From positions 9,325,849 through 9,389,848 of the forward strand of contig JASSKH010000005.1 in NCBI GenBank assembly GCA_031763025.1: 64,000 bases of DNA, written 5' to 3'. The stretch's first letter is position 1; each line of letters begins with the position of its first letter. The DNA comes from Macrocystis pyrifera. Its lineage: Eukaryota > Sar > Phaeophyceae > Laminariales > Laminariaceae. Both the position numbers and the translations under genes were made by a program. A model generated the notes under the pieces. The model made no database searches and was not told the DNA's origin. It saw nothing but the letters and a program-made list of their open reading frames with translations. Of the stretch, positions 1-64,000 are shown piece by piece.

Positions 1-621
1 GGCGTTCCTCCTCTGTTTGGCTGGCCGCACCTTCATCAGAGAGCAAGTCCCCATCCGGGTGAGATGTGCAGGCAGCCGCGCGAGAACGAAAGCGGACGGG
101 TAGTAGGAGTATCATACGGAAACAATTCCACACGATCGCGATATTTTGCGGATCTACAGCAGCAGCTCTCGTCCCACCGGTATAAGGTATCTTGCCCCCA
201 ATACCGCACACCTGCCAGTTGTGTACCCGCTACAGCAGTACTCGGCGGCTGCAACCAACACCAACTCTTCGCAGTTTGTACTCTCTGGTCACAAGATATC
301 GTATGTACCACGAAGAAGCATCCTGATTGCATGCATCGGTATCCTTCTACAGTACTTGAACGAGCATTATTACCCACTCCCCTTGTCTTTGCTCTTAGCC
401 ATGGCAACACCCGTGTGATATGCACGATGGCTGCAGATTGTAGACCTGGAGCACAGGCAACAAAAGAGTATCGCGAACCCAGACGCCACGGGCGCATGTC
501 AGGTCTTTGTGGTGGTCCAAATACGAGGCTGTGGGTACTCGTGGATCCGTGTTCCGGACGTGTTTTGTTTTGTTTTTTTGAACATTTTTGTAGGATAGAT
601 TTTTTTTGTTTTTTGTTTTTC

Positions 622-925
622 GTCCCCGTTGGCTTGGCAGGTGGTCCGCGTGCCTGTGAAGATCAATTACGTGGGTTCAAGTCTCACCGAGTGCATACTC
701 ATAAGGACTTTTTCTTGCATAAAAAAATGATAAGCGGAAAGCGCGAAAGCGTGAGTTGGCTACATTCGATGAAAATCGACGAGCAGTGGGAATGCTGAAC
801 CCAATGCGCGACAAAAAATAAAGGCACGTACCGGGGGGGAAGGGACGACACCTGTGACCACGGCTTGTCCAGAAGATCGTCGAGGGTAAAACCTCCTGCG
901 AGTGGGCTGGAAAGTAAAAGTGATG
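622..925 (+). mobile_element. tRNA-derived SINE, copy 1
   Basis: The head resembles a tRNA promoter: an A-box-like stretch (GGCTTGGCAGGTGG) near 630 and a B-box-like GGGTTCAAGTCTC near 673. A unique body of about 200 bp follows and ends near a TAAAACCTCCTGC block. The same head and body occur inverted at 942-1,262 and again at 20,229-20,830, so this is a family. No cloverleaf of a functional tRNA can be closed, because the 3' acceptor half is replaced by the body. Pol III transcription is inferred from the boxes only. Confidence 0.7.
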
Positions 926-941
926 AAAAAAAAAAGAAATC

Positions 942-1262
942 ATCACCTTTACTTTCCAGCTTAACTCGTACCAGGCAGGAGGTTTTACCCTCAGCGATCT
1001 TCTGGACAAGCCGTGATCAAAGGTGTCGTTCCTTCTCCCCCCCGGTACATGCCTTCATTTTTATCGCGCATAGGGATCAGTATTCCCACTGCTCGTCGAT
1101 TTTCATCGAATGTAGCCAACTCACGCTCTTGCGCTTTCCGCTATAATAATCATTTTGTTTTCAAGAAAAAGTCCCTGCGAGTATGCACTCGGTGAGACTC
1201 GAACCCACGAAAATGATCTTGCTGTAGTAGGCACGCGGACCACCTGCCAAGCCAACGGGGAC
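942..1262 (-). mobile_element. tRNA-derived SINE, copy 2, inverted relative to copy 1
   Basis: This is the reverse complement of copy 1 with scattered substitutions. It runs from the GTCCCCGTTGGC head at 1,262 to the tail at 942. The two tails meet across a 16-base A-rich spacer (926-941), so 622-1,262 is one long imperfect palindrome. A tail-to-tail pair can arise from insertion of one SINE into the A-rich tail of another. An inverted duplication is the alternative. Confidence 0.7.
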
Positions 1263-2163
1263 GACGGCTTCTTATATATGCAGTAGTAGTACCAGGACCA
1301 AGGATCACCAGGAAGTGCAAGGTGCAAGACTACAGCACGAAGACACAGCACGTCGAAATAATTTGGTTCTTTCTTTTTGTTTTGACAGTTAGTTGCTGCT
1401 GCTTTTGTGTCTTCTCGAGCTGCTTTCGTTTCTCACAGTGATTACGTGTCTCGCAATGCACATGTAGATACAGCGAACAGTCCTGTTGATCCTGACAGCA
1501 CCCGGGGGAGTTACCAAACCTACGGTACATTCACGATGAAATAATCTAAAGCACGAGGGGCCGATTTGTCATAGCTGGCGTATTGGTAAAATAATCTTCA
1601 CAAAAAAACCAGATGACAACAACAACACCACATATACCGCACCAGAGTTGACTCGCGCAAAGTGTGATCATATAAAGAGGAGTAAGGGCTCCGTGCAGTA
1701 TGAGTTATTGGCAGGATAGTGCTCAATACGCTCTTTAAAAAACATCCATACCAAAACAAATCGACGGTATTAATAGTCGAACGGCGCGGTGCGATTCGGG
1801 GCGGATTTAGGCATTTCAGAATCGCATGGTGCGGTACGGTGCAGAGTTTGGTTTTCGAGCATTATACGGTGTGGTGAGGTGCGGGATCTCTCTTACGCAC
1901 CGTAAAACAAAAAAAGGAACGGCGATAATCCCTGCATACTTTTCATTTTCAGTTGTAAACGATAAACAGTATCTGGTACGAAGGTGCCCTATCACCGGCA
2001 ACCACAATGTACAACAAGATTGCGACCTCGGAAATAAAAAACTGTTGTCATCGTTCTGCGTATTAGGTCCTTTAAATATTCCAATACTGGATTTAGTACC
2101 ACTAGATACGTACCAGGGTACTGTTCCAATTACCGTTTGTGGAGACGATCCTACCTCATTCTT

Positions 2164-2520
2164 CTCACGCTGCCAACGACCATTGAAAGTGAGTATTGGA
2201 TTGGATGAGGCCTCCTGCTCCGGAGCAGGAGGGCCTCGCCCGGGATAAACCCCGCGGTGAGTGCGCCCTCAGCGCGGCGCCCATCCCTGGGATTGAAATG
2301 ATCATGTTGAAGAAAATACTGCTAAGCCTGTAGGGTGGGTGGGAAGGTCTGTATTTTTCCTGTGCCTATCACCCTGTTTTCGCAGGGTAGGCTAGGCTTC
2401 GACAGACTGATCGCTTCGTGCGTTCTAACTCGGAGTAAATCCAACAAATCCTGGATTCATATCGTTGTAGCAAAGATTGGTTCCTTGGATTGGGTCACGA
2501 TTTTACTGGCGGAGGAGCTG
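2164..2520. repeat. Diverged interspersed repeat, copy 1
   Basis: It shares an ordered set of words with 10,690-11,030: GTAAGTATTGGATTGGATGA (here GTGAGTATTGG), GAGGCCTCCTGC, GGGTGGGTGGGA, and GGATTGG...ATTTTACTG. No protein can be recognised. It is probably the end of an element whose coding part is lost here. Confidence 0.55.
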
Positions 2521-2589
2521 AAAACAGCTAGCAGCCAGACGCCGGGCTTACAAGGCGGTCCAAACCAGCGCTTCTCCTCCACCCCTTAG

Positions 2590-4690
2590 ATGGCCGCCGC
2601 TTCATTAGACAGAACCAAGTAAATAAATACCATGTGCCAGCTGGGTGGGTCAGGTATGAAGGCGGCCGCGCGAGAACAAAATATCGACAGATAGGAGTAT
2701 CATACGGCAGAACATCAACAAGTAACTCTTGCCGCACGGAATATGTAACGCCCCTCAAGCACGGCACGAGCGTATATATGTTAGTTCCGGAAGAACCGCA
2801 TGAAGACGCGCCACAACACTGCGTGCCGACTACCAGATAAACGCGTTCGAGGTACCTCCCACCGCAATCGCACACCTCAGTGCCGTATCACCGTCGGAGG
2901 GGTATGGAAAATCGTGCACGACGTTCCCACGGGACAACCAACGGTAGCAGAACCCCTAATCAACTAGGCTACAAGTTTGGGGACAATAAGGAATAGAAGG
3001 AACCCGTGAAAAGGATACGCACCAAACGAGCGACGACATTGAGATAAGAGAAGTGTCAACAAGTATGGGTGTGATCTCATGCCGCAGCACAGAGAGGCCT
3101 CATTGATCCCAAACTATATACGAATGAACCCACGACGCGATGTTACAACAGTAAACTGGAACGGAAAAGAGGGGACGCCAGCAGGATGGATCCCTTTTCG
3201 GGAAATATTCATTGTTGTGTGGGGAGAGAGTGATTGAGTGTCACTCCGTGAGCGATATCGCAGCTCTACAACAGCACGACAAAGCAGAAAGAGGTTAGGA
3301 AAAAACAGACCATCCCGCCCGAACATCGTCGGTAGCGAGGTTCACCGTCGACAACGGCATCGCTTTTGTTAGTGTTCATTTTACCGGGGTACCTACTCTC
3401 TGCGACGAGGTGCCGCGTTGGTTGGCAGACAATTAACGCGGAAGTAGTAACCCTGGGTGAGAGTCTCCGGCTGGTCGCAGCAGGAGGCCTCATTGATCCC
3501 AAACTATATACGAATTAACATATGACGCGATGTTACAACTGGTATGATGTAGCTTTGCATCCCACACTGCAGTTGCGTACCCGCTACAGCAGTACTCGGT
3601 GACATCTACCAACACCAACGTCAAGCAGCCCGTATGTGCTTTCTGGTCACAGGTATCATACATACCACCAAGTAACATCCTGATTGAAAACAATGGGAAA
3701 CGTACTTGCACCAGTACAGAGCAGTAGCATTGACCAGAAACAAACGAACCTACTACTGTACCTGCCGATCAGAGGCGGTCAGAACCTTTCGGGACGGCCG
3801 CCGCCCCACTTCAGCTTCAAGTCATCCTCGTCTCTGCAGCGCAACGAGCAGTAGTTACAAGTGCTACGACATGTGCATTAATTATATTATAGGTATGGGT
3901 CCTGTGCGTCGGCGCTGTCCTTTACGAGTCGCTCCAAATGATAAGTTGTCGTTGCACAATTGATACGATTCTTCGCCGCACTATTAATATTCCCCGCATT
4001 TTCTACTGTACCACCAGCAGAACTGTATGAGCCATGGCCACGCACGTATGATATGCACGAGGCCTCGAGATTGTCGATCTGGATCAAATAACAAAATAAT
4101 ATCGCGGGCCCGGACGCCGCGGGCGCATGCCAGGTCTTTGCCGTGGTCCAAATCTGAAGGCTTTGGGTACTTGTGGATCCAGACGGCGGACGGTTTTTGA
4201 ATAAAATGTACCATGTGAGTAAATCATAAAGCGTCAATCATCAGATCACGTGTCTTGGGAAAAAAGCATAACGGTTGCAGGATCCAGGATACTTCAGTAG
4301 ATTCACTTCAGTTGACGTATTTGTATTTTTAAAAACACAACGCCAAGGATGACCCCGCATATCAGGCTTGACTCGAGCAAAGCGTGATAGGAAGTGGAGT
4401 GAGGACTCCTTGCGTTGTTGGTTGTTGGCGAGACATTCTTGCCTAGGATCCGACTCAGCGTCTCTCCGCTTTCGACAAGATTGTGCATATCAAAACAAGT
4501 CGATCATAGTCGAACGATGCGGTTCGGCGCGGAGTCCGATTGTTGTGATCGTTTTCTACGGTGCGGTGCGATGCTGATTCCTGAAAATGAGTATCATACG
4601 GTGCTGCGCAGTGCCGACCTCTCTTTCGTTACATCTTGCGGTGCGATGCGGTGCAGTACGGGTCGGTAACACCGCACCGCACCGCACCGC
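2590..4690. repeat. Diverged duplication, copy B
   Basis: This is the second copy of the blocks described for 25-1,900, in the same order. It contains an extra segment (about 2,760-3,540) that is absent from copy A. It lacks the SINE pair, so the SINEs entered copy A after the duplication. No coding gene is visible. Confidence 0.65.
3091..3543 (+). repeat. Pair of about 55-bp direct repeats with a 340-bp spacer
   Basis: The word GAGGCCTCATTGATCCCAAA followed by CTATATACGAAT and GACGCGATGTTACAAC occurs at 3,091-3,150 and again at 3,485-3,543. This could be a local tandem duplication or short terminal repeats. The spacer has no recognisable gene. Confidence 0.6.
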
Positions 4691-4698
4691 ACCGCACC
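4669..4698 (+). repeat. CACCG microsatellite
   Basis: Six uninterrupted CACCG-type units are flanked by degenerate GGTGCG words from 4,500 onward. The same degenerate words occur at 1,790-1,880 in the duplicated copy. Confidence 0.8.
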
Positions 4699-4699
4699 A

Positions 4700-5740
4700 T
4701 CAAATGACAACGCACCTTGAAAAAATCCTGCACTTCGCACTTTTACAGTACATACAGTATTAATAGTTGTAGACGATGATTATTAATAGCGATAATCAGT
4801 GGCTATATACCGGTATATAAATATACGTATGATGACCCTCATCCTTATCCGGTCAGTTCTTGGTGGACGGATCTCTCCGGCCTCTGACCGTCTTTCCGCG
4901 CGGTTTCTTCGCCGGGGCGTTCCCCCCCCACGCCTGAAGCGCCCGGCGTCGGAGGATCCGCCCGCACAGCGCCGTGGCGCCTGCGCGAAGCCTTGACATT
5001 GAGATCTACGGAGGAATCTCCGAAAATCCCTGCCCTGTCAGTGTTTTAGGCCATGGTCTCTCGACAGAGTGTATGCATCCGCGTGATTCTTTCCGGCAAG
5101 TCCTCTTCGACCTCCGACCCAATGGGAGGGTCCCCTACCCGACCGGCGTCGCCATTGTGGGGGCCTGCGTCGGTGGCTGTATCTGGGACATCGATCGAAC
5201 GCCCCGATAGCACATGCCACCCAGGCTGAGTTGAGAACTGCCATCCATAAAAAATTATGCCGGGATGTATGAGAGATATCGCAATTCACCAACACAGCCA
5301 GCAGCACTTATGACGTCAAGCAGCACTTACGGTGTGTACGCTATCGTACAGCGGCAGCTGCAGTGGAGCTGTGCTACGTGGCTGCGGAGATGTACAGCTG
5401 CAGCAGGACTGCTACAGCAGCTGCTGTGACGGCACCTTTCTACGGAGCTGCGCTGTGTCGGCCATCGCGTACTCCCTGAGTTAGAAGCTACACCGCCTTC
5501 TAGGATTCCGCCGTTTTACGGTTAATCAGTAAGTAATCGTTGGCATTCTGCCGCCTTTTCAACCGTTAGTGGAGTGTGGAGCACACGCTCTCAATCTCTT
5601 GGCATCGAGTCACAGTCTCCTCTTAGACTACATTATACGCTCATCACAAGTCTGCCACCTGCGGCCGTCCAGGCCGCCGGCGTAGCCCCTTGTATATAAA
5701 TATATATATATACAAGGCTTTCCTTCGGAGTGGGTATTCC
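4700..5740. other. No gene recognised
   Basis: There is a short G+C-rich patch at 4,870-5,000 and CAGCAG/GCTGCTG-rich sequence near 5,350-5,450. The reading frames are short and have no family resemblance. Confidence 0.5.
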
Positions 5741-5762
5741 GTCGTTTCTTGTACAAATACAT

Positions 5763-5957
5763 CTAGTTTGGTTGGCTTTGGGCTATGACGCCAATTGCAG
5801 TTTTGGTTGGCTTTGGGCTTTGACGCCAATTGCAGTTATATTGCAATTGGGGTAATAGCCCAAAGCCAACCAAACTAAATGTTATGACGCCAATTGCAGT
5901 TATATTGCCAGTTATATTGCAATTGGGGCGATACCCAAAGCCAACCAAACTAAATGT
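5763..5957. repeat. Foldback element with tandem-inverted arms
   Basis: The arm TAGTTTGGTTGGCTTTGGGC occurs at the left edge. It recurs inverted (GCCCAAAGCCAACCAAACTA) near 5,860 and again near 5,935. The words GACGCCAATTGCAGTTATATTGC sit between the arms. The whole can form stacked hairpins. It looks like a small foldback or MITE-type unit partly duplicated on itself. Confidence 0.7.
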
Positions 5958-6233
5958 ATTTGTGTAAGAAACGGTGAAGGATGTAATAATCGCGTTTATT
6001 TGTGAATGTAATGTGAAACGTAAGATCGGGTGACGCAAGAGTAAGAAGAATGACATTCGCCTAATAATAAGGATAACATATTTCATCAAAAAATAGGAAA
6101 ATAATTATAAAAATTGAGTGCGGGGAGAGAGTGGAGTAGTGCATGGCATGTGGATGATATACAACATACAGGCTGTTGTTTCAAGGAAGGTTCGGGACAG
6201 AGGGGAAAGCAGTAGTGCCGGCAACGACAACGG

Positions 6234-6650
6234 TTATGGAAATGTTGTATAGTTGCTGGGCGGCCGCGATTTCGATTTAGCCAGCATAGGAGTTTGGATG
6301 AGACATGGTATGTAAATAGTCTTCCAGGCTGCTGTAGTAACGAGGCGGGAGGCCCAGAATGTGGATCTGTCCGCTGTTGAACCCGTTGGGTATGTGTAGG
6401 GAGAAATAGTCGTGATTTTGGGAAATGTGGGAACAATTTGTTGCCTCTCATTCGTCCTGGATGGAGACAATCTGCTTGGCGTCCTGCTTCGGAATTCCGC
6501 GAAGCCCTGGAGCAGGCGAAATGGAAGGGAGTCTTCTTGCGCTTGATGATGACGTCTCCGTCTTTGATGGTGGAGTCCGTCAGGCGGGCAGTTGTAGCAC
6601 TTGCCACCGACCTGGTCGAAGTAAACAGGGTGCGCGGGGCGGGAGTGGCG
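6234..6650 (-). pseudogene. Possible decayed exon of an unknown cysteine-containing protein
   Basis: On the minus strand one frame reads YFDQVGGKCYNCP. A shifted frame immediately continues LTDSTIKDGDVIIKRKK, and a further frame stays open to 6,234. The switch between protein-like frames suggests an old coding piece broken by indels, next to a 31-G homopolymer. I cannot assign a family, and it may be fortuitous. Confidence 0.25.
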
Positions 6651-6666
6651 TGCAGGAAATGGCGGG

Positions 6667-6670
<4 letters not shown>

Positions 6671-6701
<31 letters not shown>
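6671..6701 (+). repeat. Poly-G tract (31 G)
   Basis: An uninterrupted run of G. Its length is likely to be polymorphic or uncertain in the assembly. Confidence 0.95.
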
Positions 6702-6704
<3 letters not shown>

Positions 6705-6749
6705 AGTTCATTATTTGTACTGCCCTACAGCGGCACAACATCAGTACGT

Positions 6750-9098
6750 AATCGCTTGCTATACGACGGAAGCAGCAGCAGCAGAAGCAGCAAGTACATG
6801 CGTAAAACGCAGCAGGAAAAACGGCCAAAACATTTTTTTAACGTACCAAAACGACCATTTGGGTGCAAAAACGACCAAGAAAAACAGTAATCCGAATACA
6901 TAAGAACAATCAGTGGATATTGAGCCAGCATTAGCAGTATCAGCAGCAGCAGCAGCAGCAGCAGCCGCAACGACTTCGAGCAGTGGTTGCGGCAGCATTA
7001 GAAACATTAGCAGCAGCAGAAGCAGCAGGATCGCCGCAGCGTTGGCAGCAGTAGCGGCATAGCAAAGATATGATAAAAAAGAAGAAACAAAGTATGTACC
7101 CTGGTATGCCGCGACCGCAAAAACTACGGAATTTCATTGGCGAAACAAAAATATGTACACACAAATGACCAGCATGATGTACAACGCAGCAGCAGCACAC
7201 ACAACAGGCGTAGCAGCTATATGGAAAGAACGAAGCCCAAAACGAGAAAAAGCAGTACGTACGCAAAATGCAGCAGCAAAATGACCAAAATATTTTGTCA
7301 AGGTACCCAAACGACCATTTAGGTACAAAAACGATCAAGAAAAACAATAATCCGAGTACATGCGAACATCCAGTGAATATTGCGGCTGCATTATTATTAG
7401 CATTAGCATTAGCAGCAGCAGCAGCAACGGATCGCCGCAACGTTGGCTGCAGCAGCAGCAGCATAGCAACGATATGAAAAGGAGGAAGAAAAAAACTACG
7501 TACCCTGGTCGGCCGCAATCGCAAAACGTACGGTAATTATTGACGATACAGAAATAAGTACACACACACGAGTGTAATACACACACGAATCACGTCCAGC
7601 ATGATGTACGGCAACAACGCAGCAACACCACAAAACAAATCGTTGACGATACAGAAATATATATGTACACACAAATGACCTGTACAACGCAGCAGCAGCA
7701 TCACAGCACCACAGCATCGATATGGAAAGAACGAAGCCCAAAACGAGAAAAAAGCAGTACGTACGCAAAATGCAGCAGCAAAATGGCCAAAATATTTTTT
7801 CCAGGTACCCAAACGACCATTTAGGTACAAAAAACGATCAAGAAAAACAATAATCCGAGTACATGCGAACATCCAGTGAATATTGCGGCAGCATTATTAG
7901 CATTAGCAGCAGCAGCAGCAGCAACGGATCGCCGCAACGTTGGCTGCAGCAGCAGCATAGCAACGATATGAAAAGAAGGAAGAAAAAAACTATGTACCCT
8001 GGCCTGCCGCAATCGCAAAACGTACGGTAATTATTGACGATATACAGAAATATGTACACACACACGAGTGTAGTAATACACACACAAATCACGTCCAGCA
8101 TGATGTACGGCAACAACGCAGCAACACCACAAAACAAATCGTTGACGATACAGAAATATGTACACACGCACAAGTGTAATAGGCACACAAATCATGTCCA
8201 GTATGATGTGTACGGGAACAACGCAGCAGCGCCACAAAACGACAAAACGACCAAGAAACACAATTATCCGAGTACATACGAACATTCAGTGAATATTGCG
8301 GCACCACTTGTAGCAGCAGCAGCAGCAGCAGCAGAAGCAGCAACGGATCGCCACAGCGTTGGCGGCAGCAGCAGCAGCATAACAACGATATGAATAGAAG
8401 GAAGAAAAAAAGTATGTACCCCGAGTCCGTCCGAAAAGTATTTTTGGTACCTCCCTATAGATAGACCCACCCCCGCATGCTGTACGGCAACAACGCAGCA
8501 GCAGCATAGCAACAATACGAAAAGAACCAAGCTAAAATACGAGAAAAAGTAGTTCGTACGCAAAATGCAGGAGCAAAACGACCAAATATTTTTTTTACGT
8601 ATAAAATAAAACATTTGGGTACAAAAACGGCCAACAAAAACAATAATCCGCGTTGGCAGCAGCAACACATAGCAACGATATGAAAATAAGGAAGAAGAAA
8701 ACTATGTACCCTGGTATGCCGCGATCGCAAAACCTACGGAAATTCAGTGACGATACCGAAATATATACACACACAAGTGCAGCATGATGTACGGCAACAA
8801 CGTAGCAGCACCATAGCAGCAGCAAGCAGCAGCATAGCAACGATAGGAAAAAAAATCAAACCAAAAACGAGAAAAAGCAGTACGTACGCAAAATGCAGGA
8901 GCAAAACGACAAACATATTTTTCACGTATCAAAAGAACCATTTGGGTACAAAAAACGACCAATAAAAACAATAATCCGAGTACATACGAACATCCAGTGT
9001 TCAGTGGATATTGCGGCAGCATTAGCAGCAGAAGCAGCTACAGCATTAGCAGCAGCAGAAGCTGCAATGAATCGCCGCAGCGTTGGCAGCAGCAGTGT

Positions 9099-9133
<35 letters not shown>

Positions 9134-9458
9134 CAACGATATGAAAATATGGAAGAAAAAAAGCATGATGTACCCTATTACGGGGGTCCATAGTTAACAG
9201 GACCAAATATTGTTAGAAAAAATACCTAAATATATAGGTTTTTATGTATGCCATTGGTCGTGTTAACTATAGACCCCCGTAATAGTATGCCGCCATCGCG
9301 AAACCTACGGAATTTTATTGACAATCCGAAAAATATGTACACTTCCAGCATGATGCACGGCAACAACGCAGCAGCACTACAGCAGCAGCAAGTGCACAGC
9401 AGCAGCAAGTGCACAGGAGCAGCAGGTGCACAGCAGCAGCACTCATGGCGTGGCGCTG

Positions 9459-9497
<39 letters not shown>

Positions 9498-9530
9498 GAA
9501 AACGAGCAAAGGGGGTACGTAGGGTCACCA
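6750..9530. repeat. CAG-rich tandem array of long units (about six)
   Basis: Landmarks recur in order about every 300-500 bp. They include an ACGACCATTTGGGTACAAAA-type word (6,851; 7,311; 7,814; partial at 8,246; 8,609; 8,934). They also include an AGTACATRCGAACATCCAGTG-type word, a CAGCAGCAG block, GGATCGCCGCAACGTTGGC, CATAGCAACGATATGAAAA, and GTACCCTGGTATGCCGC. The reading frames are shadows of CAG repeats and A-rich words, with no conserved protein. The last unit near 9,176 is interrupted by a MITE. Confidence 0.8.
9176..9284. mobile_element. TA-targeting MITE, copy 1 (109 bp with TA duplication)
   Basis: The ends TTACGGGGG...CCCCCGTAA form long terminal inverted repeats that continue inward as TCCATAGTTAACAGG. 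They are flanked by TA on both sides. The insertion interrupts the array word TACCCTGGTATGCCGC, seen intact near 7,092 and 8,706. Removing the element and one TA restores TACCCTAGTATGCCG, one base from the intact word. This fits a Tc1/mariner-like, non-autonomous element. Confidence 0.85.
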
Positions 9531-9854
9531 AAACATGTACACACAGAAATCGTGTGCACCGAAAATGCACCACAGTAGCAGCAGCACTCACATCGTTCGG
9601 TGCAGCGGTGACGGCGACAGCTGAATCCTCCGTTCCTTCGTTCACGTCCCGCAAACAGTTGTGCATGTGCGCGTTCGCGTGCACTGTGTAAGAGGAGCCG
9701 ACGCAACGCACGAAGGGGAAAGAACGAGCATGGATGAGTCCCAAAAATAATAATAAACGCTTTGAGGTAGGTTTGTATGCAAAAAGGCAATTGAAAACCC
9801 CGAAAAAACGTACTGGCAACAGACAGCATTCAACAATAGACCCAAGACACTCAC

Positions 9855-10032
9855 CACTGTCAGCAGTCTCGAGGGAGTACGAGACAGTCCCTTCCTTGAT
9901 CGGGCGAGCACAGAACTCGCAGTTGGTTGCCCAATACAGGGTGATCCCGCCACCATCGCACATGAGATCCTCGCAGGTGGCGAAGGCCACGTTTTTGCCA
10001 CCAGGCGCGGAGTTTTTGGGCAAGTAAGTAAG
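9855..10032 (-). CDS. Candidate single exon of an unknown cysteine-rich protein
   Basis: The minus strand reads GKNVAFATCEDLMCDGGG and then TLYWATNCEFCARPIKEG, ending at a good donor (CAGTG|gtgagtg at 9,855/9,854). Cysteines are spaced C-x4-C then C-x2-C. Composition and codon choice are unlike the surrounding CAG array. The upstream acceptor is unclear and no partner exon was found, so this may be a stranded exon or gene remnant. No family is recognised. Confidence 0.35.
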
Positions 10033-10689
10033 TGCTGGTCCGTGCACCGGTCGCAAACAACAGTCGGCACCAGGTCGGTCTTTGTCGTTGCCGCTCTCTT
10101 GCCAGAGGGCGAGGACCACGCGCCTCTCGACGAGGGGGAGGTGAGCTTAGGGGGCGTGGAGAAGGGAGAGGCGGGGGTTGCAGCACCAGCAGGTTCGCCA
10201 CCGACAGCAGCAAGCAGCTTGGCCGCCTACAGCTGCATCTTGTTGCCGTTCGTCGAAGGCGAGACGCCTCTTCTAGGCGTTGTGCGAAGAGCTGTCTATT
10301 CAGTATTGGTTGCAAGTCTTTAGCTGGCGTGTGCCTCAGTCAGTTGTCAGTTGGGTTCGATTGGGCTGCTTGTGAAGAGCTGTCTATTGGTTGGCAGTTT
10401 GCGAAGAAGAAATAAGAAAGGTTGTTTGGCTGTTCGGCTGTTTCAAAGAAGGAAGAAAGGTTGCTGTTCGGCTGCAAAGAAGAAGGGCTGTTTGCGAAGA
10501 GCTAGCAAGTGACAACGACCTCAAAAATCGTAATTATAGTTGTATCTATATACAATCCTTCGCGACGCCTGAGAGCGAACCATTCGCTTCCGATTCAGAA
10601 CAGTTCGTGTTGAATTTAGACTGGATTCCAGACGCCTTCGATTTCCTGGCTTCGCGCTTGCTTTTTCGTCCGCTTTCCTGTAGTATTCT

Positions 10690-11030
10690 GGCTCTCTGCC
10701 GCGGATCATTTAATGTAAGTATTGGATTGGATGAGGCCTCCTGCGCCGGGCAGGAGGTCCCGTCCGGTATTTCCCCCCGCCCGAGTAAAGTGGCGAATCA
10801 CAAACTCTGCGCGGGGTTAGTACCTGTAACTGATCTGGGTATACAAGCCCAAGAATACCAACCCTACTGCCGGGTGGGTGGGATGGTCTCAAGAAATGGC
10901 GCGACCAACCTTCGCGACGGAAAGGAAGAAGTGACCTCGCTTCGATACAAATTCCGAGACATTTCGATATAATCAATGGTTCCATTATTTGTGCCAAATT
11001 TGAATCCATGGATTGGATCTCCATTTTACT
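10690..11030 (+). repeat. Diverged interspersed repeat, copy 2
   Basis: It matches 2,164-2,520 in order of words. Its first about 75 bp (10,677-10,750) is repeated once more at 11,029-11,101, so the unit ends in a direct duplication. The open frame across it is short and unrelated to known proteins. Confidence 0.6.
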
Positions 11031-11105
11031 GTAGTATTCTGGCTCTCTGCCGTGGATCATTTAATGTAAGTATTGGATTGGATGATGCCTCCTGCGCCGG
11101 CCTGT
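11029..11105 (+). repeat. Direct repeat of 10,677-10,753
   Basis: CTGTAGTATTCTGGCTCTCT, then GCCGYGGATCATTTAATGTA and AGTATTGGATTGGATGA, recur with only a few substitutions. Confidence 0.85.
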
Positions 11106-11193
11106 GGTCCCGGCCATACTTCGTTACACCTCCTTTCAGATTGCCTTTGTTTTGTTGACCGCTGGTCCGGGCAGAACTGTCTCACCCAAACTT

Positions 11194-11400
11194 TTATCCC
11201 CTGAACTCAGTCCTTACCCGTACACGCCGCAAAGTCCTTCTGAACTCCGGCGACAACGGTAGCTCGCTAGCGCCCGCGTAGCTCTGACCACGTTTCTTCT
11301 TGCTACCCCGCACTTGTCCGCTCGAGGTAGCCCCGATGTAGTACTTCGCAACTGACTCTGTCTTCCAGCCACCAATTTTCATGATCTCGTCCACCGCCGT
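11194..11400 (-). pseudogene. C-terminal fragment of a tyrosine recombinase (Crypton/DIRS-type)
   Basis: The minus-strand frame contains EIMKIGGWKTESVAKYYIG. This matches the end of eukaryotic tyrosine recombinases: the GGW tryptophan sits at the box II H/W position, and the AKYY tyrosine is the likely nucleophile. The fragment ends about 40 residues later. Upstream the homologous sequence runs out into shifted frames (11,400-11,670), so the catalytic Arg and His boxes are not visible and the gene is dead. It identifies the source class of the local repeats. Assignment to Crypton rather than DIRS/Ngaro is uncertain. Confidence 0.6.
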
Positions 11401-12540
11401 CCCTTTTCGTCCATTTTACTCGAGGGTCGCGCTCGCCGGGCTCCGACGGGTGTTCTCCCGTGCGCGCATCTCGGAGTCTCGCGCCACCGACTAGCACAGC
11501 GACCCCGAACTCGAAGGATCTTTGCTTGGGCGAGGAGGCACGGAGGTTGTATTTTCTTCGGTCCTGGAGATTTGTTTCGCTGTTGTTGCTCCGCGTAGAG
11601 CTTTACTGTGACAGACTCGATCTTAGATTTTCGCGCCGAGGCTCGATCTCTCGGTCTTGATGATGCCATCGCTTTCTCCCGACCCCCGTGCTTTGCGGGC
11701 CGTCATCGGCCTATTCGACCCCCTCGGTCTTGCCTTACTGAGTGGCTCCCTTCCCTTGCACCTTTCTCTTCGTGGGTCGACCACGCGCGCCTTCTCGGGG
11801 TATCGCGCCGTTCTTGGTATTAGATCGTTGGATATCCCGGTGATATTAGTGTTTCTCGGTATAATTCGGCACGTCATTTGTTTTGGCCGGAATTGAATGG
11901 GAAGGTTATCGGATGGTATCACTTTGGCCGAGTGCTGTGAGTTCGATAAAAAAAACCGACCAATTGCATCGGTGGATATCATACACGTGGTCGTACATGC
12001 GCGGATTGTCTACTGCTGCAAGGTCTGATCTCTGGAAGCGCATTGAGATGCGAGTACTACTACAGCAGCAGCAGTGCAGTAGTTCAGAGGCGTTCTACTT
12101 CGAATACAAAGAAAAACCAAATACACATAACAAGCGCGCCCGATGAGCGGGCCTGATGTATCATACAGCTTCCAAAGTTGAGTTTCAGCCACTCAATCGG
12201 TCGTACTCAGAGCAGACATTTTTCACTTTGAAAAAAAAAACATATCCAGATGCCAGGTATCTACTATAGAAATGAGAGATAAGGTCCCGCTTTAAATATA
12301 CGAACCTTTGTACCAGTAAGATGTTCGCCTTACCATACTCTGCTGAAAAACGCGATTAGTTGATTCGGCGAGCACTACTGGAGGTAATCGAGGGTTCGAG
12401 ACTGCTTGCTCCCACCGCGAGCACTCGCAGTACGTCGGGGTTCTGTGCTGTTGTGGATACTGCTTGCTGCTTTCGCTTCACGCATATCCAACCTGAGTAT
12501 TTTGGGGTTTTGGGGATTAACGTTGAGTATACTGCCCATG
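11400..12540. other. No intact gene recognised
   Basis: The first part may be the decayed upstream body of the recombinase element. The rest is A+T-richer sequence with short frames only. Confidence 0.4.
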
Positions 12541-12541
12541 C

Positions 12542-12650
12542 TATTTCGGGGGGCCATAATAAATAGGACCCAATATTGTTAGTAAAAATAGGTAAATATA
12601 TAGGTTTTCGTGTGTACCGTAGGTCCTATTTGCTATGGTCCCCCGTGATA
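12542..12650. mobile_element. TA-targeting MITE, copy 2
   Basis: Same family as 9,176-9,284. Ends are TTTCGGGGGGCCATA...TATGGTCCCCCGTGA with TA on both sides. The internal word AAATATATAGGTTTTYGTGT is shared with the copy at 60,199. Confidence 0.85.
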
Positions 12651-13003
12651 GCAGTATTTTGCGGTTGTTCTGTATTGCCGATCGATATCAGGTATAAGGT
12701 ATTAGGTGTTCGATGCTGCTCACACTCGCAGCATCTCGGGTTATTGTCTGCGATTACTGCCTGTACTCATGATAGTTTTTTTTTCTCCAATGACACCATC
12801 TGTCGAGAGCACCTATTATAGCGTGGGTAGGCACGATTCGACGCGAGTCAACGAGGGGGAAAAGGCTACTGTACACCCTTCTCGCGATAAAAATGCAAGG
12901 CACGTGCCGTAGTGGGGAGGGGGGAGAAGGGCGTACTGTTAATATGTGACCCAGGATCTAACTTACGACTGGGAGGGAGCAGGAGCAGGAAGGGCGAAGA
13001 CAA

Positions 13004-13220
13004 TGGATAGGCCGGGGCCGGGCCGGGCCGGGCGGGGCCGAGTCGGGCCGAGGATTTTGAAAATTGATGGGCCGGACTGGGCCGGGCTGGGAATTATATT
13101 GTATGTGATAGACCTTGCCGGGCCGCGGCCCATGAGATGTGGGCTCTACATGATGATCAGCTCCGCCCTGCCCATGAGGCGACCGAAGTGTTTTGACGGG
13201 CCGGCCGGGGCCGCGGCCGT
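13004..13220. repeat. GGGCC-rich array 1
   Basis: Tandem GGGCC/GGGCCG words are interrupted by GAGGATTTTGAAAATTGATG and end in CCGGGCCGCGGCCCATGAG. The layout matches 14,172-14,430. Confidence 0.75.
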
Positions 13221-13474
13221 TGGTGGAGCAAAATTGTGAGGGTAAAGGGTATGTGTGCCTCGTGGGTAGCTATCCGTGGGCCAGAAGCAGCTGGACCATG
13301 GCATGCAAAAGAAAAAAAAACGAAAAACATGATTATTTGAAAAAAAAAACGGAAGCGCATTGAGGCTATTTCCGATGCGGATCGATTTCGAGCTTCAGAT
13401 TTGTATTTTTCGATCTAAAAAATGAATGCCCTTGCTTATGTAGTCCGAATATGCAAAATCCGACCGGAAAAAAA

Positions 13475-13555
13475 ATCGATTTGAGAATCCGATGACCCAC
13501 GTCGTCGGTTTTAGGCCCAAACCCCGACGACTTGGGTCATCAGATTTTCGAATCG
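13475..13555. repeat. Hairpin with about 35-bp arms
   Basis: GATGACCCACGTCGTCGG at the left arm pairs with CCGACGACTTGGGTCATC at the right arm. The pairing extends outward through ATCGATTTGAGAATC/GATTTTCGAATCG with few mismatches and a loop of about 7 bases. It lies between the two GGGCC arrays. Confidence 0.75.
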
Positions 13556-14171
13556 AAAAATGGCATGCTTTCTAAATTCAAGATGTTGTTCACGACAGCA
13601 AACAGCATCAGAACGATCGATGAGTTGGATGGTGAAACAGCTGTACACATAGCGTCGTTGCTTCGCGCCCGACGCGCGGTCGGCGGGCGGCGCGTCTCTT
13701 CGTGGCCAGACTACAGTCGGCTGGCGCCGGCTCGGGCCTACAGACCAAGAGAAGGGCACTCGGCGCGCACCTCTCCGTGGATACGTACTCGTAGACTACA
13801 CTGCTGTACAGCAGCAGCAGTCAGTCACATTGTGAAACACAAAAAATCCCAAGACAGGTTGACTCTAGCGCCCTCGCCACGTCTCTTCGCCGCCAGACCA
13901 GAGGCAGTCAACCTTGGCTTGGACGCTTGGGTCCTACGCCCAGGGCAGCGCACCCAGCGCGTCTCTTCGCGGCGCCAAACCACAACAACAGCAGTTGGTC
14001 TCGGCGTTTGCTCGAATCTCTGTACGCACAATAATCTGATTTTTCCGCATAGGAAGACAGATTCGATTTGCGAAGTTCACCGCTGAAAATGCAATGGGGC
14101 CAAAATCTGAAGCTCAAATTTTGAACCGCATAGGAAACAGCGTGAGTGATCTTATTGTACGGGACAATACA

Positions 14172-14430
14172 TGGACCGGCCCGTGGTTCGGCCTCTCAAA
14201 TACACGGGCCGGCCCATGTCTTTGGGTGGGCCGGCCCGTGCAGAGCCCGGGTCTCATGGGCCTCGCTGCCAAGGTCATGGGCCGGGCCGGGCCGGGCCGG
14301 GAAATTTTGAAAATGTGTCTAGCCGGGCCGCAGCCCACCAAATGAAAAATTGATGGACCGGGCCGGGCCGCGGCCCATCATGTGAAAAATTGACCGGCTC
14401 CGCCCAAACCCGAGCCGGCCCGTCAGCGTC
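14172..14430. repeat. GGGCC-rich array 2
   Basis: Tandem GGGCCGGGCCG is followed by GGAAATTTTGAAAATGTG, CCGGGCCGCAGCCCACC and GACCGGCTCCGCCC, in the same order as array 1. No terminal repeats or target duplication could be fixed. Confidence 0.75.
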
Positions 14431-14728
14431 AGCCCATGACATGCCCTTTTTTTGTGTGTTGAAACTGCCGTGAATCTACATATCGGCAATATTTATTGCG
14501 CTTTTCTTAATTAAACTAAGCTTAATCTCCGCCTCCGGCGACACCTTCAACGGAATCGTCCGGAGGGCGGCGCCTCCGACGGACCCTCCGGGGGTGCCTC
14601 CAGCGCGCCCCCCTCGGTTGGGGGGATTTTTTTTAGGTCGCTTAGCTCGCCTGACTTTAACCCGCAAGTCGGCGCCGGCCGGCACCAGTCGACTTACCGT
14701 CTAAAGTCAGCTAGTCGGCTTCGCCGAC

Positions 14729-14845
14729 TATTACGGGGGAACATAGTAATCAGGACCAAACATATCCAGCAAAAATTCTGGAATGTATACTATTAACATG
14801 TTTTGTTTATATGATGAGTCCTGATTACTATGGTCTCCCGTAATA
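14729..14845. mobile_element. TA-targeting MITE, copy 3
   Basis: Ends are TTACGGGGGAACATAGTAAT and, inverted, ATTACTATGGTCTCCCGTAA, flanked by TA. The interior is different from copies 1, 2 and 4, so a distinct subfamily shares the same termini. Confidence 0.85.
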
Positions 14846-14859
14846 ACGACTATTAATAT

Positions 14860-15800
14860 AAATGGATGTTTGCTAAAATTAGGTACACCTATTCCATTTG
14901 AGCCAAAACAGTTCCATACTGAAGCCAAGTAAAAAGCACACGCCACGAGCGGTGTTTCTGGCCATGAGAAATCACAACCTTTTTTTGCGCCTCAACATTG
15001 AGCGTGTGGCTTCCAAAATCTGATTTGTTTTGTTTTAATTAGGGTACAGGCCCCACGGGCTCCACTTAGACCTGCAGAGGGTGACCAGGCTTCGTTAGTT
15101 CCGCCACGGCGGGCACGCGAAGAGTATTTGCTCTGGTGCCTCCCCCGCGTTGCCAGCTTTGAAGCCTCTCGACGATCCTCGCGGAACCGCCTGCGCGGCA
15201 CGAAGTCATTTGGCGTACCAAACCTGATACCACCTCGAGGCGGGGTGAGGCAGACGGACTGTCGTCTGTGTCCACGATGCTGTACAACAGCAGAATACAC
15301 ATCATAACGAAGCACATCGTACACCCCAAAGAAGAAAAAGTGCAATCAGCAATCAGACATACGTATACGTACAGAGTTTAGACGCAAGAATTGCAACCGA
15401 GCGACCAGAAACCGCACATACAAAGAACAAACAGTGCAGTGTACGTATGCCCTCTCTGATGGGCTAAAAATCAGCAAAAACAGTTGAAAGCTACAAGCAG
15501 AAAAATTACTGATACTGCTGTAGACTAATCCAGATGTACCTGGGCAGTTTCAAGTCGAAGATACGCACACGATGTGAGGCTGGCAATGGCAAAGCTCGTG
15601 GCGTGTGATATGTACTTGTTCTTATTAATAGTGTGTAATTGGTTTTGGCACAAAAGTGACAAGGTATACCTGATTTTGGCCAAAAAACAATATTAACACT
15701 TCTATCAATATCAGATAGTTATCGCTCTCTAGTCGTGAATGCTGCCGATTCGCTGCCCTAGCATTACTCGTATAATAAACGCCATAATACAAATAAAGTG
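14860..15800. other. No gene recognised
   Basis: A G+C-richer island at about 15,040-15,270 has an open minus frame of 117 residues with no family resemblance. The rest is A+T-rich. Confidence 0.4.
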
Positions 15801-15805
15801 TACCT

Positions 15806-17862
15806 GGTACCAGGTATTAAATAAAAGGGAAGTAGTCAAAGGGGGGTATACCCCAGGTCTATTTAGCCACATGGGGGTATAGGAAAAACACGCCCGCGGG
15901 AGGCGTTCCCACGTGCCCCAACCGACTCCGAATTCAAGTCTAACGCGCTGGCAAGGTGCCCGCAGCCCACGCCCGCCTTCTTTTCTTTTTCGGGCACGTT
16001 GTTGGGGCTAACAGCACCGCCGCGCAGGAGGGGTCAGAAGAATTCCCCCTTTTGATCAAATGTTGCGGGGGTATTCCCCCGCAACTCTACTAAATTTATG
16101 TAGTACCCCCGCGAGACCACCCTCTACCCCCTTTGACCGAGTCACTACCCCGCGATGACTACTTATCACAGCCCCAGAAACAGGTATGAACACTTGTACG
16201 CGTCACCCTTTACAACAGCCCGAACAGCCCAAGGGCGGAATATCCAGCAGTTGCGTCCATCGAAATTTGAGGAAAAACACACGGGGCATGACATGCAAAA
16301 TCAAGCCTTTATATCATACATAAACATACCGATGAAAGCGGATGAAAATTAAAAAGGGGGGGATGGGAGGGGTCGTGTGTACCAGGTCTATAATGAGACA
16401 CTAGCCGACGGCAACAGACCAGAAATCAAGCAACGCAGCGAGCTCGCACATCCGGCAACAGCGAATAGCACACGGGTATCCAGCGGTTTCGACATGTGAA
16501 CGTAAGCAGTTCATCTCCTCCGCAACATGTCTAGCCAAATCGGTATGGATAACGACATCTGGAAGTGCGTCCGCTCCGGTGTCAATCCGCGTAATGCGGA
16601 TCGCCAAAGGGGATAGTTTTTCGACCGCCGACAACTTCAGGGTGGCGTTCGAAAGAAACTTGATGGCTGAAAGGCGGCGGAGCAAAGCAGAAAATAGTGT
16701 TTCCGGCGGTAAGGCCAAACTATACCGATGCACTGGAACCAAGTTTAGTTACCCGTATGTTACCTTTGCTGGCATTACCTGTAATTAGTTACCTTCGTGT
16801 TACCGCTCCCCATAAATAACCACCACATACTTTACAGCACGTATGTGTCGTAGTCAACTCACAAGAACTTTTCTCCCGAAAAAAATGAAAAAACGTACCT
16901 GGTAACACACAATACAAAAGCGAGAAAGGAAGACCAACGACAACCACAACTACGGAAAGGAACAGCGTCCCTTCCTCTTTCCCCCGAACACATGCATACA
17001 TGGGCAGGAAGAGAAACGACAAAAGCTCCAACACATGAGGGAAGACAAGGGGAAAACAGGCGGACATAAAACAAACTAAAGCAACAACAGAGACCGCAAA
17101 CAATGCAGACCAAACCAAATGGAATTATAAAGATAGCAAGCGGCGGCGCCAGTACTCTCCTACAAAAAGCGTTGCCACCATGCCAGAAATTCCCTCCTGT
17201 GTCTTTTCGTTATTATTCATATTGCGCTAAGCGCAGCCAGTGTCTCATTATAGACGTGGTACACACGACCCCTCCCATCATCACCCTTTTATTCTTCCGC
17301 TTTCATCTGTATGCTTACGTATGATATTAAGATTTGATTTTGCATGTCATTTGTTGCCCCGTTTGTTTTTGCTTAATTTTTTATTGAGACTACTCGCAAT
17401 TGCTGGATATTCCGCCCTTAGGCTATTTGGGCTGTTGTATAGGGTGACGCGTACAAGTGTTCATACATGTTTCTGGGGCTGTGATAAGTAGTCATCGCGG
17501 GGAAGTGACTCGGTCAAAGGGGGGTAAGATGGTGGTCACGCGGGGGTGCTACATAAATTTAGTAGAGTTGCGGGGGAAGAATACCCCCCGCAACATTTGA
17601 TCCAACGGGGGAATTATTTTAACCCCTCCTGCGCGACGGTGCCGTTAGCCCCAACAACGTGCCCGAAAAAAAAAAAGGCGGGCGGGCGTGCTCGGCATGG
17701 GCTGCGGGCACCTTGCCAGCGCGTTAGACTTGAATTCAGAGCCGGTTGGGGCACGTAGGAACGCCTCCCGCGGGCGTGTTTTGCCTATACCCCAATATGG
17801 CTAAATAGACCGGGGGTATACCCCCCTTTGACTAATTCCCTTTTATTTAATACCTGGTACCT
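15806..17862. mobile_element. 2.06-kb element with about 600-bp terminal inverted repeats
   Basis: The left arm (15,806 to about 16,401) and right arm (about 17,231-17,862) are inverted copies. Shared words include ATTAAATAAAAGGGA, CAAAGGGGGGTATACCCC, ACGCCCGCGGGAGGCGTTCC, CGGGCACGTTGTTGGGGCTA, AACTCTACTAAATTTATGTA and ATAATGAGACACT. The unique centre of about 830 bp has two short frames (16,742-16,401 minus and 17,118-16,789 minus) unlike known transposases, so it looks non-autonomous. The outermost bases overlap copies of TACCWGGTA, and no clear target duplication could be fixed. Confidence 0.85.
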
Positions 17863-17879
17863 GGTACCTGGTATTAATA

Positions 17880-20220
17880 GTATTACCTATCGGAAACTAC
17901 TGCTGTATATACGAACAAAAAGTGTACCACGTACGTACATATCAGTACGCATTTTAGTGAACAAATGGATCGTATGGGTTCCAGCATCACATCACTAAAA
18001 AAAAACATATAATTATATATATGTACTTGGTTTTACGACGCCATACTAAACGCCATACAAAAACAAGTAAGCAAGCAAGTTGCTTCACGAAGCACCCAGG
18101 GCAACAACCAAAAACAAAAAACGAATACGTACGACGCACGTCCTATTAATAGTAGGCAGCACGCAACCAAGCAACCCTCCACCCTTGCTCCACCCTGTTA
18201 TTTCATTTATTTACCACTTACCGACACCAGGCTACACAGCCAACAGAAAACAGCGAGAAGATCGTTATTTCATATTTTCATCACCACTTCTAGTATTGAT
18301 ATTATTAATGGTATTGAAGAGTCTCTTCGGTGATGCAATACGTCTTGCGTCGCATCATTCGTACATCGCATCATAGAATGTTTCAGAATAGTTGCATTCA
18401 GCTGGCCTAGCAAGACGAGCAGCAGGATGTGTTCAGGGGTGTGGAGTGTGGGGAGTGTAAAGTGTGGAGAAGATGTGGAAGAACTGCTGTTCTGGGGCTG
18501 TTCCTTGCCATACCTCGCAAATAAGAAATAAGGGAGGGTGCCATCCGGCCGCCAGTGAAACCAGCAAGGGAAATACCTGGTACAGATAACTGGGTGTTAC
18601 TGCAGATACTCTGTACTGTGTGTGTGTGTTCTTCACATTAAACCGTTCTTCTACTCGTCGACATCCAGCAAGCCCAGTGGGTACCAGGGTATCTGGTAAT
18701 GATTCTATATAATATACACCGCAGCCAGGTGCAGCAGCAGCAGTAACGCCTCGGCTGATACTTCGTATAATATTTTCCCGTGATTTTTTATCACTACTCA
18801 CTCGTAGTTATAGCCGTCCACCTCGTACCGTTTTTCTTCCGATCGCACACCGTTGAGCTGTGCTCGGCGACTTTTACGTATCCTGTATCAGGACCAACAA
18901 AGTAGTACGTCTTTCGGCTACATAAATACCCATCCTGCATCGCTGTTGCCGGCGGTGAGGAACAGCTTGCAGGGAAACGCACCTGCTCCTAGTTGACTTG
19001 AGACTCCAGGCAGGTGCACTCGCAGAGTCCTTCTCCTCTCTCTTGAATAAACGGCCTTCCACACGCACGAACAACGAAGACCACGAAGACTCGCACGGCC
19101 GTGACTCCCCAGAAAGGAGATATCACACGTCCCACCAACGCCAGAACGAACACGACAACTTTGTGCAGGGCGGGTAAGGCGCGACTAGACCGCGTGTGTA
19201 GTATAGGAACACGGTCCCCGCAATACCGTTGTCATCGCCTCGCGCCTCGCTCGCGCAAGGTAAAACGATTTTACGTACTTGTTCGTGCAAAATCACGACA
19301 ACTTGCAGCAACAACAGCAGCAGAAGTTGCAGCAGGAAGACACCGCAACAAGACACCTGGCAAGGTACGCATATATATATACATGCTGGCTCGAATCCAC
19401 AGGGTCTCAGGCATCACCCAAGCACAGCGTGGTGCCGGATGCCGTGGGCTCGGGCCTCCGACGTGATGCCTTTCCAGCCATGCATGATTTTGGGAGACGA
19501 TGCGGGATTCGGACATTCGGTCGGACGGACTGTCAGCTACAGCTGACTGTTTCACCGTTTCACCAGCGGACTGGATTTTGGATAATGAGCCGCAAAGATA
19601 CGAAAACAACGCTGGTTGGTTTCCGGTTGGTTCCGATGGTTGTTGTTCCTTTTCCTTCTTCTTTCGGCCTCGGGCTCGGGAACGGCTACATAAGACAGAT
19701 CATTATACAGCACTATTATTGAGCTAAATTCAAAACTCACAAATCATGCACATCCTACAGATCATCACGTGGAAACTTGTACAGCTCACACACAGATCGT
19801 ACCAGATATATCAGGGTGTAGACTATACCTGGTATAGAATGTGCTAAAATCCGGGCGCATGCATCCTGTGTAGGTCGCTACGACGAATACTGCTTTTATT
19901 TCTTGCTGCTGAAACTTGAACAAATTTTTAATTTACAGATCCTTCAGATCCTGTAGACAAGCCCGTGAAAACGCGTAAGGGGTACAGTAGATGATGACGC
20001 ACATCTATGAACATGTTGGTGCGTGCTCTGTGCAGAGTTTGTTTTGTATTGATAGTTTTTCCGGCATGATGTGGTACTTGTCTTGCGGGAGCTGCTTGCT
20101 GTGATTTGGCCGCGATACCATCCAACGCCGCTCTTTGTGCGGGCTGCAGGGATGTCGGTGCTGGGTACAACAATAGCAGCAGTACGTAGTTTTTTACACG
20201 CTCCTCTTCATTATCATCGA
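17880..20220. other. No gene recognised
   Basis: Frames near 19,100-19,600 are open on both strands (up to 147 residues) in a region of mixed composition. None has a recognisable motif or convincing splice sites. Confidence 0.4.
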
Positions 20221-20228
20221 TATATAGG

Positions 20229-20830
20229 CAGCCCCGGTGGCTTTGAAGGTGGTCCGCGTGCCTGCTAAGGGTCATTCTTATCGGAGAGCTCTTTTTCCAT
20301 ATTTTCCATGTTTTTTTCGCGCAATTTTTTCATGTTCTAGATTTTCCTGATTTTATTTTCCAAAGTATGTATTTCAAAATTTATATTAAAAAAAAATACT
20401 GTGAAATTCAACACATGATTTTTTTTTCTCATGGAGAATATCACGAATAGTGACTGAACGCCTCCGTATCTTGATTTATATATTTCCTCCGTTCAATCTT
20501 CCACACATATCTCCAAGTATTTCCAAACTTTGGAAATTCTGGAAAACAAGCTTTCCGATAAGAATGAGCCTGTTATTAATAAGATAAGTTTCGTGGGTTC
20601 GAGTCTCACCGAGTGCATACGACTCGTAAGGACTTTTTCTTTAATTAAAAACTGAATATAGCGGAAACCGCGAGAGCTTGAGAAAGCAACATTCGATGAA
20701 AATCGACGAGCAGTGGGAATGCTGAACCCTATTATATGCGCGATAATATGAAGGTACGTACCGGGGGGGAGAAGGGACCTGTGACCACGGTTTGTCCAGT
20801 GTCGTAGGAAGTTTTACCCTCAGCGATCCT
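20229..20830 (+). mobile_element. SINE copy 3, split by a MITE
   Basis: The head CCCCGGTGGCTTTGAAGGTGG lies at 20,232. The second part begins at the B-box word GGGTTCGAGTCTCACCG near 20,594 and continues with the same body as copies 1 and 2 (GAAAATCGACGAGCAGTGGG, GTACCGGGGGGGAGAAGGGA). A 304-bp insertion separates the A-box from the B-box. Confidence 0.75.
20268..20571. mobile_element. 304-bp MITE inside SINE copy 3
   Basis: The left end AGGGTCATTCTTATCGGAGA and right end CTTTCCGATAAGAATGAGCCT form about 23-bp imperfect terminal inverted repeats. The interior is A+T-rich with no frame. The SINE is interrupted exactly here when compared with the copies at 622 and 1,262. The target duplication is unclear. 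Confidence 0.8.
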
Positions 20831-21290
20831 GATGAGTTACGCTTGAAAAAGTGATTAACAAAAAAAAAGAAAAAAGAAAACGATATATAGACTGTTGTTT
20901 CTGTCTCTTCTTATCTCCGTGATGGCGACATGATCAAATAGAAGTATAGGTCAGATCAGATGGTGGGGGGGCTCAAGGGTGCAGGCAAAGGTATACCAGA
21001 AAACACATCCCGTCGGACGGATTTATACGCTGATTTTCTCGGCAACGGGGAGAACAATCCAAATAAAAGCAGAGCGGTGTGACTATGGGGAACTATTTCG
21101 ACGAGATCTAGCCAAAGCAACCATTTTCGTAGTGTACGTGCCCGCTTGTACTTTTTGGGAAAAAATCGACTAAGGAATTCACCCCAAGGGGTGCTATCTT
21201 GCCTGGTACCAGGTATGTATTCGGAACACTAGACAATACGCGCGTAATATGAAATGAAGCACACCATCTCAGTTTCGTTCACGATCAGCC

Positions 21291-21437
21291 GCTGACGTAA
21301 AGCCAGCTATAGTCTTACAGCAGTCGTACTCAAGTTTTATTTTCGATCGCCATTATTACGATGATTAGACGCCGACGTAAAGTCAGCTACAGTCTTACAA
21401 TACTCGAGTTTCATTTTCGATCACCATTATCACGATG
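21291..21437 (+). repeat. Two-unit tandem repeat of about 75 bp
   Basis: CGACGTAAAGTCAGCTACAG, then TTTTCGATCACCATTAT and ACGATGATT, occur twice in a row with small differences. Confidence 0.8.
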
Positions 21438-22230
21438 ATTCGAAATTCGCACCTTAGTTAGCGTGGGCACTGCGCACAGCAACGACCGGACAAGCGAAAC
21501 AAGTGCGCTAAAATGCTCAGAAACATTGTACGTACGTACCTGGTATACGACATGATGCGGAAAATGCAATCAATTTTGGGACTTTTGAACGCACTTGAGT
21601 TGGTAGCTTTTCCTGAAATCCTGTCATGAATAAATACTTGATCGGCATTCTCTCGCGCAAGCGCATACTCGTAGTGTGCGCGCGGAGGGAGGGAGCTACG
21701 GCGCCTCCCCCAAATGAAGACAAGCGAGTTTCGCGGCACTCGGCCACGGGTATAAAGGTTTCAGCTCTTGCGGAGAGCGGATATTTGTTCAGCATTATTT
21801 TACATCGATCGATCAGTCGATGGCGGAGCGACGCCTCGAAAACCCGTGCGGCCATTCCGGTCGACGAACGGCGGTCGCCAGGCGCTTACTGTAAAAAAAC
21901 CTCTTGACCACGTGCACGAATACAGATCTGCAGGGTGCGATCTGAGCCAACGTGTCAACGACTATATACGACTCCGACGATACGGGCCGATCCCGCCCCC
22001 ACAGAATCGCACCCCCGAAGAAGAAACGCTACGAAAACCAACGTGCAGAACCGGCGTATTACACAGAAAACAGGGTGTGCAAACAACAAAGCACACATTT
22101 CTCGACGAACTCAATCGGACTGAAAGAACAACGCCGCCGCCGCTCCACCTCCTACCTCGTACCTCCCCCCCACGCTCCCACTTTCGGCCCGCAAAGAAAA
22201 AAAACGTTTCTCGGGATCAGGAACGAAAAA

Positions 22231-25200
22231 TCAGACGTCAGTCGGGAAAAAAACTCGTCGCGTGTTTTCGAGTGCTCGTGTAGCAAGCTCCCCTGGCTCC
22301 TCGCCTCTCGCGGCTGCCACCACTTCTAGCACCTGGACAAACGCGCGCATATCGGTGTGGGGTCGTGTTGCTTAGTGGTGTTGGTTCCAGAATAGGCCAG
22401 CGGCGGACAGCGATGCGAGTGGCGAAATGACGTCGGATGGCCCCCCAAGCAAAACACAAAAATAACCGAGTGTCCTTTGTCATCGTACAGCAGTGGCATT
22501 GATAGTAGTGGCTTCTTGCGCACGTCTTACTACTTTACTGTCTTGCTGTACAAGTCAATTTAGACGACCGTATAAGCTCGTTTGTTCGCCGGGAGGCGCT
22601 CCAAATGGCGGAGGGGATAACTAGCAACAGCAAAGCTAGTTTAGCTGTCGCTAGGAACTCGAGCAGCAGGATATTTGTAATTTGTCGTCAACTTGTGTGC
22701 GTTGGATCCTGGTCGGTACGTCGGTCGCTTCAGCCATCTCCGAAGGGAGTCATTTTTTTTTGGCGCCAGCATATAGAAACACGCCTTTGCTCGTAATAAA
22801 AACAACAGCAACAACAAGACGGCACACGCCCGCACCTGTACCCTTACCCTTGCCCTGACCCAAGCCCATATTCACAGTAACAACTGACGCAGACATTCAG
22901 TAGCTCTACCACGCTACGCCAGCGAGGCACAGCACGCGACAATGTTTCACAACAACGCTCGCGCGAATGCGCAGCCCGGCCCGGCTCTGCCCAGTCTTGC
23001 CCTGCCTAGCCTTGAACAGGCCAGCCTCATGTGTACCTGAACAATGTGGCAAGGCTCTTGCCGCCCTTTAACGCAGAAACCGGCTTCGAACTTGGCGCTC
23101 TTGCGGAACGGAAAAGACGTTTTCACAGACGCGGAGCCTGCGTGGGATGGTCGGATCTCACACCAAGGCGCGTCGGTCTCCAGCATCAGCCTGTCGCTGG
23201 GGATCGAGCGGAGCACCTGTTCTCGTGCGGTAACGTCAACAGAGCGACAGCAACAGCAACAGCAGCAGATTAGGTAGCAACAGCAACGGAAACGACAACA
23301 CCAACACCACCAGCAACAAAAACATCGACAACAACATAGACAGGAACACTGCTAATGACAGCTAAAGCGACGACGGCAACAACACGAACAACAACAGATG
23401 TACACAAGGCGGGGTGGGGGGGGATCGGGGCGGGGTGCGGAGGAGGAAGTCGCGATGAACCAGGCGGTCGAAATTGGACCGCGTCATCGAGCGCCTTGGT
23501 GGATTCTTCGAGGTAAGGCCATGAAGAACAGATACCCTCTAGATAAGGGAATTTCGCAGAAGAGTTAGATTTAGGACAAGGAAAGGGAAAATAAAAAGGA
23601 AACGAAGGGCATGACGCAGACCTCTACAACAGTACACAACACGCAGAGCCCAGGGGTACAAACAAGGCACGGGTCTAATACGACACCGGTGGCGTATAAA
23701 AGGAGTTACGCCACCGGTGCCGGATATACACTTGTTACCAGGCGAGGAATATACCAGGTATTGAACAGCCATAACGCAATACCTGGTACATAATATTGAG
23801 ATCACATTTGGTCCACGCCATTCTCGACAACGGTGACGATATCACTATTACTTTCCGCAGTAGAGCCGTCCGTGGCTGCTCGCGTACCAAGGGGGGCAGA
23901 CAGAAACAAAACAAACTGTTGGCGGGGTCATTCACCAAGCCGCCTACAGGAACCAAACGAGCACGAACACGAACGAGATCGATAATGGATACCGCAAAAC
24001 GTATCCCACTCTAATTCCAAGAAGTTTGTCCCCAAAAGCGTGGGTGCGGTTTTTGAAGGGGATATAACGAATACTGACTTGCGAACACTGTCAAGTGTCT
24101 GCGGCTGCCTGCGGGGTAAGGGTTCGAGACTGGACCTTCGACGCTTGCCACGCAGCTTGCGGCTGGCAGGGCCGAGGGGTGTCACTCGTACCTCAAGGTT
24201 CTCCTCCGTTTTGAGCGAGCAGCCGTTGATGCCAATGTACAGCCCTGGAGGGTGGAGATGACAACAGCGCGCGTGCGCCCAGGGCAGAAAAGCAGCACAA
24301 GTCGAAGAAGAGAAGGAGATGAAAAAAAGGAGGTATTTTCAACATCAAGGCGGGCTATCTCAAGCTCTCAGCGCTGTGTTGGTGTATTCGGCCCAGTTGA
24401 CTGTCATGGCGTCAGGAATCGTGATCAAAAGAGCTATAAGTAATGCTGCCAGGCGAGATACACTCGGAAGACCAGCAAAGGAGAAATAACACCGGCTCGG
24501 TCAAGGCACCCACTGAACCAGCGACAGCGACAACGACGGTGTTTGTGGCAGTGACAAGCGGCGGCGACGTCTTCGATCGAACACCGGGGTGTTGTTGTGG
24601 TCGCAACCACATCGACTGAATGCGAAATAGATGAGTACCTCGCAGTACATGTTTCACTCGCCAAGGAGGCAAATCTCTATCAAACAAAATTTGAGACGCA
24701 ATGGTGTGTTCGCGGTCGCCCCGCTCTCTCTGTATTCCCCCATATCCACATCTCTGCATGATTTATGTATCTACGTCTATTTATCTCTCTCGTACATCCC
24801 CCTTTGCCTGCCCCCTCTCTCTCCCCCCCCCCCCCCCTTGCCCTCTCCCATCCCATACAATATACCTGGTATATAGGTTGGGTTGGCGTCGGTTGATGAC
24901 GACGTTGTAGAACACGCCTCTCACTGCGCCAGCTAGACAGCCAGGATACTGTTTGTTTTCGTTCTTTTTGGCGGCTACCGCAGCTGGCGGTCAAGATAGA
25001 TCATTATTGTGCGGGGAGAACCTCTACTCCGCACAAGGGGGACGATCGTATCACGTAGCGCGTATATGGTGAGGCACCCACGAGGCATTTACAAAGGAAA
25101 CCCATTGCTGTCTCTGGAAGTGGCCACGCCAGAAATTAAATCAATCCATTGATGCTGTCATGCATGTGCAAGAAAATCCGCCTCAAAAGCGGTTCTTAGT

Positions 25201-28200
25201 AGGATGCAGCTCACCCTTCATGCGACTCGCCCAACGCCTCACGGCGCTTCGCGCTTGGTGCAAGCAACGTATGCCTGGTCGGTGAAAACCCGACGTGCTC
25301 CGTCCCGGCAGTGTAGGGATGCGAGGGTCTATGGCCATACGACTACGGCCATGCATGACAATGAATACACCTCCCCCCCCCCCCCCCCCCCCCCCTCTCC
25401 CTCTCCTATCTCTTCTCTCTATCGCGCGCGCAACCGCTGCCACTACACCATACGACTCAAAACACGGCAACAACCACTGCCTAAACGCAACACGCTCGCA
25501 CCCATGGACACGAGCTCCTCCGCCTCCTCTTTGGTCCCGGTGAAGGAGTGCACCACTCCGCCCGAAAATCGATCCCGATTCCGTCGAACCATGTCGGAGA
25601 AGTGCTCCCTGCAGGCCCGCGAGTGAAAGAACACGGGCAGGCCGCTCCGCTCGGCCAGCTCGAACTGCAGCTCGAACCCCTTCGCCTGTTGCGTCCATCG
25701 ATCCATCGATTCATCCATTTTATCCATCCATCCAGCGACCAGTCCAGCCATCCATCCATAAATCAATAAATCCACCCCCACAACCCCACCCGCCACCCCA
25801 ACATTCCGCATCCACCGCACATAGGTCGGAACGCCAACAACGCCCCCGTGTCCCGTGTCGAGCAAACACAACGCACAAACAGACGCAAACAGGCGCGAGC
25901 ATCGCGAAAAGCAAGGTATTATTTGTAAGTATGTCGCCGAAACGCGAATGCAACTGTGGCGAAGGATTTCAATGTTGACGCTGGACGATGAGCGTCAGAG
26001 ATGCCCCGAATCGTGTGCCATGCGTCATGTGTTGTGCTGTGTGTTGTCGTTTTTCAACATACGCGAAAGATAAGGCGCTTGGAAATAGATTGGCTGCAAT
26101 ATATTCACGAACAACAGTACGTAGTAGAACATTTTACGAAAAAGTCAGACAAACCGAGAAAGCGAAGACGTGTCTACTTCCTTCTGTGTCTCTCTGGCTC
26201 TCTTGCTCGAGAGGCGGAGAAATTGCACGTACGTGAAAGGCTCTTCACATTGGCACGTAAATTCAACACGGTTGCAAGTATAGCAGAAGTTGTTGTAGCT
26301 ATGTCTGGCCCTCATGGTACCAAATCGGATCAGGGTGCCAGGTGGGCCTTCGGCGGCTCCTGCGGAGGGCCGACTATGTTTCTGCATCACTAAATGGGGG
26401 AGTGACAAACGAGATGAATCCACTGCGGGGTCAACGTACCGAACGGGATAAGGGTGCCAAGTGGTATAAACATTACGCCTTGCTACGTGGGATTTCTCCG
26501 CTGATGCTCTCATCCTCTCTAATGTGTCTGACTTCTCGCTCGGACACACGATATGGTAAAGTGCCCATCGCTCTGCCCCTACCACAAACGGCACGCTTGA
26601 TTTACGCAACACCTACCTACCTACCCCACGCGACGGACCTGCTCTTCCTTGCCGCAGAAGTGCAAGCGGTCGTAGTCCAGGCCGCACTCTCCCACGGCAA
26701 CAACCTGGCGTTCCATGTTCGTGCACGGCATACGCCAATCGGGTAGGGTAGGATAGGGTATGCGAGGGGCGTGGGAGAGGCGTCTACGGGCATCCCTGAA
26801 GGGCTTCGGCGGGTCGAGCCACATGCAGGATGTGCACATTCCCGAAATGAGCACCTGATGAATTATTCGACGCTCACACCGATGTCGGGCACACGATGCG
26901 GACAGAAAACTGGTCCCCGAGGGACTTGGGCAAGCACAACTGGTTTGCCGGTCTTCATGCTTTTGCAATGCGCACAATGTCCGTCACTGCAATATGTTAC
27001 TGCAACATTCTGTCAATAGACTACACATATGTTACATGTTAATACTTGCAGTAAAATCCTACTAACACTAAAATAGCTGCTACAACTACTGTTATAACTA
27101 CTATTAATACCACCACTACCACACTGTCACACTGTACCTGGTATGTACTTTGATACTACGATATACTGCTCCAACATTATGATACTGATGTAAGGAACAG
27201 GTATTGCTCCAATAATTATACTGCCTCAAGTAATATACACAATACTGACAGCAGCAGTTGTTGTAACCTGCTACTATCTGTTACTGACATACATACGGCC
27301 GCAGCATACTTGTTGAAATAGTTTTGACAGCACCAACCTTGCCGAGAGCTTTGCCTTCTTCCAAGACAGCAGCCAGAGCCGCCACATGCGCCTCCGGATC
27401 ACCACCACCGCCACCACCACCGCCACCGCTGTCACCGCCACCGCCACCGCCAAAAAACTCCAAGGAGCGCGTGGGGTGCACGCCGACCGTACTATAGAGG
27501 TTCGGGTGAGACTTGGCTAGCTCTAGGGCCCCCCTTGCCTCTTCCAGCGTGCCAGCCGTGACGACCATCTAACCGATGTACGAGTGGATACGCGGTGGGG
27601 TGGGTGTTTGCAGTGCGGACAGACAGAAAGATGGGCGAACATATTGTTAATACTGTCGCCGTCATCTGTTGAAGGATAAAGAGTAAACAGGATGCCGCTG
27701 AGAGATCGTCAAAAAACAGGTTCCGCCAACAGCTGACGAGATGCCTATTGAAAAGACTGAAATCCCAGTGACAAGCGACCCATCAAGCGCAAGGGGCAAA
27801 GGGGAGGTGTAACATACCGTAAATACGAGTACCTGGAACCTGGAACATACGTACTGTTGTACACCAGGTACCAGGTATTTACACGTGCTGTACGGCCGCA
27901 ACTTGCATTATTTATTGGGATGTTTGTTTCGTCCTTGTCCTTATTTTCACTTGCTAGGCCATGATCTGGCCTTGCGTTGCCTCTGCTTGCGGGACCGCGT
28001 GATTGAAAGTCAGGATTGTGGGAACTACATACGTATGATACTGGCGATATCAAACACTGAGGTTTCCAAGCACAGCAGTGCCAGGTATTCACTCTTTGGC
28101 TATGGAGTTTGGCTATCAAAATTAGCTTTTAGGCTCAAGCTTAACTTTCAAGCTTAGCTTCCAAGCATAGGTTGTCGCGTCTACGCTTGGAGCCAAGCTT

Positions 28201-29311
28201 AGCTGCCAAGCTTAGCTTCCAGGCTCAAAGCTTACGAGCTTCCAAGTTCCGAGTTCAAGGTTCGCTTCCAAGGTTGGTTTTCAAGCTTAGCTGCCAAGCT
28301 TATTACAGCTTCCAACTCTATACCAGGTATACTCGTAGCTTACATGTCAAGCTTCAACCTAGTTTCCAACCAAACCTGTGACAATACTATCATTGCAGCC
28401 TCCAAGCTGAAGACCTCGTAGCTTCCAAGCAAACATACGCTGCTCTACATAGATTCCAACCCTACAATTTCAAGCCTACTGTTTACAAAAGTAAATAGCT
28501 TCCAACCTTAGCTTCCAAGCCTATTCATAGCTTCCAACCGGGTGCCAGGTAGCTTCCAAGCCTATAGCTATTAGTAGTAGCCCCCAAAGCTTAGCTTCGC
28601 TTTCAAGCTTACGATACCACGTAGATATGCCTTGGCTTGCGAGACGAGTATCATGTATCATGTACCTGGTTCCACCCGTCTACCAAACCAGCGCTGTGTC
28701 GTTGTGGCTGAGAGTAACATACCGGTATCTATCATGAGGCCCGCCTTCCACTTTGTGCAACTTCAAGTTTGCGTCAGCAGACAGGAGAGCCCCGGAGCAA
28801 TCTGTCCGTGGGTGAGAGGCAGGTAAATCGGCAATATGATCGTACTCGCTCACAGATATTTAGTTGTTGGTCGATGCTTTTGCCGCTGCCGCTGCGGCTG
28901 CCGCTGCTTTTCTGGTTGGTATCGTCGTTGGTATGATCACCATTCGACATTCATTCAACATTCATAAGCAGTCACGCCAGCTATACACAAATTCAAGATA
29001 AAAGTGTACCCTAAAACAGCAAGAAGCTAAGTCACCTTCTCCACCCCCGCGGCGGCAGCCCTGTCGAGAACCGCATCGAGGTCGGGCTCGTGCTTCTGCG
29101 AGCCGCCGTTGTACCTTCCCTGGAAACAGTCGTCCAGGAGATTGGCACCGATGTCGATGAACCTCATGCCTGTTCCCTGGCCTGTGGACATACTGACAAC
29201 CGACAGAGCTGTTACTCGTCTGCGACTGAACGATCGGAGGTGAGACGTTCCCGCCTGGAAAGAAGGCTTCCCTGCAGACAAGGCTAGGATGGTGAAAGCA
29301 GCATTGAACAT
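22231..29311 (-). CDS. TATDN1: TatD-family metal-dependent DNase, 7 exons, 363 aa
   Basis: Exons on the minus strand are 29311-29036, 27568-27338, 26704-26639, 25685-25502, 24244-24192, 23216-23037 and 22332-22231, all GT-AG and in frame to TGA. The product follows the eukaryotic TATDN1 order: FIDIGANLLDDCFQG, then GVHPTRS, GECGLDYD, VFFHSRAC, VVHSFTG, LYIGINGCSLKT, LETDAPWCE, HAGS and HIVQVLEVVA. The expected metal ligands are present: Glu175, His212, His237 and Asp285. In this family two metal ions support 3'-5' exonuclease or endonuclease action in DNA repair or apoptotic DNA degradation. A hydrophobic, Arg/Ser-rich extension of about 48 residues precedes the FID motif and could be an organelle-targeting peptide, with Met41 or Met49 as alternative cytosolic starts. 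Exon 2 carries a Gly-rich insert coded by CCACCG repeats, next to the GVHP loop. The gene is head-to-head with P0. Confidence 0.96.
24819..24838. repeat. Poly-C tract in a TatD intron
   Basis: A near-pure C run (G on the coding strand). It is typical of the homopolymers in this region and of uncertain exact length. Confidence 0.85.
25370..25396. repeat. Poly-C tract in a TatD intron
   Basis: A C run followed by CTCTCCCTCTCC about 100 bp beyond the exon 4 donor. On the coding strand it is a G run. Confidence 0.85.
28110..28610. repeat. AGCTTCCAAGC minisatellite in TatD intron 1
   Basis: Dozens of degenerate AAGCTTAGCTTCCAAGC-type words with variable 3-20 bp spacers fill about 500 bp, with many HindIII (AAGCTT) sites. 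The repeat stops cleanly at both sides. It is non-coding. Confidence 0.85.
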
Positions 29312-30345
29312 TTTGGTTTGCAGCAGAGCTATCTACGAGAACACCAGTTCAAGGAGTTCGTATGTTCTGTTTGGGATGTTTTGTGCGGGGTTGCGTAAAG
29401 AGGGTCTATGGACGCGTGTGTGGTTCACAAACAGTGCTGAGCGTGGTTAAAAATAGTTTGGGACAGGAGCCCATTCTGCCACCTCAACCCCCTCGTGCAA
29501 GGTGAGCCTGCGTCTCCTGGAGAGCTTGCCGTGGTCGTCTGCTTCGGCCTCTGCGAAATCTCCCTCCATTCGTTTTTATTTCCTTTTTGTTAGCCGTGAA
29601 TCTGTGACCTGCGACCACCCGAACCACCTTGCACTTCGTGCAAGGCGGACACTCTGTTGCACACGTGGGATGCTGCTTGCGGTCGTTCAAGGAGACATGT
29701 GTTGTTACTTCAGCAATTCCCTGGGGTTGGGCAGGCCCATGACTCGCGTCCGCCTTGAAAAGCATGAAACTACTCTGAGAATGCTCGCGTTTTGAACCAC
29801 GCATTTTGCGATTTTTTGTTGTGTTTTGACAGACGGATTCACAGACAACCAAGAAGCGCACTTGCTTCGGTCCAGTGTTCAATGGTATCGTACACAGCGT
29901 GCAGTAAGTTTCGCCGGCAAAGGCATGGATTGGATTCAGTAGTACAGAACAGTAGGGCATCAGTGGTTGTCGGCGTGCATCTACGTATCGACCATCTCGC
30001 TTGCTGGCGGTTCCTGACGACAGGCACAAGCTCATCACTCGAATTAAAAAGAGTTCCACTTTTGGTGGTACAGATACTGCTTGATACCAAGTCGTAGCTA
30101 CGTTAGAGTACCGCACAGCCAGGGGCGGCAGTTCGCACCCACAGCCTACGGGCTGCATCCACCCGCACCCTCTGCCACCCCGTAGTGGCTGGAGTCAAAT
30201 GACTGGCATGGACGTCGGTTTCCGCCGTACCAGGTACAGATTTGACTTCGACATGAACGCATGATGCATGCCCGCTCACGTCCTCACATCGACTGAATCC
30301 TACCGCCGTTGTTTCGCGCTCTTGTTTGTGCCGCCGCTGCGCAAA
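29312..30345. promoter_or_regulatory. Divergent intergenic region between TatD and P0
   Basis: This is 1,034 bp between two divergently oriented start codons, so promoters for both genes must lie here. A strong donor-like word (GTGCAAG|gtgagcct) at 29,501 on the plus strand could end a non-coding first exon of P0. A minus frame over 29,484-30,158 has no family resemblance and is not called. Confidence 0.55.
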
Positions 30346-33300
30346 ATGAAACAGATGCCTCTCTCGCCGGAACGTAAGACATGGTACTTCGAGCGCCTGA
30401 AGGGGCTCCTGGACAACCACACCAAGATCTTCTTGGTGCAGGTATAATACGTACCAGAGTAGTACGCAAACGTTATCTTGCACGTCTACGCACAGCAGCG
30501 TATTTTACGTACGTCGTAGTCAGTGTGCAACAGCAGCAGTAGCCTTCTGCGAAATCTCGCGTCTTGCATCACCAACAAAAACAACGTTCGATTTGCAAGA
30601 GCCTGCTGTCTGTTCAACGAGCCGGTGAGCTCCCCGAAATCTCGCGTCTTGCGTCGCCAACAACACGAAAACCTCGTGCCACACACCAGGTACCTGGTAT
30701 ACCAGTACGCTGACGACAGCTGTACGTTTTAGTGCTGCTGCGGCCGGGAAGTTTAATCCTGTTCTGGGCCGAGATTCCGCACTCGATAGACTCTACTTGT
30801 GTAGTGTCACTGCTGTACAATGTATCTCGACGACCTTGTACAGGCTGAGACGGGTCCCAACCTATGGTGTGTGTTATTCACATAAAACCGTTATTTCTAC
30901 CCGTCGACATCCAGCACTACAACGGTAGAACAACCAGTGTCCTTGCCGATTCTTCAATATTTGAGATACCTTTTTTAGCCCCCCCTTGGTCTGTCTGTCT
31001 CTGTCTTTTTTGTCAGGTGTGTCGTCCTTGACCCACCAACTGGACATAGGACTGCTCGTTTTTGTTTGTGTTGTTCGCTCTTCGTCTCTGCCCTCTTCTT
31101 GTTTCCTTGCCTTCCGTGTGGTCATCTTGTGACGTCCTTATGTTGGTCCATCAGCTGGACATATCATAGGACTGATCGTGCCAGCAAGCGGCCAGCTTAT
31201 CCCCAGGATGTTTGCTTCGTTGTTCTTTCTTCTCTTTCTTTTTTTTTCCTCTTCTTTCTTCTCTCTGTTCCCTCCTCGTGTTTTTTCTTTTTTCCTCTTG
31301 CTTTTTTTCGAGTGTACATACGTATAATACCACGGATGTTCCTGGTGTCATTTGGTTGCAAGTGACACGGGATGGTATACCACAGCTCGTTAGCACCGTT
31401 TGCCGTACGGACTGGTATGATACTGCCGTTCGGACTATTTCGCACTTCTTTGTTTTCTGCCATCGAGATGTATTTTGTTACAGCCTGTTCTGTGACCACA
31501 GGCAGGATTTCAGGGAAGTGAACTATTGTGAGAACATCACAAGCTCTGTAATAACAAAACTACGCCACAGAAATACTACATTACGTTGTTCTGCAGTACA
31601 TAAGCAAAGTAGACTATTCAACCTGCACAAGCTCGTCGATGAACATTTTATTGATGCACCCGTCTATCGAATGCGCGGTCCCAACCTGTACAACCTCATG
31701 GAAATACATTGTACGCGGGTTCTCGACCCCCGACAGAATCATAACTCTCGCCCGTAGAACGCTTGAGCTCTTGATACGGCTTCTTTGGTAGTGGTATAAA
31801 AAAGGAAGCAAGGCGTTGATGTCACGAAGTCGGATGGTATCCTCAGAGAAGCGGCTTCGTAACATTTTCTTTTTTCCACATTTTCTGGGAAAAAAGGCAA
31901 CAACCCAATATATAGTATCTATCTATGTATGCATGTACAACATTGCTGCTGCCGAAAGTACTCGGAAGTGCGTTCGCGTTTGTCTTGGGTCAACGCCTCG
32001 CTGTGCATCCCCAAGCAACTCCAGGGGGCACCTCCCATCCTGTCGCCTCGAAACAGCATACGAATAGCAGATCACTGCAGCAGTACCATATTCATACAGA
32101 TATTACACTCGTATGCACTGCTGTAGTGCAATCGTATACCAGGTATATTAGTTCGGGTTCTTCCTCGTATTTATAGCACACGCCGTGGCTCTTTTCGAAT
32201 CGATCCTCACCCCAAGTGCTTCAAGGCTTGGTCTCGTCGAGCCTTGCATAGAATATACACCGAAACACATACCAGGTACTACAGTGAAACGTCTCGGGGT
32301 TGAGACGCGTTTTTTTCCTCACTTTTTTGCCTGCCGATCCGATTACCGAGGTCGAGGTTGTATTTTCAAGAGGTTGATTTGTCAAAGGCGATGCGGACAG
32401 CGACATATAGATATATAGCGCGGTTTTTTTTATTTTAGGAAAATCGGTGAAAATAGTTTCGTGCGCCATAAGGAACGGATGAACGGTGGATTCACAGATT
32501 CACAGCACAGCGTACTGCTGAAGCTCACTTGTATATACTGCTGTAGTGGAGGTGAGTACTGCTGTAGTATCATCCGTGTTCCAAGAATGACCCCGGCCCC
32601 CCCCCCCCCTCCCACGTAAAAAGCGACGCGGCAAAAGCAGGCTTTTGCCAAGTTTTTGAACCAGGTTGATCGCAGTCTCAGCAGGTGTCCGTGATCACAC
32701 CTCACTTTCATTGTCATCGTACGTACGTATCATGTGTACGCACTCGAATAATTTTTCACGGCTGCGGTGGTGCATTTTTTTCAAGGGTTTAGCGCGTTTG
32801 ATTTATTATCCGCTGAGCCAGCAGTGCGTAGCGCAGCTGCACCTACCTCCGTTGTTGACACGCTCCCTTTTGAACGTATCGCAGCAGCACCTCCGTTTTT
32901 GACGCGTTCCCTTTTTGTGTACGAAGTATGCCTATTGCAGCTTGTAACGCGTACAGATGATATGATTCGTGGCAGCAGCGTGTTTTTTTTTTTCCGATGT
33001 GTTCCTTCGGGTGTCCGTGCTGTTGCTTTCGCGCTCTTGCTTCCGCAGGCTGACAATGTGGGGTCCAGCCAGATGGCCAAGATCCGTTTCGCGCTCCGCG
33101 GCACCGCCACGGTGCTGATGGGCAAGAACACCATGATCCGCAAGATCATCAGCACCTACGTCAAGGACCACCCGGGCCACCCCTTCGAGTTGGTGCGTTG
33201 AATACGTTTCATACCAGGTACCTTGGTATATTTTTGGTGGAATATATGCAGCTGATTTCTGATTTCCGTGTACTGGTTGATGATATGATATGATCTGTAC

Positions 33301-36300
33301 GTGGACTGTATGCAGCTGATGTGCAGTTACTGTCCCACATACGCTCACGTTCGTAAATACCATGATAGTACGAGAATACTACAGTGTATAGGTATAAATC
33401 ATATGATGTCACATCATTTTCAATTTCCGAAACTTTTTTCAAGAAATGGCTTGACGTTGCCCAAAATATGTTTTGGCAGTATCAACTGTATGTAGCCGGG
33501 CAGTGGAGCGGAAGTGAAAGGGAGGACGGACGGACGCCTACGAACTCGTACCTACACGCATGTGCCATATGGTACAGACGAACGGACATTACTCCGGGAG
33601 ACGCAGCAAGTATCCTGTGCCCGCGTTTGCATTCATAGTGCCTGTTTGCCTCCCTGCTTCAGTATCGTGCACAGGGTTCTGATTCGTTTGGTGCCTGGCC
33701 ACTGGTTGCACGTTTTTTATGTACCAGGTACCATGTCAACAACCACCCCCCCCCCGCTTTGTTTTTCTCTCTCCGTTTCCTGCGTTCGATTTTGATTTTT
33801 TTTCTTCTCGGGTGGCGGTTGTTTTTAATCCCTGCCCCCCGAACTATGGCAATGCATGATATCGAGTACAACCCTCCCCCCCATCCCGCGCCCCTCTCCA
33901 GCTCCTTCCCAAGGTGGTAGGCAACATCGGGTTCATCTTCACGAACGGTGAGCTCGGCGCCATCCGCGACGTGATCGAGGAGCACCGCGTGCCCGCCCCG
34001 GCCCGCGTGGGATCCGTCGCGCCCACGGACGTGAAGGTGCCCCCCGGCCCCACCGGCTGCGACCCCGGACAGACCTCGTTCTTCCAAGTGCTCCAGGTGT
34101 GTGTTCTGGTTTGATGGGGGGGTGGTGTGGTGTGCCTACCGCGTCGGAAGGACGATCGCGTATGGGCTTTCGTTTTTTCTCGTGGTGGTTTGTGGTGAAC
34201 GGCGGTGGGAAGTACTGATTACGAATTACTACCCTGTTGAGAGTGTCCCACCAGGTAAATTTGACCAGTGCAAAAATTGGTATGTCTGACGATTCACCCA
34301 AGAGGGTTGCACCCCCGACATGTGGGCGCAGTTATGCCGCTGGTTAGTTATTTGTAAGGGTACCTGGTGAAGGCTAAACTCGTATCTACGAAAAGCTCCT
34401 TTGGCACTCGAGAGGCGAAAAAAAAAAGGGATAAATACAAATACGATTCCAGCGTCGCCCACATGAAGCAATCCGGCGCTGCTGGATACAGGAATGATGC
34501 ATTGCATCGGAAACACCGGAACAAAGTACACTGCAAGGAGATGTGCGAAACACTCGCGGGCAGCCTGAGGCCATTATGTTCGTACTGGTATTGGAGATCG
34601 CTGACCCTATTAATAGAGGGGTTGGTGGCACCGCGCTTGTCACGTTTTTTTTGTCGTTGTACTGCCGTGGTCCCAGAAGGGGTGAGGGCGATACACTGGA
34701 AAATATAAGATGCGTTTGATGCTCTCACGTTAGCGTCCCAACAGGGACTATGGTATCGGCCAGCGTGGTGCTCTACACCATATACCCGATAAACGAAAGT
34801 GGATTTTTGTAGTATCCCCGTGCCTGGTACCAGGTACCAAGCAATTGGCAGGTGGGGTCGATTGTACAAAAGTAGGAGTAGCTGAGAGGGGGATCGACGG
34901 CACCCATGTTTATACCCTATGCTAAAAAGTGTGTTGACGGGAGGGTTGATGCGCAGAATATAGGTTTAGATTGCGGGTCGTTTTTTATAGGGGAGGAGGG
35001 TTCGGGACGCTGCGCAGCGTGAGATAACATTGCGATGACAGGTCGCGACCCGAAAAGCCCCGTTGCGCTCAGCAGCCGCACTTTTAGATGTATGAGCCCT
35101 TCGAACGATCGTCCCAAGTCGGGGAAAAGGAGTTGAAGTTGAACCCGCGGTGGGCGCCGCGCTCGCTGGTCATCGATTCCGAATGCTTTGTCCTCAAAAT
35201 TCGTCCCTGTCGTTGTGGTCTCTTTTCATTTTTTTGTGTTTCACGCCAGGTCCCCACCAAGATTACCAAGGGTCAAATCGAGATCACCGCTGAGGTGTTC
35301 CTTGTACCCAAGGGCCAGAAGGTGGGTGCGCGTGCGATAAAACCGGCCGGGGGGTAAAAACTGACGCGCAGCCGCGGTCAAGCGTTGTGCTGGTTAACGG
35401 AAGCCGCTCCAACGTTTTCGAGTTTTGAGTCCCACAAAAAAAAAATGGTCTTGTGCCCAGCCGACAGGTGTGAGTGAGCTTGTCTAATATATGTGTGGGG
35501 GAGAGTGCTCATATCGGAACGGGGAGATGTCGACCCGCCGACAGTGCAATTGCTGTTTGCTCTCGATACTGCTGTGATAGACGATGTGTCACTCGTTTTG
35601 TTTCGATGACGACCCGAATGTGTACATATATAATTATGTCAACCCGTAGCCCGAGAGGTTCAGCTCGAGTCTATAATATATAACCCTAAAGAGACCGCTT
35701 TTTGTCTCTCGCCGTTGTCCCCCGAGTCAAAATGTTGAAAACATGATCCAAGAGTATCTACCACCTGGTCATAGTCAAGTGACCGGGTACTCCCAGCCAG
35801 TGTACCTACCCCATTAAAGGCACCATTGAAGTATTTACTTGTATCGCCCACAAGAGATGCTGCGATCTCTCTCTCTGATTGCCCTCTCTTTTTCGAGATC
35901 TCCATTTTATTGCTGCTCTCACATTAACCCATCGCCGAAAATTTAGCCTGGTCACAGGACAGGCTCCAATTAAGCCTGGGGTATAGGAATACCTCAGGAA
36001 TGAAAAAAACACAAAACAAAAGAGTACACGTGATGGCTGAAGCATGTCAAACGCTGCCCCTTTGCTGGTTCCCCCCTCGTACAGGTGGGCAGCTCCGAAG
36101 CGGCCTTGCTGCAGAAGCTGAACATCCGCCCGTTCACCTACGGTCTGATGATCGACTGCGTGTACGACAACGGCTCGGTGTTCGACGCCGCCGTCCTCGA
36201 CCTTACCGACGCCGACATGGCTAACAAGTTTGCCGCCGCGTGCGCCAACGTGGCGGCCGTGTCTCTCGAGCTCGGCTTCCCCACGCTGGCGTCGCTGCCC

Positions 36301-37072
36301 CACTCCATCGCCAACGCGTTCCGCGCTATGGTCGGTGTTGTGATCGAGGGCTGCAGCACCTACTCGTTCGCTCAGGCCGATACCGTCAAGGTACTTAGTA
36401 CTTGATATTTTTGTAGAATAAAACGGTCGTATCTAGTGTGGGTCGGCTGACAAGGAAATTGGCTTTTTTTGTTTTATTTTCGAGAACACGACTGTGTCTA
36501 TAAAAATGTCGGCTAGGCTTCAAATGTTATTGCGTTGCGTCTCTCAAAGTAAATGTGGACTTTCCTGCAAGGGGTTTCGAGATTTTTGCGTGTACGGCTG
36601 TAGGTGCAGGCAGCACGAAGGTTTGTATATTCCGGTAGGTATGTGCTATGTTGTATTTTTGACAGTACAGTTCGAGACTGGGCTGGATACAGACCTTTTC
36701 GCTTTGTTTTGCATGTTGACACTTGCTTTGGAAGCAAGGAAAGTAGCAAAGCACACGCACCAAGCACAGCAAACTCGGTTTGAGCTGCACTTTTGTGTCA
36801 TACAACGTATGTTTCACGCTTCACTCACCCCTTGCTAACTATTCGAGTACACCCGTCGTGGCGCTCGTTCCTTGTTTTTCTTCTCTCTTGTGACGCAGGC
36901 TATCCTTGCCGACCCGAGCGCCTTCGCGGCCGCCTCTGGCGGCGGCGATGGCGGGGCCGCCCCGGCGGCGGCTGCGGCAGCGGTGGTCGAAGAGGAGGAA
37001 GAAGACGAGGTTGACATGGGCGGAGCCGGCGGCATGTTCGGCGAAGAGGAGGCCGGCGATGGCGACTACTGA
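30346..37072 (+). CDS. RPLP0: Ribosomal stalk protein P0 (uL10), 6 exons, 328 aa
   Basis: Exons are 30346-30441, 33049-33192, 33902-34096, 35250-35321, 36085-36390 and 36899-37072. All introns are GT-AG and phase 0. P0 anchors the acidic P1/P2 dimers of the cytosolic 60S ribosomal stalk and recruits translation GTPases. Signatures run in order: [92 protein letters not shown], and a C-terminal Ala-rich hinge with an acidic block [12 protein letters not shown]. Start Met1 gives [10 protein letters not shown], and Met4 is a close alternative that would match family N-termini. The tail ends [12 protein letters not shown] instead of the usual GFGLFD-type ending. Intron 1 is long (2,607 bp). Confidence 0.97.
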
Positions 37073-38182
37073 TGCAGCCGGTTACCGTAGATGGCTTGCC
37101 GGAAAAACGAGACGTTTGACGACGTCGGATTTTATGTAGTCCGCCGCGTGGGCGTTTGGTCTTTTGGCTTGTTCACCTGACTAGGGTTTCCACTTAAGGA
37201 TCTTGCCTCTTCCACGAGGGGTTCAAAAAGCACACGATAACTCCCATTTTTCTTGGCCCAAGGTTTCGCCCAGATGACGTACCACACATTGGTGCGTAAA
37301 TGTAAATGTTGTGGTACGACGTGATCTGTGCTATGTAATTCCCTGGCGGTTATTTTTTCAAGCCTGCAAGGCACCACAGGCAATGTCTGTCGTCCGTCCC
37401 CATGATGCATGTTGACCCGGAGATGAGTGTCGCTCTCGCTTGCGTCCCTTGCATACACACGTTGACCTCACAAGCACAACATGGACGGTGTAGGTACTCA
37501 ACCTGAAGAATACAGGCAAAACTGCGTAGAAGCTCGACGCAGGGATCGCATTTGCTCATCGTGCTCACTGGGCAGATGGACTGCGACACAAACAAGCATG
37601 TATTCCGTCGCGACACGCGTACGGGGCGATTTGTCTCGGGATGCGTATTCGCCTACTTCGATCTATTTTAGTACTATTTAATAGGAATATGGAATAGGAG
37701 ACCTCGAGTCTTGCCCTTTCCTTGTGGTCCTCTGTTGATGCAACTTGTCGGAATACCATCCTAAAGGTATACAACACAAACGCTTGTATTATTTAGGCAC
37801 TTCGTTCACTCGGTGGGAAGGAGCAGGTTCCTGGTGCAGCTGTTATCGCTGCTGGATGACTCACGGCCAAGCCAAGGCACACACAAACCTTAAGGTGTCA
37901 AGTCAAGCACCTCGGCACACATCTGCAATCTGCAACGCTAGCAACTCATGGTCAGCTCCTCTTTTCGGACAAACTACGCCCAAATCCACCACGCAGCATC
38001 CACTGCTCTCTATCGTGGGTACAACGGTAGTCGCTCTTGCGCCCTCCCCTCCTGTTCCCGCCCTCAATCAGCGCGCCATTCGTGAAGACTCCTCCCGCTT
38101 TCTTCCCAGACCGAGCCCTACCTTGCCTAAAAATACACAATTTTTGAAAACACAACTAAGACCGGGAGGGGATGTCCCCCCT
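37073..38182. other. Tail-to-tail intergenic region between P0 and the SKA1-like gene
   Basis: It holds the 3' UTRs of two convergent genes. No separate gene or clear polyadenylation signal is recognised. Confidence 0.6.
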
Positions 38183-41100
38183 TCACCCGCCCTCCAGGAC
38201 GTAGGTCATAACGCCCGCTCCGCGTACACCCTTCAGCCGTTTCAGATTTCGCAGCGTCGCTATGAGCGCCTTGGTGGTCATCTGTTGAGACAAGGGGGGT
38301 GGGAGGGCGGGTTTCTGGTGTGACGCCCGACTCAGTTATGACACTCGTACCTGATATACAGAAGATTTGGGGGGGGGGGGGGCTCCCACCAGCGCGTGCC
38401 CCTGATATTTCAGCACCGTTCCATAATATATATGTATTGTGTGGGCGAAAAATCTTCAGCTTGTGACAACACAGTGGGCACCCGGTGCCAAGACGTTGCT
38501 AAGAAACGTCAATTTGGTGTCCAGGCCCAATGTCTTACTTTTTCCGACATAAATCTAACTCCATTGTATGCCTGGTAGGATCCAGAGTTGGTCCCACTTT
38601 TGAGCTGTGTTTCTTAACCCGATGTTCTTACTGTTCGTGCCGATCCGAGCCTATTTTTCTCAACATCATGTTTCTTAACTGCGGGCGCCTACTGTAATCG
38701 ACTCACCGTCGAGGGGTTCCTAAGGATTTAGTTAATATGCCTACCCTGGTACTTCGCTGCAAAAAAAGTCCAACTTTTTGTCTCGAGTTACCTGGTATCG
38801 TAGTACCGGCATGAGACGGTATCGGCCATTCAGAACTTGACGTAAAAAACAGCATTGATGATAGAAGTGAGAACAATCCGGAATATTCAGCGCGTGCTAT
38901 TCGGAACGGGCAGCCACATTCGGTCGCAGGCAGGAGCAAAACGACAGGCTCGCCTCTCCGAGAAAGGGTGAGTGGTTAAGGCACTATCATACCAACTAAG
39001 ATGAGATAAGATAGATGTCGGATGTCCTTCCAAATCGGGCGTAAAAGCTAAAATTGTTGATGCGGCGTGGCTTCGGTCACGTCGAGGTTCCCGTCAAATT
39101 ACCCAACAGCATCACACGCCGGTCAGTTTTAGGCAGACGCCAAGCAGGCCCCACCACGCCGTGGCCGTGGAGCTGCCCGAGGAGGCCTGGCCTCGTTCAC
39201 AACCGTAAAACTTTATTCCATAATATCTTCAAGCCGTTTGTCCTTCAGAACGGGGTGCAGTTCTACAGGGGAAATAATGACGACAGCGACCACGAAAAAC
39301 AGCGTCAAGTGGCTAATGGCCGTCCGCCCGCCCACTAAAAAAAAAGTGACGCTGACAAAACGAAGTCCAACTTATAGTCGACGCTCACGCTTGTTCCATG
39401 CACACGTTTACTCGCAATGCTATCCAGTAGAGTTGTATCCCCGCGAATACTCGCGGCCACCGAGTACTCGCCAAATCTGGGGAAAAACAAACCCGGGTAC
39501 ACGCGAGTATTTTGGGCAATATTTTAGGCGAGTACTCGTCTAGAGGAGGACCCGGGTTGACGAGTTCCCGGGTATTCGGAATCTTGTTCGAGCTTGTCAG
39601 GTCCTCAAGGCTACGGAGGATCTTATCCACCCCTCATCCCCGGGTTTTAGGGTGGCTCTAATGTCTAGATATGTCATCAGAATATGATATCCATACTCCA
39701 TAAACAGAACGCGAAGTACATACAGCTATTTTATACATCATTTACTTGTTTGTTCGTGCGTTCAAATCAGACGGATCAGACACGATGCTTAAAGATAGAG
39801 AGCGAAATTTACGCGAGTGATCCTAGTCGCGCGGCATGCCGTGTCACTTAGCCAGGCTTCTCAAGCCAGCCGTGATTCGAGTGAAAACGATACTCATCGT
39901 GCTCGTTGGCATAGTACTAATTGATGATGTTGAGCTACGGTCTATATCCAGTCGACAAACAGGGTGGAACCTAATGAAGGAGGAACGTTCCGAAAACTTT
40001 CTACTTAGTATACCGGCCAAAAATCAAGCATGCGAAAACAGAGGGAAAAACCAGCGGAACAGCCTTTTAAACAAGAAAACGAAGCAAAGGAAAAAACAGA
40101 TTGGAGATAGTACCACAAAAAAAAAGCAACTGCTGTGGCTCGATGGTGCGCTTGGCGCAAGGTGGAAGCGCATGAGACGACTTGTAACGGAAAAAAGAAA
40201 AATCCGTGTGAAAAGCATGCCCGGCGAACGGCAAACCACGCAAACGCATTGAATGAGTTTCTTGCATAATTTAGACGATATCCTTGGTACTGCACAGGGG
40301 ACGTGATTAAGGGGATGAAAACTTGTCATCTCCGGGGTCAAACAGTGAGTCCCCGTGTACTCGTTACACCCCGAGTACTCAGGCCCCAAATACTTGCGAT
40401 TATGAAAGTACTACTCGTACCCGTGCGGCGAGTATTGGCAAAGAGAGCTTGTACTCGCGAGCACCCGGGTTATTTATAGTAGGGGTACAACTCTACAGGT
40501 GCGCTGGGTGAAACATGACGCCGCCAACAACACCCAACGATGTTATATACTTTCATTGTGACCACTGCTGCGTGGGCATCGTACCGTACCACACAAGAAA
40601 CAGTACGGTACGGTAAATATACCGTAAATTGCGTTGAGTTCGCGCAGGTGTGCTATCGTTCTTCAGCGCTCGATTTGCCCAGAACGCGAAGGTTAACTAT
40701 ACCGAACGACAACAAGGTGCTTTCGGGAAGATCTGACCGAGAGCCTGCCGAAAAAAAAGTGTTCGATTTTATTAATAGCAACCCTTGCCGTTGTCGAGAA
40801 AACGACCGCTTAAAAACGACCGCGCCCCTGCGTGAAATCAACGCTCTTTACGGTGATACCCGAATGCTCGTACTTGCCATGATTCCGGTATGCTGACAAA
40901 CAAGCGCGTGAACAAGAAAAAGGAGCAAGAAATTCCGAAACAAATCCAAGCAAACCAACTGCCCACAGGTGGGTGGCCGCACCTCCCCCTTCTTGAAGGT
41001 TTGCAGCGCTCGTAGGTCGGCCTCCGTCATGAACGGTCCCCCTCCGTGACCCGGTACCTCCTGCTGTTGCAGCTGCTCCAGCAACCGGCGCTGCTTCTCC

Positions 41101-43898
41101 GACATCTTGTTGCGGGGCTTAGAGACAAAGGCGTGCCTGAGGGGGGCGGGGGGGGGGGGGGGTACTTATTGGTTTCTTGCCTTAGCCATTTGACCATTGA
41201 GCACGCATCCCTTTCGAGACGGAACACGGTCCCTACTCCTAATAGAGGCACCTTTAACAATTGGGCGCTCATTACGTTGTTTCCATATATTACGTGCATA
41301 GAATTTTTTCACTACCGCCTGTGGCACCATCTATCTCCTAGGATCGCGATTGTTTTCTCGCTGCTATCTATTAATAGTGTATCAAACTCCTCCACGCCAC
41401 AATAATCTATTTCCCTCATCTCTTCGAACACATTCCGTTCCTCCTTGTACATTTCACATCCTCCTACTATGTGAGTTCTACTCTCTATTGCTTGACCACA
41501 CGGGCACATCTCTGCATCTACTTCCTCCTCCCGGCTATCGGCAAACCTCTTTCTTCCTTCTGGCAGGTCCAGGTCACCCAGACGACATCGCAGTTTCAGC
41601 GTTTTCGCGATTTCCATTGGGCCGTGCAAATACATTTTCATTCCTATTCCTTCGCTGAATCTCCCGTATATCTCGTACCTGGTAAGTGTTTATCCGATTC
41701 CACCTTGCGCTAGCCTTTCCCTTCTTTCTACCCTTTCTTCTACTTCTGCCTTGTACCTCCCAAACTTCCCGGCGGACATCACTTTTTCTTGCTTTCCCCC
41801 CCCCCCTATATCCTTCCATACTTTCTCAACTACGCCATCCCACCTTATTCCAGCTCGCCCTTTTGCTGTGTTATCCCATAAAGCTCTATCAACAATGGCT
41901 GGCAACCTCTTTTTTGGCATGTTCCATACTAAATATTGTCATTTCAACTTTCTCATGTCTCTATTTGTCTAAAGTGGGTGCATTCCCAGTTCTGCTCTTA
42001 ATACTGTATTATCACTAGTCGTACTCGAGCATGTTATGATTTTTTTAGCTGCTGTCATATGTACTGTTTCCAACCGTTTTACGAGCTTCGCGGGGGGGGG
42101 GGGAGGTATCACGCAGTTCGCACAAAACATACTTCCGGGAAGGTAAGAAGGACGCAGTTTGAAAGGACGGGTGTTTCATATTCAACACTCTTCTCAGTAT
42201 GGCATCTCCGAGACAAGGCGCGCGCACGCCTCCAAGCTGCGGTAGCACTGCCTGCCGCTTCTATAAATAGGCGCCCACTATTGGGTCCCCACAAAAAACC
42301 CACATGGATACTCTGCGAGCAGGAGTAGCTCAAAGCTGTAGTGCATGCTTGCTATACGTACACGCAACATAACATACACTCCTGGGACAATCTTCGAAGC
42401 CGTTTTCCTCGAGAACGGGGAGAGTGCAAAGACCGAGCGATGCGTTTTCGGGAAGATCTCGACGTGACCTTTCCAACGCCGCCATTTGCGTCGGGTGCGC
42501 CCCACTGGATTTGGAGAAAATCGGCTTTGAAATTATCCCAGGAGGAGTGTCATCTTTCGTGTTACATGGTATATACCCGTATCGTACCTGGTATGCTCGT
42601 ATGAATAGTATGCATTTCATAGCCTCCAAAAGACACCCATTCAGCAACCTCCAAAATGTGCAAGTAGTACCCCATCGTGAAAACGACGATAATGTTAATA
42701 TTCTCAAGACGAGCAGCGAGAGCGAAACACTCCCCGCTCCATCCCTATTCCGCTCGAATAAATGCGGACGCTCGACAACAACGCCCCCATGATCGCAGCA
42801 ACCGACATGTTTGTACATCGTGCAGGAAGCGGTATATACGTACGTAGGATACGCTCTGCTGATTTTTAATAATTTTCGTTTACGTATCATACGTAGTCTC
42901 TACGTAGCATGCCTGGTATGATATAGAGCTTTGGATTTGCACCCGGTACAACTGCTGTAGTACTGCACTCTGAATCATACCTGGTTCTGCACGAAAACTG
43001 CGGGGCTTTATTTACCTCCTCTCCATCGCCTTCTGGATCTCGGTGACGGCAGCGTTGACGTGCGCTATCGTCAGCCTCGACCTGGTCGATCGCGGCACCC
43101 CCTCTAGCTCCCCCCACCGTCACCAGCTCCAGGACAGGCACCACCGGTAAAGCCGAAGCCGCCACTCGGAAAGCATGGCCGTCGCTATGACCAGCTGCCG
43201 CCGCCGCCGCCGCCGCTACTACTGTTGCCCTTGCGCCTACTGCGTCTACTGCCGCCGTAGCAGCGGGGGGGGGCGGCTGAGGATGGATGGTCTCTTCGCT
43301 CGGCATCGGAACCCGCACGGGCGGTAGAGGCCACCGCCACCGCTGCTGTTGCCGTGGGTTCGTCGTGCGGGAGGTGTTCGGGGAGGGACGCGCACGCGGC
43401 GGCGAGCTGCACGGTTTGCCGTCGCGTGGCTTCGGACAGCTCAAGGAACGCTTCGTTGCCTCGCCGCTGCCGGTCGATGGCGTCGCGCATCGAGGCCGCC
43501 CTGCGTTCCAGGTCGAGCACGATTGCGTCCAGGGAGCGAAGATCTTGTACAACTTTGGCGCGAGCTTTGTTCGTGCCCACCGGCACCGCCGCTCCGGTGA
43601 TGTTGCTGCTGTCGGTGTGGTCTGATAGGCCAGAGTGCTTGTTGGTGTTAGTGGCGACCCTATTACTTCTACTGCTGCTGCTGTTGTTGCTGCGACTGTT
43701 TTCCTTGTTGTCTTTGCCACCGCTGTTGTCGTCGTTGCGGTTGCTGGAGTCGCCGTCGTGGTCGCCGCCGTCTTCTAAGAGCTGCGCCAGGCTGACCTTC
43801 CGAGCGAGAGCCCTGGACTGGCCGACCATCAGCCTCGTCATGTCAGAGAACGAAGTCACGAACGCCTCGCCAGCCGGAATCGCGGAAGACACGTCCAT
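38183..43898 (-). CDS. SKA1: SKA1-like spindle and kinetochore-associated protein, 4 exons
   Basis: Minus-strand exons are: 43898 to about 43300 (3' end unresolved), about 43107-43016, 41136-40983 and 38281-38183 (TGA). Exon 1 has a predicted coiled coil (LDLERRAASMRDAIDRQRR) ending SLPEHLP, like the LP-x-HLP end of the SKA1 coiled coil. Exon 2 gives GVPRSTRSRLTIAHVNAAV, matching the start of the SKA1 microtubule-binding winged-helix domain (VPxYMKxRLTxxQIN). Exon 3 gives GPFMTEADLRAL, and exon 4 LRNLKRLKGVRGAGVMTYV, matching the domain's end (LRHxxRLxEVRGGGxTRYV). Exons 2-3 join through a split Arg codon and exons 3-4 in phase 0. SKA1 couples kinetochores to microtubules in mitosis. A 70-residue Asn/Ser/Asp insert lies near residue 45. 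The first intron's borders are uncertain because of a G9/C9 tract at 43,265. A LINE and a foldback sit in the introns. Confidence 0.84.
39425..40498. mobile_element. Foldback element with GAGTACTCG-rich ends, in a SKA1 intron
   Basis: The ends CAGTAGAGTTGTATCCC (39,425) and, inverted, CTGTAGAGTTGTACCCC (40,498) enclose about 1.07 kb. Both ends are followed inward by GCGAGTACTCG-type palindromic words and CCCGGG. The interior is A+T-rich with no recognisable transposase. No convincing target duplication was found. Confidence 0.65.
41312..42110 (-). pseudogene. Degenerate LINE (non-LTR retrotransposon) fragment in a SKA1 intron
   Basis: Minus-strand frames carry the end of a LINE ORF2. The pieces are a thumb-region piece with LRAELGMHPL and a block ending MPKKRLPAIVDRALW, then KGRAGIRWDGVVEKVWKDI. 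A further frame has RYEIYGRFSEGIGMKMYLHG and ends with a zinc-knuckle-like CPCGQAIESRTHIVGGC. It has at least two in-frame stops, one of them a Trp-to-TGA change before QYLVWN, and a frame change near 41,700. There is no catalytic reverse-transcriptase core, so it is a 5'-truncated dead copy. It is oriented with the host gene. Confidence 0.78.
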
Positions 43899-44416
43899 CG
43901 CCGATATTAATAGCTGATATATTACTGCTGCTCACGTAAAAATGAGACCAGACGGGGCCGTTCTCTACGTTCGTGCTGTTGTGCCCTTTCCTTGAGCAAC
44001 TCCTGGATGCAGCGTCCACGGCTCCCACGATCTAAAAGCTGCGGCCTCGATCTGGGAGGCTACGTAGACTCACTTCACTCGTAGACAATTCCAAGCCGCT
44101 GTTGTGGGTGTGACGGTTAGGACTTTTCCACTAGCCAAAACGTTTGGTGAATTTTTTCCACCAGCAGAGTTTAGACGGAAAACTACAACCGGTTCCAGTA
44201 ACCGTTTCCTCAGCCGCGATTGACCCTTACCCGATAGGGTGACCACGCAGCTATGGCTCTGGGTGGGGGGCAGGCAGGACTCGTCAACTCGTCAGCATGC
44301 GATCAGCCCTTTCCTGTAAGCCTTCCACCGTCATGGAACTCCCTTTTTAAATATTTCACAGCACGAATTTGCCACGCAGTGTCGGATTGAGGGCGCCCTC
44401 GCTCGCCATAGATAAT
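43899..44416. promoter_or_regulatory. Short divergent promoter region, SKA1-like / BRCA1-like
   Basis: Only 518 bp separate the two start codons, so a bidirectional promoter is likely. A TATTAATA word lies at 43,905-43,912, just before the SKA1 start. No canonical TATA box can be assigned. Confidence 0.55.
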
Positions 44417-47400
44417 ATGAACACGCCCCCAAGGCCCGCCGCAAAGAGGAAGGGTAAGGCCGATTTCTCCGATGTCGGGTCGGTGGCTGATTTCGTGGAG
44501 CTTGTCAATTCAACGGTAGGGAAACACTTCAGGTGCTGTATCTGTTTCAGGTGAGTACTTCCAGGTGTTCGACATGAGAGTAAACGGCGAGTCAGTTGCC
44601 TCCAGGCAGGGCTCGCCTGGCTGCTGGTCTCCTGTTCCCTAGATGGTGCACAACATCGGCGTACGCACGGTGTACAACTGCTGTATTTGGCTACGCTTTC
44701 GTCGCCGCAGGTCATCTCTACGTCGCCAGGTTTACGGCTTTGCTTGCACTCCTGTACGCGATCCTGATATGATGCGCGTTGTTTTCCGGTCGTACACACG
44801 TATCCTTCGTTGCGCGCAATGTTCGAGTGGAGCAGGGAGTGCTCGAAGTAGAACAGCGATCAAGTTGCGGTTTATCGTCTCACACAAAGCCACCACTAAG
44901 TACTGAAGCTCTCAAGACCCACACGGACAGCACCCGGTAAATACATATATACTGTATCAGCACGCACGCTGTGAAGGCAACACACAGACTGCTTAGGACA
45001 GTAAGTCTTGTGGCTCTATAACACACCACAGTTAACGTAATCAAATTACTGAAAATCGACCGAGAAGCGCTCGGCAAAGAAAGCACCGCGCACCGCGTGT
45101 ACACGTATATACCAGGTATATATCTATGTGCCGCCCTCCCCCCCCCCCCCCCCCCCTGTGCTCTCGCTCGCAGTATCCTGGAAGATCCGGTGATGCTTCC
45201 GTGCAATCACCCTCTCTGCAGGGGCTGCGCGACGCAGTGTCTCCGGCAGAACCAACGCTGCCCCCAGTGCCTGGCCGACATCCCCAACCTGCGGACGCTC
45301 CAGGGGCGGAACAAGTGGATCACGGAGATGGTGGACTCCCTCCGAAACTGCCTCAATGAGGTCGGCGTAAGCCTCACCCAGCACGCGCCAGGTGTGTCCT
45401 CTGTCTGAGCATTGCTTGCTGTATGAAGCCAGTACGAATATACATAGACGACGTGTATGTGCCGGGATGTACTATTAATATTTGTATGTTGGACATCTAC
45501 GGATGCTCTTAAATGTGTTAATACTATACTACTACTGTTCCTACTCCTACAATGCGGCAGTAGCTCCACGATTATTAAGCGTCCTGCGTACATCGACGCG
45601 AAAAGACTCACATAGCCGCGCGGAGAGCACCTTAGACATAGACACCCGAGCGATGCCCTCCAACTTAGTGCGGTCGTTTTCTGGAACCTCCAGCCCCTCT
45701 CTTCTTCCCTCCTCCTCATTCGGGCGCACGAGAACACCCCGATTTCCCCGACCTCCCTCGCGAACTTACCCGACCCTACCTTACCCTACCCTACCCTACC
45801 CCTACCCTACCCTGCCCTACTGTGCAGTGCCGGCCAAGTACCGCGACGCGCCTCCGCCGTCGCGGAGGCCGCGCCCTCGGGTGCATGACTTGAGAGGGAC
45901 CAGAGCCAACCACGCGCCTTCACCCCCCGCTCCCGCGAGCTGCGGAAGCAGCAGCGGGGCCGAGGCAAAGCGGAATAGCAGTGCCGGTAGTAGTGGCGGT
46001 AGTAGTAGTGGTAGCAGTAGTAGTGGCGCCAATCGCAAGAGGGCGACGTCTCACCTTTGCCTCGGTGCGGCAGCGTCGGCGGCGGTACCCCAACTCACCC
46101 CCCACGATTCGGGCGGCAGAAACGCGTCCGAAAATAACGTTGGCGGCACCATGTCGCCTCCACCGGCGCCGCGTACAGGACGGGGCAACGGCGACGCGAC
46201 GAGGGGCTGCGCGCAGCGGCCGGGCGGCGAAGAGAAAGAGAAGGCGAGGCTTCCACGGGGGTGGGCGTGGTCGGCGGATGCCGTGACGCCCGTCCCTTCG
46301 CTACCGCCGGCGTCGCCACAGCGCCCGTTCGTCATTGGCGACCTCGTATCGGTGGATCCTCGCACGTGGCCGGGCATGAACAAGCACGGCGGGGTGGCTC
46401 GGATCTGCGCAGTGCTGGACCCTCCCGGGTCCGCGTACGACGTGCGGTATTCCGTAGGTCGGATTTTCGACCGCAGCGTCGAGGCGCGCTTTGTTCACCC
46501 CTACGCCTTTCCGACCGATACCGTGGGGATTCGATCCCACCGTAGCAGAGTCAGCGGCTGTGGCAGCAGCAGCGGCAGCAGTCGTGCGAGAAGGCGCAAC
46601 GGTGGAAGCAGGGGTGATTCCATGTCCCTGGGAGGGGAATCAGCCGCACTGTATTATCCAGTCGCATCGTCTCGGTCTGCTGCTTCTCCTGCCGCGGCTA
46701 GTGTCGCCGCCGCTGTCACTCCCGCCCGACTGCCCTCGCCGCCTCGAGACACCGCCCGGGCCCATAGTCAGGTAGCAGCAGCAGCAGCAGCAGCGGGTCG
46801 CGGTCGCGGCGGTTGTGGTCCCGGAGATCGAGCGTAGCCGAGGCGCCGCCGAGGAGGCGGACACACAAAGAGAAGACGCGAGGCCTGCCGACAAGGAGGG
46901 CAGTGACGCGAAAGGTTCTTCCCGCCGTTCTGACGCATTAGCACCACCCGCCGACGTGGATGCGGGGGGTGGAGTCTGTTCGTCGGACGCGGGGACCGGG
47001 ATTTTCGATGACGGTGCAGCCGCAGCCGCGAGCGACGGCTCTGCCGAGGTTGGCGATTCCGAAGGCAGCCCTTTAGGGGCAGCGCAAACGAAAGAAGCTG
47101 AGGGAGAGCGTGAGGAGGGAGGAACGGGGGGAGGGGGAGTGAGAGGGCCCAGAGCACCGGCTTCTGACGGGCGCGGAGCTGAGGGCGATAAGCGAGAAGA
47201 GGCCTGCGTCTGTGTGGGCAAGGTGTCGTCGCCTGTCCGTGGTACATCCGCTAAAAACGCTAGAGATGGATCCGACTGGGTGCAAGAGCAAGAGGAGCAG
47301 GAAGAGGAAGGTGACAAGGAGAAAGGAGGAAATGAGGAGGGGGGAGGGGGGGGGGAGGAAGAAAGAGAGGAGAAAGATGAGGGGAAAAGAGCGGAAGAGA

Positions 47401-48999
47401 GAGAAGAGGAGGGGGGGAAGGAGGCAGATCTCCAACACCGCCCCGAGTCTCGGGCAAACCGCCCGCGGCTCTCGGCGGGAAGACCCGATGTTGTGCAGCA
47501 CGGAACGGACCGCGGCCAGCGGAAGAACTTGGCCCTCTCCGCCGATCAAACCACTGGCCTGCAAGGCGTGTCTCAAGCGGGGGCTGTCCCGAAAACGCCC
47601 GCGCAGGCCGAGGGAAAGGAAGCTGTAGAAATGGACGTCGAGGGGGATGTAACAACGCATTTGGAGGTCGACGATGAGGATGATGCGAGAGCTTTGGATA
47701 TGGAGGTCGAGGATGATGCAGCAACGCCTTCTCAATCGTCTACACACCCCGACTTGCTGAGTTCCCTCAAGAGTCCCCCGGACGCCGGAGTCGATGCGCC
47801 TTCCTTCCGCGTCGGATTGTGGTTCCTCTCCGCCCGGCATAGCCAGACCGGTTTCGCCCTGTTTGTCCGGGCGCGGCGGGTTCCCCGAGCGTCTCGATCC
47901 TGGCCCCAGCGAGCTAAACGCGGCAGGGCCGAAGCCCGCGGGCGTCCCCGATGGCGATCGACCGGTAGACAAAGCGGAGCGAGAACTTTGCGTGGAGGTG
48001 GACGAACACGGTGATACCGGCGTTCGCCCCCCCGACCTCTCACGCTCAGCTCCGGCCTCGTTGCGCATCCCGTCCGAGACGCCCGCCGGGCTCACGGAAG
48101 AGCCGCAGCGGTTGCCGGGACAGCTGGTGCCGCTGCTACCCCCCCCACCTCCCCCGCGCCCGACCCTGGCTAGTCGGCCCACAGCGCCGTCGCCGATGCC
48201 GCCGCCGCCGCCGATTCCATCGCTAATGCGGCCACCGCCGCCGCCGCCGGCGACAACACCCTCACCGATAGAGCGCACGTTTGAAGTTGGTGATTGGGTG
48301 GACGTACCCTCCCGCTCCTCTCCGGGAGTTAATAAGGAGGGCGGGGTGGCAAAGGTAACCCAAATCCGCCCAAACGGAACGTACGACCTGAAGTACTGCG
48401 TGCGGCTCGGGACCGAAAAGGGGGTAGCTGGCTCCATTCTTTCGTTGTACTTGATGGATGATGATGACGGCGACAACGACGACGACTGTGGTGCCGCTGC
48501 CGGTGGTGGTGGTGGCGGCGGCGACAGCAGCGGCGGCGGTAGTGGAGGGCGTGATAGCAGAGAAAGGCGCGATGTCACGACATCGTCGTCGCCGGTGGCG
48601 GCGGCGAGCGCTCGCGTTCGCCGCAGAAGGGCGCACCGCACGAACAGGGGCTACTGCCCCCCCGATGCGGCCGCGGGGCAGGCCAACGCGGCTTGTCTCA
48701 GCTACCTGTTGGGGGAGACCCAGCATCCGGAGCTCGACCTCGACAACGACCTCGGGGAGGACCTGGACCCCGACGAGGGCAGCCCCAGCGGAAGAGGGGG
48801 GTCTCAGAAGCGGCCGGGAGAGGCAGCGAGCGCGATCACGATGGCGGCGGAGGGGGCGGCTGGAGCTGGCGGCGGAGTTAGAGAAGAAGGGGCTGCCGCT
48901 GCGGCAGGCTGTACGGTCGAAAGCCGCGGCGGTGTATTAAACGGGGGAGGGAAAAGTGGCGTTGGTGAGGGTGAAGGCACCGATACACGAGGAGGAGGA

Positions 49000-49040
<41 letters not shown>

Positions 49041-51633
49041 GGAGAGGGGGGGGAGGGGGGGAGGGGGAGGAGGGGAAGGACGAAAAGGAGAAAGTCCTAG
49101 CGCAGTTTGCGAGGGCGTGGAGTTGAGTCGTAAAGTACCCTCGAGCGCCGCCGGGACCGCCGGAGGACGAGCTGCTAGCCGAGGCAACAAGGTCGATTCT
49201 CCCGGCCGTGCCGTCCAGGAGGGGGACACAGCGGTCACGCCCAAGACGCTGGCGGCTCCTAGAAATCGCGGTCACGGTACCGGCACCGCGCGATCGTGTG
49301 GACCCGGCCGAGTTACCCTTTCGACCAGAAAACGAGCCAGGGTTTCGGGGGACGCGTTGTCGCGGGCAGGCATTACTCCTGGGAACGGTTCGGGCGGGGG
49401 GGGGGGGTGGGGGGGGGGAGCGGAGACCTCGGCAAAGTGGGCGGCAGCCGTGGCGGTCGCGGTGGTGGTGGAGGGGGGGAGGGACAAAAGTCCCAGCCAG
49501 GACGGGGCGCGGCCATTCGAGTGAGGTGGTGCTGCTCATGAGCTCATTGGAATCGAAGTCGGTGGCGCTCGCGAAGTCGATGGGTAGGAGGTGAGACGAG
49601 ATGGAGGGAAGGGAGGAGGGGAGGGGCGTGGGAACGAGGAGAGGGGAGGAAGGAACGAAGGAAGGGGAGCGTTGGCGGGAGTAGGAGGGTAGTTGGAGGC
49701 GGTGGCGTTCGTGAGCCCCCATCTCCCTCCTGGCTTCGCAGGCCGCGAGGTCGTTTCGTGCTTGCGCTGTTCCGCACAACGCGTGTGCGCGGCGACGATG
49801 GACCCGCTTGCGTTCCCATTCGCTCGCCCCACGCATGGCGTCGTCGCGGTGCTTCGCCGAGCCAACTTGCAACGCGATAAGGGTGCTCGCCAACTTGGTG
49901 TACGTGTTTTCACGGCCCTACTGTCATCCCTCCTTCCTCATGTGTTCTACCCCCCCCCCCCCCCCCCCCTCGAGCATGATCCAAATTTGTGTCTTTCGTC
50001 TGCGGGCTGTTGTACTTGTACCGTGTATTCCGCCTTCTGACTGGCCCCTTGCACTTTGTTGAAGAACAACACAGTTCACAAAATTGAGCAGCCTAAGCCA
50101 AGAAGTGGACTGCCTCGCGCGCGCTTGCGATTGCCCCCCTGCAATGCATCTTCTACTTTATAATCTAGCATATCTCGCTACTTTTCTTTGTGTCTTCAGT
50201 CTCTTCCTCTCTACTTCTCCCCCCTTCCTTCCCTCCCTCCCTCCCTCCCTCCCTCCCTCTGCACACCGCCAAGGACCCTTAAATATGCAACTACTCTCCC
50301 ACCGCTCTCCCCCCCCCACCGCTCCCCTCCCTCTACCCGCGTCGCGCCCCACACTCCCGTAACCTCCTCCCCCCTCTCCAAATCCCCCTTTCTCTCCCCC
50401 ATCTCCCCCTTCCCTAACCTCCCCCATCCTCCCTCCGCCCCCCCCCGGCCTGGGTCCTTCTCTCTCCAAAGTTACGGCTGGAGGCTGGAGGCTGCGTATA
50501 CCGAAGAGGTGACGCACGCGGTGTGTGGGGCCGACCCCGAAAGCAACAAGGCCAACATCCGCAGCGCCAAGTACCTGCGAGCGGTGGCCGGGGGCAAGTG
50601 GGTAGTGAACGAGGCGTGGCTGCGGGAATGCAAGAAGCGCAGAGGCCGCGCGGAAGAGGAGATGTTCGAGATAGCCGGGGACAGGAAGAGCACCGTCCCC
50701 TCCGCGCCCAGGAGGTCGAGGCTGGCGCACGCTGAATCGGTGAGGATTGGCGACCGACCGATCGACTGCAAGCGCCGCAAGTGCCCTGTGCAGTTTATGA
50801 ATACGTGTATTTTTGTGTTTTGAAGCCAGTGAAGTTGTGCTAGTTGCTGATGTTGCAATTCATAAATGTGTTGCAGTTCTGTTTTTTTTTTCCGCTGCTA
50901 CGATGTAAACTAGGGCTGTTTTATAGGTTTGTGTGTAGGGCTTGTGTGTTTATTGCGCGTACCAGGTAGGCTGCATGTAGGTTATATGTAGGTTATGAGT
51001 AGGCGGTGATAGCAACAACAACAACAACAACAACAAAAAACCTTGAACAAAAAAATGTCAAAACTAAAAAACAAAATGTTCGGCGATGCGCAGGACCGAC
51101 CGGGGCTTTTCCAGGGCATCGCCTTCCACTTCCGGGGGGAGTTCGGGGTGAAGTCGCCCCCTCTGTCGGAGCTCACCCCCATGCTCCTCGCCAACGGAGG
51201 CACCATCGCAGGGACTGTCGAGGCTCTCTTCTCGCGACCGAAAGGAGGTGAAAGGAACGCTGGCAGCGGTGGTGGAAGTGAAGGTGGTAGCGGTGGTAGT
51301 AGTGGCGGTGGCATTGGCGGAAGCTGGAAGCCGAAGTGCGTTGTGATATTCCAACCTTCTTCTGCCTCGCCCGAGGAGGACATTCGAATGCTGGAGAAGG
51401 ATTTGGAAACCTTTTCTACAGCTGGGATGCCGCCTGGTGTGGAGGGTGGGGTTGGGGTGAGGGGTGGCAGTAGCAGCTGCGATGGTGGTGGTGGTGGCGG
51501 TGGTGGTGGAGGAAACGGTGCAGAAGACGGGGACGCCACGGTACATGTGGTTAATCCGCTGTGGTTGGTGGACAGCGTGGGGTCTTTCAGGGTTCTGAAG
51601 CCGACCGTGTTGCACCAGATACAACAATCTTGA
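44417..51633 (+). CDS. BRCA1/BARD1-like RING plus tandem-BRCT protein, about 1,640 aa
   Basis: Exons are 44417-44550, 45174-45391, 45828-49590, 50472-50739 and 51094-51633. Splice phases agree at every junction. The N-terminal C3HC4 RING uses Cys40, Cys43, Cys55, His57, Cys60, Cys63, Cys74 and Cys77. BRCT1 starts at the end of exon 3 (VVLLMSSLESKSVALAKSMG) and runs through EEVTHAV and GGKWVVNEAWLREC. BRCT2 is DRPGLFQGIAFHF to VNPLWLVDSV, with Gly-rich inserts. RING plus tandem BRCT is the BRCA1/BARD1 architecture (ubiquitin ligase and phosphopeptide or nucleosome reader in homologous recombination). Which of the two this is cannot be told, as no ankyrin repeats are seen. The middle has two copies of a GD-V-PG-NK-GG module (about 46,325-46,500 and 48,280-48,446) and acidic and proline-rich stretches. 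Exon 3 shows three apparent frame changes near 46,775, 47,800 and 49,040-49,520. These are either small unrecognised introns or indels in repeats and the 37-G tract. Confidence 0.85.
45138..45156 (+). repeat. Poly-C tract serving as polypyrimidine tract
   Basis: A C run lies 18 bases before the exon 2 acceptor of the BRCA1-like gene (cgctcgcag|T). Confidence 0.85.
45775..45817 (+). repeat. TACCC microsatellite before the exon 3 acceptor
   Basis: About eight TACCC-type units end 10 bases before the acceptor tgtgcag of BRCA1-like exon 3 and appear to supply its pyrimidine tract. Confidence 0.8.
49003..49039 (+). repeat. 37-base poly-G tract inside BRCA1-like exon 3
   Basis: It codes for poly-Gly if in frame. 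Its length decides the reading frame downstream, and one frame change of exon 3 lies between it and 49,520. Confidence 0.9.
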
Positions 51634-54600
51634 CGGATTTTGAAATTCCGTCGGTAGGTGTAGGTATGGATTACCAGGGTATACCGATACGTATTACTTT
51701 CTGTTGAAACGTTGAAATTGGTCTATATATATAGCCAGGATATATTCCTTTTGCCATGGTAGTTTCCGTGCATATGGGTGCTTTTCGCACAGGTCAATGT
51801 TTGAATAACCTTGAGTTTGTTGACGTTACCCTCAATGCCTGATACTCGGGCCCCCCAGACTGACTGTGGCTAGGTGTGTTGTTCCGCTTGCCTGTAGTAT
51901 CTAGACTCCTGCTCTTGGATGACCACGGCAAGAGATTTGACAGTGAGCATTTGTGAGATCGTAATCGGCATCATCGTCCTCGTTATCGACTCCCTTTCTT
52001 TACTACCAGGGTACGAGGATATTCTTCTGGTAGGGCAGTATATACTACTATACTAGGGTGGTATATACTTGCAGTGTATAGAAGGAAGTACAACATGTTT
52101 TTGTTATATTTCTTTTGTACGTACCAGGGTATGTATCATACCCTTCCTTGTGCAGTGGAATGGGATTTGTGCCGCACAAGATGGTATTTTTCCCTTGGCC
52201 TTCTTTGGTATGTACGCGTGGCGAAACCTTGGCGGTTCGTCCCGGTAATGAATTCTGTACGGAAATTCCTTGTACTTCCAGACGTACGCGGTGTTTTTTT
52301 CTGTTGTTCGTGTGCATCGCGAGGCTCTGTGTCTGCCGTTGCGATGATTGTGACTGTTGCTACATTACATATTTTCGGTGCAAGTATGTGCGCAGTCGAG
52401 AGATATTGACATGCATGCAGTATTCTTGCTGTCCACCGTGCGTGGACCATTATCTTGCCCTTTCTTCTTCCCCCCCCCCCCCCCCACACACCTTTTTTGT
52501 TTTCTTCATTTTCTATCTCGAACGTTTTGCGGTGTCGAGCATTTGCACACTGCGTGCATGATCGATCAAGTGCACATGAGAGGGAAGCAAGACGTAACGA
52601 ATGTTTCGCTTCACATGCGTTTCGTTTTTTTATTGTAATTGACAAGACACCTAGGCTGTGAGATGAAGAGTTTGGTCGAAATTCACCTTTGCTAGCTGCG
52701 TGTGATGCTTCGATCGCGTGTGCGTAGGGTGTATGGGCTCGTGAAGGGTATATGTTGGTGACCCTCTGGGTGATACCGGTAGATAGTACCGAGGTCAACA
52801 GGAAGATTTTACAAAGGCGGCCAGACTTGTTTATTTTGCGCACGGATACTCTAACCCAGACTGTTGCCTTGCATCGCACCTGGTAAGTGTTCAGGTTGTC
52901 CTGTGTCAATCGAATACGTGTGAGATGCTCGTTTAGTCTTCAAAACCTGACAGTAAGTGTACGCTACGAGCTCGCAAGCTATTTGGTACGCACTTCTGGT
53001 AGGGATGCCATATATACTCCTTGTATGTGTTGCAGGTCAGCAGATCTAGCCCAGACCTGATATCTGATGCTCTCGGGTTTGTGCTGCTCAAGTTTTGTAG
53101 TATGCAATTGGTGCAGATTGTGCGTGCTCCATGCATGTGACATCGGCTCTTCCTGACATACCTGGTACGATAAACTCTCCGTAATATATTCACCCGCAAT
53201 GAACGGCAGAACGATGCCCTTCGGGTGATTCGCTGGCTTTCTGCATCATTTTTAATACGGAGTGCACTTGATCATTTCGCACTCCGAATCTCACCCTCAG
53301 ACACTACCTGGAGGGTACCTGCATGAGGGCTGGAATCAATAGCCTGGTCCTGCCAGTTCTACCACGAAAAAATGAAAGCGCAAGCAATGAGAAAGACACA
53401 TCACACTCGACCCTGTTTTCTATCTACATCCTGGGAATGTCTCGTGGAGTTTGTTGATATTTCCGGCTCTTGATTGCAGTAAATAGCACCTACCTGTCAA
53501 TATACCGAACTATAAAAACATTGGGAGTCAAAAAAAAACGTTATTATATATAGGGTGATCGCGAAGAATTTGGTTGGGTTGGGTTTCTTGCTTTCTGTTT
53601 CCTATCTAGTAGCAATGCCAACCGACGAAAAATTAATTGCTGTGGGAAAATGACCAAAACGACGTTTGTAACCTCTACGCAGTAAGCATTCTTGGGTTGG
53701 ACATCTGTGTGGGTTGCATAGCAAACGGAGCACTGGCTAGCGCCTTCGGGTTTACCTGTGTAACGAATCAGCTTCTGTTTCAAATATTCATATAAGCCAA
53801 TCAAACTGGATTATCGCAAACAACCCTATTGTAAAATACATTTTTAAACCTGCGAGTACCGGTAGAGATCCAGGATGAAACACAAAATCGCTCTGTACTT
53901 GAGACAAAAAATACAAAAATACCAATACAAGTTTCTCTCGTCCGAATTGACCCAAAGAAATTCGAAGCGTATCGCAAAATCATGCCCGGGTTGTTCTGAA
54001 TCTTCAAGGAGCCGACGTAAATAAACGATTACTACTAAAGCGATCGGTTCTTTGTCAACCACCCACTTTTCTCGGGTCCCTCTGGCTACCACGTGGGGCC
54101 GTCTCTGAGCACTTCGTAGGATCATATAAATTAAAAAGAACCCTTCAATTGCGACATTTGTTCATAGATTTACCGACAATACGCCAGCTGTGAGGTTTCC
54201 CAACCCGACTATTGCGGGTCTATACTGTGCTCAGCCTCGCAAGCGTGTCGTTGTACAACGGTTTCACTTCACTCACAAACGTCTTGTTCTATGTACAAAC
54301 GTGTGCTATTGACACAGCCACGATGCCGCCGCGGCCTTCGCGACGTGTACGTGTCATAACTATGTTTTTGCCGGTCGAACCCCCCCGCAAACATGCCGAA
54401 TACCATGAAGATGCAAGAACATGCGAAAAATTGCCCCGACTTATCTACGAAACGATCAAGTCTAGCAGAAAAGCATATTGGCCAACCTGCTGTACACAAT
54501 AATCTACCAATCATATCCAAACGCCGTTCATTAAGGCCATCGGTCATTACAAATTACCAGGTAACTTCGCCGAAACACCTACCGGTACATGTTTTTTTGT

Positions 54601-56103
54601 TAACATTTGACGGAGGGGGCTACTAAGACTTCCACCGTTCCGGCGTCCGCGAGGGTGTAGGTTGGGTTCACTCTTCACATCAACGACAGAAGATGCGGGA
54701 AATCAGCACACCACCACTTCTACTCTACTGCCACTGCTCTGCTGATGCTGCTTGTAATGCTGTGGTTGCAGTTGCTGCTGGTGGTGTCGTTGCTGCTGCC
54801 GTTAATGTTGCTGATGCAATACTGCCACTACTGCTGCTGCTGCGCGTCTACATGCAGATGTATAGTCGGCACCGACCCTCGGTCAGGGGAGTGGTCGTAA
54901 AGGTTGCACCACTAAAACAGGTGTCGCTCGCGATAAGACCTCCTGCGGTTTCAATCGTACCACTCCCCCCGATTCGTCTAGTCCTCCTCATCGCAAGCAA
55001 CGACGCGATGGCCTACCGCGGTCGATGCAGCTATACGCGATACTGTACGAGTACGCTAAAGTAGAAACGGTCGGTGATCTGTCATCCGCTGTGAGCGCTG
55101 GAAGCGGAAAGCTGTATGCCTTGCCAAAATAGGGAAATACTCCCGAAGGCTCAGCGCTACACGTACCCACGGCAGTGAGTAGTAGTGCTAATAGTACATA
55201 CTGGCATATAATAGCCCTCACGAAACCTTTACATCAGTACAACAGTACCAATGTGGCTTGTCCTACGCAACACAGGGTTATCCCCCCGATCTGTCTCTCT
55301 CAGTATCTCTCCCCTTCGCGCGCTCCAGACGAGCACCAAACGTTGACGCACACTTGTTAGCCTGCCTTGTCGTGCCGGCAGTGGCCAAAGCAGCACTACA
55401 AGCACGTCCCCATCGCGCGTGCAAAACCTGGGCACACCGACACCCCGATAGCAGCGAACGATGTCAATCCACAAACAACACGACAACCCGGTGCCAAAGC
55501 ACCCCGGAATGGGCGACGTGTTGTGGCGACGGAACAGCATGTACCCCCCCCCACTTCCCACAACAACACCGATGCCTCTGAAACTGCTACCACCCACGGC
55601 TGTTGTTGCTCTCGCATGCATGACTAAAGTGAAAACAAAACAAACATCAACATGACGATAGCGTTTTTTGGTTGGTGAGTCGCCCCCGACGAAAGGGGGG
55701 GGGGAAGCAATCGAAATACACTGGCCGGCCTGGGAGCCGAAGGAAATATATTTCACTATTACCACTGGTGCGCACGCACGCAGATAATACTAATGTGCTC
55801 AGTTCGAAGCACATTATCTGCCTTCCGCCAATGCACAGAGCGCAGAAATCAATCCAACATACATGATAGAAGTGATACCCGTATCCCTTTTCGAAGTACC
55901 ATAACGCGAAAGCTCACGAAACGATAAACCGAAAACCATCGCTCTCGCCCAATCCCTTCGCCTTCCTTGCGTGTACGCACTCAAAACCGCCTCTACTAAT
56001 ACCAGGACATACGGTCTCAGCAGTAGTAGCAGTAGCATAACAGTAGCAGTCGTAACGACCGTAACCTGCCCCCGCTCAAGTCAGTCAGCCAAGTAAAGCC
56101 GAA
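51634..56103. other. Tail-to-tail intergenic region, no gene recognised
   Basis: A 257-residue minus frame at 52,136-52,909 crosses a poly-G tract and has no motif. A 178-residue minus frame at 55,229-55,765 likewise resembles nothing known. CTG-rich sequence occurs at 54,730-54,850. Confidence 0.45.
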
Positions 56104-57766
56104 TCAGTCCACCCTGTGCGTGCATTGCGGACATGCGCCGGAGGTATGCAGCCAATCATTGATGCAGTTCGCGTGGTACAGATGGAAGCAGGGCAGACGC
56201 GTCACCACTTCCCCCACGCCGAATTCATCGAGACAAATGCAGCACTCCCGCGCATCCTCGTCGCCTGCCATGCGTGACAGCCAGTCCGCGCCCAGCGTCT
56301 CCTGCGGCAGCGCCGCGATTGCCGCCGCCGAAGCCGGCCTTGCACCTCCGCCGCCGCCCGCCCCCGCCTCTCCCCCCCGTAACTCCCGCCGCCATGCCCT
56401 CCGCGACCTCCGCCGCCGCCGCGTTCGAGAGCCTCATCTCCTGCATGTGCTCCAGCAGCATCCGCCAATCGCGCGCCACGCCCTGTCTCGCCGGGTTCTC
56501 GAATTCAATCGGTACGTGATTACGTCGCCCCGCGGGTTCTCCAAAACGTGTGAGGCCGTCATGTTCATCGCGCCCGTCGAGGGCAGCGTTGTCGCGACCT
56601 CCACCGCCGCCACCACCACCACCACCACCGCCTCCTCGTCCTCTGGAATCAAACCTGAACCCGGCGCCGAGCGCGGCACCCGCGGCTCCGCCCACGATGG
56701 CACCCTGCATTATCGACGCCAGCACCCGTCTCGGTGGACTGCCGGGGGTCATCGTCGAAAGCACCCCCGCCCCAAGCGCCCCTGTTGCGGACCCCGCCGC
56801 GGCATCGGATACAGCGCGTTCACCGCCATGGCTGTCGTTATTACCACCACCAATACCGCCACCGTCACTAGCACCGGCGCTAAGGCCATCGCTGAAGCCG
56901 CCGCGAATGGTCACGCCGTTGCGGCCGCGGGTGGTCACACCGCCGCCACCGCCCTCGCCGCGTTCGTGCGGCGGCATGCGCGTGCTGCACATGCCGCAAC
57001 GCGACGACCGGCGATCGTTGAGGAAGGTGCATCCTTCGCACGCCCACTCGGTCTGGCCAACACCGCCAGCGGTGGCGGCAACGGCGGAAACACCGCCTGC
57101 ACCCCCGCCCCCACCCCCGTCCCCACCACTACCCCCCCCCCCAGCTACATCGGGCCCAAGAAAATCCGCTATCCTCGCTGCATTACCGCTACGCGCGGCG
57201 CCGGAGCGACGGGCTCTAACGATTGCCGCTGCTGTTGCCTCGGTGGTACCGTCGATCGTGCCCCCGTCTGGGCCGCCATCACCCCCCGGTAGCGCATGTG
57301 CCGACGCGCCACTCCGCCAGCGATGGGGCTCCTCCTCACCGGCGAGAACCCCCTCTCCCGGCCGCAGCCCCGGCGGCTGCTCCTGCCTCATCTCGCTTGC
57401 CCCCTCCCCGCCCACGGTACTTTCCAGCGCCAATAATCTACGCTCTGACGTCTCCTCCCAGCACTTATCATCGGTCCCTGGCTCCGACGGTCGCTCCTGC
57501 TTTCTCTCGCTTGCCCCCTCGCTTCCCACCACGGTTCCCAACTCTCCTAATCTCCGCTCCATCCCTCTCTTCCCATGGTTCTCCTCGTCCATCAAAGACT
57601 CTGGCGGCCGCTCCTGTCTCATCCTCCTTGACCTCGCCCTATACCTCCTTGGCTTCTCCATTGTACTGTCCACAGCCCTCCACCCCTCCCTCTCCGTTCC
57701 GATCTCCCTTCTTCTCCGCTCAACCTCCCTCCTTATCGCGTCCCACGTCCGATCCCTCTCTGCCAT
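56104..57766 (-). CDS. RING-H2 E3 ubiquitin ligase with NZF zinc finger, about 553 aa, one apparent frameshift
   Basis: The first ATG after the upstream open frame is at 57,766 (MAERDRTWDAI). The order is: a charged, Arg/Glu-rich N-terminal half with an imperfect internal repeat (VGSEGASE/VGGEGASE); a RanBP2/NZF finger (WACEGCTFLNDRRSSRCGMC, about residues 239-264); a glycine-zipper-like segment (GAIVGGAAGAALGAG); poly-Gly; and a C-terminal RING-H2. The RING-H2 (CCICLDEF, LPCFHLYHANCINDWL, ACPQC) ends at TGA 56106-56104. The Thr-Phe after the second NZF Cys is the pair that contacts ubiquitin in binding-competent NZFs. The RING lies in a different frame from the rest. Removing one G from the G7 tract near 56,375-56,381 joins them, giving a typical ALPQETLGADWL linker. 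It is probably a ubiquitin ligase. The substrate is unknown. Confidence 0.85.
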
Positions 57767-57820
57767 GCCTTGGATGTGAACTTCTTGCCAAGACGGATCG
57801 GCCCCCGCCGGCCACGGCAA

Positions 57821-58891
57821 CGGCAGTCACGAAGGTCGGGAGACCCCCCCAGCAGCGAACACGTTCGGGGGAGGAGACCGCCCCTTCCGGATCGCCAGGA
57901 AGCGATGGTGACAGCGACAGCGACGGGATGGGGAGCAGGGACGGAGATGGGGATTGGAGATGGGGATGGCCGTGTCCGCGGCGGTCGGGGGAAGCGATCA
58001 CACCGTGCCCTGTACGCCTGGCGGTTGTCGATCGGTACCTGTTTATATGTCAGCGCATGGTTTTAAAAGAAAAGCGCAACAAATGTTTTTGCGCGGCACA
58101 GCACGGCACAGCACGGCATGGCGAGGTGCAGGCACACCACAATGGCGTGGCGGTGGGGGGTGGCTAAGTGGTCATTGGAACCCCCAGGAGAGAAGTGAGG
58201 GGACGGTGGGGTAGGGCAGGAGGCGAGGGGGGGGGGGGGGCGGGGGGGGGGGAGACAAGGAAGCTAGGATAGCTCTCGTTATGAACCTCGTCGTGAAAAC
58301 ATATTCCGCAGGAAAGAGCAAGATAAGTTAGCGGAACTCCTGACATCGACTTAGGATAGATCTTCAACGGGGGGATTGTAACTTTACACGAATGTTTAAC
58401 TTACAACTTCGTCTTACGAGAAGAATCATGGTTCGCCGCTCGCAAATCGTGATCCACAGCTAAAAAAAAAAAAGTGATAATCGAAAGCGGCGAAGCAGCG
58501 TTTCTAGCTCGTTTTGGGTTCGGGTTAGGGCCAGGGTTAGGGTTAGGAGTTGGGTTGGGTCGACGCCCGTGCCGTGATCTCAACATCGGAAGTGTGCTTC
58601 TTAGCCGGCACAATCGTGAACAACCAATAGCCCGACCCCTGGAAGATCTACCCTAAGACGTTGTTACATGGGCTCTACTTTTGCTGCTGTTATTCATCGC
58701 CTTGCCAGGTACAGGGTTCGGAGCGCGTGGACGCACGGAGGAGTAAATTGAAAGGAGGGCGAGAGGATCAAAGCGGTCACCAACTGGCGCTGCCGCAGGC
58801 TACCGGCTGCATGTTTCCGCTGAAAAGGGAGGTTTTATCGTTCGGTCCGAGGCGTTTACCACTGGGGATACCTGGTATGTATGTTACGATA
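57821..58891. other. No gene recognised upstream of the RING-H2 gene
   Basis: The likely promoter of the minus-strand RING-H2 gene lies in the left part. Poly-G blocks occur at about 58,228-58,251, and a telomere-like patch at 58,515-58,560. Confidence 0.45.
58515..58560 (+). repeat. Interstitial telomere-like repeat
   Basis: Degenerate TTAGGG-type units (GGGTTAGGGCCAGGGTTAGG and variants) cover about 45 bp. It is too short and degenerate to be a chromosome end. Confidence 0.65.
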
Positions 58892-59010
58892 GTACGGGAG
58901 AAAAAAATTGTGATTAAATAAAACTACAGTAAATATAATGTCTACACATAGGGGGATGAATGTTGTTTGGGCCAATCGTGGGTTCTGACTACTTATGCCC
59001 CCTCGTAATA
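58892..59010. mobile_element. Possible degenerate MITE of the TA family
   Basis: The left word GATAGTACGGGAG and right word TATGCCCCCTCGTAATAG resemble the TTACGGGGG/CCCCCGTAA termini, and the length fits (about 119 bp). The interior does not align. Confidence 0.35.
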
Positions 59011-59747
59011 GCTGATGCCTGCACTGATGGCGCCACGGGTTGTTTTTCGTTCCTCTTTCTACCGGACGACACCGGACCTGATTAGTGACCACCGGACCAC
59101 CGGCTCATACAGAATTCGGGGGAATGAGATATGAAGAGGCACCGGTACACTATTGAGGCCACTGTGGAACCCTTAGGAAGCTGTTGTTGAATAGCCGCGC
59201 GTAGGCGTTTCGCCAAAAAATACAAACGCCTTGTAAATAGGGTGAAGGGGGCAAACAAGATCCGTTCTTCTAAGTTTCAAATTCCGCTGAAAAAGTAAAT
59301 GAAAGCCAGAGCTTTTTAGCCCTTTCAAAGTATGCTGCGGGTTCAATAACTTTCACTGCTGTACCTCTCACGGGAACGTATTTTTAGTTTCCGCCCTTTT
59401 CGAGTACGTCAGCTCACTGTTAATATTACAATAGTTCAAACGATCCGCCTGGAAATCAACGTTGTTTTACGTACTGCAGTGAAAGGCGTTTTTTCATCGG
59501 TGATGCAGCCATGGTACTGCTGTAGGCTCCGGCACGTGAAATGAAATGTTTAGTGATTTTGCGAGTTTGTTGTGCTTCTGGCACGCAACTTTGACTTCAC
59601 GAGTTGTTTCTGGCTGCCTACGATTGCTCGCGTCTGGCGCACCCGACGCCTTTACACAACCCATGAGGAGTGTGCTCTAGTTTCGCGGGCTGTGGTTGTG
59701 TTATGGTACTGCTTTGAATGAAGCTGAAAGGCCGGTAATTCCCTGGG

Positions 59748-60000
59748 GAGGCGCTCTACGATAGAGGTTCACCCGAAGTTTTCTGAGGCTCCTCACTTGA
59801 CCTTAAGGAGCTCCATACCTCACCCGAAAACCGACGTCAGCAAAAATCAAATTGCATCCCGATGAATAATCTCATGGCCCAAGTATACAAAAAGTCATAT
59901 TTCGAAACAAGATTCTCATTGGGTCGATTTTGAGTTAAAGAGCCCCGTCATCCAGAAAAAAAAAAAAGCGGGAATGAGCTACCTCTATCGCAGAACGCAT
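59748..60000. mobile_element. 253-bp MITE inside the 5' repeat
   Basis: It is flanked by CTGGG on both sides (59,743-59,747 and 60,001-60,005). The ends GGCGCTCTACGATAGAGGT and, inverted, TGCGTTCTGCGATAGAGGT are imperfect terminal repeats. The 3' repeat at about 61,560 has a single CTGGG at the same place, giving the empty site. Confidence 0.8.
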
Positions 60001-60198
60001 CTGGGTTCAGGTAGCGGGATCGTATTTGGACTACTTGAGAGGCGTTTCTTAGATGGAAAACCAGGGGGGGTTTTCCCAGCGAGGCACGAGCCTTGCTCTC
60101 AGTCTCCACCGTGCACGAAAGGAATAAAGCTGCTCTTCTTCTATCTCTAAGCAACTTGACAAGTGAGTCCCAACGAGTACCTCATCAACAGGCAAAAC

Positions 60199-60315
60199 TA
60201 TTACGGGGGACCATAGTAAATAGGACCAAATATCGTTACTAAAAATAAGCAAATATATAGGTTTTTGTGTGTACCTAAGGTCCTATTTAACTATTTAGTA
60301 TGGCCCCCCGTAATA
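60199..60315. mobile_element. TA-targeting MITE, copy 4, inside the 5' repeat
   Basis: Ends are TTACGGGGGACCATAGTAAA and the inverse, flanked by TA. The 3' repeat reads GGCAAACCTAACAAGGG at 61,748-61,764. The 5' repeat reads GGCAAAAC, TA, element, TA, ACAAGGG. This is a paralogous empty site that proves the TA duplication. Confidence 0.9.
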
Positions 60316-60699
60316 ACAAGGGATACAAAGTGCCCCGACCTTGAAGTTAACAAGTGGCGTCGAGGCCCATGGGAGTGCAAAACGCGGGGATTGGAATGAT
60401 GTCCTTGTGCACGACAATCTGGTGGAACGAGGAGACCAAACCAAAGAGGGAAAACACTCGCCCTTCCCCAGGGAGTCGAGGGAGGAAGCTTCCAGCCTCG
60501 CTGGGTCGACCATCGAGCTGAAGACATCTAGCTCCTCACCGCAGAGCAGGACGTCACGGTTAGCCGCGCAAACTTACTCTCCGTCGGGAGGGCTGACGTT
60601 CCCCCTCCCTCCCCCCGCGACCCCGAAAACCGTGGACTTCGAGTCCCCCAACTCGGAAGACACTAGCCTGGCGGCCGCAGAACCAGAGCTACGGCCTTC

Positions 60700-61050
60700 T
60701 TTCTGCTCTCCAGGTTTCGTCGAACAGTGTACGAGGCTCGACCTTTATGCCCGCATGGACCTCCCTCTCCACACCGACCAGGACAGCGATCGTCAAGCAC
60801 TGGACGGACATCTCGGGCCACGTCGAGGGGATCGCGGCGGCGGCGCTCGACCAAGCGGCGCTAGACCAAGCCGACCTCGCCAGTACCAGGCAAAAGGGCG
60901 GCCGAGCGGGCCTTGGTCGAGGCCGAAGCCTTCGGGGCCGTCTCGGAAAAGACCATGCGACACCGAGCGATCGCGCTCACCGCAGCCAGGCAAGAAGCGT
61001 CAACTGCCGCCCGCGCCTCAGACGCTGCCGCCAGCGCCTGAGGGGTCTTG
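60700..61050 (+). pseudogene. Broken Ala-rich coding remnant inside the LTR-like element
   Basis: One frame gives SGHVEGIAAAALDQAALDQA, and a shifted frame continues AAERALVEAEAFGAVSEKTM and TAARQEASTAARASDAA before a stop near 61,040. The pattern is coiled-coil-like and could be a gag-type remnant. No family is assigned. Confidence 0.35.
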
Positions 61051-61517
61051 GGCCTCACGGTCGTCTGCCCGGAGGCCGATGCCCCACACGGGGTCAAAAG
61101 GGCTGGCTTCAGACACTTTTTTGGTGCCAGCGCTCATGGCCGGGTTCCGCGTGAATTTGGCAAACGTGTCAGCAAGGACGCGTCTTCCCGAACGCTGTCC
61201 CAGATAGCGCAGTCGAAATCATGTACGCCTCGACCGATGCATTTGTGCTCGCGTGGGTCTTGCGAGGACATAATCCGCTGCGCTGCGCCGTGGTCCTGAA
61301 AAAGGCGAGCCTTTTCAGCCATCATATACTGCTCCGCGCAGGAATATGACACATCGGCTTTTCTGACGTACCTTGCCGGCCTCTTCACCTTGCCATTCAG
61401 AGGTGTGGGTGTGGGTTTTGAGGAGCCGCTTCTCCGAATCATGCTCTAGCTCGTGGAATAGGGGTTTCCACGAATTTCCCATATTTTCTACATATACGGC
61501 TCATCAAAGTGGGCTAG

Positions 61518-61793
61518 TGATATGGTACTGCTTTGAATGAGGCTGAAAGGCCGGTAATTACCTGGGTTCAGGTATCGAGATCGTACTTGTAGTACTTGGG
61601 AGGCGTATCGTAGATGGAAAACCAGGGGTTTAGGTTTTCCCATCGAGGCACGAGCCTTGCTCTCAGTCTCCACCGTGCACGAAAGGAATTAAGCTGCTCT
61701 TCTTCTATCTCTACTCAAACTTCACACCTGGGTCCCCTGCTCAATAGGCAAACCTAACAAGGGATACAAAGTGCCCCGACCTTGAACTTAACA
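61518..61793 (+). repeat. 3' repeat of the LTR-like element (uninterrupted copy)
   Basis: It aligns with 59,699-60,352 once the two MITEs there are removed. Shared words include GAGGCACGAGCCTTGCTCTC, AGTCTCCACCGTGCACGAAA and AGGGATACAAAGTGCCCCGA. Confidence 0.8.
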
Positions 61794-62094
61794 GTTGGTT
61801 GCGCTGCGCTGCACTAACTTCTGCACATACCAGGTATCATACGAAGTACGTAACGGACTACTGTAGAACCACATAGAATCACAAGAAAGGCACACCTAGC
61901 TCAGCTCATCTCATGCAGCAGCACAGCACAGCGCAATGCAGCGCCGTGCGTTGCCGTGTTTTCTATTTCGTACATATACCAAAGTAAGTACCAGTATGTA
62001 CGTAAATACAGACACGCATGCGGCGTCCGGGTTGTTTTCCTGTAGCATGGAGCTCTTGGCTCTAGCAAGTCACCTAGTTGCACCTAATTTTTTG

Positions 62095-62972
62095 CAGGGC
62101 TTTTCGCGGGTCAGGTCAAGTCGTACGGGTCGGGTCGGGTCGGGTCGGGTCGGGTCGTCAGCTGACCCGACCCGACCCGCGAGATTTTGAAAGCCTCTTG
62201 ACCCGACCCGACCCGACCCGCGAGATTTAAAAATTTGTTGACCCGACCCGACCCGACCCGTGAGATTTGAAAATATCCTGACCCGACCCGACCCGACCCG
62301 CGAGATTTCAAAACCTCCTGACCCGACCCGACCCGACCCGCCACCTTCGTATTGACCCGTGAGACACGGGTTTCATGCGGGTCGGGTCACCTTGACACGC
62401 GAGACTATTTACCTTGACCCGTAGGTCCGACCTGCGGATCCGGCCCGTGGGTCGACACTTCAAAAACAATTTAATATTCATTCTTGGGCCCACAAACCAT
62501 ATGTGGCCTGGCTGTAGTGGGTATAAATGGATGCGGGTATGCGTACATGGATTTGGCAGTGTTTTAATGTTTGCATAAGATACCAAAGACTAGTATTGAG
62601 TATTTATACGAGAAAAGCCTTTGGGTAAGAGAGCGGGATGTTTTTCGAGTGTCGGATCCGCGGGCCGGATGCGCGGGTCCGACCCGCGGGTCAGCAGAAA
62701 ATAACTCGCGGGTCACGCTGGCCCGACCCGCGAGTGACCCGTTTCTCGCGGGTCATGACCTGATCCGACCCGTGAGCTTTTCATCACCTCTTGACCCGAC
62801 CCGACCCGACCCGTGAGATTTGAAAAAATCTTGACCCGACTCGACCCGACCCGTGAGAGTTGAAAACCTCTTGACCCGACCCGACCCGACCCGTGAGATT
62901 TTGAACACTTCCTGACCCGACCCGACCCGACCCGTGACATTTTGAACACCCCATGACCCGCGAAAAGCCCTG
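62095..62972. mobile_element. hAT-type non-autonomous element made of GACCC satellite
   Basis: The terminal inverted repeat is CAGGGCTTTTCGCGGGTCA, perfect at both ends. The flanks are identical 8-bp duplications, ATTTTTTG at 62,087-62,094 and 62,973-62,980. An 8-bp duplication with a CAGGG start is characteristic of the hAT superfamily. The inside holds about ten units of four GACCC words followed by GYGAGATTTTGAAAA, in two blocks around a unique centre (about 62,460-62,650). There is no transposase frame. Confidence 0.88.
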
Positions 62973-63181
62973 ATTTTTTGGACCATCTGTTTCGTTCCAT
63001 TCTTCCTTGTGAGCGAGAGCGCAGCAGGAGCGGAACCCCCCTCTACGCGAAGCGCATTACAGACTTCGCCTACTCCGGAGCACACCCTCGGCAATTATAT
63101 CGCCTTTGAGGACCTGCTCAGCTCTTACTTGGCGACTGACGACGGGCGACAGGGGTGGTGTCTTTTTTTCTGAGCTCCTCA

Positions 63182-63798
63182 CATGAGGCAGGAGCGACCG
63201 GAACAGTCTTTTTTCGACACCTTACATAACAAAAAGGTCAGAATGGAAAACAAACCGGAGCGCTGTGATCACGGGACGATTTAACCCTTTCAGGACTGCA
63301 GTCCCGTATTGGGGCACGAAATCAAAATACTTAGAAGTTGAGTGGTTTGTCCGCACAACGAGACGACTGCAGTACCAAAAGGGTTCTAATAAGCGAAAAT
63401 ATGTTTTTTTTTTAAATAAAATTATGAAATACGTCGTCAGCTGTGAATTCGACTGATTACGTAGTTGATACTCAACTTTGCAAGCTGCGTCTACGTCTCG
63501 TCTGCTACATTCCGTTTTTACTGAATTTTACAAGTGTTCCAAGGAACCGAACGCGTGTATTCTATGACATACGTAATTCCTTGTCAAAGATATAGGCCAG
63601 TGGCTCCCCTGGATGTTATTTTTCCAATTTTGGATCATTTTGGTTTCAGAGACCCCTCCTCCCTGTCCGGGAAACCTTTCTTTTTTTCTTAATTCGTCCT
63701 CGTGATCACAGCGCTCCGCTTTGTTTTCTATTCTGATCTTTTTTTCATGTGAGGTGTCTAACAAAGAGTGTCTGTTCTTTTCCGGTCGCCCTCGCATG
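63182..63798. mobile_element. 617-bp foldback/MITE with about 105-bp inverted arms
   Basis: CGGAGCGCTGTGATCACGGG at 63,256 is mirrored by CGTGATCACAGCGCTCCG at 63,700. GAGCGACCGGAACAG at 63,192 is mirrored near 63,783. The roughly 400-bp centre has no coding sequence. The exact ends and target duplication are unclear. Confidence 0.75.
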
Positions 63799-64000
63799 AA
63801 TGAGTTCGATATCTCACCCAAGAAATGACTGACGTCGAAAACGTTTGTTCAGGCAGCCCGACCAAGATTTCTTCCATGTATGCGCTATAGCCCCAAAACA
63901 CGCACCTACCTGGTGTACCATGTGCCTGGTACGTACAGCAGTAGTCATATACCAGGTGCTTGGTTCCTCAGCCTGCTGGCATAATTGAAAAAACACACAC

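Follow-up and report, generated by a model that had tools for sequence, protein, structure and literature searches.

The 64-kb window, by which we mean the whole stretch of 64,000 nucleotides analysed here, contains ten open reading frames that were scanned against Pfam (8.0 kb; six matched at E up to 0.1 and four were without a match), a 2.1-kb long inverted-repeat element lying in a TACCAGGTATTAAATAAAA palindrome (15808–17859), four MITEs of a single family, and 32 copies of the short palindrome TACCWGGTA (hereafter, the word). All 31 starts listed in the earlier note proved to be exact, and one copy, TACCTGGTA at 16896–16904, had been overlooked. Five words stand in arrays beside the 2.1-kb element, namely two overlapping copies, TACCTGGTACCAGGTA, at 15801–15816 (starts 15801 and 15808) and a run of three at 17851–17873 (starts 17851, 17858 and 17865), so that the description of the words as mostly single and in unrelated contexts has to be amended; they do not form the element's own ends.

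The remaining words, each of which we read as a putative scar, lie at 18574–18582, 19826–19834, 21207–21215, 21537–21545, 23752–23760, 23780–23788, 24863–24871, 27135–27143, 27869–27877, 28321–28329, 30228–30236, 30691–30699, 32137–32145, 32270–32278, 33212–33220, 33722–33730, 34828–34836, 38789–38797, 41676–41684, 42585–42593, 45110–45118, 50960–50968, 53159–53167, 54555–54563, 58869–58877 and 61828–61836. Four of them (21207, 27869, 30691 and 34828) adjoin one-mismatch copies, at 21200, 27862, 30684 and 34821, respectively, and the words at 23752 and 23780 together make a 12-bp inverted repeat, possibly a mini-element. As had been stated, no exact copy precedes position 15,801; one-mismatch forms with R..Y flanks do occur there, at 1970, 12251 and 12686, and that at 12251–12259 (TGCCAGGTA) is probably a decayed scar. 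None of the 32 words falls inside the ten open reading frames, which upholds in part, as far as those frames go, the claim that the word never occurs in an exon. Each word presents the donor-like CAG|GTA on one strand only, and not on both as had been supposed; recursive splicing through this motif was also considered, from the sequence alone.

The abundance of the word is far beyond chance. A second-order Markov model predicts 0.56 copies in the window, and TACCWGGTA showed the highest over-representation among the 512 palindromic 9-mer classes scanned there. In the host assembly (537 Mb) it occurs at 121,279 places, 50 times the 2,421 of a mirrored control, so the outcome that the earlier note had named as fatal to its observation, a genome-wide frequency near background, did not materialize. 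Intact copies are spaced at about one per 4.4 kb across the genome; 68 were found in 20 stretches of 10 kb whose positions were preset, and the window is denser (32 per 64 kb) than the genomic mean (about 14 per 64 kb). The form with S at the centre was found 0 times in 264 kb, and 12,109 times genome-wide against 2,024 for its control. A two-unit array of the word gave nine matches in viral contigs, at a density that was not high, and a three-unit array gave 40 in prokaryote contigs, all short tandem arrays, 17 of which came from three MAGs. Among the matches listed in a literature search for the letters of the word, no paper title concerns TACCWGGTA.

Several properties recur among the words of the 264-kb sample. 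The flanks are R..Y for 71 of 100 words (27 of 32 in the window), as against 1240 of the window's 3116 TA sites, and the central base is A in 50 words and T in the other 50. Of the 92 runs, 86 are one unit long and bounded by TA at either end, the arrays consisting of two or three units; neighboring words are spaced at exactly 7 bp in eight pairs, and W may differ between adjacent words of an array. One-mismatch forms are uneven: the outer T and A are often changed, the inner C seldom. The 100 words have no common adjoining sequence. Because no adjoining 8-mer is common to more than two of them, further copies of the word aside, the words do not represent the termini of a single element family, so that the second outcome named in the earlier note as a refutation did not materialize either.

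Copies of repeats with and without the word indicate how it arises. Against a 109-bp MITE consensus built from 26 copies, three copies (L085:724–839, L085:1416–1530 and L084:1480–1600) each carry one word-bearing insertion of 7 bp (TACCTGG) at a TA of the consensus. Loci L084, which has further indels near the insertion, and L085 were reached through the word itself and do not belong to the preset sample, in which one of 15 MITE copies carries the word; this fourth copy (L063) is less clean, with a double word of about 15 bp. Outside this MITE, L060:4818 reads GAGA[TACCTGG]TACAAG where L061 and one L077 copy read GAGATACAAG, so that the word has again been gained at a TA and is bordered by TA at either end; two of the eight copies without the L060 word are clean. 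Other comparisons are less regular: of the 14 copies that could be aligned around first words, only 3 have a gap of 7 bp where the word stands, a diverged copy (L066) of the repeat at 41676 lacks the word through an 8-bp gap that is not clean, and L058:6921 has two units where the related window copy at 12251 has one. Joined flanks were found for 10 of 106 words versus 22 of 1043 control sites, array and self matches being among the ten. Given the 7-bp gain at TA in repeat copies, we read each word, on sequence comparison, as inserted DNA, that is, CCWGG plus a duplicated TA. Of the roles that had been proposed for the palindrome, a link to mobile elements and a spreading micro-unit thus gain ground, and a preexisting target does not, since in the clean comparisons 7 bp separate the copies that have the word from those that lack it. 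An earlier wording of our own, that MITEs had inserted into words (L070, L089), is withdrawn because a word made at a TA beside a MITE looks identical. Among other forms, ATAGTAAATACCWGG joins the sequence of the MITE to the word, and ATAGTAAATAGGACC and ATAGTAAATACCWGGTAGGACC are the forms of one site without the word and with the putative scar.

A second word of like form, TATTAATA, occurs 67 times in 264 kb, compared with 1.77 expected. In the window, one copy (17872–17879) overlaps a first-word array in that array's outer TA, and 14 more lie at 1768, 3982, 4758, 4781, 14851, 15623, 18144, 20574, 27102, 34608, 40770, 41369, 43905 and 45473. This word, too, was found as a gain, of 6 bp, at L071:4896 relative to L073, L081 and one L077 copy. 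Its form, TA-TTAA-TA, fits the ends (TTAC...GTAA) of extant TA-flanked MITEs, which are present in the window at 9176–9284 (ends TTACGGGGG, TA on both sides), 12542–12650, 14729–14845 and 60199–60315. A C stands on at least one side in all 13 complete MITEs and in 57 of the 67 copies of TATTAATA, the other side being mixed. A third word, TATSATA, is no more than suggestive of a further scar (72 versus 28.9 expected; R..Y flanks in 47 of 72); among 74 places, the one hit in which it is absent proved to be a tandem self match.

We consider it probable (about 0.78) that TACCWGGTA marks sites from which a cut-and-paste transposon of the Tc1/mariner type, specific for TA, was excised, each copy being an excision scar. 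A parent with ends 5'-CCAGG...CCTGG-3' would insert preferentially at R-TA-Y and duplicate the TA, and its excision would leave about 5 nt of each end as overhangs. The CCAGG and CCTGG overhangs could anneal save for a central A.A or T.T mismatch, repair of which to A or T would give TA-CCWGG-TA; re-insertion at either TA of such a scar would build the 7-bp arrays. The model is supported by the 7-bp gain at TA, the TA on both sides, the 50:50 W, the R..Y bias, the arrays, the abundance and the MITE-matching second word, all of which are observed. What we infer is the parent element, which we did not find, together with its transposase, a stagger of 5 nt and the annealing of the overhangs. Counting against the model, besides the missing parent, are the absence of common sequence beside the 100 words, the irregular repeat comparisons and the joined-flank result given above, the unevenness of the one-mismatch forms, the lack of PF13358 matches and the footprint lengths described for animal elements. 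It is also conceivable, though we give it clearly less than an even chance, that a TA-specific transposase leaving one near-uniform 5-bp scar, or else programmed or hyperactive excision, swept the genome and left more than 100,000 scars with the element almost gone, in which case the genome would be a readable log of transposon jumps invisible to ordinary annotation; that grass footprints allow 5 bp makes this reading somewhat less likely.

The word might itself be a complete mobile unit that never belonged to a longer element, a transposase or a repair process having created the 5 bp and the duplicated TA directly; in favor of this, the clean insertions measure 7 bp, and no parent was seen in the stretches searched. 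However, extant MITEs bear the flank signature of the second word, and excision of a longer element is therefore the simpler account; we regard a complete micro-unit as unlikely. Slippage of a heptanucleotide microsatellite, (TACCWGG)n, could yield the two- and three-unit arrays, and arrays of the unit do exist in some bacterial MAGs, but most runs are single with TA on both sides, W can differ between neighbors and insertions are seen at solitary TA sites, which makes this explanation scarcely plausible.

Two further explanations treat the word as a site that is recognized. A dimeric DNA-binding protein recognizing RTACCWGGTAY, with its sites kept by selection, would account for the palindrome, the fixed core, the purine/pyrimidine rule at the edges and the lower variability of the inner than of the outer bases (264-kb sample). 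Yet a transcription-factor site would be expected to arise by substitution, and in readable cases the word arose by a 7-bp gain, even within MITEs; moreover, 121,279 places are very many for a regulatory site, and the 7-bp arrays overlap. Such an origin seems highly improbable to us, and scars may nonetheless have been used by a protein later. That a Mutator-like element has the word as its target site, or duplicates it as a 9-bp target, is brought to mind by the 2.1-kb element, which has TACCTGGTA on both sides. A preferred target, however, would not enter a site as a 7-bp gain bordered by TA at each end, and the TACCAGG flank was present at none of four other loci of the element (L080–L083), leaving this idea hardly tenable.

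The search for the parent postulated by the excision model covered several candidates. No TA-flanked inverted repeat starting CCAGG or CCTGG was detected in the 20 stretches of 10 kb, and the candidate TA-flanked CCAGG/CCTGG pairs of the window (27832–27875, 30693–32143) are as frequent as chance pairing of words. Transposases of PF03184 (DDE_1) gave 39 matches in the genome and PF13358 (DDE_3) none, and the word was absent from all four PF03184 loci examined; a TIR-like 20-mer had no match when searched. The 2.1-kb element was rejected because its other copies end differently: its arms had 43 matches (40 of 213 candidates scored), and the 41 that lie elsewhere than in the window's copy all fall short of query base 1, five of them beginning at 6–9. 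We also set aside, as a sign of a parent, TACCWGGTATTAAATA, which occurs at 256 places versus 0 for its control: of six loci, L084 and L085 hold words inside MITEs from whose own sequence the tail comes, L089 is next to a MITE, and the other three have nothing visible in common. A product of slipped annealing, TACCAGGGTA/TACCCTGGTA, was likewise dropped, there being eight copies in the window (two of them copies of one repeat) but 0 in 200 kb elsewhere. Nor was TAGGWCCTA, of which 200 kb contain 28 copies, retained as another scar, since repeat matches and the MITE consensus suggest that it is MITE sequence.

Cyanobacteria have, in HIP1, a short palindrome that is likewise very dense. The two differ in mode of origin: the present word enters as an insertion of 7 bp, and HIP1 is not known to derive from insertion.

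Closer parallels are found among transposon footprints. Sleeping Beauty and other animal Tc1/mariner elements are described as cutting with a 3-nt stagger, so that a few terminal bases stay behind once the ends are joined (PMC7827188), and a Sleeping Beauty footprint has been written with a W centre (PMC2874221). The TA on both sides and the few residual bases are common to both systems; on the accounts available to us, however, animal footprints measure 2–4 bp (PMC7913693) or 0–4 bp (PMC9976928), shorter than the 5 bp seen here, where, in addition, one product dominates as the most enriched palindromic 9-mer in the window. Five bp lies within the 3–6 bp that follows from the description of grass Stowaway MITE relics in an intron, which are TA-flanked with 2–4 bp beside the 5' TA and 1–2 bp beside the 3' TA, and re-insertion at an old footprint is reported there as well (PMC1925063). 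Those relics resemble the present word in form, but in that description they vary among themselves and come from a single locus, whereas here one product recurs genome-wide. MITEs linked to mariner are also described as leaving footprints (PMC4561436). For the brown alga Ectocarpus, 17 families of Tc1-Mariner elements and MITEs with 11,912 copies, mostly non-autonomous, are listed in a report in whose main text the term 'footprint' does not occur (PMC12477816).

Transposable-element annotation tallies what is still in place; should the scar reading be correct, these words record how often elements were once there and have left. The 121,279 copies would correspond to an intact scar of this one family every 4.4 kb or so, and excision rate, target choice and the outcome of end joining would be measurable in a eukaryote from sequence alone. 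A motif finder, it should be cautioned, would label such a word a regulatory element. If the reading holds, a frame-shifting 7-bp insertion mutagen has acted on a large scale, which would matter for the evolution of introns and genes.

The palindrome TACCWGGTA (W = A or T) is strongly over-represented, with 32 occurrences in the window against 0.56 expected under a Markov-2 model. All 31 starts listed in the earlier note are exact, but its total fell one short, having overlooked position 16896. Among the 512 palindromic 9-mer classes with a W or S centre, this word is the most enriched in the window by far; its S-centre form is absent there, and most of its one-mismatch neighbours lie near background. 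The genome-wide excess for which the earlier note had proposed a count is borne out in the host assembly (537,376,219 bases, 223 contigs): 121,279 places against 2,421 for a mirrored control word. Across twenty 10-kb stretches at preset positions (264 kb together with the window), the word was counted 68 times and the control word never.

Judged from sequence, three facts (the form and setting of the word, copies that differ by 7 bp, and a MITE consensus) point to insertion at TA. The word has the form TA-CCWGG-TA set in R-TA-Y; it is preceded by R and followed by Y in 27 of the 32 cases in the window and in 71 of the 100 in the 264 kb, where A and T each form the centre of 50 words. Most runs consist of a single word (86), with 4 doubles and 2 triples, and eight neighbouring pairs are spaced by exactly 7 bp.

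A repeat copy that has the word can be exactly 7 bp longer than one that lacks it, and there are two clean cases among the repeat alignments: L060:4818 compared with L061 and one L077 copy (fetched stretches), and L058:6921 compared with the repeat copy at window 12251. Across 14 repeat alignments over TACCWGGTA words, three have a gap of 7 bp at the columns of the word; eight copies are without the L060 word, and two of these align cleanly. The consensus from 26 aligned copies of a high-copy MITE reveals seven insertions of at least 4 bp, three of which contain the word: one in L063 (a double of about 15 bp) and two in L085. The copies L085:724-839 and L085:1416-1530 each have a single 7-bp insertion, as does L084, which was aligned separately and has other indels nearby. 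Because L084 and L085 were fetched through a word-containing pattern, they illustrate what kind of event takes place but not how often; of the 15 MITE copies in the sample from preset positions, one bears the word. A joined-flank test was only moderately above control (10/106 words vs. 22/1043 control sites), and its ten positives include array and self matches. Where they were readable, the repeat and MITE alignments show TACCWGGTA to be DNA inserted at TA.

The most likely explanation is that the word is an excision scar (probability about 0.78). Tc1/mariner elements, as described in two papers (PMC7827188; PMC4561436), are cut in a staggered manner, and terminal bases left beside TA are kept by end joining. 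If a parent ended in CCAGG...CCTGG and left five bases on each side, the overhangs would anneal at all positions but the middle one (four of five), where the mismatch would become A or T. Overhang annealing with mismatch resolution could thus account in one step for the palindrome, the W centre and the uniform length. TACCWGGTA works like a Tc1/mariner-type footprint, although it is given no formal class assignment because neither the parent element nor its transposase was found. Footprints of animal elements are shorter than these 5 bp, whereas the length fits the description of grass Stowaway; the comparison with Ectocarpus is by analogy.

No parent was found in the window, the 20 stretches or the loci read, and the 20 stretches contain no TA-flanked inverted repeats starting with CCAGG or CCTGG. 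A 2.1-kb element at 15808-17859, nested in a short palindrome and with arms of about 600 bp that are 87% alike, resembled a parent, and its arms match at least 41 other places in the genome, but it was rejected since other copies end differently. Two further window pairs starting with CCAGG/CCTGG (27832-27875 and 30693-32143) may be chance pairs of words. A slipped product, at first counted as support, disappeared outside the window. TACCWGGTATTAAATA occurs at 256 genomic places (control, 0); among six such loci, two prove to be words within MITEs, one adjoins a MITE and three have nothing visible in common. A PF13358 profile search gave no matches; PF03184 gave 39, and none of the four loci read contains TACCWGGTA. 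Against the scar reading, too, one-mismatch forms in the 264 kb are spread unevenly over word positions, while S-centre forms are in excess genome-wide (12,109 vs. 2,024). Separately, some bacterial MAGs carry TACCWGG heptamer tandem arrays (40 stretches, 17 from three MAGs).

Ten scanned ORFs (8.0 kb) contain none of the 32 words, with about four expected if uniform, which agrees with the frame-shifting effect of a 7-bp insertion. At 22950-26983 and 50164-51630 lie fragments of two genes, a TatD-type DNase gene on the minus strand and a gene with a BRCT domain; a ribosomal protein P0-like gene was seen, by eye only, at about 33-36 kb, and tandem repeats rich in GACCCG, with a unit of 40 bp, occupy 62126-62960.

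Other words are also frequent. TACAGCAGTA (window 231, 3585, 15513, 17898, 32536, 32557, 59515 and 63934) is over-represented in the 264 kb (35 vs. 0.86 expected), an excess that the scar model does not explain. GTATSATAC (109, 2697, 3653, 4591, 12158, 28033, 31415, 42884, 52133 and 61834), an S-centre palindrome of the form TA-TSA-TA, is possibly the 3-nt scar of a third family; 32728-32962 is a weak candidate element.

A second word, TATTAATA, has 15 copies in the window (0.28 expected) and 67 in the 264 kb (1.77 expected), and fits an excision scar of a MITE family with TTACGGGGG ends that is frequent in the fetched stretches. Its TTAA would derive from ends TTAC...GTAA through TA overlap. 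Four window MITEs of about 109-117 bp (9176-9284, 12542-12650, 14729-14845 and 60199-60315) and a fragment near 58993 have ends close to TA|TTACGGGGG...CCCCCGTAA|TA. All 13 complete MITEs in the sample have C on at least one flank, the other being mixed, and 57 of the 67 words have the same pattern. The copy of this word at L071:4896 adds 6 bp relative to L073, L081 and one L077 copy; the remaining copies align less cleanly. The two families share one TA at L070, L089 and window 17872, where either order is possible; since first words also lie inside second-family MITEs, some first-family events were later than those MITEs.
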